DNA of 64,000 nt, from positions 2,617,501 through 2,681,500 of the forward strand of contig JAYKKI010000067.1 in assembly GCA_039881145.1 (NCBI GenBank), written 5' to 3'. The stretch is from Druceiella hillmani. Its lineage: Eukaryota > Arthropoda > Insecta > Lepidoptera > Hepialidae. The notes under the pieces are model-generated. The model saw only the letters and a list, made by a program, of their open reading frames with translations, was not told the origin of the DNA and searched no databases. The translations under genes and the position numbers were made by a program. Of the stretch, positions 1 through 64,000 are shown piece after piece. The first letter of the stretch is position 1, and each line of letters starts with the position of its first letter.

Positions 1-1640
1 ATGTGTGATGCCATGGCAGGATCAGCGTGGCCTACTAGTATCGCTGTGTCATCAGCAAATGTTGCTGTAGTAATACTTTTAAGCTGAGGTAAGTCTGCAG
101 TAAATATTGTATACAAAACAGGCCCCAGGACTCCGGCAGTTGCTTCGAAAAACCCAGACGTCACATCTGCTTCCTTTACTTGGAAGATTCTTCCCGACAG
201 ATAGGATTGAATTAGAGAGTAGTACTGATGAGGTAGGTTGATTTTTATTTTATATAGTAACCCCTTGTACCAAACCCTATCGAATGTCTGTTGAATGCCC
301 AGGAACGCCGAGGAGCAGTACAGTTTTTCTTCCAAGCACACTTTTCTTATTTTGTCACAGACTCTGTGGACTTGTTCAGTGGTAGAGTGGTCTTGTCTAA
401 AGCCGAATTGATGGTCCGGGATGATTTTGCACTATCCAGGATTGGTAGTATTCTGCACATCAGGAGTTTTTCAAATACCTTTGAAAGGATTGGCAAATGA
501 CTTATAGGTCTATATGAGGATACTTCATTGGGTGATTTACCCATCTTGTATACCATAATCACACGGGACACTTTCCATAATGTCGGGAAGTACTGGGTTC
601 TCAGTATGGCGTTAAATAGTGATGTCAGAAACTTTTCTAGGTAACTGCTTTAGTATTTCTTTGGTAATTAGGTCATATCTGAGCTTTTTTGTCCTATAGA
701 TTAGACATGACTCTTCAGACTTCCCGTACTGTAATAGGGTGTGGAGATGTGAACATTTGGAAATCTTGGGTGTGAACATTTGGAAATCTTGTTGTAGCAC
801 ATTATTAATCAATGTCTCACTTTGTAGGTCTATGCCTGGATTTGGTGAAAAGACTTTTAATAAAAGCTGAGCAAAAGCATCCACCTTCTCCTATGGCATT
901 CGTGCCCATCCATCAGCTATTTTGAGTGGGGGCTTGGCATTATGGGATCTATTGTAGTTTTTAGTAAATTTCCACAGTGAATAATTACTCGAAGCTGAGG
1001 CTGTCCAAGATTCTAGTTGATTTTCCAAGGTTTTATTGTTCTATTTGTGTAAAATGTCTTTCAGGTCTCTGGATGCTGTGTTAAATACAGTTTTGTCTGT
1101 GGAGAGTCTACTCTGATGCCAAATTCGACGGAGTCTTCGTTCTTTGAGTAGGGCGTTTTTGATATTCAGTAGGAAATTGATATGCTTTTCTCTTGCTTTT
1201 TGCATCGGAGTATGGATCTAACAAGCTTCCTGAGCAAGTGTTGTAATATACTTAGTAGCCTCTTCTCTGTTGTCCTGAGTTTTTAACGGGACATTAAGCT
1301 GTATACGGGTATCAATGTACTCTCTGAGTAATTCTCAGTCAGTGTCTTTGTTGGTGAGAGTTTCAGTACTGTCAGACTCTATTATTTTAGAACTTATTGA
1401 CAAAATGACAGGAGCATGGTCAGAAGAGCTGTCATAGCAAGATTCAGGTTTGATGTAGTGTCTTCGCAATCCATTCGGTACAAAAAAGTCGAGAAGGTCT
1501 GGGATTTTGTTCCATTTCATTTGTTGGTGGATTTTGTTGTCTGTCGGCCAATACGTAGGTTCACAGATGGACGACACCAGTAAGTTGGTCAGTCGGACGA
1601 CTACCTTGGCTATAAGTCCCATCAAAGATAAATATTTTTA
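1..1640 (-). mobile_element. Jockey-like non-LTR retrotransposon relic, cut by the left edge
   Basis: Read on the minus strand, pieces appear in order from 1625 downwards. An endonuclease C-terminal part with the S-S-D-H-A-P-V motif lies at 1335-1625. A region that normally precedes the RT (612-884) follows. Next come the RT start motif S-Y-R-P-I-S-H-L-P and S-K-V-F-E-K-L-L (about 420-571), an F-L-G-I-Q-Q-T-F-D-R-V-W stretch near 270-300, and the catalytic F-A-D-D-T-A-I-L motif at about 37-60. Frames are broken by stops and shifts, so it is dead. The motif order identifies a Jockey/I-type element. It probably has nothing to do with the microexon gene. Confidence 0.8.
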
Positions 1641-1852
1641 TACTCATATGACTTAAGTGTGCGGAAAGGTGACCATATTGAACACCTTCAAGATAATTTT
1701 GAGTAGAGGTGGGGATGTGTGCCACAATGTAATTGGCTTAAAAGTTGTCTCAAATTGACAACATGTGTTTTCATACTATTCTGTGAACATACCGCTTCTA
1801 TTTTGTTTTATGTTCTGTGTGCCAAAGAATCAACATCAGACTGAATTGAATC

Positions 1853-2010
1853 TATACTAACATTATAAAGAGGTAAAGTTTGTAAGTTTGGATGTAGGAG
1901 GTAATTTCCGAAACTACTCATCCGATTTCAAATTCTTTCATCAATATTTAAAATGGACCTTCAGAGTGGAGAAGTAGGTTGTATACTATCCCATTAAAAT
2001 AAAAGCGCTT
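1853..2010. repeat. Dispersed-repeat tail resembling common insect non-autonomous or LINE ends
   Basis: The string ACTAACATTATAAAGAGG followed by GTTTG runs and CGAAACTACTCATCCGATTT, then TTCTTTCA, resembles a repeat end very common in insect genomes, with an ACTATTATAAAG start and a CCGATTTxAAAxTTCTTTCA core. The assignment is from memory of the pattern only. Confidence 0.4.
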
Positions 2011-3700
2011 TTCGTGGAGACCAATTTTGCAACATAAGTCAAAGAAAAATAGTCAAGCTAATGCGTAACTTACGAACTCTGCCTTAATGGTAACAGATAT
2101 TGGAATGCTTTCTATAGAAAAGTTGTAGAGCTTACAAAGACCTGTAAAAAGTCCACGACTACATATATCTGTATGAGTCAGTCTAAATTTTTATATATTA
2201 CTGTCGGTAATAATATTTTGATCCCTTTGTGACTATTAATTTTTTACGTGCAAGATTTTACTTTGTGCTTGAAAAAATATTAGACTCACTAGTGGTAATA
2301 TGTCAGATAGCCATATAGCCATGTAATGCGGTATATAACTTAGGTTAGTGCCCAAAAATAAATAACCGGTATTTACCTATTACTTCAAATAACACTCTTA
2401 TACAAATATCATTATTTAACATTCATATTTAAAGTGGCAGGTATATACGCTTTTCATACATTGTTGAGATTATTTCATTTAAGGCGTTCACAATACCAAA
2501 TTGCAGTAAATTTAGTTAGTAAGCCAACTGTTGATAAAAAAGATTCAAACACTTTATGAAATGATAACAACTCCAATGCGATGAAGTGGTATTTGTGTTC
2601 GATATTAACTGATTTAAAAAATAATCGAAAACATTCTAAAGTAAAGGAAGTAATTTTTTCCATGGTAAGAGTAAAAATAAATTATTACCGGTAATAGTTA
2701 TATAGTGGATAATATACTTATGAGAGTTGTATTAAATTGCTACCAGTAATCACCTTACAAGCATTGTATAGTAATACAATGCGCATAAGTCGTAAATAGT
2801 TAAAACGTTCAAAGTTGTGCACACTTTTGTTTCTAGTAAAAAAAAATTGGTGTATAAAGAAATTTTACAATGATTTAATCAATTTTACTCTTACTTTGGT
2901 TTTCATAAAACAAATGAGATAAATCGTTAAATTCGTTACAATTGTTAACTGTTTATATCTTACACTTAGGTACATTACATCAGTATTTCCCAACTCAATC
3001 ATTATACTTAGGTATTTTTTGAAGAGTCTAATATATCACATATGTAAAAATATTTAGAGTACTAAGATAGAGCAAAAAAAATTAAATGAAATTTCAAATG
3101 GAATTCGATTTAGTCATTACCTCCAATTTTGTATATTTAAGTTTAATATATTCCGCATCTTAGATTTAAAACATTAATATGATATTAAATATATAATCCA
3201 ATAATTCTGTAGTCTAAATATTATAAATATGTGGCTAGCTTGAAAATTCATAACAACATAGAATTCTTAACATAGAATTCATTCCATAACACCAAAAGTA
3301 ACAATCAAAGCAATTAATTTTTCTTACATAAGATATACATGTAAAAGTTCAATTTTATTACGCAAGTCTTTTGGTATAAAACATGTGAAAAAATGTTACA
3401 TCACATAAATAATACAATGGCCAAGAATGTGGGTTCTTAATAAAAAGAATCATTTATAATATATAACTTACAAGAGTTTAACAAACATCAGTGTCCGTAA
3501 AAATCCCTTACTTCGTGGTTGAATTTTCGGTCATATATTTCTGTGTATGTTTTATATGAATTTAATTTTTTCATATATTATTATAAGGGAGTTTATTATG
3601 TAACTTTAGGTGATTTCAATTCGTGTTTATTAGTTAAATATTAAAGACATCAAAATTTTGTTCCTAACTTTAAAGTTAATTATATTCTTGATATCGTATT
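2011..3700. other. AT-rich stretch with no recognised gene
   Basis: Open frames here are short and show no motif. The segment is not homologous to the G-to-A introns of later blocks, whose similarity begins only near 3740. It may hold upstream introns of the microexon gene, but no convincing microexon was found. Confidence 0.4.
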
Positions 3701-3707
3701 GTTGCAG

Positions 3708-3731
3708 ATATATCGTCTCACGCCTGCAACA
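3708..3731 (+). CDS. Candidate microexon upstream of block 1 (tentative)
   Basis: A 24-nt segment lies between GTTGCAG and GTATAATT. In phase 1-1 it is open and would read x-I-S-S-H-A-C-N. It sits just before the point where homology to the G-to-A intron begins. Against it: the donor is weak, no second copy exists in other blocks, and it would contribute the only cysteine. Splicing straight to A1 would keep frame. It may well be chance. Confidence 0.2.
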
Positions 3732-3993
3732 GTATAATTTGCATGTTGACTGTTGCATGTCGAATTTTTCCACTTTATTGCTCGGAATTATTCTGTTGCA
3801 ATATTTTACAACAGTAAAGATCAGTGAAAAATATTATCATTATCAACAGTTTTTCACATTCAAAAGTGAAGGGTACAAAAAACGTTATCGTAGAAAATAT
3901 TATATAAACATCAAAAGCTAATATGTAACATATATACATGTTACACAGATGGGTAAATAATGAGGATTTTCATTAAAAATGATTTGTTTAATA

Positions 3994-6900
3994 GTTAGCC
4001 TCTCGAATAATCTGCAAATAATCGAATGGTTATATAATATGGAAATAAGTATGTGAAAGGTATTTAATTTTGAAAACTTACAATAACAATCTCATTGTAA
4101 AAAATTGTTATTATTATGTACAACATGTTTTATTGTAAAACATTAAAAAAGCGAATATTGGCTTTCTTAGGTATGTGTTCTTTAAACTTCTTTGAAAACA
4201 ATATGAGAAGTAGTAATGTGATCATTGTTTTCTTTTTGGCTATATGTATCTTTAACATAAAATTGAATATCATTGAATCTATAAACTAGTGAGAAAGTCA
4301 CATATGACTAATGTGACCATTTACTTTTTTACTCAAAATGGGACATTGGTTTATTTACGTCAAATGGTAGGTTTATAGTAAAAAAAACATTTTTTATTAA
4401 GTTTATTTTATTTACCAAAATAGTATTTATTATAAATTAAAAAAATATTGAGCCGTCACGGGACGCCTGGCAGATGTGAAACATCGTGTTCATACAAGTA
4501 ATATGCATAAAAGACAAGATTATTACAGGAACTAAATATAGCATTATGAAAAAATAAAGTATTACGAATTTCTTACAGAAAATGGTGACTTTATTTAATA
4601 AACATTTATTTACAATTAATACAAAAATAATAAAGCACAGGTTATGTGTACCGTAGTAAACAACAGCGTCGAACTGAGTCAGGAGGGCGTCCCATAGTCA
4701 GTTGCGCATGGCGACACGTCGCCATACAATACACTTTACTACATATAGAATATATATATATACCTTAGTATAGTGTGGCAGCACGGGGAGCGTTGCCACG
4801 CCAACGATCCGGTTTATACCTGCGCCTATAGATGTTTCACATCAAAAAGGAATTAAACAAATGCTTAGTAATTTTTAACTATTAAAATACATAAAACATA
4901 TTCTATTAAAATACAAAAGTTTTCATGTTTAATATTGTTGGTGTGAAAGTGTTTGAATACTTCCACCAAACGAGTTTCTGTCAAAACATTTAGATTATTC
5001 CATTACTTTTTGCGACATGATGTAGTTGGAAATTAGTGAAAATTCGTCAAAAACTTCTGTGTCTTTATTGCAATCAATATATCCCTTTTCAATCAATACA
5101 TCTAATGCTTTTTGAACATTTTTCCATTCAGGTACTTTTTTTAAATCTGCCCAATAAAATATATCCAATTCTTTAGAAAAGAACCAGGTCCACTGCTCCA
5201 AATATTCAAGACATTTTCCATAAAATTCTGTAGCCGTACTTTTCACAAACCCTTTGTCAATATTAGTGCCACTATCTTTCAGCTTCACCATTAAACTATG
5301 GACTGTAAATGGAAGAAACTGATTTTTCTGTTTTTGAGCCAAACTAGTTGGTTAATTTCTTTTGCAGCTTCAATTGCCGATAAAGTCTGGTCTTCAACCT
5401 TCAATACAGCTTAATGAAAACTTGCCGACTGAGCGTGTAAAAAAAGATGCCACAATTAGGTCTTCAAAAAAGTTTTTTGATAGTTGGAGGCATTTTTAAA
5501 TGCTTAAAAAGTAGTTTTTTAACTGCTGATAGATATTTAAAACCCTTTCCACGGCAGACATAAGGACAAGCCACTTGGTTTTGCTATAGCCAAGCATTTG
5601 GTGATATTGTGTGTCAGTTTCTGCACAAAACTCCTTTGGAACTTCAACTCGAACCATATAAATATAAAAAAAATTAATATATCTTTATAATAGTGCATTC
5701 GAAATCCACAGGTAGGCCATCTGCAGCAGATTTTATTGCGTTGTGAATAATATGGGCTCCGCATCCAATACCTATGGTTGTAATTTTACAAACATCTTAT
5801 TATTCCTCGTCTAGCTGCCCCCCCAAAATTGATGTTGGCATTATCCCCACAAAATGCCATGACTTTTGCAGTATAATTATTATCTGTCAACACTTAGACT
5901 AAATAATTGACTATAATATCGGAAGTTTCACTGGTTGGTCTTGGAGGTCTAAAATTTTGATTTGACACCTTCGTAAGGTTGAAAAAAGCGCATTAAAATA
6001 GGATATATTTTCTCGTTACCGTGGTTTGAAGCTTCGGTTAAAATTGTTATACAGTTGGATTTATCAAGGTCATCTTTTAATTTTTTGATCGCTGTACGCG
6101 CCAAGACATTTACTACAATAGCTTCTGTTTTTGTATGCGCACATCAAAATTTCTGATTGAAACATGATTGGATTAATTTTGACGCACAATCATTGAAATG
6201 AAAACTATGGTTTTCTTTTATCATCTGAAAGGCCCAGACGCGTTCTGCCTAGGCTATATCCAAATCATTTGAACTTGGCATGTCCCATTTCTTGAAAAAA
6301 TTTAACATCGAAGAACTTGAAGTAGTGGCACGGTCGGCATTTTTATTTTTTCAGACCTTCAATATCACCGGCATCTCTGTGGGAAACATTCAATTCTATG
6401 TGACACTTTTCACATCTGATATCCGAGGAAGTATTTATTTGTTTAATAAACCTGTATTTTGCTTGTAAACTAACATTGAACGTACATTTGCATTTCGGCA
6501 TAGTTAAAGTTAGTCACTACTATAAATATTACGCAAGTACTAATTAAAGACAATAAATTGCGAGAAGTGCGTGTGGCTATCGACTATTGAATGATGCAAT
6601 CGTGACACCCGCCTGCTCCCTCCCGCTCCGCGTTGCTAGGTAACAGTGCATGTGGGTGGCGGCGGGAGGCCCGGATCGGCTGTCGTCGATGCACACTCGC
6701 ACGGCCCCACGATGTATGGTCACGTTACATATGACTGTCCATGTGAAAAAACAGGTTCTGGTAAATACAATCCTGCTCTTTTGAGAGTCTGACCTTGTGC
6801 TTAATGTTGATTTAATTTGGTTACATTTTTTTTGCGCATTGCTCACAAAAAAGTTCATGCTCACGCAGTAATGAATGAATGATTGTTTGAATGACAGTTG

Positions 6901-7145
6901 TGCACATTAGTTAAAGAGATTGTCAATAGATGCGTTATGTTAAATAATTACTATTTGAAAGATGTTGTGTGGTTATTAGAGTTGTTGGCAGATTATAAAG
7001 AATTTAAAAGTTTAGTTTAAAAGTGTTTGTTTATTTTTTATTATTAGCGGAGAAGGTAATTTTCAAAATTATAGGTCAATGATTGGTTTTGATGAAGTAT
7101 TGTGGAAGATATGGCAGACTGTCAAAAAACACCTTGAGAAATAAT
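3994..7145 (-). mobile_element. Large insertion in the G-to-A intron carrying a decayed hAT-like transposase
   Basis: Intron sequence shared with block 2 stops near 3994 (match to about 18905) and resumes near 7150 (ATATCAATGCCATATGAGTC against 18906 onward), so about 3.15 kb is inserted. On the minus strand, a frame starting at 6501 reads M-P-K-C-K-C-T-F-N-V-S-L-Q-A-K-Y, followed by a C-x2-C and a V-S-H-R-D-A-G-D motif, as in the N-terminal zinc-finger part of hAT-like transposases of arthropods. Broken frames continue through roughly 6330-5760 (including F-C-G-D-N-A-N-I-N-F-G-G). The C-terminal piece is the 115-codon frame 5342-4995. Several stops and shifts make it non-functional. Candidate imperfect terminal repeats (CATATG..GTGACCAT) occur near 4302-4322 and 6717-6740 in opposite orientation. 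Confidence 0.65.
4473..4843. repeat. Possible small inverted-repeat element beside the hAT relic
   Basis: A 13-mer GATGTGAAACATC at 4473-4485 is matched by its exact reverse complement at 4831-4843. The interior is richer in G+C and CpG than its surroundings. The pair could be the ends of a 371-bp non-autonomous element. The 13-mer is itself nearly palindromic, which weakens the argument. Confidence 0.3.
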
Positions 7146-7437
7146 ATATAGAGATATCAATGCCATATGAGTCTCAACCAGTCTTGATGGTGATACTGGC
7201 TTATAATATGGATAAATATTTTATTCAGCATGGTCAGTGATTTTATTCAGCATGGTAACTTTGTTCATTTACTGAACAACGTTAGGTGTTTTATAAGAGT
7301 TATGCAATACAAAAGATATTTTTTGAACACTATATATTTTGATTAGAAATGTGAAGCTTATAAACCTACAACAAGTGTCGCTGAAGAGATAAACACATGT
7401 ATTTATGACATCTAGTAATTGGAAATTTTGTTTTCAG

Positions 7438-7458
7438 CCGAGAAGAAACCAACGACCA
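7438..7458 (+). CDS. Microexon A1 (Lys-rich linker, 21 nt)
   Basis: The exon lies between TTTTCAG and GTAAGT, phase 1-1. It reads x-E-K-K-P-T-T, where the split first codon (xCC) becomes Pro after a G-type exon. Recurs as A2, A3, A4a, A4b and A5. A canonical donor and a pyrimidine-rich acceptor are conserved in every copy. Confidence 0.65.
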
Positions 7459-7767
7459 GTAAGTAACTCTATATTCATTCGCTATGACAATAAAATCTTG
7501 TCTTTCTACGTTCATTCAATAGTAGGTGGCTATGTTTCCAACACAGTCAATTTATATATTTGAAAGATATGCTTGAACTATTGGAGTTGTTTCAACAAGT
7601 GATGACAATATTACAATAATGCATAAAGTCAAGTAATAATATTAAAACTATGTTGAATATAAGTTTCATTTGATCACGTTGCATTTGTTGTATTAATATA
7701 GATAAATTAAGTTTAATAAGTACAGTACATTAATTTATGAACTTTCATTCTAATTATTTTATATCGG

Positions 7768-7799
7768 ATCTTTCTTTTTAAATTAAAATAAGGAAGGCC
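7768..7799 (+). pseudogene. Dead copy of microexon I in block 1
   Basis: Homologous to I5 (58042-58071) and placed between A1 and B1 as in blocks 3 and 4. The acceptor AG has become GG (ATATCGG). The length is 32 nt, not a multiple of three, and a TAA lies in the phase 1 frame. A GTAAGC donor remains. Read as a lost exon. Confidence 0.6.
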
Positions 7800-8939
7800 G
7801 TAAGCGTTTCAAGTTAGTTTTTTAAAATTTTTTAAGAAGTTAAAGATATTAAATTTAGGACAGGGGAGGCTGAATTCACATTAGATAAGTTATTATCTTT
7901 TATAACTTCTAATTGTGCACATATGAGACTTATTATCTTAATACATTTTGTTCTGTAATGATATCTTTGCTACTTATGACCAATGTTTTTTCAGTGATAG
8001 ATTTTACACACTAGCTGTCACTCAGTGAATAAATTGTGTCAATATTTTTTGTGTGGTGTCAAATTACATATACGGGTAAAATATAACAGATATAAAATAA
8101 TGGGTCGTAATTAAAGTACGATGAAGTCTGTTTCTAATAAATTATGAAGTATGATTTATTTGGCTCAGTTGCTTAACGTTTTACTAACTGCACCTACTTA
8201 CAACATACGGTTCTAACTGGGAATTCAGAAACTTTGTAACTCCGGAGATTCGTAGCGACTATTGCCATTTATCAGTTCATTAAATAGATTTAAGGAGTAG
8301 AATTAATATTTATTTCTGTTTTTTCCGAAATACTCAACTCTGTCTACGATCTTTCTACACACATCTTTCAAGTTTATCTACTATGCATACATACCCACAA
8401 GTGTAGCATCATTTGTTTGGCAATAGCTGCCACCGCTGACCAGTTTGCCGAAGCTTTCACCTACACCTGTGGGAACAGGAACAAGAACAGCAGAAGTTTT
8501 ATATTAGCTTCATGACTCTGAGGGTGTTTTTCATGAAAAAAGATGAAATTTTCATAAAAGTGGACAATAAAGAAATATCAGAGACATTTATTGCCGTTTT
8601 ACAGGGGCTGAAATGGATGTATGTGTTAAGAAGTGTATGGAAATGTCTTTTGAGATTCTACTTACTTTAATTTTTTTAATACTTGCTGTAGTTATTCTTC
8701 AACATTAATGTGATGGTACCTTTTTCATAATAAGCTTTCGATTAAAAGTATAATTTCAAAGTGAATATGCTTTCAGTTAAAGTGTTGTAAGTGTGGAAGT
8801 AAAGGTGATTTCATGATTATTATTACAGTTTTATATAAGATTGAAACGTTGTAAGTAACTTAATGCAAGTTAGCAACTTATAAACCCACCATCTCTGTAC
8901 ACAAACTTTAAAATTTTTTATATGCAGTTAATAAAATAA

Positions 8940-9320
8940 ATCTTTAATTATATAAGCACCATCGGTATCTAACACTTGTCGCCAAAGTGTAGGTAGAACT
9001 AAAGTTCCGTATTTGTAGAATTCCTTGGGCTTTTGATTGAAAAATTGGTGAAGTTCAATTTGACACGATTTTCATATTTAAATTTTCTATCATGCAAATT
9101 ATTAGATAGAAAGTGAAACAGTTGGTAATTAGATGGCAAAAGATCTGAAGAGTATGGTTGGCGAAATAGCATACTCCATCCAAGTGAAGGTAGTTTTTCA
9201 CTCGTTAATTTTGCTACATGGGGCCGGGCATTGTCACATAAACAATAAACTTTTCTTTGATTTGAGGGAAAATTAGCAGTGACTGCACAATGTTCACAAT
9301 ACATTCTAGCTTTAATTGTA
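8940..9320 (-). mobile_element. Mariner transposase C-terminal relic
   Basis: The minus-strand frame 9304-8999 carries D-N-A-R-P-H-V-A-K-L-T and P-Y-S-S-D-L-L-P-S-N-Y-Q-L-F, degenerate forms of the mariner D-N-A-R-P-H and P-Y-S-P-D-L-A-P-S-D-Y motifs. Only the C-terminal third is left. It inserted in the A1-B1 intron and accounts for most of that intron's extra length over block 2. Confidence 0.75.
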
Positions 9321-9542
9321 CTGTTAGCTTGGAAGAGTTCCCAATGAATAACTCCATTTATACCTCACCATATAATCAAAATGGTCATTATATTTTGGCC
9401 TAGGTGCACCTTTTTCTATATTACTTTTTTTTATTACATGTGTAAATGCAGACATTACGATCATTTTAAATTTTATATTAAATTGTAAATTATGAAATAT
9501 GGACAAAAATAATATAAAACAAAATGCATTTTTCTGTTTCAG

Positions 9543-9584
9543 TTCAAAACCTGTTTGCAAATATTGGTGGTGCGCTGAACGATG
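9543..9584 (+). CDS. Microexon B1 (Gly/Leu segment, 42 nt)
   Basis: The exon lies between GTTTCAG and GTTCGT, phase 1-1. It reads I-Q-N-L-F-A-N-I-G-G-A-L-N-D after joining to A1. The GTTCGT donor is unusual but occurs in B1, B2 and B4. Against B2 it differs at five bases, all synonymous. Confidence 0.7.
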
Positions 9585-10249
9585 GTTCGTTGTTTATTTT
9601 ATAACATTTATGTACTTACTTATTTACTCCGTAAGTTTAATGTATGTACATACAAATATACAGGTATACAGGGTTATCTCTCAATAAATGGCTAAAATTA
9701 GAAATTATTTTCTAGAGCTCAAATTGAAATAAAAACATTTGTCTTAATTGACGATTTATTGGAAATAAACAATTTTCAAACATTTGTTTAATATTAAAAA
9801 ATATGGAATGAATGCTCACCCTAACCACTTTAGGAGAATTGTGCTCGCTTTATATGAATTACATAGCTACGAGAATTGCGTCCGCCATGAATATTTCAAT
9901 ACTTATGAGTGAGCGCGAGCATATTTGCATGTTAGTCAATTCGCGAAATTAGATTTCAATCTTACTTTTGTACTTTTCACGTGCTTAGAACCGTCATAAT
10001 GACCATGTTCTTAATTTTTTATTGTAATTGGCAACATCATTAAGATGTATTTTAAAAATGTGGAATCCACTTATTCAAAATAATTGAAAATTTACTTAGA
10101 TAATTAACTTCTATATACCTTATGTTCTAACCTTAGTGATATTTTTTAATAATTTTTCAAAAGAGCATCGAGTTTACACAATACATGAATATGCAAGATT
10201 TTGTAGATAGGAGTTCAAATTGAACGTCACTCTATTATATTTTAGTTCA

Positions 10250-10430
10250 CCAAATTAAACATGACTTTTCACCTCACTCCACAATTAAAAATCTAATGGT
10301 TTGACATCCAGCGATTTCTCACCCGATCTATTTCCTGTAGTGACTGTTCAGAAAATTGCACACTGCCCTTGTGCTGTGCAGTAGTGTGCCTCTGTGCTGA
10401 TAAATAAAGTCCCTCGGAAATACTAAAGGC
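10250..10430 (-). mobile_element. DUF4817-type mariner relic, block 1 copy
   Basis: The minus strand reads P-L-D-F-stop-L-W-S-E-V-K-S-H, matching the S-P-D-L-T-P-x-D-F-F-L-W-G signature of this transposase group. The same relic sits in the B-to-C intron of blocks 2 and 3. Confidence 0.55.
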
Positions 10431-11120
10431 ACATTGTTCATTAAATTTTCAATTATAACACGGAGTTGTACACAAATGCTGATTAAATAATATATTATGT
10501 TGTCGAGTGACGACTTTATCAGAGATTACTTAATTTTAATTCATTCAGTTTTTAATCCATTTAGTACAGTCCATTATAACATTACTGTTTCCTTACACAT
10601 CCGGTCATGGCTACTTTTATGAAATTCCAATAGCCTTTTTATAGTTTCACAATGTTTAAATGCATTTTAGAAAGGATGTTTATTTCCATGTTTGTAGCAC
10701 TGGGTATTATTTTAGATGCAGTACTATTGAGTTATATTGTGAAATATATTCAGGTCTTTTTATTTTTTTTACAATATCGCAGTTCTGGTTGCACACTACA
10801 TAACTAAATTTTTTAAAACATCCTCTTTTATGGTTATAAATTAGAAATCTTTGTAGTGAAGTTATTTTTTTAAAAATGTTATCTGTGGAAAAATTTAAAT
10901 ATGAAACATTTTTGAATAAAATAACGTCTTGGTACAGTTGGAAATGATTTTTTATTTACTCATTGCATTTCTAAGATAACATATTAAAGAAGGTATATTA
11001 GACGCTATAAGAGCAATCTTTTTGGTCAATCACAACCAGTCTTTTGTTATTTGTATGATTCATGAATTAATGAAAAAAAAACAAGCATATTTTAATAAAA
11101 AATTTGTTCTCTTTTTTCAG

Positions 11121-11138
11121 ATAAGAAAAAGCATAATG
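11121..11138 (+). CDS. Microexon C1 (Lys-rich linker, 18 nt)
   Basis: The exon lies between CTTTTTTCAG and GTGAGT, phase 1-1. It reads D-K-K-K-H-N after B1. C2 differs by one synonymous change (CAT to CAC). Confidence 0.7.
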
Positions 11139-12374
11139 GTGAGTAAGCATGTAGGTAGAGAAGCAAGTAGGGTAATAGTTATTATTGAGATCACCTAATA
11201 TTCACTTTAGATAAGTCATCTCAAGAATTTGAAAAAAGTACAAAATAATATAATATTAATACTATTTTCTTGGGTTTCTAACCGCCCGGGTAAGCAACAT
11301 GCTCCAAGCAAGTATTGAGTGTGTTAAAAAGAGTTAGATTGTGTTTTACGTTTTATTTCAACGACAATTTATTCCTTTTTTGTCAACGAATAGTGACTTT
11401 CTTTGTCCGACATTTATTCCCGGACACTGTGTATATAGCTATCCCTATTTTAAGATCAGAAATGTTTAAAAAGACGTTTCGCACAATTATTTAATCGTAT
11501 CATTTGGGTACTTCTAGTTGAGTTAACAACTTGAAATATGGAATTGGAATAGTACATGAGACCTTACAAGTTGTTTAAACATATTCCACCACACATAATT
11601 CGAACGAGTAAAAAGCGCAAGGTACATCTATTCTCTAATTAAGTCATTCGCCCAGTGGCAAAAAACTGGAAACTAAATTTGGAAGTGTTGGTTCAAATCT
11701 AGGATTTAATGTTTTTTAGATTAAAATGAGACAAAAAAAATGCATTAGCCTATATAGTCAAGAGAAACAAAAATTTTTTTTCTTCTTTAAACCTACTAAA
11801 CTATTCTAAAACTTTTAATATGGATAAGTCAATTTCATTATGGAAAGATCAATTTCGTTTAGTTTAGTAATAATTTAGAATACAAAAAATAAGTATGTAA
11901 CAAATGTTAATATCTATTTCACAATGTTCCATCGTTAGCTAGTGGGTCAATGGTCCACAACAATTGGAACCAGAGACAGACGAACACAGACTATAAATTT
12001 AGTAAATAACCCTAAACTATACCTTGGCCAGAGATAATGCCACGTTTTGTAAAATTTATATTTACTATTTTATACAAGAGCAGCCTTCATCCTGTCAGGC
12101 ATTACTTGGTATTGTGCTCGAATTATTTTATTTTCCCTTTTTTCATTGACAATAGAAATCCTAAACAAAGAATGAATCCCTAAATCTATACATTACTTAT
12201 CTTCATTTCGCATATAGTTTGCATTAATTATTTTCAACAATAATTAACTAATTGATTCATACTTTAGATCAACTAATTAATGTATTACTTTAAGGCAAAA
12301 CATCTGAGAATGGAATGCTTATTCATGAAATAAATAATTATTGTTCTTTTCCATTTCATATAATTTTCTCACTA

Positions 12375-12440
12375 TAAAATTTTTTTAAAGTGATTTTTTT
12401 ATTTTTGGTTCATAATTTTATTTTCAGACAGGTACTATCT
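12375..12440 (+). other. Site of a deleted microexon D in block 1
   Basis: Flanking intron sequence aligns with block 2 around D2: CACTATAAAATTTTTTT on the left and AAAGTGATTTTTTTA on the right. The acceptor and 18-nt exon are missing. A nearby TTTTCAGACAGGTACT looks like a splice site pair but is not homologous to D. Confidence 0.5.
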
Positions 12441-13009
12441 ATTGTACTATATATATATCACATATTTTTTTGAGAAACCTTGAAAATTGATTGAGTAATA
12501 AAGTTTTGAATTTAATATTTAATAATAAGGTTAGCAACACTTGAATTGAATTGAAATGAATTTTTATGTCATTTTTAATAAAACTCATTGTATTCTACAA
12601 GAGACAGGATATAAAAATAAATGACAATCTTTCCAGTTTTTAATTTTTCAAAATATTGGCTAGATGGCAATATATATTCCCATATGTAGTAGTACACCTG
12701 ATACTAATAGATATTTATTAAACTGTCAGATAACCTTGTCGAGTATATAAAAATTAACGACAAAATCCCTGTTTCACACAACTCAGAAGACAACTAAGTT
12801 TTTGAATGAAAACTATGTCTAACCGTAATTTTTTTTTATTTTTGTTTATTAAATGTATATATAATTGATTATTTATTCACACACATACATTTATCGATAC
12901 ATTATAGGTAACCTATTCGGGATAATAACAAATTAATGGTTCAATAAATATTAAAATTTTAGATTAAACATGAATACAAAAGTACACAATAACTACAATG
13001 ATATCGACT

Positions 13010-13470
13010 ACACATTTCAACAAATTTACTTTTACTTATCATAAACAAATCTCACCCTGATGCGATTGTGATCAGGTGGTTGAGTATTTGAATACCGTGG
13101 GAAACTGGAGAGTTCTCATATAATTTGGTTCTAGAGAGTGAGATAGCAAAAAGGTGATGATCTCGTGAGCCCAGGAATTTGTCAGATATGAAGAAAGGAA
13201 GTTTACTCAATATTGAAGGGCAGAGAATTTTTCCTTTTATTAGGTAGAAAATAAATTACATAAGTCCAACGTTTCTTCCGAGTTGCATGGAATGGAAACC
13301 TACTATACCCAAGAGGAAATCGGTAGGAAATCGAAAGGGGAAGTAACCATACTGTATCACATATGGAATGCACTTTGCACACATTCATTCATCAAGCTGT
13401 ACTTAGCTTTACGTAGGTTCCAAATGATGGAGCCAGATTCTAATCGGTTCTGCACTAATGAAGTGTAGAG
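13010..13470 (-). mobile_element. LINE 3'-end relic, block 1 copy
   Basis: This is the homologue of 28270-28720, where the minus strand keeps an R-T-E-L-Y-R-N-F-L-V-S-R-G-I-Q-I-L-N motif typical of the C-terminus of non-LTR reverse transcriptases. Here the frames are more broken. Shared position in blocks 1 and 2 means it predates their duplication. Confidence 0.5.
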
Positions 13471-14356
13471 CAACTAAACTAATGACAAAGATTGAAAATC
13501 ATTTGATTATGCAGCACAAATCTAGGTTTACGAAACAATGTATTTGCTTACAACATTTTTTTAAATATCTTCTTTAACTAATTACATCCTGTTGTAAAAA
13601 ATATTATAGAATATTGTTAAGGTTTCACAAAGTAATTTTTAAAACTAATAAAATTTTGACGGTAATAAACAAAAAAACAATATAAATGTAATGAATGAAA
13701 AGGGAAAAGCTTTTATTATTTAGGTTTTGAAGTTAATTATGAAAATGACATTATTCCAGCAGTGCCATAACTATTACGCCTCATGCCATCTCTATATATT
13801 ATGGCTATTTATGCCCTTCTACAATAATTTCTGCATTTCCTGATATTTGTATCCTGTACCATGCCACTATTTGCACTGTTCTTTTTGCAGCACTGTTTCC
13901 AGGGATAAGGAAACAGTAATTAGCTTATCACTGTTTGTTTAGACTAAGAAGCCAATAGACCTTAAATATGTCTCAGAAGCATGAACGCCAACAGAAAAAA
14001 AGGAAAAATCCTTCCAGTTATAAGAACTAAAATTTGGACAATTATTTGAAACAGTTTATTCAAAAATGATATTTGGAGAAAAATATATAATTTTGAGTAA
14101 ATAACCATGAACATCCATTAAGAATATATATAAGCAAAACAGCCCTGAAAATGTTTAAATTGCCCTCCTTTCTGCAAGAGACTAAGAAGTAGACTTAAAA
14201 ATATATCGAAAAATTGTTTAGAGAACAATTTTGAAAACTATTGGAAATCTATAGTGGGAAGAAAAGTAGACATAGAAAACTTTTAAAGAAGACCATAGAG
14301 CTTTATCATGTTAATTCTGTTGATTGAGGTTTATTAATTATCTTTAATTTTTTCAG

Positions 14357-14392
14357 TAGTCAAAGACGTCGTAAGCGGTGGTGCTAAACTAG
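14357..14392 (+). CDS. Microexon E1 (Gly/Val segment, 36 nt)
   Basis: The exon lies between TTTTTTCAG and GTAATA, phase 1-1. It reads V-K-D-V-V-S-G-G-A-K-L after the split codon. Phases 0 and 2 both contain stops. E2 shows three synonymous changes and one V to I. Confidence 0.65.
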
Positions 14393-14897
14393 GTAATATT
14401 GCATTTAAAGTACATTATGGTGAAATTTACAAGTGGCTTTTCATTATATTTATATGACATTACGTTTTCATAGTTCAATATTTTCTCTCTATAATATTTA
14501 TTTTTTTATCCTGCTATGCTTGTATACATTTTTGTGCAACGTAGCCAAATGGGCAAAACCAAAATCTTAACATTTTCACCACATCTGTTTCACTGTCATT
14601 CCCTGTCTGTAACATTCTTATAATTTAAATAGTCTTAGACCTATGTCAATAAAATTTTGAAAGTATATGCTTCAGATTGAGATGTCAATTAGTATATAGC
14701 AATATCTTAACAGAAAATAGTGTTCAGTTAAAGGAGGAGTGAAATGATTATATCATTGGATAGGTCTTTTAAAATAAAATTGAGGTTTAATTCAACATTT
14801 ATTATTTTAAGGCCAGTTTGAGAAACATTAAATTTCAAATTGACATGCAATATGGTCTTGAAAAATATGAAAATGATCTAAATCTAGCGTTTGATGA

Positions 14898-14967
14898 GAA
14901 CTTTAAAGTGAAATTATTTCGGTTAACTGCATCAACAGTTAACCGAAATAATTTCACTTTAAAGTTC
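14898..14967. repeat. Perfect 32-bp inverted repeat with a 6-nt loop
   Basis: The left arm 14898-14929 and right arm 14936-14967 are exact reverse complements, with CATCAA between. Block 2 (about 30628-30690) has the left arm and loop but continues with unrelated sequence instead of the right arm. The right arm is therefore a new inverted copy. It ends three bases before the mariner element at 14972. Confidence 0.9.
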
Positions 14968-14971
14968 TGTA

Positions 14972-16014
14972 CGGGTGGTTCAATAAGTATTCACATTTGA
15001 AAACAGATGGCATTGCTAAGGTAAGTCGATGTTATTATTGTGTGTAGCTATGTTTTGAATGAAGTCAAAATAAATTTGTCACTAATTTATAAGTCAGTTT
15101 GGATTTGATTAATGTTTCAGTAAACATACAATGTGATTTTCCCTAAGATGGAAAAATGCAGTATCGTTCAGTGATTCATTTTTTGGTTTTGGGTGGAAAA
15201 ACATATTAGTAGATAAAACCCGTTGTTGTTTATGGGAAAAAAAGCTCACTGGTATGTCAATAGGAACGGTAAGTAATATTTTACGTAATAAAATGGCGAT
15301 GAAAAAGTTGACGTGGTGGGTGCCACGATTTCTCACTGCGGACAACGAGTAGTTGCAGCGATCAAATGCGAACCTGTGTTTGCAGTAATATAAACAAGAC
15401 ATGAACAACCTTTTGCATCATCCGTCTATAAGACTCGGATATTTTACATTCGAAACCAAGTAAGAGTCGTAAAAATTGGTTGCTTCTGGTGAATCTGGTC
15501 CATAGAAGGCTAAGATGGACCCATCAGCTGGAAAATTCACGGCAATGGTTTTTTAGGAAGCAAAAGACATCATATTTGTAGGCTTCTTAAAAAAAAGGAT
15601 TATTCCTGGACCATACTACAGTTAGTTATTGGTTCGCTTCAACAAGAACTTGAAGGGTACTAATACCATTTGGCAAAGGATAAAGTGTTGTTTCACCATG
15701 ATAATGCTACAGTCCAGAATTCGCAAGGCCAATCTACATGAATTGCATTATGAATTGCTGGACTGGACTGTACTGGACTTTTCACCTGACTTGGTACCCT
15801 GTGAATTTTTTTTGTTCTCATATATGTAGAAATAGCATGCTGGAAAAAAAATTTTGCTCAAATGAGGAGGTCATTGTCGAGGCAGAAGCCTATTTTAGAG
15901 ATCATGATATTCCCATTTTTTTGTAGCGGTTAAGAAAATGCTGAAAAATAAATAATTTGTTTTTGTGAAATAGGTGCTTTGGTCCTAATAAGGGTATTTA
16001 TTGAACCACTCTTG
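14972..16014 (+). mobile_element. Degenerate mariner element A, block 1 copy
   Basis: The ends are inverted repeats (GTGGTTCAATAAGTATTC against GTGGTTCAATAAATACCC on the opposite strand) and TA flanks both sides. Inside, transposase remnants read F-T-M-I-M-L-Q (from F-H-H-D-N-A), L-H-E-L-H-Y-E-L-L and F-S-P-D-L-V-P-C-E-F-F-L-F, then S-N-E-E-V-I-V-E-A-E-A-Y-F. It is frameshifted and lacks an intact frame. A copy at 30697-31775 occupies the same intron of block 2. Confidence 0.8.
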
Positions 16015-16345
16015 TACAGATTTCCAGGGACACTATATTGTGTGTGTTCCGATATACACTTGCTTTTTTTGTTCTTAACATTTTGACATCCGTATGTGCG
16101 GCTAAGTTTTCAGCAGACCTACAGGTATTACATACATCCTACCCCCTGTCATCGGTGTTTTTCAAGAGACCTTAAGGCATGAAAATTCAAATAGCTTTTG
16201 GTTCTGCCCCATTTGTAAAATGTTTTACATATATTAATATAAATGTAAGTTTCGACACAATAATAGCACCAATGTGACGTCATTAATTTGTCCAATGTGA
16301 CGTCATTGTGTGTAATTTTTTACAAACAATATTTCTTTTTTTTAG

Positions 16346-16387
16346 TTGGCGATACATTAACAAACCTTGGCGGACTCTTCACTGATG
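16346..16387 (+). CDS. Microexon F1 (Gly/Leu segment, 42 nt)
   Basis: The exon lies between TTTTTTTAG and GTATGT, phase 1-1. It reads V-G-D-T-L-T-N-L-G-G-L-F-T-D after E1. F2 differs at three bases, all synonymous. Similar in pattern to B, which suggests an older exon duplication. Confidence 0.7.
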
Positions 16388-17199
16388 GTATGTTATATCA
16401 TATAACATTTTGTTGTTAGCGTAATAAGTTCGCACCTACTTATGGTCAATATTATATTAGTGAGAACAATGAACTAGTGTAATAATAACATAATTTTTAA
16501 ACATATTCAAGGTAACTAAGTAGTCACACTCTTAAATGAATTTATATTTTATAATAAGGGTTTCTCATATTATGGTTCAAGTATTAAAAATTGGATCAAT
16601 TTTATTCCTTTAAATGTCAATTGTTTCCACTTCTAGAGTTGAATGGTAAAAGTGTCATAAATTTTATTTTTAACTTAGAATAATTTCATGTTAGAAAACA
16701 AGCTTTATTGTTAAATTAAAAAAAATTAAGTTATTAAAAAAATTAAATCTTAAAAAAAATCTTAATTAACTTTTTAATATAGTGTTTGTTGATATATTAA
16801 ATTCTAAATTTTTATAAAGGATACATACATTTAACTGATATATAGAAAGGAATTTGGCAGAACTAAATTTGTGTATGCTTTTTATAAGAAGAAGATATCT
16901 AAATAAATAAAGCGTTTAATTTCTACCTTATGGTTTTATTCCAGAGTATTCTTAGAGTATGTTTTCTTTAAACATCACGAGGGGAATATAAATAAATACC
17001 AATTGATTGGAAAAGTCATGATGCATTTTGGTAACGTAGGATGATAGTTTGTTTTTGAGGTAATCAAGTAATTTTTATTTGTATTGTCGTAATATCATTT
17101 GATAGTTGATATTTCTAGCTTCATTTTGAAAAACAGGTGAGCAATTTGGTTGAGTTTTAGAGATTTTTCAGTAATGGTGGACCAAAGATGAGGATCAAG

Positions 17200-18170
17200 A
17201 TGTATTTCTGCCGTATTTTATTTCCATATAATGGAGTATGCCATCAAGCTTTGTATGAATTTGATGGCATACTTTTACAGTGGCAATGGTCTACAAGAAT
17301 ATGAGCATTAACAATGGTACAGAAAATTTGGTGCTGGTGATCTTCATCTCAACAAACACAACTCAGTCAGGGACGCTATCCGAAGAGCCTGCAAATGTAA
17401 GGCGAGGTTCCTCGGCAGGTGTCTCTGACCGAGGTAACAATAACATCAGGGTTTTAATTGAGTGAAATTCACATTACATGACACAAATGACTGCAGAAAC
17501 ATAAGCTAGGATAAGCAGAGAAGGTGGAATACTTAATCACGTATGACTAGTAATTAGTGATGAGAAATGGATTGTTTACAACAATGTGGCATGCAGACTG
17601 CCTTGGTTCTAAGGTGAAGTGCACTATCACGATGCAACCAAGACTGTATTGTTTGCAATTGGACAGTTTTGAATGAGTCCTTCATGCAGAAATGTCCAGA
17701 GCTCAATAATTGTAAAAGAGTTGTGTTTTATCATGGCAACACGAGATCATAACAAGTTTGGTCGCCCATCACAAATGGTTGAAATGTGAATGAAGTGTCC
17801 TACTACACCTTTAAAAAAATATTGTCATTTCTTTACATTTTTTTTTATAAAATATAAAATTATTCTTTTGAAAATGAAAAGCAAACGCTTATTTACGTTA
17901 CAATGAAATGTCCTACCACATGAATGAAGTGTCCTATCACACCTGTCATACTCTCCTGACGTTAGCCGCCGTTAGACTCTCAATTTTTTCAGCCTTTTAA
18001 AATTCCTTGAGCATTGTAACTTTAAATTCTGGTGAGGTGAGGCTTTTGAACATGTCCAGTTTTTCGCTGATAGATACAGTTTCATCTATGAACAAGGAAT
18101 TATAAAGCTTACTGAAATATGACGAAAAGTTCAACCCTTGTTCTTCATAGAATGAAATAACTTCAAGAAA
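17200..18170 (+). mobile_element. Mariner element B relic, block 1 copy
   Basis: Fragments in order: R-K-F-G-A-G-D-L-H-L (about 17310-17350), S-D-E-K-W-I-V-Y-N-N-V-A (about 17555-17590), degenerate V-V-F-Y-H-G-N (about 17720-17740), and a mariner C-terminal I-I-K-L-T-E-like end near 18100. The relic is present in all four F-to-G introns. Confidence 0.65.
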
Positions 18171-18265
18171 GTTAGAAAAAATGCATCATGACTTTTTAGA
18201 CAATACAATACAATTTTTAGAGAAATAAAATCACATGTACTTCATGCTTTTTACATTTTTTTCAG

Positions 18266-18286
18266 AAAAGAAAACAAAAGCAGACC
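18266..18286 (+). CDS. Microexon G1 (Lys-rich linker, 21 nt)
   Basis: The exon lies between TTTTTTCAG and GTAAGT, phase 1-1. It reads E-K-K-T-K-A-D after F1. Near-identical copies at G2 (one synonymous change) and G3. Confidence 0.7.
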
Positions 18287-19186
18287 GTAAGTACCAGGAA
18301 ATTTTCATTTTTAAAATTGTCAATTCAATTCCTATATGGCTTGTTACAAGTAGGCTTTGACAATTAAATACCCAGTCCTATTGATATGAATGCTGAAATG
18401 TTGACAGCTGTTAAAGTTTACGGGTGTACTATGTGTTGGTTATTTGAATTTGTATTGATAATATAAAATGCTAAATTCTAACTTGACGAACTGGCCATTA
18501 ATGTGTAGTGCCCAATTTTGCAGCTCTTTGAAAGCAAATGTAAGAGATTAGAAATTAGCTTGTTTTTCCTAACAAAAGAGGGAAAATATGTTTTTCACTT
18601 TTAATAAACTTATTTTCCATTTGACAAAACCGGCACAGTAGCAATTCTTTATGCAGTTCCATCTGGATGGAATGAAATAGTTTAAACATTTCAATTTTCT
18701 AGTTTTCTACTCGGAATTATTCTATTGTAATATTGTAAAGGTCAGAGTAAAATTTTAGAAATGTATTATGATTAACATTTTTCCTTCATGTTTTAATAAA
18801 TGAAGTGTTAAAAAGTGTTATTGAACAAAAAAATTACATAATTATCAAGAGATAATATATATTATGCACAGAGTATGATGATTTTATTAAAAATTATTTG
18901 TTTATATCAATGCTACGTGAGTCTCAACCAGTCTTGATGGTGATACTGGTTTATAATATGGATATATATTTTATTCAACATGGTCACTGGTAACCTTTTT
19001 GAAAATCTTTTTACATTTGCTGAACAATGTTAGGAATTTTATAAGAGTTTTACAATGTAATAGATATTTTTTTTAACAACAAAATGTTTTAGTTGGTAAT
19101 GTAAAGCTTATAAAACCACAAGTATCGCTGAAGATATAAACACATGTATTTTTATGACATTTAATAATTTGAAATTTTGTTTTCAG

Positions 19187-19207
19187 CCAAGAAGGAACCA
19201 ACCACCA
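19187..19207 (+). CDS. Microexon A2 (Lys-rich linker, 21 nt)
   Basis: Bounded by TTTTCAG and GTAAGT. Reads P-K-K-E-P-T-T after G1. Relative to A1, one E became K and one K became E, so the net charge is kept. Confidence 0.65.
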
Positions 19208-19439
19208 GTAAGTAACTTTATATTCATTCACTATGACAATAAAATCTTGTCTTTCTACGTGTATTTTATAGCAATTGGCTATGTTTCCAACATAGTCAAT
19301 TTATATGTGAAAGACATGCTTGAACTATTGGACTTGTTTCAAGAAGTGATGATATATTATATATTATGATAATGTATAAAGTCAAGTAATAATATCAGAA
19401 CTACGTTGAAAATAAGTTTCATTAAGAGCGCATCTGATC

Positions 19440-19750
19440 ACGGCAGCAATGTTATTTTCCTAATAAAATTATTGGAGGTTAGTATGTCTAACGATCTAGT
19501 AAAATTTTTTTCTGGTCACTTTAAAGCTTGAAATTAATACATTCAGGTTAGAAATTTCAAATCACAGCCTTGTTCTCTTCAATCTGAAGCCAGCCAAGAT
19601 AGTAATTTAGCCCTTCTTGTTTCTGATTATGATTAATGACATGACTTCAGTTATCAGACATGGCCCATTGCCTTCAGTTTGCTGATGATTTGAAATTTAT
19701 TTTGAGGCAAAATACTAATCTCATGGTGAGTTGTTTTAAGGTGGAATAGG
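19440..19750 (+). mobile_element. Non-LTR reverse transcriptase relic, block 2 copy
   Basis: The plus strand carries I-N-D-M/V-x-S-V-I-like and F-A-D-D-L-K-F-I-L-R motifs (about 19675-19715), the RT catalytic box. Its start (AAATTATTGGAGG.. GATCTAGTAA) matches 41781-41810 in block 4, so the relic is shared between blocks and replaced the region of exon I in block 2. Confidence 0.65.
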
Positions 19751-20668
19751 CTATTTGACTTGATTTTTTAAATTGTTTTACTCCTATATTCACACTACAT
19801 TTATATTTCCAGGATATATGCCGTATTTTTTATATAAATCACTATTAAAGTTTGAATTTTTGAACTTGCACTAAAAATGAAATTTCTGTAATGTCGGCTA
19901 GTGTGACGTTACACACAACGTAAAAATAAACTGTGCTGCCCGCTGAAGGGGATTTTTATTTATTTTCATATTAAAATTATGTATTGATGGTGTGTAGTGC
20001 CACAATGTACAAATATGTCTATAAAAAGTCCACACAAAGTGTTCGTTTCAGTGTCAAGGAGTCTTAAAAAATGAAAGAAATGGCTGCTATTAGCCTGAAG
20101 AGATCTAAACTGCTTTATAGCTCACACAAATGTTTTTAGTGTGAAGATCATTTTGATGTAAGTAATATTCGTGTTTTAAATATGATTATCGATATCAATG
20201 CCTAAACCAAAAGAATAACAACATCAAAATTTTAGTTGTTTTACTCGCTTGTGACGTCATCTGACTTTTAACCAATAACAGGGCATATGCGGCATTGAAT
20301 TTCAAAAAATATTATGATTTCTTTACATTTTTTTTTTTAATATAAACTTATTCTACAAGATGAACACATGACTTCGTTCATGTGGGACTTTTGGAAAATA
20401 TTATTGACTTAACTATATGACATTATAAAATAAACTTTTCGAAGTAAATTTGTTGTGAAATTTCAAATTACCATATTGATAATTAGATAATGGTATGATT
20501 GTAATGAAAAAAGCTTATAAGATACTTACACTTTTTGAAATCTCATGAAGATCCGTGTAGTAGAGATAGATAAGAAATAAACAGACAAGGAGATGAATAT
20601 TCAACAGAACAATCTTTTTATACTCTTTTATTATGTCCCCTAAATAATTTGTTTCCCAAACATTTTTA

Positions 20669-20673
<5 letters not shown>

Positions 20674-20720
<47 letters not shown>
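20674..20720. repeat. (AT)n microsatellite
   Basis: About 23 TA dinucleotides without interruption. Confidence 0.95.
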
Positions 20721-20724
<4 letters not shown>

Positions 20725-20851
20725 TATGTCAATTCTACAATTTTATTATATATATAAATGCAGACATTATTGTCATTTTAATTTAAAAATTTGCAAATTA
20801 CCAAGTATAATACAAAAATAATGTAAGATAAAATGTATTTTTTTGTTTCAG

Positions 20852-20893
20852 TACAAAACCTATTTGCAAATATCGGTGGTGCACTGAATGATG
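20852..20893 (+). CDS. Microexon B2 (Gly/Leu segment, 42 nt)
   Basis: Bounded by TGTTTCAG and GTTCGT. Encodes the same fourteen residues as B1 although five bases differ, which points to selection on the protein. Confidence 0.72.
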
Positions 20894-21529
20894 GTTCGTT
20901 GATTATTTTATAACATTAATGTACTTATTTACTTACTTTCTAAGTTTAAAATATGTACATACAAATATACAGATATACAGGATTATCTTTTAATAAGTGA
21001 CCAAAATTGAACATGATATTCCAGAGCTCAAATCTAAATAAAAATATTTGTCTTAATTGACGATTTATTGGAAATAAACAATTTGGAAACATCTGTTTAA
21101 TTTCAAAAAAATATGGAATGAGTGGTCACCCTAACCACTTTAATTATGAGAATTACATCCGCTCATGAATATTTCAATATTTATGAGCAATCGCGAGCGT
21201 TTTTAAGTTACTTTGTGAAATGAGATTCCAATTTTACTTTTGTACTTTTCATGTGCTTAGAACCGTCATAATAACCATGTTTTTAGTTTTTTATTGAAAT
21301 TGACAATGCAATTTAATGTATTTTAAAAATTGGAATCAACTTATTTAAAATAATTGAAAATTTACTTACGTAATTAATTTCCATTTACACATTTTTACGT
21401 TCTATCCTTAGTGTTATTTTAATAACTTTTCAAGGTTCATTTCACTCAATACATAAATATGCAAGATTTTGTAAATAGTTTTTTAAATAAATTCAATATC
21501 AATCTATTAATTTTAGTTCTCTAAATGAA

Positions 21530-21700
21530 ACACATCTTTTAACTTTATCCCACAATTAAAAATCGAATGGTGTGAGATCTGGTATTCTCTCAGTCCACAG
21601 TATGCGACTTCTTCACCCGATCCATTTTCCTTAGTGACTATTTCAAAAATCGCACACTACTATAGTGCGGTGCGGTAGTGTGCCTCTAAGATGATAAATA
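21530..21700 (-). mobile_element. DUF4817-type mariner relic, block 2 copy
   Basis: The minus strand reads W-T-E-R-I-P-D-L-T-P-F-D-F-stop-L-W-G (about 21605-21550), a clear W-P-x-R-S-P-D-L-T-P-x-D-F-F-L-W-G derivative. Confidence 0.65.
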
Positions 21701-22879
21701 CAGTATGGCTAACAACACTTTACCCATTAAATTTTCAATTATATTCCGTAATACGTCTAAATATGATAATGGAATTATTTGCAGTTATTAATTGTAATAT
21801 GCGTTACTTATATCGCTAACAGAAAAATTGTAGAAAGTTGGGAAAAATTATACATCTTTTTATTTCGTCATACAACTTAGTTACTGTTTTTGAATAATTC
21901 CTTTTAATATAGTCACCTATTGGCATGTAATCCTGTATAAAAATCTTTGTAGACAGATTGGAAAGAAATGAGATAAGGAAGGAAAAGAAAGGAGGCAAAG
22001 GTAATACGGAGTAACGTATGGTATGACTTTTTAAGACGATATTTGGGTATGTGTATCGGACCAGAGTTTAAGTTACTGCACAAGTTAGCACCATATGTGA
22101 ATGCTTATAAAATGACATATTATGCTGCCGCATGAGAAGAGTGAGGAGTTTATCAGGGATTACTTGGTATCACAAATTTGGAGGAAAGGTACGACGGATC
22201 GTATGTATTACTTAGCATGTTACAGAGGATCTCAAAATGTATCAAAGAATAATTGGACCTAATTATATATCACCTCTGTTGTTCGTATCTTAATATATAT
22301 CTTTTGTTTTTTTGCCACAATATTTACGCAAGACTATAAACGTTTTGGATTTAGATAGGTTCTAATCCATTTACTATAGTCCATTACAGTATTACTGTGT
22401 CCTTATATATCAAGTCATGGTTACTTTTATGAAATCCAACTGCCTTTTATAGTTTATAGTTTCATGATGTTTAAATACGTTTTTAAAAAGGATATTTATT
22501 TCCATGTTTGTAGCACTGGCTATCATCTCAGACGCCGTACTTTTGAGTTAAATTATCAAATATGTTTAACTCTTTCTATATTTTTTAGAATGTGGCGCTT
22601 CTATTTGCATAGAAGATTATATGTGGAAAAATTTAAACATTGAACATTTTTATATAAAATAACTTGGCACACTTCATTTCTAAATAAAATAACTTGGCAC
22701 ACTTCTTAATGATTTTTTATTCATTGCATTTCTGAGATAATATAATAAATAAGGTATATTTGAAGCTATAAGGGCAATCTCTTTGGTCAATTACAACCAG
22801 TTTTTTGTTATTTTCATGATCCTTGAATCAATAAAAGAAAATAAATGTAGTAAATAAAAAATTTGGTCTCTTTTTTCAG

Positions 22880-22897
22880 ATAAGAAAAAGCACAATG
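22880..22897 (+). CDS. Microexon C2 (Lys-rich linker, 18 nt)
   Basis: Bounded by TTTTTTCAG and GTAAGT. Reads D-K-K-K-H-N. Confidence 0.7.
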
Positions 22898-23411
22898 GTA
22901 AGTAAATAGGTAGACAAGTAAATAGAGGAATTTTTAATATTAAGATCACCTAATATTCACTTTGGATAGGTCATTTCAAGGATTTTGTATAAAAATTAAT
23001 TGTAAATAATAAAGTATTAATAGTATTTTATTGGGTAATAAATGGGATAAAAGGATAATAATATAATTATAATATTAGATAATATTATAATTACTATATA
23101 TATTCTTTATATAGAATGCTATGCTTTTTATCAGTTCTTTCTTTTTCGTATAAACATATTATTTTATTTCTAGGATATTATCATGTTTCTGATAACACAT
23201 AGGCACAAGTTGTTCTTATCATGGTTTTCTCCTTCTTCAATATATTTCTCCCAAATGTTAACGGTTTCTGGTTATTCTTGTCATGTCTACAAGTCCAACG
23301 TAACCAAACAGCATTTCTTTTTTCACATTCACAAATACACTTTCTTTGACATCGCGACTTTTCTGCGGATGCTATTAATTACTCAATTTGTTACATCATC
23401 TTTTTATATTA

Positions 23412-23610
23412 TACTAGCTGGGACCCACGGTTTCACTCATGTGAAATTCAGAATAAGAAAAGTTATTAAATTTATTTTTCCGCTCGTATGTTGTTCTCTA
23501 AATTATTACCATAGCAAATTTCATCAAAATGTGTCCAGTAGATTTCGCATGATTGACAAACAAATTAACATACAGACAAAAATTATAAAAACAGGTTTGC
23601 TGACTTCTAC
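23412..23610 (+). repeat. CR1/L2-like LINE 3' tail
   Basis: ACTAGCTGGGACCCACGGTT followed by TTTCACTCATGTGAAATTC, and then CAAATTTCATCAAAATGTGT with CAGTAGATTTCGCATGATTG, matches the widely dispersed insect LINE tail that begins ACTAGCTGACCC and contains TTTCATCAAAATCCGTTCAGTAG. The 171-codon frame across it (23183-23698) is not a gene. Confidence 0.55.
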
Positions 23611-24659
23611 TATCATTCTGTGTGCAAAATCAATCACTCGTTTTAAAATAGTTTTCATGTACAGAATTTACTCTGTTACAATTTTAATAATAGTGTAGAT
23701 AAGATTTACTTCTATACGTAACAATTGACATTAATACCTATTGTATATCTCTGTTTTAAGATCGGGAATTTTTATAAATACGCTTTGCACAATCATATTA
23801 TTTGGGTACTTCTAGTTGAGTTAGGAACTTTAAACTCAGCATTGGAATAGTAGATGAGGTCTAACTAGGTTTTTAAACAAATTCTACCATAAATAATTAG
23901 AATGTGTAAAAAGTGTATTTTATCTCTTCTTTAATTGAGTCATTAACCCAGGGGTAAAGTAGTGGAATCTAAACTTGGAAGCGTTGGTGTTAATCTCGGA
24001 ATTATTGTTTTTTAGGTTAAAATGAGACAACAAATTCATTAGCCTACATAGTTGCGGGAAATAAGAAATAAATTTTTTCTTTGAAACTATTAAACTGTTC
24101 TAAAATGTTTAAATATGGATAAATACCCAAGTATCCATGTTAATTTCATTTGGTTTGAATTTTTTGGCAAAAATAAGAATGTAATGAATGTTAATATTTA
24201 TTCTATAATGTGCCATCGTTAACTAGTGGATCAAGGGGGCAAAAATTAGAACCAGACAGAGTGACATCTACAGTTTATAAATTTAGTAAATACACCTAAA
24301 TTATACCTTGGCCAGAGACAATGCTATTTTTTTGAGCAGCCTTCATCCTGCCAATCATGTCATTATCACTTTATATAGTGTTCGAATCATTTCATTTCCC
24401 ATTTTCCATTAACAATGGGCATTTTAAATAAAAAATGCCGAAATTTGCCGAATACTTATCTTCATTTCGCATATAGTTTTGCATTCATTATTTTTGACAG
24501 TCATCAATTAATTGACCCATAAACTAGATCAATAAATTATTATGTTATTTTAAGGCAAGAAAAATGTATCGAGCAAGGAATGTTTATTTCATATGCATAA
24601 TTTTTCTATTTTATATAATTTTCATACACTTTATAACATACTTATTTTGAAATTTTCAG

Positions 24660-24677
24660 ATAAAGAGCACCCTGGAA
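24660..24677 (+). CDS. Microexon D2 (charged linker, 18 nt)
   Basis: Bounded by ATTTTCAG and GTGAGT, phase 1-1. Reads D-K-E-H-P-G after C2. D4 has P replaced by H. Confidence 0.65.
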
Positions 24678-24881
24678 GTGAGTGATTTTTTAAATTTTGT
24701 TTCATAAATTCAATTTTTGACTATTATACTACACATATTGTTTATATTTTAGTCTAATTTACCTTAAAAATTATAACTGGACTGCATAATACTACTTTCA
24801 AAGCAAATTTAAACACGTATTTGACTAAACATAGGTAAAAGTGAATTTACGTTAGAATTAGCAATATTTTTTATATTTCAG

Positions 24882-24917
24882 TTGTTAAAAGTGTAGTGAA
24901 GAGCTCTTTCCAAGCAT
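24882..24917 (+). pseudogene. Degenerate copy of microexon E' in block 2
   Basis: The acceptor TATATTTCAG and upstream intron match E'4 (47042). The first codons read x-V-K-S-V-V-K-S-S, like type E. There is no GT donor at the expected end and the frame runs on for about 50 codons to a TAG, so it is probably not used. A cryptic GTGAAG inside would break the phase. Confidence 0.5.
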
Positions 24918-27169
24918 TAACAATTACAAAATATTCAAAAAAATTATCAATTTTTTTAAACGAAACACTTGTTTCAATTTTGCAAAAATGTTTATTTACT
25001 TCAAGAGTACTAAATGACTTATTTGTGAATCAATTTTAGTCCTTTATTTCTTTTAAAACAATTCTATAAGGTATTCCAAAAAACCTAAGAGTGGAAAAAT
25101 ATATGGAAATATTCAAAGTTTTGGGGAACAAAATCTTTCAGGACTCTTTTTTAAAAAAAAAACCAAGTTTGGAATGCCATTGAATTTATCCTAAATGAAA
25201 TCGTAGCAGAGGCTTAATATTTATATTGGTGGAAGTGTAGACTTTGGAAGTTTGGAAAATTTCTGACAATAACATTTTTATCTCTAACTTTCTTTGTACT
25301 CTTGAATGATTTATTTCTTTTCAACTAACAAAATGTATCCAAAATTTCTGCAACTGTGGAAAAAATACATATCCTTCATCTTTCGAGACACTTCTGGCAT
25401 TTCTTCTGGAATACTGCATAATTTCATAAGTCCTCGATACACAATATTATTTCAATGAAGTTAATTTAACACATTTCACCAGCCATTTCTATTTACTGTT
25501 AGCACCAAGTGTTGATATTTTTTGGCCGTATTATTAAATGGGTATTTGTTTATGTCACCTTTAACAGATAGTTCAAGGTGACAAGGAGTGAAAATAATGT
25601 TTAGACAAGGATGGCCACACTGAATTATGATGTCATTTTTAATAATGCTCATTGTATTCTACAAAAGCGAATGAGACAGGAAGATAGCCCCATTCTTTCC
25701 TCACAAATAAATTTAGAAGCTCATAATTCGCTTATAATTAATATTATATAATTCGCTTATAATTAATATAATATTATATTAATATTATAATTAATTTTTA
25801 TTATTTTTTCACTAGTTGTTTGAAATTATTCTATATTTGCGTGATATTTTACTGAAAATAGCAATTTTAGTCAATTACCCTCAGTAACAAAAAATTACTA
25901 TCATATTGGAAAAAATTATCTTAATTTTTTCTTAAACCTTATTAATTCAAAGGAGAGAACTGTCACTAAATTATTTATGAACTGCTTACAGACTAATATT
26001 TTTTGTACTTGTGCGGTATAATCTCTTTGTGCTTAATATTTCTCGTAGTACAAGCGTAGGTTGAGTGGTAAGTTGCAGTATAGGCAATAAAAAAGTCATT
26101 TAAATGTGCAACATTGGTATAGCAATTCAATGAAGGTGACTGGAATATGGCTATCATTACATACTCGAATAGCTATAAATACTATGTATGCTTTGTAATT
26201 TCGTAAACATCTACTGGCCGTTATTCGACAAACCAATTACAAGCTTCATACGTAATTTAGATATAAATATCGCAGAATTCATTACATACAGTATTTGTGG
26301 TTGGCGTTCCTATACATTCAGGTTGTTGAAATCTGTTGACGAAATGAATAAACAGGTTTGTGCATTAATAATTCTTTGTAAATTTGGAAAATAAGCGCAA
26401 TTATTTTTCTGGGGCGTTGTGACAATAATTGTTACCTCAAATTATTGAGTCTTATTTGCCTAAAAATTTCAATAAAATGTTATATAACCTCAAGATAATA
26501 TTTTTTCTTTACTATTTAATTTTCTAGAAAAGTTTATGTGAATGAAGTTATTAAAATTTAAAAAATGCAAATCTTAATATTTAGTAGCATGAAGTTAAAT
26601 ATATATTAGATTAAAATCTTTTCGACTGTCCACTGATTCATCATGATTACCACAATTTCCATGAATGTCTTTCAAAGTCAATAACTAATCTCAACAACAA
26701 TTGTCAAATATAATTAAACGTGACTGATACAGACAAACATACACTATTTATTTTACTAAAATTGTTCTGAATGTTACTACAAGATAACAATGAAAGAGTT
26801 AATATGTTATATGCTTCTTACGTGTACTTATTTATTACACAATTCGTTGTCCAGTACTATATATTCTTCTAACTTTCAAGTACTAAAACACATATTAACT
26901 TTCTACTACAATAAGATTGCAATTTTTTATTTCCTGAGCTTGATGCATATTTTAAGATTTTTCAATTTCCAATTATATTTTTCCTTGAAATATTCTACTT
27001 CATTTTATAGATTTTTCCTTTGAATGACTAACATCGAGATGAGATGTCAATATAAAAAAAATTGTATCAATTAATTTTGTGTTTGCAGCTTTAGCTTCTA
27101 CCAGTTCCACATTTTTGTTGAGTTTTTCTCTGTCAGTTACGTTGTAGTTTTTTTACACTTTCTTTTAAG

Positions 27170-27187
27170 CCAATGTCTCGATTGGTG
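27170..27187 (+). CDS. Microexon H2 (short linker, 18 nt)
   Basis: Bounded by TCTTTTAAG and GTAATT, phase 1-1. Reads x-N-V-S-I-G. It is placed like H4 (A-K-A-A-T-G) and the upstream intron is homologous (GAGTTTCTACCAGTCCCA in block 4). The acceptor is weak, so use is uncertain. Confidence 0.45.
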
Positions 27188-28269
27188 GTAATTTCTTCGA
27201 ATTCTTTTAATGTGAAAATAGTGAGGTATTAATTTAGATTTTTTTCTGGTGTTTTATTATTATTAAAAACTTTAGAAACGTTCAATATTCGACCGTACTA
27301 TGAGTTTAAATACACGCTAATGTAACAAATCTATTATTAAATCCACATTACCAATTATTATCAAAATATTGGGTCAGTACTTGTTCCTAAATTCTTGTTT
27401 TTTATATTATTTTTATCATGAATATACCCATTACATTGGTGTGTGAATATTTAACAACCTTGGTATTAATAATAAGTGAAACGAATAGCAGTATACATTG
27501 TTAAAGAGGGCCCAGTTAATTTTTACCGAAATTTTTATATGTTATTTACGAATTTGAAAAATAAATTATAGATAATATTAAAGATATCTTGATACAAAAT
27601 AATTAAATAATATCATCGATAACAAGTAGCACATGCCTTAATTATATATTCTCTTAATATGAAAGAAATGGTTCCAAATATACCATTTTCTTACCCAGTA
27701 TATGCTGAAAATATAGGTATTTCTAAGTAAACTGCCTTAAATTAACTTTATTAGAATAGTACATAGCATTATTGTTAGTAACATTTGAATCTCATTTTGC
27801 AGTATAGATTAAAGCGAATACACAGTCAATTTTTATTGTTTATGCTATCATAGTAATATATCACAGAATACACATTTGTTATCATTGTTTTACTGGATGT
27901 GAAAATGAACGATAATCTTTCCTCTTTTTAAATTTTCAAAATATCTGCAAGGAACCAATGTATATTCCCATAAGTAGTTTTACACCTGATACAAATAGAT
28001 GTTTATTAAACTTACTATCAGACCGTCTTGTAGAGTATATAAAAATTAACAACAAAATCACTGTTTAACACAACTGAGAAGACAACTAAAAACTATTTTT
28101 GAATTTAGTTCTCGTTTGTACATCTATATTTGAGAACTTTTGAATAAAAATTACATGAACCATAATTATATAAAATTATGGTTGGATTTTAGTTTATTAA
28201 ATGTATATATAATTGATAATTTATTTACACATGTACATATATTGGTACATTACATGTAACCTATTTGTA

Positions 28270-28720
28270 ATGATGACAAATTAATGGTTCAACAAATATT
28301 AAACTTTTAGATTAAATATGAATACAAAATGCACATGAACTGCAAAGATAACGATGACACATTTCAACTAATATACTTTTAGTCATCATAGACAAATTAC
28401 ACTCTGGAGCGATCGCTATCAGGTGGTTGAGTATTTGAATACCGCGGGAAACTAAAAAGTTCCGATATAATTCGGTTCTAGAGGGTGCTATAGCAAAAAG
28501 GTGATGATTGCGTGAGTGTAGGAAATTGTCAGGTATGAAGAATGGAATTCTACTCAATAATACAGGGCAGGAAATTTTTCCTTTTATTAGCTGGAACTAT
28601 TCCGTCTCATATATAGAATGTATTTCACACACATTCAGTCATCGAGCTATACTTGGTTTTGTGTGGGTTCCAAATAATGGAGCCAGATTCTAATTGATTT
28701 TGAACTAATGAAGTGTAGAG
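28270..28720 (-). mobile_element. LINE 3'-end relic, block 2 copy
   Basis: The minus-strand frame 28557-28312 holds P-S-R-T-E-L-Y-R-N-F-L-V-S-R-G-I-Q-I-L-N-H-L, like the R-T-E-L-Y-R-N-S-F-x-P-R-x-I-R-x-W-N-x-L-P end of many insect LINE polymerases. Truncated and without the rest of the RT nearby. Confidence 0.55.
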
Positions 28721-28915
28721 CAGGCAAACTGATGACAAAGATTGAAAATCCTTTGATTATACTACACAAATCCAAGTTTTACGAAACAATGTATTTGCTT
28801 ATACCACTTTTCCAAATATCTTCTTTAGCTAATTATATCCCGTTGTAAATAATTTTATAGAATATTGTTATAGTGGCTTTCACAAAGTAATTTTTAAAAC
28901 TGATTAAATTTTGAC

Positions 28916-29400
28916 AGTGAGTAATGGTGAAAATTTGACCTTAAAAATCATTATTTATTGATAAAATTTAGGGCAATTTAATAAATTTGTAGATAAATTA
29001 AGTTCACAAAAATTTTATCAAAGTTTAATATTTCAAAAATGTTAATCAGATTTTCAAAATTTAACATTAAACGTGTATGAGATTTCGCTATTAATTGTAC
29101 CATCGAAATGGTGGAACCGAAATGGTTTCACTATTTTGGTGGTCCAATTTAATAGTGAAATCTCCCATCATATGGCACTTTTAAAGCAATATGAGAGGTA
29201 GGCATGTCTCTATGTATTTTGTGTAATGTAACCTTTAAAAAATAATTAAGTATTCTGATACGAACAAAAAAGAAGCTACGTTTAGTAACTCCATACAGAT
29301 TACGACCTAAGCTGAAGAAATAGATATAATTGCGATATCCAAAAAAGTATTAAAGAAAACAGTTATTGCCCTGGTGAAATTTCCCAGTATCATGAATTAA
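28916..29400. repeat. Block-2-specific insertion with an 86-bp fold-back
   Basis: Block 1 runs straight from TTTTGACGGT to AATAAACAAA near 13660, while block 2 has about 480 extra bases. Within it 29079-29164 folds back on itself: GAGATTTCGCTATTAA against TTAATAGTGAAATCTC with one mismatch. Confidence 0.5.
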
Positions 29401-30058
29401 GAATAAACAAAGAAAACAATATAAATGTAATGAATCAAAAGGGAAAAGCTTTTATTATACAGGTTTGAAGTTAATTATGAAAATTATATTACTCCAGCAG
29501 TGCCGTAGCTACACACATTTACGCACAATGCCATCTCTATCTATTATGCTTATTTATGCCCTTCGACAATCATTTCTGCGTTTCCTGATATTTGTATCCT
29601 CTACCATGGCTATATTTCACTGTTCTTTTTACGGCACTGTTTCCAGAGATAAGGAAAAGAGTAATTGCAGCTTATCGCTGTTTGTTTAGACTAAGAAGCC
29701 AATAGAAGTTTTCTAAAATATGTCTCAGAGGCATGAACGCCAACCGAAACAGAGGTAAAATTTGGAGAAATTTTTCAGCTAGTTTATTCAATAATGCTAT
29801 TTGGAGAAAAATATACAATTTTGAATGAATAATCATAAACGTCTATTAAGAATATATATGCGCAAAACAACCCAGAAAATGTTTAATGGCACTCTTTTCT
29901 GCAACACATTAAGAACTAGAGTTAAAAATATATGGAAAATTATTGGAAATCCATAGTGGGAAGGAAACTAGACATAGAAAACTTCAAAAGAAGACCATGG
30001 TGCTTTATCATGTTAATTCTGTTGATTGAGGTTTATCAATTATCTTTAATTTTTTCAG

Positions 30059-30094
30059 TAATCAAAGACGTTGTAAGCGGGGGTGCTAAATTAG
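30059..30094 (+). CDS. Microexon E2 (Gly/Val segment, 36 nt)
   Basis: Bounded by TTTTTTCAG and GTAAGA. Reads V-I-K-D-V-V-S-G-G-A-K-L after H2. Confidence 0.68.
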
Positions 30095-30696
30095 GTAAGA
30101 TTGCATTTAAAGTACATTATGGTGAAATTTATAAGTGGCTTTTGATTACATGTCTATGCCATTAGTTTTCATTGTTCAATATTTTCCCTCTATAATATTT
30201 GTTTTTTTATCCTGCCATACTTGTCACCATTTTTGTGCTACGTAGCCAAATGGGCAAAATCAAAATCTTAACATTTTCACCACATCTGTTTCACTGTCAT
30301 TCCCTGTCTGTAACATTCTTATAATTTAAATAGTCTTAGACATATGTCAATAAAATTTTGAAAGTATATGCTTTGGATCGAGATGTCAATTAGAATATAG
30401 CAATATCTTAACAGAAAATGATGTTTACGTAAAGGTAGAGTGAAACAATTGTTTTGGACATATTACTGAATTGGATATCATTAAATGGATAGGTCTTTTA
30501 AAAGTAAAATTGAGGTTTAATTCAACATTTATTATTTTAAGGCCAGTTTGAGAAACATTAAATTTCAAATTTACATGCACTATGGTCTCGAAAAATATGA
30601 AAACTTTCTAAATCCTAGCATTTGATGAGAACTGTAAAGTGAAATTATTTTGGTTAACTGTATCAACAGTTTAAGCAATTATAGCTATTAGATATA

Positions 30697-31775
30697 AGGG
30701 TGGTCCAATAAGTTTTCACATTTGAAGACAGATGGAGTAACTAAGGCAAGTTGATGTTATCATCGTGTGTAGCCATTTTTTAAATGATGTCAAAATAAAT
30801 TTGACACCAATATATAGATTAGTTTGGATTTGGTAAATGTTTCAGTAAGCATACAATGTGATTTTCACTAAGATGAAAAAATGTAGTATAGGTTAGGTAT
30901 TTGTTTTTTGCTTTTGGATGGAGGAACGTGTTAATAGATAAAAGCTGTTGTTGTTGTTTATGGGAAATCTTCACCATTTGTTGAAGTGGCAAAGCTTATT
31001 GGTTTGTCAATGGGAACGGTAAGTAATATTTTACATAATAAGATGGCGATGAAAAAGTTGACTCCGTGGGTGCCTCAATTTCCCACTGTGAACAACGAGT
31101 GGCTGCAGCTATCAACTGTAATATAAACAAGACTTGAACGATTTTTTGCATCCTTTTGCCACCGTCGATGAGATTTGGATCCAATATTTTACATTGGAAA
31201 CCAAGCAACAGTTGATACAATTGGTTGTTTCTGGTGAGTCTGGTCCTAAGAAGGCAAAGACGGACCCATCGGAGGGAAATTTAACGGCCACGGTTTTTTA
31301 GGATGCAAAAGACATTACATTTGTGGACTTCTTAGAAAAAAGGAAAATTATCCCTGGACATTACTGCAGTTAGTTATTGGTTTGCTTCAACAAGAAGTTG
31401 AAGGGTACTAACACCATTCGGCAAAGGATAAAGTATTGTTTCACCATGATAACGCACCAGCACATTATATCCAAAATTTGCGCGGTCAAACTACATTAAT
31501 CGCGTTATAAATTGCTACTGAACCCTCCTTATTCACCTGCCTTGGTACCCTGCGAATTTCGTTTCCTTCCTATATATGTAGAAATAACTTGCTGGAAAAT
31601 TTTGCTCAAATGAGGATGTCATTTTCGAGGCAGAAGTGTATTTTAGAGAGCATGAAATTTCCGTTTTTTGTAGAGGTTAAGAAAATGCTGATAAACTATG
31701 CTGAATAATAAATAATTTGTTTTTGCGAAAATGGTGCCTTCATTCATAATAAAGGTATTTACTGAACTGCTCTCG
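30697..31775 (+). mobile_element. Degenerate mariner element A, block 2 copy
   Basis: Same element and position as 14972-16014, with TA on both sides. It keeps F-H-H-D-N-A-P-A-H (about 31440-31465), Y-S-P-A-L-V-P-C-E-F and S-N-E-D-V-I-F-E-A-E remnants, so it is slightly better preserved, but still frameshifted. Confidence 0.8.
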
Positions 31776-32086
31776 TATAGATGTACAACGGAACACTATA
31801 TTGTGTGTGTTCCGATATACACTTGGTTTTATTATAAGTGTTCTTAACATTTTGACATACGCATGTGTCGCTAAGTTTTCACCAGACCTACAGATATTAC
31901 ATAGGTATGAAAATTCAAATAGCTTATGTTTCTGCCCCACTTTTGTAAAATTTTTTGTGTATATTAAAATAAATGTAAGTTTTGACATAATAATGGCACC
32001 AATGTGATATCATTAGTTTACCCAATAGTTTTCATATGTTAATAGATTTAATATAATTTTTTACTAACATAATTTCTTTTTTGTAG

Positions 32087-32128
32087 TTGGCGATACTTTA
32101 ACAAACCTTGGTGGACTCTTCACTGACG
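32087..32128 (+). CDS. Microexon F2 (Gly/Leu segment, 42 nt)
   Basis: Bounded by TTTTTGTAG and GTATGT. Same fourteen residues as F1 despite three base changes. Confidence 0.72.
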
Positions 32129-32319
32129 GTATGTTATATTGTATAACATTTTGTTGTTAACATAATAAATATCCACCCACTTTTAGTCAATATTCTATTA
32201 GTCAGAACAGTGCACTATTATAATATTATCATAATTTTTAAACATATTCGAAGTAACTAAGTAGTCACACTCTTAAGTGAATTTATATTTTATAATAGCT
32301 TACGCAAAGTAGCATAATT

Positions 32320-33150
32320 TTACAGTGGTAATTCTCTACAAGAATATTATCATCAACAATGGTTCAGAAAATTTGGTGATAGTCATCTTTATCTCAACAA
32401 CACAACTCAGTCAGGGATGCTCACTGAGGAGCCTGCAGATGTAAGGCGAGGTTCCTCAGTGGGTTTTCTGACCAAGGTAACAATAAAATCAAGATTTTAA
32501 TTGAGTGAAATTCACATTACATGACACAAATAACTGCCGAAACATAAGCTAGAATAAGGAAAGAAGTTGGAATACGTAATGACATACAATATTTTGGGTT
32601 TTTCGTCAAATCAAATGATTACTTTCCTGTGCTTATATGCTCATTACACGCATGGAAAACTATCCTTTTCTGAAATTACTAGTAATTAGTGATGAGAAAT
32701 GGGTTCTTTAAAACAAGGCGGCAGGCAGACTGTCTTGGTTTCAATGTGAAGTGCGCTATCAAGGCTGTATTGTTGGCAATTGGACAATTTGGGCTGGGTC
32801 CTTCATGCAGAAATGCCCAGAGCTCAATAATCATAAACGAGCAGTGTTTCATAATTGAAACACAAGGTCATATACAAATTTGGTCGCCCATCAAAAATGC
32901 TTGAAATGTGAATGAAGTGTCCCACCACATCCGCCATACTCTCTTTACCTTAACCGCCATTAGACTTTCAGTTTTTTCAGCCTTTAAAAACTCCTTGAGT
33001 GGTATAACTTTAAATTCTGGTGAAGTGAGGCTTTTGAACTTGCCCAGTTATTCGCTGATAAAAGACAGGTCCTTCTATGAAAAAGGAATTATAAAGCATA
33101 CTGAAATATGACGAAAAGCTCAACCCTTGTTCTTCATAGAATGAAATAAC
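32320..33150 (+). mobile_element. Mariner element B relic, block 2 copy
   Basis: Homologous to 17200-18170. R-K-F-G-D-S-H-L-Y-L-like start, I-S-D-E-K-W-V-L motif near 32680, and the R-S-F-Y-E-K-G-I-I-K-H-T-E end near 33070-33110. Confidence 0.65.
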
Positions 33151-33253
33151 TTTGAGAAACTTAAAAAAAATGCATCATAACTTTTTAGACAACACAATAC
33201 CTTTTTTAGACGAATAAAATCACATTTATTTCATGCTTTTTATATTTTTTCAG

Positions 33254-33274
33254 AAAAGAAAACAAAAGCAGATC
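33254..33274 (+). CDS. Microexon G2 (Lys-rich linker, 21 nt)
   Basis: Bounded by TTTTTTCAG and GTAAGT. Reads E-K-K-T-K-A-D. Confidence 0.7.
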
Positions 33275-34233
33275 GTAAGTACCAGGAAATTTTCATTTTT
33301 AAAGATTTTCATTGCAATTCCTATATGGCTTGTTTACAAGTAGGCTTTGACAATTAAATACCTAGTCTTAATGATATAAATGCTGAAACGTTGGCATCTG
33401 GTAACATTTGTGGGTGTACTATGTGTTAGTTATTTGAATTTGTATTGATGATGTAAAATGCTAAATGTTGACTCGACGAATTGGCCTCTAATGTATAGTG
33501 TCCAATTTTCCAGCTTTTTGAAAATAAATGTAATAGCAGTTTAGAAATTAGCTTGTTTTTCCCAAAAAAGAGGGAAAATATTTTTTCACTTTTAATGAAA
33601 TTGTTTTCCAATTGCCAAAACCGGCACTGTAGTAATTCTTTATGCAGTTCCATCTAGATGGAATAAAAAAGTTTAAACATTTAATTTTTCAAATAAAAAA
33701 ATTTAAAAGTTTCATTTTTCTAGTTTTCTGCTTAGAATTATTCTATTGTAATATTGTAAAGATCAGAGAAAAATTTTTGGAAATGTATTATGATTAACAT
33801 TTTTCCTACATGTTTTAATAAATGTAGTGTTAAAAAGTGTTATTGAAGAAAAAAATTACATAATTATCAAGAGATAATATATATTATGCATGTATATAAC
33901 ACAGAGTATGATGATTTTATTAAAAATAATGTATTTATATAAATGCCATATGAGTCTCAATCAGTCTCGATGGCGATACCTGCTTATACTATGGATAAAT
34001 ATTTTATTCATCATGGTCAGTGATGTCATTTAAATGGTAACCTTTTTGAAAATAATTTTACATTTACTGAACAATTCTAGGAATTTTATAAGAGTTTTAC
34101 AATAAAATAGATATTATTTTGAACAGAATATATTCTGATTAGAAATGTGAAGCTTATAAACCTACAACAAGTATCAATGAAGAGATAAATACGTGTTTTT
34201 ATGACACCTAATAATTTGTACTTTTGTTTTCAG

Positions 34234-34254
34234 CCGAGAAGAAACCAACGACCC
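34234..34254 (+). CDS. Microexon A3 (Lys-rich linker, 21 nt)
   Basis: Bounded by TTTTCAG and GTAAGT. Reads P-E-K-K-P-T-T. Its last base is C rather than A, which changes the split codon with the next exon to His or Leu. Confidence 0.65.
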
Positions 34255-34566
34255 GTAAGTAACTATATATTCATTCGCTATGACAATAAAATCTTGTCTT
34301 TCTACGTTCATTAAATAGTAGATGGCTATGTTTCCAACACAGTCATTTTATATGTGAAAGATATGCTTGAACTATTGGATCTGTATCAACAAGTCATGAT
34401 AATGATATGGATTATGATATGCATAAAGTCAATTAAAAATATCAAACTATGTTGAAAATAAGTTTCATTTGGTCCCGTTGCATTTGTTGTATTATTACAG
34501 ATAAATTAAGTTTAATAAGTATAGTACATTAATTTACGAAATTTTTTTTTAATTGTTTTATATCAG

Positions 34567-34599
34567 ATCCTTTCTTTTTATATTATAATAAAGAAGGCC
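34567..34599 (+). CDS. Microexon I3 (33 nt, possibly used)
   Basis: Bounded by TTATATCAG and GTAAGT, phase 1-1. Open: x-P-F-F-L-Y-Y-N-K-E-G, against x-P-F-L-K-S-K-K-D-G in I5. Splice sites are intact here but broken in blocks 1 and 4. Several residues have drifted, so it may be relaxed or dead. Confidence 0.45.
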
Positions 34600-35680
34600 G
34601 TAAGTGTTCCAATGTAAAGTTTTATTTTTTAAAATGATGAGTTTGATTTTTTTAAGTTAATATTTTTTGTTTTATATCAAATTATATGTATGGTATAAAA
34701 TAATGGAGCAAATGAGATTATTTATCATAATTAAAATACGAAAAAAAAAATTTGTTTCCACGAAATACTAAACTATGGATTTGCATTCTGTCAGTTGTTC
34801 GATTGAAAATAAATGATTAAGTGTTATTTATTAAGCACAATTGCTTAACTTTTTTCAAACTGCACCTACTTACAACTTAGGTTCTAATCTAGAATTCCAA
34901 AACTTCTTAACTTCGGAGATTCGTAGTATTTTTTGTCATTTATAAATTGATCAATTAGACTTAAATAGTAGAATTAATATTTATTTGTGTTTTTTCCAAA
35001 ACTCTCAAGTCTGTCTACAACCTATCTACATATGTAACTAAAGTTTATCTACTATACATACCTACCCACACAAACACACGTGCATCATAGTTTGTCGCCG
35101 CTGACCGGCTCGCCAAAGCCCTCACCCCAAGTTTTTTATTAACTTCATGATCCTGAGAGTGATTTTCATGAAAGAAGACGAAACTTTCATAAAACTGGAT
35201 AATGAGGAAATATCTGAGATATTTGTCGCTTTTTTACACGGGTTGAAATACATTTGTGTATGTATCAAGAAGAAGTGTACGGAAATGTCTTTTGAGATTC
35301 CACTTACATAGATTTTTTTTAATAGTGACTGTACTATTTAATGTTAACGGTGATGGTATCTTTCTCATAATTTCATAGTTATTCAGCTTTCAGTTAAAGT
35401 GTTGTATTATTACTATTGTTTAATATAAGATTGAAACTTTTTAAGTAAATTATTGAAAACAAATTATTAAAAATCATCAATTTTGTAATCAACACCGGAG
35501 TTTTAAAATTGAATGTCTAACATTTTAAAGTTGAGAGTCTGGAAAACATTTTGATTTTTCAATTCTATAATTTTATTATATGTAAAAATGCAGACATTAT
35601 GGTCACTTTTCATTTATAATTTGCAAATTACGAAATATAAACAAAAATAATATAAAACAAAATGCATTTTTTTATTTCAG

Positions 35681-35722
35681 TACAAAACGTGTTTGCAACT
35701 ATTGGCAGTGCATTGAACGATG
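35681..35722 (+). CDS. Microexon B3 (Gly/Leu segment, 42 nt)
   Basis: Bounded by TATTTCAG and GTTTGT. Reads x-Q-N-V-F-A-T-I-G-S-A-L-N-D, with three residue changes from B1, more than any other B copy. Confidence 0.65.
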
Positions 35723-36339
35723 GTTTGTTACTTATTTTATTACATTTATGTACTTATTTATTTACTTTCTAAGTTTAATATATATACATACAAATATACA
35801 GGTATACTCGATTATTTCTCAATAAGTGACCAAAATTGGATATGATATTCCATATCTCAAATCTAAATAAAAACATTTGTCTTAATTGACAATTTATTGG
35901 AAATAAACAATTTTGAAACATCCGTTTAATTTAAAAAAAATATGGAATGAATGCTCACCCTAACCACTTATAGTTATGAGAATTATGCTATGAGAGTTAT
36001 GAGAATTATGCTCATGAATATTTCAATATTTCTGAGCGAGCACGAGCATATGTATTTCAAGTCACTTTGTGAAACGAGATACCAATTTTACTTTTTTACT
36101 TTTCATGTGCTTAGAACGTATTTTGAAAAATTAAATCAACTTATTGAAAATAAGGGAAATTTATTTACATAATCAACTTCATTTACACATTTTTATGACC
36201 TATCCTTAGTATTGTTTTAATAACTTTTCAAAGGTATCCATTTCACCCAATACACAAACATCCAAGAGATTTTGTAAACAGTTTTTCAAACAAATTCAAT
36301 ATCAATCTATTAATTTTAGTTCTCCAGATGAAACACATC

Positions 36340-36500
36340 ATTTAACCTTACCCCACAATTAAAAATCGAATAATGTGAGTTTTGGCGACCTCGCAGACCA
36401 CAGCATGCAAGTTCCACGCATGATATAGTGACTATTTTAAAAATCGCACACTACTATAATGCTGTGCGGTAGTGTACTTATATGCTGATAAATAAAGCCC
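36340..36500 (-). mobile_element. DUF4817-type mariner relic, block 3 copy
   Basis: The minus strand reads W-S-A-R-S-P-K-L-T-L-F-D-F-stop-L-W-G (about 36405-36350). Confidence 0.65.
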
Positions 36501-37607
36501 CATAGAAATGCTAATGACACATCGTCCATTCAGTTTTCAATTATATCTCGTAATATGTCCAAATATGATAGGAGAATTATGTGGAGTTATTAATTGTAAT
36601 AAGTGTTACTTATACTGCTAACAGAAAAATTTTAGAAAGTTGAGAAAAAGTATGCGTGTTTTTATTTCATCTTTTTAATTTGGTCACCTATTGGCATATA
36701 ATCCTGAATACAAATATTTGAAGACAAATTGGAAAGAATTGAGATAAGGAAAGAAAAAAGAAGGCAAAGGTAATATGGAGTAACGTATGGAATGACTTTT
36801 TGAGACGATATTTGCGTTTCTGTATCGAACCAGAGTTTAAGTTACTGTACAAGTTAGCAGCATATGTGAATGTTTATAAAATGACATATTATGTTGCCCA
36901 ATGAGTTGAGTGAAGAGGTTATCAAGGCTTATTTGGGATCACAAATCTGGAGCAATGGTACAATGGATGGTAAATATTACTTATCATGTTATAGAGGATC
37001 TCAAAATGTATCAAAGAATATTGGACCTAATTATATATCACCTCTGTTGTTCATATCTTAATATTTAGCTTTTCTTTTTTTTTGACACAGTATTTATGTA
37101 AGACTATATACATTTTGGATTCAATGAGGTTCTAGTCCATTTACAATAGTCCAATACAGTATTGCTGTGTCCTTGTATATCAAGTCATAGTTACCCTTAT
37201 GAAATCCAACTGTCTTTTTATAGTTTCATGATGTTTAAATACGTTTTTAGAAAAGATGTTTATTTCCATGTGCTACAAGCACTGGGTATCATCTCAGATA
37301 CAGTAATATTGACTTAAATTGTCAAATATATTCAACTTCTTATATTTTTTACAATGTGGCGATTCTATTTGCAAATTACATAACTAAATTTATATTTACA
37401 AAAATGGGTCAGAATAAAATGCTATAAGACATAAAAATTCAAATAACATTTTATTCTGCTTCATTTTTGTCAAATTTTTCACATATATGAAAGTAAATGT
37501 AAGTTTTGACATGATTGGCACCGACATGATGTCATTAAATGTCCAGTAGTTTTCACATGCTTATAGAAATAATTTAATTTTTTACAAACATATTTTCTTT
37601 TCTTTAG

Positions 37608-37640
37608 TTAAAGACACTTTATCAAACCTCTTCCCCGAAG
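37608..37640 (+). pseudogene. Damaged microexon F3
   Basis: Acceptor TTCTTTAG is intact. The body has lost nine bases relative to F1 (the L-G-G part) and stays in frame: V-K-D-T-L-S-N-L-F-P-E. The donor GTATGT is changed to CTATGT. A fallback GTATAA at 37653 would give a 45-nt exon, still phase 1-1. In this block F3 follows B3, with C to E absent. Confidence 0.5.
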
Positions 37641-37683
37641 CTATGTTATTTCGTATAACATTTTGTTTTTAATGTGGTAAATA

Positions 37684-37875
37684 TGCACCCATTTATAATT
37701 AATATTGTGTCAGTCAAAACAATAGAATAGTGCACCCATTTATATATAATATTGTGTCAGTCAGAACAATAGAATAGTGCACCCATTTATATATAATATT
37801 GTGTCAGTCAGAACAATAGAATAGTGCACCCATATATATATAATATTGTGTCAGTCAGAACAATAGAATAGTGCA
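37684..37875. repeat. 47-bp minisatellite, four copies
   Basis: The unit starts GTGCACCCATTTATATATAA and ends CAGAACAATAGAATA. Four head-to-tail copies; the later ones are nearly identical. Unique to the block 3 F-to-G intron; the other blocks hold a single copy-like segment. Confidence 0.9.
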
Positions 37876-38559
37876 ATATTATTATACCTTTTGAACATAA
37901 TCAAGGTAACTAAGTATTTGTGTGGGTGGATGATCTTGATATTGAAGCATTTTAATACAATATTAAACTCTGTAGATAATTTGCCTTTAATATCACGTTA
38001 GTCACACTCTTAAGTGAATTTATATTTTATAAGAAGGGTTCCTCATATTCACATTATGTTTCAAGTATAGAAAATTGGATTAATTTTACTCCATAAAATG
38101 TCAATTGTTTCAAGTTCTGGAGTCGAAAGGTGAAAATTTCATAAATATTATTTTTAACTTAGAATAATTTCGTGTTTTTTCATATTTTAAATTCAAAACT
38201 TTTGGAAAGAGTACTGTCATGTATGTTTTAATGAAATATGGAAAGGAACTTGGCAGAACTAAGTTTATGAAGCTTTTTTATAGTAAGAAGATCGCTAAAT
38301 AAATAAAGCGTTTAACTTTCCATCTAATAGCTTTTTTTCTCCTATTGGAATATTCCAAGAGTATGTTTCTCTTCAATATAATCAGGACAATGTAAATAAA
38401 TACCAGTTTTGTTGGAAAAGTCATGATGCACTTTAGTAACACAGGCCGATATTTTGTTTCGACAATCAAGTCATTTGGGCAATCGAGTTATTTGTATTTG
38501 TGTTATTGTTACGTTATTTAATAGTCGACATTTCTTGTTTCATTTTGAATAACAAATGA

Positions 38560-39200
38560 GCAATTTAGTTGAGGTTTTGGGATTTTGAAGCAAGGATGGG
38601 CCAAAAATGAGGATCAAACTACATTTCTGCCATATTTTGCTTTCATATTTCTGTATTGGAAGAATGCCATAAAGTTTGTTACAAAGTAGTATAAAATTTA
38701 TAGTGGCAATGCTCTACAAGAATACGAAAGCCAATTATGGTAAACAATATTTGGAGCCGGCGGTCTTCATTTCAGCAATATACCGTGGTTATAATAAAAT
38801 CAAGACATTAATTGAACAGTAGTAACATAAACAGCAGTAACATAAGCTGGGATAAGCAAAAGAGCTGGAACATGTAATTAGGCTTATGTGTATCTTATGA
38901 ACTCAAATGTTCATAAGATGTACGTTGTCAGCAATTGCATATTTTGAATAAATTCTTCATACAGAAACATCCAGAGCTTGATAATCATAAAAGATCAGTG
39001 TTTCATCACGGCAACATGAGATCATACACAAGTTTTGTTGTATACACAAGTTTTGTTGCATATTATTAGATTCAATTTTGATGAGGCCTTAAATCAACAC
39101 ATTGTTCAGTTTTCGCTGCTAAAGACAGGTCTTTTCATAAACGAGGAATTATGAAGGTTATTGAAAGATCACAAAACCTTCTATATTTGTTCTATATAAA
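38560..39200 (+). mobile_element. Mariner element B relic, block 3 copy
   Basis: Homologous to the relics at 17200 and 32320 with larger deletions. It keeps AGTGGCAATGCTCTACAAGA and the CAGAAACATCCAGAGCTTGA stretch. Confidence 0.6.
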
Positions 39201-39321
39201 ATTAAGCGGCTTTAAAAAACTTAGAAGAGATGCATCATGACTTTTCAGGCAACTCAATATAATGCATTTTCAGAGGAATAAAGCACATTTAATTCATCCT
39301 TTTTATAATATTTTTTTTCAG

Positions 39322-39342
39322 AAAAGAAAACAAAAGTTGATC
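39322..39342 (+). CDS. Microexon G3 (Lys-rich linker, 21 nt)
   Basis: Bounded by TTTTTTCAG and GTAAGT. Reads E-K-K-T-K-V-D (Ala to Val against G1). Confidence 0.68.
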
Positions 39343-40300
39343 GTAAGTACCAGAAAATTGTCATTTTCAAAGATTTTCATTGTAATTACTACATGGTTTA
39401 TTACAAGAAGGCTTTAACAATTAAATGCAGTGATATGAATGCCGAACAGTTAGCAGCTGCCAACATTTTAGACGGGAGAATGGAATGAGTGTACAATGTA
39501 ACAAATTATTTGACATGTTGTACAGGTGTAGGAATCGTAGTAAATTATATTAATTTTTATTGTTATGTAAATGCCATATGCTCACTTGAAAAATTAGGCA
39601 TTAATGTGCAGTACCCAATTATTACGGCTCTTTGAAAGCAAATGTAAAGGCAGTTTAGAAATTAACCTGTTTCATAACAAAAGGGGGAAAATATTTTTCT
39701 AATTTTTAATGAAAATTGTTTTCCAATTGTCAAAAACTGGCATATAGCAATACCTTACGCAATTCTACTTCAATAAAATAAAAAAAGTTAAAGATGCAAT
39801 TTTTCTGTTTTATTGGTCATAATTATTCTGTTGTAATATAGTTCAAGGATATTATAGATCAGAGGTACATTTTGAATGCATGTTTTAATAAATAAAGAGA
39901 ACAAAAAATTAGAAACAGATTAAATAAACATCGAGACATAATATATAATATGTTTGCATGTAATACAGAATATGATGGTTTCATTAAAAATTATTTGTTT
40001 ATATCAATGCGACATGTGTCTCAACTAGTATTGATGGAAATTACTGGCTTATAACATGGATAAACATTTTATTCACCATGGTCAGACATGTCAATTTAAA
40101 TGGCCAGGGTTTTTGAAAGTGTCTTTACATTGATTGAACAACGTTCAACATTTTATAAGAGTTTTACAACACAAAAGATATTATTTTGAACAGAATATAT
40201 TTCAATTAAAAATGTATAGCTTACAAAGCTACCTCAAGTAATGCTGAAGACATAAACATATGTATTTTTATGACATAATAACTTGAAATTTAGTTTTCAG

Positions 40301-40321
40301 CCGAGAAGAAACCAATAACCA
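40301..40321 (+). CDS. Microexon A4a (Lys-rich linker, 21 nt)
   Basis: Bounded by TTTTCAG and GTAAGT. Reads P-E-K-K-P-I-T. First of two A exons 168 bp apart. Confidence 0.65.
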
Positions 40322-40468
40322 GTAAGTAACTTTAAATGCATTCACTGTGACAATAAAATTTGAATTTTTACAATAAAATTGACAATAAAATTTAAATTTA
40401 AAAGTGACAATAAAATTTAATTTTAAATTCATTCACTGTGACATAATAATTTGAAATTTTGTTTTCAG

Positions 40469-40489
40469 CCGAGAAGAAACCGACAACCA
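40469..40489 (+). CDS. Microexon A4b, recent duplicate of A4a
   Basis: Bounded by TTTTCAG and GTAAGT. Reads T-E-K-K-P-T-T after A4a. Exon and flanks (GACATAATAA through CACTGTGACAATAAAAT) are tandemly duplicated with a 168-bp period, leaving a 147-nt intron, by far the shortest here. Confidence 0.65.
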
Positions 40490-40828
40490 GTAAGTAACTT
40501 TAAATTCATTCACTGTGACAATAAAATCTTATCTTTCTACGTGTATTCAATCGTAATTGGCTATTTTCCCAATGTGGTTAATTTATTATGCGAAAATCAT
40601 GCTTGAACTATTGGATTTGTTTGAACAACTGATGACAATGTCATTACAATATGTAAGGTCAAATAATAATATTAAAACAATAATTGATTTTCATTCGGTC
40701 ACATCTCATTTGTTTTATTAATATAGTTAAATTTTGTTAAATAAGTTTTGTAAAATTTAGTTAAATAGGTTTCAATTAAATAAGTATAGTACGTTACCGT
40801 GAAATTTCTTTTTAATTTTTGATATTAG

Positions 40829-40860
40829 ATCCTTTCTTTTTAAATTCCAAAAAAAAGGCC
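40829..40860 (+). pseudogene. Dead copy of microexon I in block 4
   Basis: Acceptor GATATTAG remains, but the length is 32 nt, which would break frame, and the donor is TTAACT instead of GTAAGT. Confidence 0.6.
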
Positions 40861-41689
40861 TTAACTGTTTCAATGTTAAGTTTTATTAATTTTTTAAGTA
40901 CCCTAAACATGTTAATTGTGGTACAATGGAGGCTGAGTTCACATATTCACATACTGGTTTTAATTTGGGCTTCTGAAACTTTATTTTCCAGGAGTTTTGT
41001 AGTGACTTCTGGGATTTTTAAATTCCGTAATTGCACTTATTCAGGCAGAATTATTATTTGTTTGTATTTTTCTCTTCTATTTTTTGTACCTGTGCCTTTT
41101 CAACTAAATACGCCTGCAGTGTTCTTTGCTCCACAACAACTGCTACCGCTAAGTGGATAGCTGAAGCTCACGTCTGCACCTATGGAAATAAGAACAAAAA
41201 CAACAGTAGTTGATATCACCTTTGTGACTGTTAAGGTTTCCATGAAGAAAAAGAAACTCATAAAACTGGATAATAAGAAAATATCTGAGATATTAATTTT
41301 ACAGGGACCGAAATAACGTCCATCAAGCTCTAACTCTTTGCCATTGTCACTAGAAAAATAGGCAGAATTATCAGTGAAGTTCCTTAAGATGGAACAACAC
41401 CACAGTTTCCTAAAATGACTTGTATAGGAATTAATTGAGAAATACAAAAAAATATGGTTTGAAATTGGCCCTGAGGTTTCCGTACCTTTTTTATCATATT
41501 ATCGCAAAACTTGGTAAGTAGGTATTTTAAAAATATATAAAAAAAATTAAAATCAGATGACCAAAAGATCTAGTTTGTCATGATAATTCCATATAAGATT
41601 ATGAAGTAATGATTTCTTGATTTATTCTTTTATTTGTGCAATAAAACCTTCGTTTTAACCAAGTTTCAAGATCAATAGGAATGAAAAAG

Positions 41690-41870
41690 GCTCTTAATAA
41701 TTTTGACGAGTGATTCTGTATATTATTATCATTTAAAGGAGGCATTTGACCGAGTCCATCATGATATTGTCCTAGTCAAATTATTGGAGGCTGGCATTTC
41801 GATCTAGTAACATTTTTGTCAGACGCTTTCGAGCATCCAGGTTAAGAAATCACGGCCTTATACAGGTGTC
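41690..41870 (+). mobile_element. Non-LTR reverse transcriptase relic, block 4 copy
   Basis: Reads L-K-E-A-F-D-R-V-H-H-D-I-V-L-V-K-L-L-E-A-G (about 41730-41805), matching the RT motif S-K-A-F-D-x-V-x-H-x-I-L-x-x-K-L. Related to 19440-19750; fainter similarity recurs at 59325-59400. Confidence 0.7.
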
Positions 41871-41899
41871 CAGTGGCAGATTTCAAAGTTTGAACAAAC

Positions 41900-43075
41900 A
41901 TAGTTTCTGAACACAACAGATAAGAGGGGCGTGGAGGGCGTTGTTAGAAGCGCAAGCGGTGTGGATGTTTTAGTAGCCATGGAACAGTGGAGTGGAGAGC
42001 ACCGCGCTTTTGCCGTTGAGGTGTACATTTCGAGTGGATTTTCGCTGTCTGTAGCACGCCGTCGATTTAATAATCGTTACAGTATTCGTCGATTACGTGA
42101 TGGACCATCGATCAACCTCATTCAGTCATGGGTAGCAAGGTTCAGAGCTACAGGATGAACATTAAATAGGCCCAGGGCAGAACCTACACCATTGGTAGCC
42201 ACAGATAAAAATGTCGAGCGTGTTATAGTTTCTATCATTGAAAATCCCCGTTTATCACTGCGTACACGTTCATTGATATTGGGAATTCCGAAATCAACTT
42301 TACAGGTAATAATGTGAAAAAAGCTCGAGTTCCATCCATATAAAATTCAAATTGTTCGATTTACACGATTCTGACTTTGAATTAAGAAAAACTTACGCGG
42401 AGTTGATGTTGTTGAGATTTCGTACTGCTATCCGGATGGGCAACATATTCTTTAGTGACATGTGAATAAGCAGAACTTTCGTTACTGGGATGTCCATAAC
42501 CCAAGACAAATGCATCAAGAGCCTTTACATAAGCCTAAAGTAACAGTCTGGTGTGCCATGTCTGCATCTGCAATCATAGGGCCTTATTTCTTTGAAAATC
42601 AACATGGCCAAACTGTAATTGTGAATTCGGAGAGATATGCCCAGATGTTAAATGACTTTTTCAGAGTAGAACTACAGAATAGTCCATCCTTCAACCAAAA
42701 CACATGGTTCCAACAGGATGGGGCCACACCTCACACTGCTAATGTGTCCATGAATGCAGTGCAGCAGTTATTTCCAGAAAAAAACATATCCCGAAATGGT
42801 ACCGTAGACGTGGCCACCTAGGTCAACCGATTTAAGCCCATGTGACTTTTTCTTATGGGGATACTTAAAATCCGTTGTTTACAAAACAAATCCGAGTACT
42901 GTGACACAACTTAAAGAAAATATTCGAGCCGAAGTCAGTAGGATACCCCAGTCGCTCTGCAAACGCATTTTTGAAAACATGCATGCTAGACTTGAAGAGT
43001 GTGTCAGACTCGATAACACTTTTATTGTGTTTTGAAATTTGAAATGACCATGTCTCTTTTTCTAATGGAGTGATT
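41900..43075 (+). mobile_element. DUF4817-type Tc1/mariner element, decayed
   Basis: An N-terminal part (41931-42158) with M-E-Q-W-S-G-E-H-R-A-F-A-V-E-V-Y and a helix-turn-helix, typical of the DUF4817 domain, is followed in other frames by E-N-P-R-L-S-L-R-T-R-S. The frame 42462-42821 carries H-K-P-K-V-T-V-W-C-A-M-S-A and W-F-Q-Q-D-G-A-T-P-H-T-A. Frameshifts and stops separate these pieces. Catalytic Q-D-G is retained. Specific to the A4b-B4 intron, so it arrived after the blocks separated. Confidence 0.8.
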
Positions 43076-43373
43076 GAAAAAAAAGCTTACAAATTACCTC
43101 ATAGGTTCCTGAAGATCCTGTCAGTGTTTCTTGCATAATGCACGAACAAATAAATTGACAAATATTGCAAAAATGATATCTTTGTGTTCTGTTAATTTTA
43201 TTATGTTCTCTAAACCATTTTTTTGTAAATACCTTCAGTGTGCAGAAATGTCAATTCTACAAATTTATGACATGTGTAAATGTAGACAAAATGAAGTTTT
43301 TTAATTTGATAATTTGCAAAATATTAAATATTGACAAAAATAATATACAGCAAAACACGTTTTTCTGTTTCAG

Positions 43374-43415
43374 TTCAAAACCTGTTTGCAAATATTGGTG
43401 GTGCACAGAATGATG
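43374..43415 (+). CDS. Microexon B4 (Gly/Leu segment, 42 nt)
   Basis: Bounded by TGTTTCAG and GTTCGT. Like B1 but with one Leu to Gln change (G-G-A-Q-N-D). Confidence 0.68.
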
Positions 43416-43655
43416 GTTCGTTGTTTATTTTATGATATTATGTACTTAATTATTAATTTATTTTGTTAGTTTAAGGTGTGCATATGTTACCGGTCAAATC
43501 AGACTTCGGGTAGAACAAATTTGCCTATCTGACACTAGTTTAGAAAACGCGCATCCTGTAAAACTAATTTAACCTAAGCAATATCAGTTTGTCCTGACAA
43601 CAAAATGATCACTTCAGCTTAAAATAGTATTGCCTAGGCAAAACTATCATGTTAT

Positions 43656-43818
43656 AGGATAGGATAGACAATGCTAGAGTAGGTTAGGTTCGGTTGGTTG
43701 TTATGTTAAACCAGGTTAGATTATCTTAGGTTAGATGAGGTTATATTAGGTTAGGTTTAATTATATTAGATTATTTTATGTTAGTTAGGTTAAGTGAGGT
43801 TATGTTAGGTTTTACATG
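43656..43818. repeat. Degenerate GGTTAG-rich tract
   Basis: Many overlapping AGGTTAGGTT, AGGTTAGATT and TTAGGTTAG runs. The motif resembles the insect telomere repeat TTAGG and a dispersed satellite frequent in insect genomes. Present only in the block 4 B-to-C intron. Confidence 0.8.
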
Positions 43819-44859
43819 GGCTCATTTACTTTTAATTTGGCCTAGGTAAAATTAATTCTGCTGAAAATTGGGTTTAACCTCTAACATACACATATACAAA
43901 CATGTACAAATATTTGAAGGCCAATTGGAAAGAAATGGGATAAGGAAGAAAAGAAAGGAGGCAAAGGTAATATGGAGTTCCATATGATATGACTTTTAAG
44001 ACAACATCTTAATATGTGTATCGAAGGAGTACTTCATATGCCAGAGCTTAACTTATATCCAAAGTATGAGTATAGCATATTGAATGCTTATAAAAGGATG
44101 TATTTTGTTTGGTAATAAGGATAGTGTGGAGGTTATCAGAGTAATTTGAATACTTAGGGCCACAAATTTGGAGCAATGGCATGATGGACTGTAAGTATTA
44201 CTTACTTAATAGAGAATTTCAAAATGCTGTTGTTACGTCTTAATATTTGTCTTTTGTTTTGTTTGTCACAGTATTTGTGCAGTAGTACAAACGTTTTGGA
44301 TGCAGTGAGATTCTAATCAATTTACTATAGTTCATTACAACATTACCTTAGACCTCTGGTTATGGCTACTTTTATGTCTCAACTGCCTTTTTATGGTTTC
44401 ATAATATTTAAATACTTTTTTAGAAAATGTTTTTCTTGATGTTGCAGCACTGGGTATTATCTTAGATGCAGTACTAGTGAATTAAATTTTCAGATATATT
44501 CAGCTCCTTCTATATTGTTTACAATTTGGCTATTCTGATTGCACAGAACATAAGTAAATTTTTATAATACATTCTTTTTTATAGTTATGAATTGGGAATC
44601 ATTGTGGTGTAGTTTTTATGGTTTTTAAAAATATTTTCTGTGGAGAAATTTAAATATTAAACATTTTGTAATAAAATTACATTTTTGACACAGTTGTATA
44701 TAATGGTATAACATATTGAGTAAGGTATATTTGACGCTATAAGAATAATCGTTTTCAGTCAGATACAATCAATTTTTTTATCGTTTTTACGATCAATGAA
44801 ATGTATCAATGAAAGAAAACAAATATATTTTAATATAAAGTTTGCTTTCTTTTTTTCAG

Positions 44860-44877
44860 ATAAGAAAAAGGAAAACG
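44860..44877 (+). CDS. Microexon C4 (Lys-rich linker, 18 nt)
   Basis: Bounded by TTTTTTCAG and GTGAGT. Reads D-K-K-K-E-N. Confidence 0.68.
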
Positions 44878-46109
44878 GTGAGTAAGCAAGTAGGTAGAGA
44901 AGTAAGTAAGGTAATAGTTAATATTAAGAATACCTATATTTACTGTACGCATGTCACGTCAAAGATTTTGATTAAAAAGTAATTATAAAATAATGTAATG
45001 TTAACAGTATTTTGTAGAATGTTAAATAAGGTTTAGAGAATATTTAATGCACAATTATTTATTTTTATTACTTTAGATGTTGCTTACAGCCGAGTTAAGA
45101 AGCATTAGTGACTAATAACATTTGTCAGCATCAATTTGTAATTTTGCGAATGTTTTTAATCGCACTTATGCATATCAGTTTAGTTTAGCTAGGAATGCCA
45201 CAATACTTAATAGCATACATAAAAGTACTTTTGCATAAAAAAACTGTGAATTAATGCAATCATATACTTTAATTTGCTAATAGATGTTAAAAATGACGTT
45301 CTGGTTTTGCAATAAAATATCTATTTATACATAATGGCGTTTATACACAAAATATACAGATTGGTTTCAGATTCCATTATATGGAATGCCTTCTTGAAAA
45401 ATAGAAGGAAATTAATGAAAAAAAATTAAATAGCATTGGGTTCATTCACTTTGGTAAAAAAGGGAGGAAATCTGTAAATATGCCACACTTATATGTTGTG
45501 TCGGATTTGAAGAAGAGCCTTAATAATTTCTTAGTAGTTCAGTAAAACTGTTAGTTTAACGGAAAAGGGGACTTCCCCTTTCATATTTTGTTCAGTACGT
45601 GTATGGACATAAGGACATGTATGCAGTTAATCAGCTATATTAACACATAGTCACGTCTCCATACATGCACAGGATCCTTAAGCATTCTACTAGGTAGGAA
45701 CACTTGTACGCATTTTACAATGAAAATGAATGAAAATGTAAATAGAAATGTACGTATTTTTAAATAAAATGTTGATTTTACATGAGTAAGTTACGATTTG
45801 ATGCTGAATAGGGTGATTAATGGAATACTATACTCTACTACGAAATCTCTTTCCATTCATATTTCTGATATTTTCCAATATGGTCCATATTTTCTTTTTA
45901 AATATATTTCTTTTACGCGTTAACCTTTTTTGTTAATTCTTGTCATGTCTATGTGTCCAATGTAGATAAACAAAATATTTTCTTTCACATTAATAAATAC
46001 ATTTTCTTTCATATCCGGATTTTTCTACACATAGTATCAATTACGCTATTTACAACCATTGTCTTTTTATGTCTTTTAAAATTAGCTTCCATATATAACT
46101 ATATACTAA

Positions 46110-46110
46110 A

Positions 46111-46148
<38 letters not shown>
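46110..46148. repeat. (TA)n(TG)n microsatellite
   Basis: TA run followed by eight TG units. Confidence 0.95.
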
Positions 46149-46774
46149 AAACACGTCGGAACTAATATACCATTGCATATACCTATTTCAACATTCGAAA
46201 TGTTTATAAAGACATTTTGGACAGTTATGTAATCATATTTGGGTACTTCTAGTTGAGTTAACAACTTGAAACTTGGTATTGGAATACTAAATGAGACCTT
46301 ATTGGTTTTTAAATAAATTCTGCCATAAATAATTTAAACCACTGAACAGTGCAAAGTAAGTATATTTTTATTTTGTCACTTCTCAAAGTGAGTTATTGGC
46401 TTAGTGGTGAAATATTTGAGCCTGAGCTCGGAAGTTCTGGTTTTAGTCCAGTCCAGGTCCTGGAAAGAATTTTTTCTTTTAGACTAAAATAACCCAAAAA
46501 ATTCTTTAGCCAGTATAGCTAAAAGTTTTAAATATGGAAAAGTGTTTAGGTATCTATACCGGTTTTATTTGGTTCAATAAACTATTTTAGCCTTCATTAT
46601 TTTCAATGACCATCAATCGATTGATTTATATTCTAGATCATTAAATTAATGTTTTGTTTTAAGGCAAAACAAAATTTACTGAGCATCGAATGCTTACTTC
46701 CCGTGCATAATTTTTCTTTTCATTTTCATACCTTTTTCATACACTTTATATAATTTATATTTTGAAATTTTCAG

Positions 46775-46792
46775 ATAAAGAGCACCATGGAA
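46775..46792 (+). CDS. Microexon D4 (charged linker, 18 nt)
   Basis: Bounded by ATTTTCAG and GTAAGT. Reads D-K-E-H-H-G. Confidence 0.66.
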
Positions 46793-47041
46793 GTAAGTGA
46801 TTTCTTAATTTTTGTTTCATAATTTTAGATCATTATTTCATTATTTTTTATTTTTAGATCATATTTTTAGATCATTTTTAGATCATTTTTAGATCATTAC
46901 TATCTATTGTACTACACATATCGCTTATATTTTTATCCTATTTTCCTTAAAAATCAGGGCTCGTCTTTATAATACTATATTTGAAAAAACATAGATAGAA
47001 ATGTATTTAGGTTACAACTAATAATATTTTTTATTTTTCAG

Positions 47042-47077
47042 TCATTTCACATGCGTTGAATGCCGGTGTTGACGTTG
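47042..47077 (+). CDS. Microexon E'4 (36 nt)
   Basis: Bounded by TTTTTCAG and GTAAGA, phase 1-1. Reads I-I-S-H-A-L-N-A-G-V-D-V after D4. Same length and donor type as E, so probably an old copy of E. Only 249 nt from D4. The block 2 homologue is broken and block 1 has lost the region. Confidence 0.62.
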
Positions 47078-49144
47078 GTAAGATTTCTTTCTGGCAATTT
47101 TATTGTTAAACAAATTGTATTATTTCTAATAAGTTATTTCTAATAGTTAATTTTAAAACTTCTATTTAACTTTTAAGAGGTTCTAATGATATATTCAGAT
47201 TCGCATCTGTTCATTGTTCATAGGTGTAGATTGAGATTTTCTACAAAGATTTTGATAAATTATTAACCAAAATATGCGAAACTCTAATGCCATTATAATT
47301 TTAGTAAATATTTTACAAAATGTGAGCTAAAGAAATGAATTTTGAAATATTGTTTTAAGGAGCTTTTACAGGGGTTAAAAATACAAAATATGAATGTATT
47401 ATTTTTTTTTAAACAAAACCCTGATTTCAATTTCAGAAAAATGGTTTATTTGCTTCAAAAGTACTAAAAGACTTATATGTGAACTAATTTTAGGCCATTA
47501 CTTTTTTTTTAAATAATTAAGTGAGGTATTCCAAAAAATTCATGCGCAGAAAAATATGTGAAGGAATGCGGAAATATTCAAAGTTTTGGACATCAAAAGC
47601 TTTCAAGAAATTTCTTTGAAGAATCTGGTATTTTTTGGTGTACTGCAATTAAATATTTCAATAATTTTTTTTATTTCATGTGTCATAAATTCATGAATGT
47701 AATTTACATAAGTGAATTCATTTAATGAAATAAATTTACAGGTGTGAATAAAAATTTAATGAGTTACACAGGTTTAAACTTTATGTTTAGATAAGGACAG
47801 CAATATTGAATTACGATTGTATTTGTAATAATGCTCGTGTATTTTACAAGCGCGAATGTGACAGGGAGATATCCCCACATTTTCGTAACCTTAAATTTAG
47901 AAGTTGATAGCTCGCTTACATTTTAATGAATTTGTGTAATTATTTCACTAATTATATTTAATTAACCTATATGTTCATGACTTTGAAATGGCAAATTTAG
48001 GAGTAATCATAAATGTAATTCTAGAAAAAAAAAAGAAAACTAAAGACATAAATGTAATTCTTTACTGCTTTGCAAATTTCTTATTAGCTGGTTTGTAGCT
48101 TAAATTAAAGTACTACTTATCATGTTGGAAAAATTTATTTTTATTCTTAAACATAATTAACGTAAAATTAAAAAATATCTTAAATGCGAAATCATTTCTC
48201 AGCTGCTTACGGAACCATATTTTCTTCTATTTACAAAATTTCTTCATGTATAATATTTCTCAAAGGCAGCTCGAGTTGAAAATTGCAGTTTGAGTAATAA
48301 AAAATCTTTTGAACGAGTAACATTGGTGTAGCAAATTAACGAGAATGACTAGCTTACAGATTATCATTACATATTTTATAAAAACTTACTTGAATAGCCA
48401 TTAATACTATATTCATAAACATCTAAAGACCATTATTCCGGCAAAGCCTCATGTGTTATTTATATATGAATTACAAGGTATTCATCACATAGACGGTTTG
48501 TGATTGGTGTTCCACATATTTGGGACGTCACTATCATCATGTGTGCTGTATGGTTAAACTCTAAGAAATTTGCTGATTCACTTGAATAAGCAGGCCTGCA
48601 CATTTTTATTGCTTTATAAATTGGAGAAATAAGAGCAATAATTTTTCTGGTGCTTCATGACAATGAAGCAGCCAGTTGATCCCTCCTATTATTAAGTCTT
48701 ATTTTTCTGTTATATCTACAGAAATGTTCAACCACCTCAAGGAAACATTTTTTTGTTACTATGTTCTAAAACAATTTTGTCAAAAATATTAAAAATGCTT
48801 AATTTGATATTTAATAGCATGATAAGATTGCAATTTTCCTTAACTTTTTCCACAATAACATTGTAATCTTCTATTCCTGGGCTTGAAGTGTATTCTTTGC
48901 CTCCAAATTCACTCAATTCCCAATTTTAAATTTTTTGAAATGTACAATTTAAGTTTGTAGATTCCCATTTTGAATGAATGAATAGCTATTGTATTTAAAT
49001 AAAAAAATGGTATAGAACAAGTTTGGTGTTGCTCGTTGAGTTTCTACCAGTCCCAAATTATTGTCGAAGTCATATTATTTCTCAGTTAAGTTAATGTTTA
49101 TGAATTAACGAGTTGTATCAAATGTTTTTATATTTCCCTTTCAG

Positions 49145-49162
49145 CCAAGGCCGCAACTGGCG
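49145..49162 (+). CDS. Microexon H4 (short linker, 18 nt)
   Basis: Bounded by CCTTTCAG and GTAAGT, phase 1-1. Reads A-K-A-A-T-G. Better splice sites than its homologue H2. Confidence 0.6.
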
Positions 49163-49959
49163 GTAAGTTTTTTGAACTCTTAATCTTAAAAAAAATGGAG
49201 GAAATAAACAATTCTTCCACAGAACGCTTGTCTTCTTATATCAACCAATTCATATTCCTTATAAAAATAAGGCAATTTCAATAATTAATTCATAAAATAC
49301 AAATTTTTTTAACTAAGTCATGTGACAATCATATTCTCTAGGCTTAAAAATTAGGGCAGCATTCCATATTTCATCATGCATTTAGTTTATACCACCTAAA
49401 GGTGGCTGTACACTTACATAACAAAACTATTGTTAAATCAATATTATCTATTGTTACCAAAATATTTAAACTGTGCTACAATATTTTTTTTTTAATCTGG
49501 AGTGGGTATTTCATATAATTTTGAAAGTCATTATATAGATAAGCAAACGCTTAAAAATGTTGAGATTATATTAACTTAAATAATAATTGATTGACTGTCA
49601 TTGACAACAATCAATGAATTTATCTAAGAAATAGCTCAAAGTATGATATTTTCTTAAACCCAGTAAATACATTCTGGGAATACAAAATGGGAATACTAAA
49701 CACCATTATTTGTTAATGACATCTATATCTTACATAGTTCTATATGTTAAAGAGAAAATGGTTCCAGTTCATGTCAAGGGGAATCCATGTTTAAGGGAAT
49801 TCAGGGAAAGTTTTCTAAATTTTTATTTCTTATTTTAGCTTTACATAGAATTTTTGGAAAAAAGAATTATAGATAAGGTTAAAAATAATTTAATACAAAA
49901 TAACTTAATACTATTCATAACATATAGGATATGTTTTAATAACGTACCCATTAAATATA

Positions 49960-50772
49960 GGTTGGCTAAAAAGTAATGAGCATTTTTTGAAAATTATCTA
50001 AAATATGGGAATGTTCTAGAAGATTTCATGATCGAAGATATATAAAGAACGTGGCATGCTCTCACTGACTCACTTGTAACTAAGACGCTGCACTGTTAAT
50101 ACGGATTAAATATGAACACCATTAAGAAACATGTGGGACACTATTCTACGGGTATCAACCTTGTCATTCTGCTGCCGAAGCTACGCGTGATTTATGACAA
50201 TGCGTAGCTCCTGAAGCACTGTCTGAAGCTACTGCAAAATGATGGTTCCAGTGGTTTCATAGCAGTGTTTATTGGCTGAGTGATCAATCATGCTCTGATC
50301 GGTCCGTGGAATTGGATAGTGACAGGTTCAAATTGTTAATCGAAATTGCTCCCGGATTCTCCCACAGAATTATCGAGAATCATTTACACTGCTTGAGAAA
50401 AAGCTTCAAATACGGTGCATTGGTACTACTTGAGCTTAGCCTGGACCAGCCATAGCCGTAGCCTGGTCTTTATATAGCCAAATGTGTCCGCTTTAAAATT
50501 TTGGATTTTGGTTGGACACAGATCCCCCATTATTCCATATACCCCCGGTCTTGCAGCTACTGATTATTATTTGTTTAGATCGCTCAGCAACATCTTACGC
50601 CAAAGAAATTTTTATGATGATCATCTATGACAGTTAATAGGCTAATTTTTTCCTTCCCAGTCACTTGAATTTTATGCAGATGCTATCCACTCCCTGCCAT
50701 TCTGTTGAAGACATGTAATACACAATGATGGTGATTATTATATCAACGATTATTACTTATTAGCCAACCCAA
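49960..50772 (+). mobile_element. Decayed mariner element
   Basis: Ends GGTTGGCTAAAAAGTAAT and, on the opposite strand, GGTTGGCTAATAAGTAAT form terminal repeats next to TA. The N-terminal transposase half is readable across frames: S-A-A-E-A-T-R-D-L, E-A-L-S-E-A-T-A-K-W-W-F-Q-W-F. Internally deleted to about 0.8 kb. Confidence 0.75.
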
Positions 50773-50877
50773 TATAAATTAATTTATGATACGATTCCAA
50801 GTATAATACTTTCTTACTCAATACATGTTGAAAATACACTTCTAAGTATATTATAGTTACACAGTAAATTTTTAATG

Positions 50878-51048
<171 letters not shown>

Positions 51049-51359
51049 CCCTTTGCATAAAAAATGGGCGGTTTTGGTTTTGTCATATTATTAACAAAAT
51101 ATTATTTATTAAGAGGTTCTATTAATTGTAATTGTTACTGGCAGGTATAGTGTATTCTGGCACATAAAAACGAATGTTCTAAATTTTAAATTTATTTCTT
51201 TTGAATGAATGAAAATTCTCTTTCACTGACAAAAACGTATTGTTTGGAATGAAATCCAAATCTTATTAAGTTCTTTTTCATTTGTTACATTTTATATTTT
51301 ACCGAATAAATTTTAGTTAAATTTCTGTAGTTTGCTACATTAGTTCACTTCTGTTTGCT

Positions 51360-52500
51360 ATTCTCAGTATAGTTGAAAAAACTATAAGGGCTAGTAAAAT
51401 TATTGCGCTGCTTGAAGAAGGCTATAGCCAATGTTATGTGTCTCAGCAGTATTAATGTGAGCCGTTCCACCGTCCAAAGAACCGGGCAACGATACCAAGA
51501 AACGGGCTCCGTCAATAGAAGGCCCGGTTCTGGAAGAAAACAGTGCACTGAGCCACGGGACGACCGCTTCATAGTCAGTCAAGCACTACGAAATCGTCAA
51601 GTTACGTACGTGGATCTCAAACAGAACCTCGAGGATGTCAGAGGTACACGAGTAAGCCTATGGATAGTCAGAAAGAGACTTCAGGCCGTCAATATATGTA
51701 GCTATCGCCCAGCTCGGGGCTCAATATTGCTCAGTGAGCATCGAGTTGCCAGATTGATATTCGCCCAAAATTTTTCGTTATGGACTCAGCAAGACTGGAA
51801 TAGTGTTTTATTCTCCGATGAAGCTCATATATCGATTAGTGGTGAGGATCGACGTTGGGGAGTCTTACGAAGACCTGGAGGATACTTCGCAGAAGTGTGC
51901 TTTGATGAAATCACCCCTTACAGTGGAGGCTTCGTAATGTTTTGGGCTGGTATTAACTCAGATGACCGTACCGAGTTCGTTTTTATTGAAAATGGCACAC
52001 TTAATGCGCAAAGGTACATAACAGAGGTTCTTATTCCTCATGCCCAATCCGCATTAACGATAGTTGGAGGCGAGTTCATTTTTATGGATGACAACGCTCG
52101 CGCCCACCGCTCTAGAGACGTTGATGCGTATATGCAGGAGACTGGAATTCGTTGGTTAGACTGGTCAGGTAGAAGTCCCGACCTCAATCCGATAGAACAC
52201 ATATGGGATAATCTCAAACAACCCATCAGAGCCGTAAAACCAACTCCAGAAAACATTCAGGCCCTTAAAAATGTGATCATTGCTGAATGGGAACGTATTC
52301 CTCAGAAAATGATAAAAAACATCGTCAAAAGCACGCCTAGCAGATTAAGCGCATTGATTTTAGCTAGAGTAGGCCATACTCATTACTAAATTTTCAAATT
52401 TTATGTTAAATTAATAAAAAATATTCAAAAATAAACTTTAGCCATTTTTAATGTACTGTAAAAATAAACTTTAGCCATTTTTAATGTACCTGTATGAAAA
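51360..52500 (+). mobile_element. Tc1-like element with a nearly complete transposase
   Basis: The open frame 51403-52389 (328 codons) is a Tc1 transposase. It has a helix-turn-helix part (N-V-S-R-S-T-V-Q-R, residues 18-26), an R-R-P-G-S-G-R-K AT-hook-like GRPR region (39-46), and the catalytic triad D139 (F-S-D-E-A-H), D230 (M-D-D-N-A-R-A-H) and E265 (N-P-I-E-H-I-W), spaced DD34E as in the family. The first helix (A-L-L-E-E-G-Y-S-Q-C-Y-V-S-Q-Q) is in another frame upstream of about 51449, so one frameshift plus loss of the start disable it. A 33-bp duplication lies downstream (52427-52491). Specific to the H4-E4 intron. Confidence 0.9.
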
Positions 52501-52692
52501 CGCTCGCCTGTGGACTTTACATCGTTTTTTTTTATTTATTCGCATTTTTAATCACCGAAGTAGGTAAAAACGATATTTCGATAATAAACAACAATATTCT
52601 CATCATATCGCCATATAAAATACATCAAATAATAATAAAATAACTCTGATATGATTTATTCCTATAAGTGCCCGTTTTTTTGCAAAAGAGTT

Positions 52693-52711
52693 TATATATA
52701 TATATATATAT

Positions 52712-52744
<33 letters not shown>

Positions 52745-52756
52745 AATATATATATA

Positions 52757-52824
<68 letters not shown>
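52693..52824. repeat. AT microsatellite, about 130 bp
   Basis: TATA repeats with two TGTAAATA interruptions. No coding value. Confidence 0.95.
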
Positions 52825-54211
52825 GCACATTGTAAAGCAACGATAATAAACATGTCTTAAATTGGTTATTGTGCTTTAGTGATCATTAATGATTGTCATA
52901 TTTGAATTTAGTTCTTGTTTGTTAAAATAACTTTATTTATTTGACTTTATTATCTAGGTAATTAATTATGCATTACTTACAAAATTTTCACATATATCTT
53001 CTTTACCCATTTACATCGCATAGCAATATTTCTAGGAGATTGTCAAGGTAGCTCTGAGGAAGTAATGTTTATAATTTACTAAATTTTTATATTAAGAAAT
53101 ATAATTATAATATTGCAAATAGTTTTGACGCAATAGAAAAGCACAACTTTTTCATAGACTTTAGGGCTGTTTTAGGACTGAATACATAAATTGAGCTAAT
53201 AAAAGCCGTATCAGAGTTTAATGTTTTAAAAAATTTAATTGGACTTTTAAAACTTAACATTACTGGAATCACTTCTGCGGCACTAGTTCCCACTGAAGCT
53301 TGCCCATCGTTTGTCATTTTTAAAGGAGTAGGAGAGTGTGTACTCTTATTTGCCTTTAAAATATAATTATGGATGCTGATATTACCAAACAGACACTATT
53401 TTCAGTAACTACATACATCCAGACCTACATTAAAGACAGATATATTATAAGATTTATGAATGCATTAAATGAAACATTTTTTGCTTTGTAGAAAATGGTA
53501 AGTACAAATGAGTTAAAAAAGAACAAAGGAAAAAATATATGTAATAATGTAAAAGGAAAAAGGTTTGATTGTTCAGGACTTGAAATTAATTAGTCCAATT
53601 TATGTCAGGTGTGTCAACAGACCTAATAAGAAGAGACTTATTAGGCCTATTAATGTACTTCAACAATTGTTTCTGCACTCCTTGGAGAAGCCCCGTGCCA
53701 TAGCACTGCTCGTACCCTCAGTGTTACGGCGATAGGGAAACTGTGCTCCGGAGATAAGAAAAAGAGGTTTTGCACATTGTCGCTAAAAAACTAAATGAGG
53801 TTACAAGTAATCAAAAGAAAAAAACACATGTATTATTATATAAGATATTCATTATATCTCTTCTGCCTCAGGCACATGATCTCCAATGGGGAGGTGAAAA
53901 AATTCTTCCTGTTATCAAAAGGAAAATTTAAAGTATATTTTTGGAAATGTATTTAACAATATTTGGTGAAAGACACAATTTTGAACCATTCATCATACTC
54001 ATCTATTAAGAATGGATATGAGCAAAACAGCCCTGGAAATATTGAATGCCACTCAATTTATATGAATATTTAAAGGTGTAAAGATTGTCTGGAGAAAAAC
54101 TTTGTAATTGAGTATTGAAAATCCATAGCATTAAGAAGAAAAATAGACTAAGAAAACTTCTAAAGTTTTCGCTGATTATCATTGTTTTTCAATTGCCTTT
54201 AACTTTTTCAG

Positions 54212-54247
54212 CCGTCGGAGACGTTCTAAGCGGTGGTGCCAATCTGG
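54212..54247 (+). CDS. Microexon E4 (Gly/Val segment, 36 nt)
   Basis: Bounded by TTTTTCAG and GTAAGA. Reads A-V-G-D-V-L-S-G-G-A-N-L after H4. The V-G-D-x-L-S-x-G-G core matches F4 and links types E and F. Confidence 0.68.
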
Positions 54248-55019
54248 GTAAGATTACAATTAAAGTATATTATGATGAAATTTGTAAGAGAATTTTAATC
54301 AATTTCCTGAAACTATAACATAAACAATAGTTTTCTTCATTCAATATTTCCCATCTATAATATCTATAATTTTTATCAAAATGCAAAAAAGAAACCTTTA
54401 TAATTTTATTATGTTTGTTCGTCTGTCTGTCTTCGACATCCATATAATTTTTACAATTTTAGACTTATGTATGTAAAGTTTTCCATTCAATATTAATTGA
54501 GATCTCTCATATAAAGCAATGCACTAAAAAAAATAATTGTTTATGTAAAGTGGGAGCGGAAAAATTTTTCTTTGCATGTAGTTGAAATGAATTCAATTTG
54601 ATAGGTCTTTCAAAATGGACTTGAGGTTTTATTTACATTTTTTTTATTTTAAAGAAAAGTTTGAAAAATACTTATCTCCAAATCAATCTTAAATTCAAAT
54701 ACTAATCTTGGGTTTACTACAAGTATATTTAACATATTGATGTCATTGAGTTTCCACCAAATTCCGTGCAAGACCAAGAGGTATTGTGTAGATTCTACCA
54801 ATGGTTTTCTAGAGATTTTAAGACATACAAATCGGAGTAGCTTTTGATTCTATATACATTTAGGTAAAATTTCATTAATAAGTGAAAGCACATGTAAGTT
54901 TTGACATGATAATAACACCAACGTGATGTCATTGGTCTTTGGCTGATTTTTTTCATGTGGTGTCCCTGTATAGTGTTAAGAGAATTAATTTTTTACACAT
55001 ATTTCTTCTCTTTTTTTAG

Positions 55020-55061
55020 TTGGGGACACTCTATCAAACATTGGTGGACTCTTTTCTGATG
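55020..55061 (+). CDS. Microexon F4 (Gly/Leu segment, 42 nt)
   Basis: Bounded by TTTTTTTAG and GTATGT. Reads V-G-D-T-L-S-N-I-G-G-L-F-S-D; differs from F1 by three conservative residues and several silent bases. Confidence 0.7.
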
Positions 55062-55539
55062 GTATGTTATTTCATAAAATATCTTTTTGCAAATGTAGTA
55101 AATAAGTATGTACCGATTTGCAATCAATATTGTGTTAATTAGAACAATGGACTAGTGTGATATTATCATACTTTTTAGACTTAACTAAGTAAGATGTACA
55201 AATATTTATGCGAGTGGGATGGTCGTGATCTATAATAATAATGGAGCATTACATGAAGTTCCGGATATAATTTTTTTTAATATCATAGTAATCTCATTCT
55301 TAAGTCAATATATTTTATAATAAGGATTCTGAATATTCACATTATGATTCCAGTATTGATCTGAAAGTTTTATTTAAGTGTATTCCAAGAATATGTTTCC
55401 CTTATACATAAACAGGAGAATATAAATACATCTTACTTTGTCAGAAAAGTCATGATGCATTTTGGTAACACAGGACGTGATGTTATTGTGTATTGCTAAC
55501 TTCATACTGAAAACTAATTGTGCGATTTGGTTTTGGAAT

Positions 55540-56240
55540 TATTGTAGCAAGGGTAAACCAAACATGGAAGACCAAACTTAATTTTTGCTGTATTTTACCC
55601 TTTTTTTCCTTTAAGGGATGAATGTGCGTCAAGTTTGTGCAAAGTTGCAACAATCTCAGTGGTTGAGAAAATTTTGTGGTCAGGGGGGTTCACCAACGAT
55701 GATGATGGCAAAATGAAGATATTAATAGAGTCAAATCCATATTATATGACAAGAGTGACAGCAGAAAAGTAAGCTAGGATAAGCAAAAAAGCTGGAACAT
55801 GTAAGCAAATTCGATACTTGGGATTTTAATAAACTCAAAGGTTCAGTTTACAGCGTGTATATGCTCAGCACAGATACGGAAAATGATACTTTTTTGAAGT
55901 GATTAATAATTAGTGAGGAGAAATGAATTGTTTACAACAATGTGGCACGCAAACGGTCTTTGTTTTGAGGTGAGGTGTTCCATCATGTCATAGTTTGTTG
56001 GAGCTTGGAGTGGTGTGTCCCAATACTGGCCTAATCTTACGCCCTCAGACTACCAACTGTTTTGCCCTTTTTAAAACTCCTTGCATAGTATAGTGTTAAA
56101 TTCTGATGAGGTTTTAAATCAGCACCTTGTTCAGTTTTCCCCTGATAAAGACAGGACTTTCCATACATGAGGAATTATGAAGCTTATCGAAAGATATTGA
56201 AACATTCAATCTTTGTTCTTCATATAATTAAATGACTTTA
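55540..56240 (+). mobile_element. Mariner element B relic, block 4 copy
   Basis: Keeps I-S-E-E-M-N-C-L-Q-Q-C-G-T (55910-55950), then P-N-L-T-P-S-D-Y-Q-L-F near 56030-56065. Homologous position to the three other F-to-G relics. Confidence 0.65.
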
Positions 56241-56347
56241 AAGAACTTAAATGAAATGTATCATGACTTTTCAGACAATTCAGTATAAAGTAATTTCCGG
56301 AGGAGTAAAAGCACATTTAATTCATTATTTTTATAATATTGTTTCAG

Positions 56348-56368
56348 ACAAGAAAACAAAAACAGATC
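56348..56368 (+). CDS. Microexon G4 (Lys-rich linker, 21 nt)
   Basis: Bounded by TGTTTCAG and GTAAGT. Reads D-K-K-T-K-T-D. Confidence 0.68.
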
Positions 56369-56918
56369 GTAAGTACTAGGACATTTTCATTTTTAATGAT
56401 TTTTATTGTAGGTGCTAGATGATTTGCCATAAGTAGGCTTTGGCAACTAAATACCTAGTCCCAATGCTATAAATGCTGAAATGTTAGAAGCTGTCAAGAT
56501 TTTTAGATAACGGAGGAAAGAGTTTACTGTATACCCAGTTATTTGACATGTCCTGAGATCTAGGTATCTTGGAAAATGATATGAATTTGTATTGTTATGT
56601 AAATGCCAGAGTTCCAGTTCTTTGTAAGCAAACATAATAATAGTTTAGAAATTAACTTTTTCCTCAGAGCAAAACAAGCAAAATATTTTTCTATCTTTTA
56701 ATGAAATCTATTTTCCACCCGTCAAAAACCATCATATAACAATTACAACAGCAATACTTTATGGATAAAATTTAAAAAAATCAGACATGAAATTTTTCCT
56801 ACTTTATGGTATGAAATTATTCCATTCTAATATTGTAAAATAGTAAAGACCAGAGAACAATTTATGAAATTTATCATGACCAGCAGTTTTTTAATTGTTT
56901 TAATAAATTAAAAATATA

Positions 56919-57228
56919 AAAAAATATTATTGTTGAAAAACTTACATAAACTTCAAGTTCATCTCTAGTAAATAAATATTTGTATGCATGTAAAAAATTA
57001 TTTGTACGCATGTAATATACTTATATATAGAGTTGCAGTTGTAGATGAATCTCATTTAGTTATCTCTCTAGATGAATCTTATTAGTTAAAAAATATTATT
57101 GTTGAAAAACTTACGTAAACTTCATGTATCTCTTGTAAATAAATATATGTATGCATGTAAAAAATTATATGTACGCATGTAATATACTTATATATAGAGT
57201 TGCAATTCTAGATGAATCTCATTTAGTC
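56919..57228. repeat. Tandem duplication, period about 168 bp
   Basis: AAAATATTATTGTTGAAAAA through GATGAATCTCATTTAGT occurs twice, at about 56919-57060 and 57088-57228, nearly identical. No exon lies inside. Confidence 0.85.
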
Positions 57229-57648
57229 TTGATAGTACTTACCGGTTTACAAACAACTTAAACCGTAGCCTTTTTGTAAATGACTACTGTTCTGCAAAAA
57301 TGGCTTGTAGTCATATAATATAGAGTAGAAAAATATTGACAACTTCGTTAAAAATGATTGAAAGTTTATATCAATGCTACATTAATAGCAATTAGTCTTG
57401 ATGGTATGATATACCACTTGATCTATAATAAATAATCAGCGGTGTCAATTTAATGGCAGCTTTTTGAAAGAGCATGCGGCTTTGGAAATATAGGTTTGTA
57501 GATTTTTTAAAGAGCATGAGGAATCGTATAAGAATTTGATGACACAAAACATTTTTTTTAAAATGTATTTTTTGATTGAGTAACGTTGATGAGATAAACA
57601 CATATATATGAAATTAAAATATATATTCATTTGTAATTTTATTTTTAG

Positions 57649-57666
57649 CCAAGAAAGTACCAGCCA
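57649..57666 (+). CDS. Microexon A5 (Lys-rich linker, 18 nt)
   Basis: Bounded by ATTTTTAG and GTAAGT. Reads P-K-K-V-P-A; one codon shorter than the other A exons. Confidence 0.62.
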
Positions 57667-57922
57667 GTAAGTAACTTTATGTTCAATCACTATAAAATTA
57701 AATTGTCTTTTTTTGTGTATTTAATGGTAATGGTTTTTTAATAAAGCAGCTATGTTTGTAACATGGCCAATTTAAAATGTGAAAAATATGTTTGAGTTAT
57801 TGGATTTATTTCAATAAGTAATGACAAGTTTAGTACAATACATAAATTGTTTTGTTTATTTTACAAATTTTTTTTTAATAATTGTTTTGTTTATTTTACA
57901 AAGTTTATTTTACAAATTTCAA

Positions 57923-57999
57923 AAATTTACTTGGTTTATAAATTTACTTGGTTTACAAATTTACTTGGTTTACAAATTTACTTGGTTTATTAAATGAAT
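57923..57999. repeat. 17-bp tandem repeat
   Basis: Four to five copies of AAATTTACTTGGTTTAC just upstream of exon I5. Confidence 0.85.
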
Positions 58000-58041
58000 T
58001 CCTTGGTTTATACAATTTCTTTTTTTAATTCTTTATTTCAG

Positions 58042-58071
58042 ATCCTTTCCTTAAATCCAAAAAAGATGGTC
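58042..58071 (+). CDS. Microexon I5 (30 nt)
   Basis: Bounded by TATTTCAG and GTAAGT, phase 1-1. Reads N-P-F-L-K-S-K-K-D-G after A5. It is the only copy of type I with good splice sites and the expected length relation; copies in blocks 1 and 4 are dead. Confidence 0.6.
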
Positions 58072-61000
58072 GTAAGTGTTTCAATTTATAAATTAATAAT
58101 ATTTGCATAACTAGGGAGGCCGAATTCACGTTATATGGGATAATATATTTTATCACCTCTAACGGTGCCAGTATCACTAATGATATTGTATTATCTTAGT
58201 ACATTTTGATCAATCATGATATTTAGTTATAACTTTTGCAATATACAACCAATGTTTTTTCAATATACCTATTTTACTTGCTAGATGTCATTCAGGGAAT
58301 AAATCACGCCGGTATTTTTTGGGTGATATCATGTTATATATAATGTATAAAATGATGCATCAAATGATATATTTATCATAATTAAAGTACAAAAACGTCT
58401 TTTTCCGCAAAATGATACAATGCTACAAGATGATTGCTCAATTGAAAATTAATTAAAAAGTATTATTTATAAAGCACGATTGCTTAATGTCATTCAAACA
58501 GCACTTACTTGTAACTTAGAACTTCTAATCTCGAATTACGTAACTTCGTTACTCCGGAGTTTTGTAGTGGCTAACCATAAAATTCCAGAGTGTGATTTGA
58601 AAAGCAGAATTATTTTTGGAATTTAATAAAGTTGCGTAACGTTTGTGTTTTTTAATCAAGTCGATCTACAACTGAATACAATATCAAGCATTCACATGTG
58701 TCTACACACATGCAGTCACACAAACATATATGCTATATTGCTCATTCCACAACAGCTGCCACTGTCAATTGCCTTGCAAAACCTCTCACTTGTATAGATG
58801 GAAAGAGGAGCATACTACTTATGCTCCTTTTCCAGGAGGTCTAAATTGACTGTGAAAGTTTTTTCCATGGAAGGAAATGAAATTTTAATAAAAACAAATA
58901 ATGAAAAAATAGCTATGATATTTGTTGCTGTTTTACAGAGGCTGATATATGAGTCATTAATTTCTAGCTTTTGAGCATTTTCACCAAATAATAAAATATA
59001 TTTAGAGGTCATGACCCTTCAAATGGAGCAATACAACTTAAAATAATGCAAAAAAGAATCAAGTGCAAGTTGAATTCGTGCTTTGAGGGTTCCTTACCGT
59101 TAAATCATGTTATAGCAAACCTTTGTAAGTAGGTAATTTACAAATATACAATAAAAAAAAACTGAAAATCGAAGAAGCAAAAGATTAATTTGTCAAACAA
59201 TAATTCCACATAAGTTTATAAAGTAATGATTTATTCCTCGACTTGCACAAAATGTACAAAATTCAAGACCTTTTGTAGAAAATTACAATTTTGATGGGAA
59301 CGGGAAAATAGAGCCAGTGCGAAGTACCCTTAATAGTTTTGATGAGTGAGTCAGTGTGTGATATTCGAAAGGCGGTATATTTTTATTGCATTGAGTAAGA
59401 TGCTTCAAATTTTGATGGTTCTATGAGGCTATAGAGACTTAGTATTTGATATTAATTTCATCTGGAAAAGAGTCTTAAGACACTGATAGACACATGGATA
59501 ACAAAGTGATCTTCGTTCTGAAGTAGGGAACACTAATAAAAAGAAAGTAAATTGTTGAAACTAATATCTGACTGAAACCTACAAGTATTTCGTGTATGTC
59601 CTACTTTTTGAACCTGATTATTTTCTCCTGCAGAGAATTTTAAATGTGTGTCTTGATGCTCTCTTTCTGATAGATTGCTTAGTGCCTTATCCTTTTTAAA
59701 ATTGCACTATCAAAGTAAATTGGTATTTGTTTGTCTCATTTTTTAAATTTTGTTTGTCTCAGATTTTATTGATACAAAAAACTATGTTGACATCAAATGC
59801 TAAAAAATTAGAAAATAAATCTTGGTCATTTAAAATTAACTAAACATTTTTAGTGAAAAAAATGTATACGTGAACACAAAAGAGGGGGGTTTTGAAGGCC
59901 CCTTAAAAGTATCCCAAATCTACTATCGAACAAGGGATTCCACCCAAGAGGGTTAAGCACTGTTCCTACTCAATGAGCCATTCAGAGTCTGCATTTTTAA
60001 TAGAACGCTTTTCAGTCCACACTCAACCAAATTATGGTGGCTAGAAATCCCTTGATCTAAAGGTTTGCATAGTTCTATGTTAATACAGTCTCTAGCAAAA
60101 CTCTACCTGCATCATCATGCTCACTACAATAAAATAATACATGATTTGCATCCTGCATATTGAAACCACAGGAGCACGCCGGGCTGTCCCTTAATGCAAA
60201 ATGATATAAACTCACATGAAAGGCGCCATGTCCCGTCAAGAATTGTGAGGTATAACAATCGCTATTGAGCCAGTTTTCTTTATTCACACAGAAACATTGG
60301 GGAAAAATAACCTAGTGCTTTTCACTTTGGAACTGGGAGAAATCCACCTGGACTGATTGTGACTGATGATGACCTCAAAAATATGTCTTTTTCTATTCAA
60401 AAGTAGTTCATTCATAACAAATTCGAGGCTAAATGGACTCATAATGAATTTCCTACCTCAAGCCAGTGTGAAATTGGTCACCTGTTCTACGATCATTAGG
60501 TTAGCAGGTAGAAATCCTGCCAATGTCAGCCAAGCTTAATAATTTCTAATAGTAGTAGTACATCATTTTTTCCCGTCTGCTTAACACGTTGCAAACATTT
60601 TATTTATTGAATTTATCTGCTTTTTTGACCACCTTTTTTTAGAAGACACTCAACCAATATTTAGTTAATAAACATAATTTTAATTGATTACAAAATGTAT
60701 GCTATGCAGACTTCATACTAGATATAATGTTATAGCAACCAAATGTTCATTTATTTACTGCCAGATGGCACTGATTAAACTTTCGTTAGTCTCTATAAGA
60801 ACTGTGCAACATGCTATCAGTGCTATGTGGTGATAAATTAAAGAACTTCTGATTGCACTGCTGTTTATTTTAGTTTGAAGGCCCCATAGTGTACCTATCG
60901 TAATCAATAAAAATTGTTTATAACTTCTAAATACAGTACAGCGCAGTACATTTTATAAAAGTATTTTAATAATTCATAAGTACAATAAAATATTTCATTT

Positions 61001-61699
61001 TTTAAAAACTTAAACTTGTATTTACTCATAATACAGGTTATGTTTACTGATGACATAGGTACTTTACATTCAATAATATTTACTATTTTCTGTCGATAAT
61101 ATACTACACGATTATTAATGAAAATGTAACTAAAAGTTCTTATTTTTATGGTTTTCAAGCCTTTATCTTTGTTTGTTGCACGGTCTTCATAAAAAGTTTA
61201 AATTTTCCAAAGAACCAAGTTGGCACTATTAAATGTTTGCAATGAAAGTAGTTTGTTTATATATTTTTTTATTTCTAAAACAGATATTTAACACTTATCT
61301 CTGATTACTTGTAACTATAGTCTGTTTTTTTTCATTTCAAGATATCATACATGAATATAATTTCATATTAACGGTAATATAATGGCAGAAAGATGTTACT
61401 ATATATTCTGCGATGAACCAAAAGTGATAAAAAATTATAATTTATAATGTTATATGAAATGGGAGAATATAAAAATTTTTTGTGTTAGATCTGCAAATTA
61501 AAAAGAAAAAAAGCCAGTCACATAATGAATTTTACCCATGAAGTATAAACCTAACATTTCTCCATGAATTTTGATATATATTGAGATGTAAAATGGAAGG
61601 TTGATATATTGCAAAACTGCCTTTTTCTTAAGATCACAATGTTGATTTTTCTGTCTTATTGTTCAAAACATTAATAATAAAGTCAAACCTGTCTTCCAG
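58072..61699 (+). other. Long intron-like stretch without recognised exons
   Basis: The first part matches the downstream flank of exon I in other blocks (58080-58700 against 34600-35150), and 59325-59400 resembles the start of the RT relic at 41695. No B to G exon follows, so block 5 ends here. Confidence 0.5.
60060..60300 (-). mobile_element. Non-LTR polymerase C-terminal relic
   Basis: The minus-strand frame 60287-60075 reads Q-F-L-T-G-H-G-A-F-H-V-S-L and then C-S-C-G-F-N-M-Q-D-A-N-H-V-L-F-Y-C. This is the conserved C-terminal C-x-C-x-D-x-H-x-x-x-x-C region of Jockey/R1-type polymerases. Isolated fragment. Confidence 0.75.
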
Positions 61700-61717
61700 A
61701 TTCTGATGACGACGAGG
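61700..61717 (+). CDS. Microexon J (acidic, 18 nt)
   Basis: Bounded by TCTTCCAG and GTATGT, phase 1-1. Reads H-S-D-D-D-E after I5. Not related to the repeat exons. Single copy, so support comes from splice sites, phase and the similar exon K. Confidence 0.5.
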
Positions 61718-61869
61718 GTATGTCGAAATTCACTTTATATTAACTCTTTCTCAAAATGGTGATGACGCGGACTGGCGCTATTTATTGCAGCCAGTTGGAA
61801 TTAGCATCAAAATATTGTGACAATGATATTTTGTAACATTATTTTTCCATATCTTTAGCCTGTTTAACA

Positions 61870-63586
61870 ATGAAAAACAAAATAAACCAGCAGTCTTGTG
61901 TAAAACACACAAAACAAAACTTTTATCAAAACAAAATTTTCCAGTACAGAAATCACAGGAGACACAGAAATGCTATTGTTAAAAAAAAATGTGAGCTATG
62001 TCAAAAAAAAAATTTCACGAACAGAAAAATTCATATATTCGTTATGTGGTTTGTCACATAAATTATGTTTTCTTTGTATTCTTATGTAACTTCACGCCAT
62101 ATCAGTTTCTTGAAATAAAATTTATGCTTTTAATGTGATAATTATTTATATCCCATACTACAAAGAAACAGAGGGAATTCTGTATCACTGAAAAGTTATG
62201 CAACTAATATTTAACATTCTGAACAGTCATATGACATAGAAATATTACTGCAGACCTGCCAGTAACATTCATGTGCATGGAAATGCGATATTATAGCTAG
62301 ATTTTTGAATCCGATTTTCCTATTTTAATTAAAAACAATAGGGTGAATGTAACAAAACCAAAAGATGTAAATTTATCCTATGTTAAGTTTTTGTAAAACA
62401 TATGTTTAAATCTGAAGGACTCGTATCTTGAAAACGGTGTGGTTTTGAGGTCATATTGAGGTTACACGCACTTCATTTAAGTCTTAGGACCACTTAAATT
62501 TTATAATATTGAGGACGCCGTAAAAATCCTTTCCCTAATTTTGCTGTGATAGGTATCAAACAAACAGAGAGACAAACAAATATTTTTAAAATGTTCTTTT
62601 TTTTTAATTGTATGCACAGCCTTTTATGCCTTTACTGTTTTATTATATGTACAGTTTGTTTTTACATTTTTTTACAAGTTTTGATACTTTGAACTTTTTT
62701 TCTCATGAACACCATAGGTGCAAAAGTGAGTTATTTTTAAAATTTGGTACATAGAGCAAGGAATGAGATGCTTACAAAATTAAATCATTATCTAGCTATT
62801 TGTAGAAAATTTTTGGAATATGAAACAAATAAATAAAAAAGGTGACCAGAAAAATAAATTACTGTTGTTAAAGTAAACAAAAGAAAAAACAGTTCTAAAA
62901 ATTCATCAAATTTCATTTTCTTTTGGTTTCCAAAATTATTAATGATATAAATGTGAAAAAATTTGTGAAAACATACTAAGTATGTTAATTTTCAAGATCG
63001 TAGAAAAATTGTTAGCAGGTCTTTCACACTGAAATGGTTCTAAAAAATTCAAAGACTTGCAAAGAAATTGTATTAAAATGTTTTTATAATTCACTTTTTA
63101 TAATCGATGTTATCTTTATTTATATTCATACATACATCGGTGAAGCGAATATGAATATTGAGGAAGTTTATAACCAATAACAAATCAAAAGTCTATGAAG
63201 ACAAGTGGCGGATTTTACTTTTTTCTACAAATCCATCAATGGACAAATTGATTCCCTGGAGATATTAGAACAATTCGGCCTTATCTGCTCTAAATGAGGT
63301 TTAAGGACTTGAAAAGTGAGGTTTAAGGATCTAAGAAAGCTATGTGTACCACGGGGCAAGAAACAGGTAGTAAATCTACTTAATGAATATTATTTTGATG
63401 TCAATATTTTTGAAAATATTTATCAATCTCTTGTCAAATGTAAAAAATACTGTACTGACTCACTGATACATTGCATCTCATTTATATTGAATTTTTACAA
63501 AAACAAATATTGCTAATTGCTAATTTCAGTTATATATAGCCAATTATATAAATATATATTAATTTAATTTCTCTTTCAATTACCAG
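61870..63586. other. Intron-like stretch, nothing recognised
   Basis: AT-rich. A weak LINE-tail-like segment (62400-62580, ending CAAACAAACAGAGAGACAAA) is the only distinctive part. The frames at 61870 and 63316 show no motif. Confidence 0.4.
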
Positions 63587-63598
63587 ATGACGAAGATG
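63587..63598 (+). CDS. Microexon K (acidic, 12 nt)
   Basis: Bounded by TTACCAG and GTAAGT, phase 1-1. Adds D-D-E-D after J. At four codons it is the smallest exon in the window. Single copy; the correct phase and the acidic theme shared with J support it. Confidence 0.5.
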
Positions 63599-63976
63599 GT
63601 AAGTTTATTTCTTTATTCATATATTAGATTTAGGACATATTTTTTTTATTTCTGCATATTTTGTATAATATAAGTTCTACTTATTAATTTAAGATAAACA
63701 GTTTACTATTATAAACATTTATGTTGATGATTTCCCCTGTTTAAAATATTTTTTACTTTGCTTGTTTTACGTCTCGCACACAGCAACCAGATAAAATATG
63801 CTCCGTCTTGCTTGTTTTCTTTGCACTAGACACACAAAATCTATATAGTCTTTAATATTTTCTATAATTAATTTTATTAAATAACATCCTTCTAAGTTAA
63901 TAAGGCTGCTTTTTAATAGACTGTTCAAAGAGGATGTAAATATTATTTCAATTTCAATACTGTTAGTAATTTACAG

Positions 63977-64000
63977 ATGCCAGAGGAGTCAAGTTTACCA
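63977..64000 (+). CDS. Exon L, start only (runs off the edge)
   Basis: Acceptor TTTACAG at 63970-63976, then an open frame in the required phase: D-A-R-G-V-K-F-T. The rest lies beyond 64000. Confidence 0.45.

Follow-up and report, generated by a model that had tools for sequence, protein, structure and literature searches.

The window, a 64,000-nt stretch of insect DNA whose numbering is extended here beyond both edges along contig C67, contains 31 modelled microexons of 12-42 nt between positions 7438 and 63598, which together amount to 831 nt, or 1.47% of 7438-64000. Each has a length that is a multiple of three and starts at codon position 2. They fall into families, with names coined in this analysis, of which A (21 nt) has five copies in the window, B (42 nt) four, C (18 nt) three, D (18 nt) two, X (36 nt) one, E (18 nt) two, F (36 nt) three, G (42 nt) three, and H (21 nt) four, while A' (18 nt), I (30 nt), J (18 nt), and K (12 nt) are single-copy there. 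The order A-B-C-D-X-E-F-G-H is repeated with some members lost per repeat. A preliminary description had reported about 32 phase-symmetric microexons in fixed order, of 12-42 nt and a single phase, with less than 2% of the span coding, in a gene that an open reading frame search would overlook. The sizes, phase, and coding share hold, and the open reading frame search indeed displays none of the exons; the count, however, becomes 31 in the window and 74 in the modelled gene, and the recurrent order is subject to losses.

All of the window exons lie on the plus strand. The first repeat comprises A1 (7438..7458, (x)EKKPTT, with borders CAG/GTAAGT), B1 (9543..9584, QNLFANIGGALND), C1 (11121..11138, KKKHN), F1 (14357..14392, VKDVVSGGAKL, where an alternative later donor would give a 63-nt exon that is also open), G1 (16346..16387, GDTLTNLGGLFTD), and H1 (18266..18286, KKTKAD). 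The donor of B1, GTTCGT, is weak and recurrent, all four B copies having either GTTCGT or GTTTGT. The second repeat is fuller, with A2 (19187..19207, KKEPTT), B2 (20852..20893, QNLFANIGGALND), C2 (22880..22897, KKKHN), D2 (24660..24677, KEHPG, with its partner at 46775), E2 (27170..27187, NVSIG, a doubtful exon with an AAG acceptor and only 67% identity to its partner), F2 (30059..30094, IKDVVSGGAKL), G2 (32087..32128, GDTLTNLGGLFTD), and H2 (33254..33274, KKTKAD); its X copy looks decayed. Only A3 (34234..34254, EKKPTT), B3 (35681..35722, QNVFATIGSALND), and H3 (39322..39342, KKTKVD) are modelled in the third repeat, where a G copy at 37608-37640, shortened by a 9-nt deletion and now lacking a donor site, was not counted. 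The fourth repeat opens with two A exons (A4a, 40301..40321, EKKPIT; A4b, 40469..40489, EKKPTT) whose starts are 168 bp apart, and continues with B4 (43374..43415, QNLFANIGGAQND), C4 (44860..44877, KKKEN), D4 (46775..46792, KEHHG, the partner of D2), X4 (47042..47077, ISHALNAGVDV, weakly matching the F family), E4 (49145..49162, KAATG), F4 (54212..54247, VGDVLSGGANL), G4 (55020..55061, GDTLSNIGGLFSD), and H4 (56348..56368, KKTKTD). Beyond these lie A'5 (57649..57666, KKVPA; partner at 76236), I5 (58042..58071, PFLKSKKDG; partner at 76672), J5 (61700..61717, SDDDE; partners at 70522, 83743, and 92578), and K5 (63587..63598, DED; partners at 71441, 85039, and 105331).

These exons form the middle of a larger gene model (gene 1), which extends past both window edges and comprises 74 exons spread across 163,276 bp, from -46861 to 116414 (C67:2570639-2733914), encoding 655 aa with zero internal stops; the 56-kb span first proposed was therefore too small. 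Exon 1 (42 nt) encodes a signal-peptide-like start, MKKLLIITLLVAYY, and exon 2 (31 nt), which is entered at codon position 1, completes the putative signal peptide (TIPANC...). Exon 2 is the sole exception among the 72 internal exons, as the other 71 begin at codon position 2. These 71 phase-symmetric exons measure 12-69 nt, are all multiples of three, and break the frame after codon position 1; 53 are 30 nt or shorter, 54 are shorter than 36 nt, and four are exactly 36 nt. The modelled introns have a median length of 1.7 kb, and the tandem repeat units start near 7.15, 18.9, 33.9, 40.0, 57.6, and 75.7 kb. The last exon (116350-116414, 65 nt coding) is a tentative candidate identified by three features, a splice acceptor, a stop codon in frame, and the motif AATAAA; a 115-bp segment that ends within it matches a repeat-like locus on another contig (C121). 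Further along the contig, a frame at 150279-152219 resembles ionotropic receptors (10 matches at 24-27%), the named matches being lepidopteran.

Several candidates were considered and left out of the model. Apparent signal peptides at -38009 and -37414 arise from translating the pyrimidine tract that precedes each of two internal 30-nt exons, and their frame is not kept in the copies of genes 2 and 3 described below, so the start is instead placed at -46861. Four recurrent groups with poor donors or acceptors were omitted (8026-8055 with 58296-58322 and 76919-76948; 15121-15132 with 30846-30857; 19590-19601 with 85948-85959; and 66169-66183 with 89932-89946), as were single candidates at 45673, 59634, -19856, -17184, -170, 5694, and 6640. 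Another single candidate, at 78907, has good splice scores, with a transposase frame some 100 bp away, and the recurrence of 42055 and 42760-42798 is due to a transposon copied at 131.5 kb. The absence of Arg and Tyr from the product given below is a property of the chosen exon set, since residues of this kind would come in with the 8026 group and 78907, and including some of the recurrent candidates left out for their poor donors would give the product Arg, Tyr, and Cys.

The recurrence of exon-like segments is by itself weak evidence of coding because whole exon-intron blocks have been duplicated. On a noncoding reading, the stretch would be a decayed gene or repeated copies of intronic or intergenic DNA, in which AG...GT segments resemble exons. 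In favour of this reading, wholesale block duplication makes recurrence automatic, exon copies are only modestly more similar to one another than their flanks are (87% versus 81%, or 85% for gap-free flank pieces), in families E and F the flanks are the more similar of the two, exons have been lost from several units, and degeneration is seen in a few copies. The absence of indels is in part a selection artefact, since families had to be equal in length, and the words enriched beside exons are mostly T-rich or AT-rich and are confounded by the duplications. Against this reading, substitutions between chain pairs of exon copies fall at codon positions 1, 2, and 3 in the numbers 27, 14, and 49, a third-position excess that none of 5000 draws from a flanking-intron control equalled, and omega between exon copies is 0.19 (20 families). 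Splice candidates are also strongly asymmetric between strands. When AG..GT segments of 9-99 nt in -39000..117000 were counted at a summed splice score of at least 10, the plus strand gave 53 candidates, 39 of them with lengths divisible by three, and 32 of those 39 were open in the common phase (compared with 26 and 17 in the two other phases), whereas the minus strand gave nine, two, and one, respectively. At a score of at least 5, the corresponding counts are 273, 138, and 87 on the plus strand versus 124, 44, and 15 on the minus strand. In gene 2, moreover, the exons of the same families are open and have splice sites at their borders, and the start exon is kept at three places. The exons, their frame, the selection acting on them, and the duplications are demonstrated by the DNA itself, as are the three sites of the 5' end and the shared exon order of a second gene. 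Judged from these patterns, the case for coding is carried by the codon-position pattern together with the second gene on the opposite strand; gene 1 is almost certainly a real protein-coding gene, and the noncoding reading is highly improbable.

A search of the 2.59-Gb genome for the exon 1 region returned three places, all within 426 kb on C67, and there are therefore probably three such genes, rather than the single gene pictured initially. Exon 1 and its 5' flank are 87% alike at the two further places, with exon 1 of gene 2 at C67:2919899 on the minus strand and that of gene 3 at C67:2494475 on the plus strand. The signal-like start is near-identical in gene 2, and the residues of exon 1 are identical in gene 3. 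The part of gene 2 that was read contains families A, B, C, E, F, G, H, A', I, J, and K in the same order as gene 1 (including copies of F4, G4, H4, A'5, and I5, and KVATD as the partner of E4), with 5' exons upstream; D and X exons were looked for in that part and not found. All 20 scored exons of gene 2 are open with AG/GT borders, and compared with their nearest gene 1 exons they give an omega of 0.41 (20 exons, a 24-nt A variant at C67:2863769 being left out for its length), a weaker signal than the 0.19 within gene 1. Some exon copies look decayed. A genome-wide search for the 18-nt KKKxx microexon pattern placed all 10 exact matches inside the cluster, eight in gene 1 (C1, C2, and C4 among them) and two in gene 2, while the reversed-pattern control gave one match. 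Elsewhere, the genome contains TTAGG repeats and insect-like COI inserts; for one COI-like insert, in L029, the sole match among the 120 listed that carries the name of an organism is a UniRef record labelled Mesembrina meridiana (84%). These features point to an arthropod, probably an insect.

The comparison with gene 2 also bears on whether gene 1 is a single transcription unit. One could envisage two or more units, with the Gly/Leu part and the charged tail belonging to separate genes, for example, or numerous alternative starts and ends, given that introns reach 21 kb and that a copy of the terminal exon was looked for and not found in genes 2 and 3. However, the exon 1 search gave one place per gene, with no second conserved exon 1 inside gene 1, and a single entry phase is common to all 71 internal exons and the last exon. 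Furthermore, the hydrophobic F, G, and H exons of gene 2 interleave with its charged A' and I exons, an arrangement that fits a single transcription unit. Division into several units thus appears improbable, and all gene 1 exons would be joined in one mRNA.

The predicted product of gene 1 is a protein of about 67 kDa whose 637 mature residues include 19.5% Lys, a single Cys, and neither Arg nor Tyr. Its first part consists of short hydrophobic Gly/Leu segments connected by Lys linkers, as the preliminary description had noted; that account was incomplete in that it lacked the signal-like start and the tail, mostly outside the window, in which basic blocks (KKKAE, KKKKA) alternate with acidic ones (SDDDE, DED). 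This charged tail is probably disordered. With an N-terminal signal sequence (MKKLLIITLLVAYY-TIPA) recognised by eye, the product is very likely secreted, and it would presumably be expressed in a gland. Its composition suggests, with slightly less than even confidence, that the protein serves as a self-assembling material rather than in another capacity. Searches with the product of an earlier model, which had another first exon and lacked three of the 5' exons but was otherwise the same, found no Pfam family and, among proteins of 0.55-1.75 times 636 aa, no relative.

The architecture is of a kind already known from schistosome micro-exon genes (MEGs) and aphid bicycle genes, and both were rightly named at the outset as precedents. 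Schistosome MEGs, according to the available excerpts of PMC4671649, consist of a core of largely symmetric microexons flanked by a long exon on either side and encode small, mostly secreted products (average ~10 kDa), some with predicted amphipathic helices. Gene 1 shares with this description the predicted secretion and the core of microexons mostly shorter than 36 nt (54 of 71), all 71 symmetric, but differs in its short coding end exons (42 and 65 nt), its much larger product, and its occurrence in another phylum. Bicycle genes, in the available excerpts of PMC9168663, occur in aphids, phylloxerids, and scale insects, in numbers from ~121 (pea aphid) to several hundred in three aphids; they average ~17 exons, many of them small internal exons almost all starting with codon position 2, and many encode N-terminal signal sequences and CYC motifs. 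The small internal exons, codon-position-2 starts, and signal-like N-terminus are found here too; unlike these genes, gene 1 has 74 exons, belongs to one cluster of three 5' ends, and carries one Cys in the mature model and no CYC motif. The same excerpts describe megacycle genes as giant, internally duplicated, and without obvious CYC motifs, with more than 100 microexons (118 exons, ~100 kb, and 2092 aa in one case) and three paralogs in two aphid species, none having been found in the non-aphid species of that study. Gene 1 resembles them in its very large size, tiny exons, signal-like N-terminus, lack of an obvious CYC motif, and internal tandem duplication in units that repeat the same exon order, and three 5' ends here compare with the three paralogs there; it differs in having 74 exons, 163 kb, 655 aa, and a composition of Lys, Gly, and Leu with charged blocks. 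On the basis of these excerpts, the closest precedents are found among aphids, in the bicycle genes and especially the megacycle genes, and open-licence PubMed Central text yielded no description of such a gene apart from the bicycle/megacycle and schistosome work. The locus, once described as a candidate for an undescribed system, is more aptly called a novel variant of a known architecture.

This likeness raises the question of whether gene 1 fully belongs to the bicycle/megacycle type, encoding a salivary protein for a food plant or host as a homolog of the aphid genes or by convergence. The shared codon phase of the internal exons is compatible with that reading, as is the score of the structure-only classifier computed with its printed coefficients (z = +36.5 for the gene 1 model; the published cut-off of the classifier is 0.72), although the model lies well beyond the range used for training and exon number dominates the value. 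The absence of a CYC motif from the model speaks against it, as anticipated when the window exons were seen to contain no cysteine; that contrast nevertheless separates the gene less than was claimed, because the bicycle phase matches and megacycle lacks an obvious CYC. No protein similarity was detected in the search of proteins of 0.55-1.75 times 636 aa, a range that ends below ~2000 aa, no such genes were found in Psylloidea, Aleyrodoidea, or Fulgoroidea according to the excerpts of PMC9168663, and purifying selection acts on the paralogous exons (omega 0.19), whereas the ratios given there for bicycle genes, from a different type of comparison, are elevated. Full membership of the bicycle/megacycle type is consequently unlikely.

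The window is instead probably the middle of one ~163-kb insect gene composed of in-frame microexon modules and encoding a product that is predicted to be secreted. Each of the 71 internal exons would add one short module to the protein and, because the modules are all interchangeable in frame, duplication, loss, or skipping of exon-intron blocks would leave the reading frame intact. Gene 1 would have grown by tandem duplication of such blocks, and the putative gland product may self-associate through its Gly/Leu segments and oppositely charged blocks, serving as an extracellular material or coating of which variants could be produced through exon skipping. More broadly, we tentatively propose that giant, megacycle-like microexon genes have arisen independently in an insect that lies outside the aphid-coccid group, here as a three-gene cluster for Lys-rich secreted proteins almost without Arg and Tyr, with charged blocks of opposite sign, whose length and charge would be tuned by exon skipping and block duplication.

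If transcribed as modelled, gene 1 would be an extreme microexon gene, testing how the spliceosome finds such exons. The paralogous exons within one cluster would offer a direct record of the growth and shrinkage of modular secreted proteins. If the interpretation is correct, secreted proteins with a chemistry unlike that of the bicycle motif can come to be encoded by giant microexon genes of uniform phase, and the common denominator of such genes may be the architecture of the gene rather than the fold of the protein.

Scanning the window for AG...GT segments having equal-length relatives reveals microexon families of four sizes (18, 21, 36 and 42 nt) whose splice signals are consistent, and matrices built from these families recover more members, with the best antisense match far below the score for most families. 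The 31 exons in the window total 831 nt (1.47% of 7438-64000), and all are phase-symmetric: each opens on codon positions 2 and 3 and closes on position 1 of another codon. Lettered by family, they follow the order A-B-C-D-X-E-F-G-H, which is repeated in units starting near 7.15, 18.9, 33.9 and 40.0 kb, while units at 57.6 and 75.7 kb contain A' (KKVPA, 18 nt), I (PFLKSKKDG, 30 nt) and charged exons. Matches between units are ~64-87% identical, and the repeated order is, as read from the sequence, the product of entire exon-intron blocks having been duplicated in tandem. A block copy preceding exon A of the first unit (3764-3990, matching 18695-18904 and 33714-33937) seems to have been split by a transposon insertion. 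Fragments read by eye as hAT transposase and non-LTR reverse transcriptase lie upstream of the same exon at 4998-6500 (-) and 1-431 (-), and a Tc1-like transposase reading, also by eye, occupies an open frame of 333 codons (51388-52386, +) in the E-F intron of the fourth unit.

Block duplication makes recurrence cheap, and selection was therefore tested at the protein level. For all pairs in 20 families, synonymous divergence is 0.435 and nonsynonymous divergence 0.082 (omega 0.19), with 45/22/82 substitutions at codon positions 1/2/3; because family pairs are not independent, the test was redone with neighbouring pairs alone, giving 27/14/49 substitutions in 729 nt. Among 5000 draws of gap-free, equal-length pieces from flanking introns, none had as high a third-position share and none as low a second-position share. 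Overall identity separates exons (87%) only weakly from flanks (81%; gap-free flank pieces, 85%), families E and F fall below the identity of their own flanks, and the probability near 3e-16 for 30 gap-free exon pairs under flank rates is biased by the choice of equal-length families. At a summed splice score of at least 10, there are 53 candidates on the plus strand, of which 39 have a length of 3n; 32 of these are open in the common phase, compared with 26 and 17 in the remaining two phases. The minus strand has nine, two of 3n length and one of them open in the common phase. On sequence evidence, the microexon gene put forward in the preliminary description is both real and striking.

The bounds proposed for that gene (7438..64000) were wrong, as the modelled gene, here gene 1, overruns the window on both sides, from -46861 (negative positions being upstream) to 116414. 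Like exons extend upstream as far as -46861 and downstream as far as 115604 (KKKKA, KVTPPKT, KAKKHKG, SDDDE, DED, AKKAA, KKKAE, KKVLD and others). The start was located by alignment with a paralog, gene 2, as a 42-nt exon with a conserved 5' flank (MKKLLIITLLVAYY in gene 1, MQKLLIITLLVAFY in gene 2), followed by a 31-nt exon (TIPANCKKND and TIPANCERNE, respectively) that takes phase 0 to phase 1. A signal-peptide reading was rejected for two ATG stretches near -38 kb, where the hydrophobic translation comes from the pyrimidine tract before internal exons and is not conserved in the paralogs. At the candidate last exon (116350-116414, +), an acceptor and an in-frame stop are present, with AATAAA directly behind; no second copy of this region was found on the same contig, and 115 bp ending within it match contig C121 at 77%. 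The model comprises 74 exons over 163,276 bp, which would be spliced co-linearly into one mRNA with 1968 coding nt including the stop (655 aa, zero internal stops). Its 73 introns range from 147 nt to 21.2 kb (median 1.7 kb), and 27 of the 71 phase-symmetric exons are of 18 nt and five of 12 nt. A single intron is GC-AG, following the microexon DDE beyond the window (94728-94739, +; donor gcaagt), the rest of whose family is standard. The B exons at 9543, 20852, 35681 and 43374 all have a recurrent donor far from the usual consensus (GTTCGT or GTTTGT; GTGTGT in the gene 2 copy), and B is perhaps a regulated exon. Three copies of one recurrent AG...GT segment, kept outside the model and open in the common phase with poor donors (NKLCQYFLC, 8026-8055; NKSRRYFL, 58296-58322; NKSRQYFSC, 76919-76948, beyond the window), are perhaps decayed or rarely used exons.

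Searches of the 2,586,002,920-base assembly (181 contigs) point to a paralog cluster on contig JAYKKI010000067.1 (C67), where the window occupies 2617501-2681500 of the plus strand. An 18-nt KKKxx microexon pattern with splice sites finds 10 exact hits across 2.59 Gb (reversed control, one): eight fall in gene 1, and two, at C67:2834497 and 2850966, are on the minus strand. With a 971-bp F-G query, at least 42 matches were obtained (40 candidates of 50 being scored), 14 of them on C67; those on other contigs, 28 of them, are confined to query positions 221-336 and 395-533 and include no exon, and so look like dispersed repeats. The exon 1 region occurs at C67:2570540 (gene 1), 2919838 minus (gene 2) and 2494380 plus (gene 3). 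Gene 2 was examined at C67:2830501-2866500 and 2910201-2924700; the first stretch holds 21 exons in the order H, A, G, H, A, B, C, E, F, G, H, A', I, F, G, H, A', I, a KKKDS exon, J and K (in gene 1, SDDDE of 18 nt and DED of 12 nt), after removal of two weak matches containing stops and of three readings that overlapped others. Of these exons, 20 (all but a 24-nt A variant) are open and bordered by AG/GT; compared with their nearest gene 1 exons they give omega 0.41 (substitutions 14/6/20 at codon positions 1/2/3), a weaker signal than within gene 1. The gene 2 copy of a 66-nt Gly-rich exon region is in place at C67:2897761-2897936. In gene 3, the 14 residues of exon 1 are identical to those in gene 1; since gene 3 was seen only in two short stretches (C67:2494201-2496700 and 2500201-2501400), its status as a working gene is assumed. 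Between genes 1 and 2, two long open frames beyond the window (150279-152219, -, and 179997-181946, -; 647 and 650 codons) read like intronless ionotropic receptors, the former with 10 hits carrying PF00060, PF10613 or PF24061, some named IR7d. Elsewhere, 31 COX1-like matches on C57, C6, C92 and other contigs, 30 with internal stops in the standard code, are apparently mitochondrial DNA inserted into the nuclear genome.

The modelled product, less its presumed signal, is 637 residues long (Lys 19.5%, Asp 11.6%, Ala 11.0%, Gly 9.4%), with no Arg, no Tyr, one Cys and two Trp; exon 2 of genes 2 and 3 codes an Arg. Gly/Leu segments (LAGGLTKGIGGTLDKTVG, QNLFANIGGALND, GDTLTNLGGLFTD) alternate with Lys linkers in the first part, and basic and acidic blocks alternate in the last third. 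For an earlier model version, no match at E<=1 was found in Pfam, nor for residues 1-400 among 8000 scored proteins of ~350-1113 aa.

Bicycle genes have ~17 exons on average, many of them small, internal and almost all starting at codon position 2, and many have secretion signals and CYC motifs (PMC9168663). Aphid megacycle genes carry >100 microexons, one such gene encoding 2092 aa in 118 exons over ~100 kb; they have a secretion signal, tandem duplications within the gene and no obvious CYC, are strongly expressed in salivary tissue in three species, and were not found among the non-aphid species studied (PMC9168663). Schistosome micro-exon genes (MEGs) have small products and two long flanking exons (PMC4671649). 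The bicycle classifier with its printed coefficients gives z = +36.5 for the gene 1 model, an extrapolation. In architecture gene 1 works like a megacycle gene, and it is regarded as megacycle-like rather than assigned as a member; it lacks CYC, a defining feature of bicycle genes, and does not reach the size that defines megacycle genes. On sequence evidence, the architecture of gene 1 is of a known type that here takes a new form.

Because the phase is uniform, duplication, loss or skipping of any module would keep the frame, and the repeat units record such events, the third having only A, B and H in the model, without C to G. The decayed G copy of this third unit (37608-37640) has an in-frame 9-nt loss and no donor, and directly after it comes a minisatellite with about four to five repeats of 47 bp, the two spanning 37608-37871. 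In a product that is probably secreted, hydrophobic Gly/Leu segments together with blocks of opposite charge may lead to self-association, and on its composition we tentatively suggest a self-associating secreted material, a reading that falls a little short of even. A host-directed effector is a distinctly less probable use, and the material is considered likelier than this or any other role. Purifying selection, too, weakly favours the material role.
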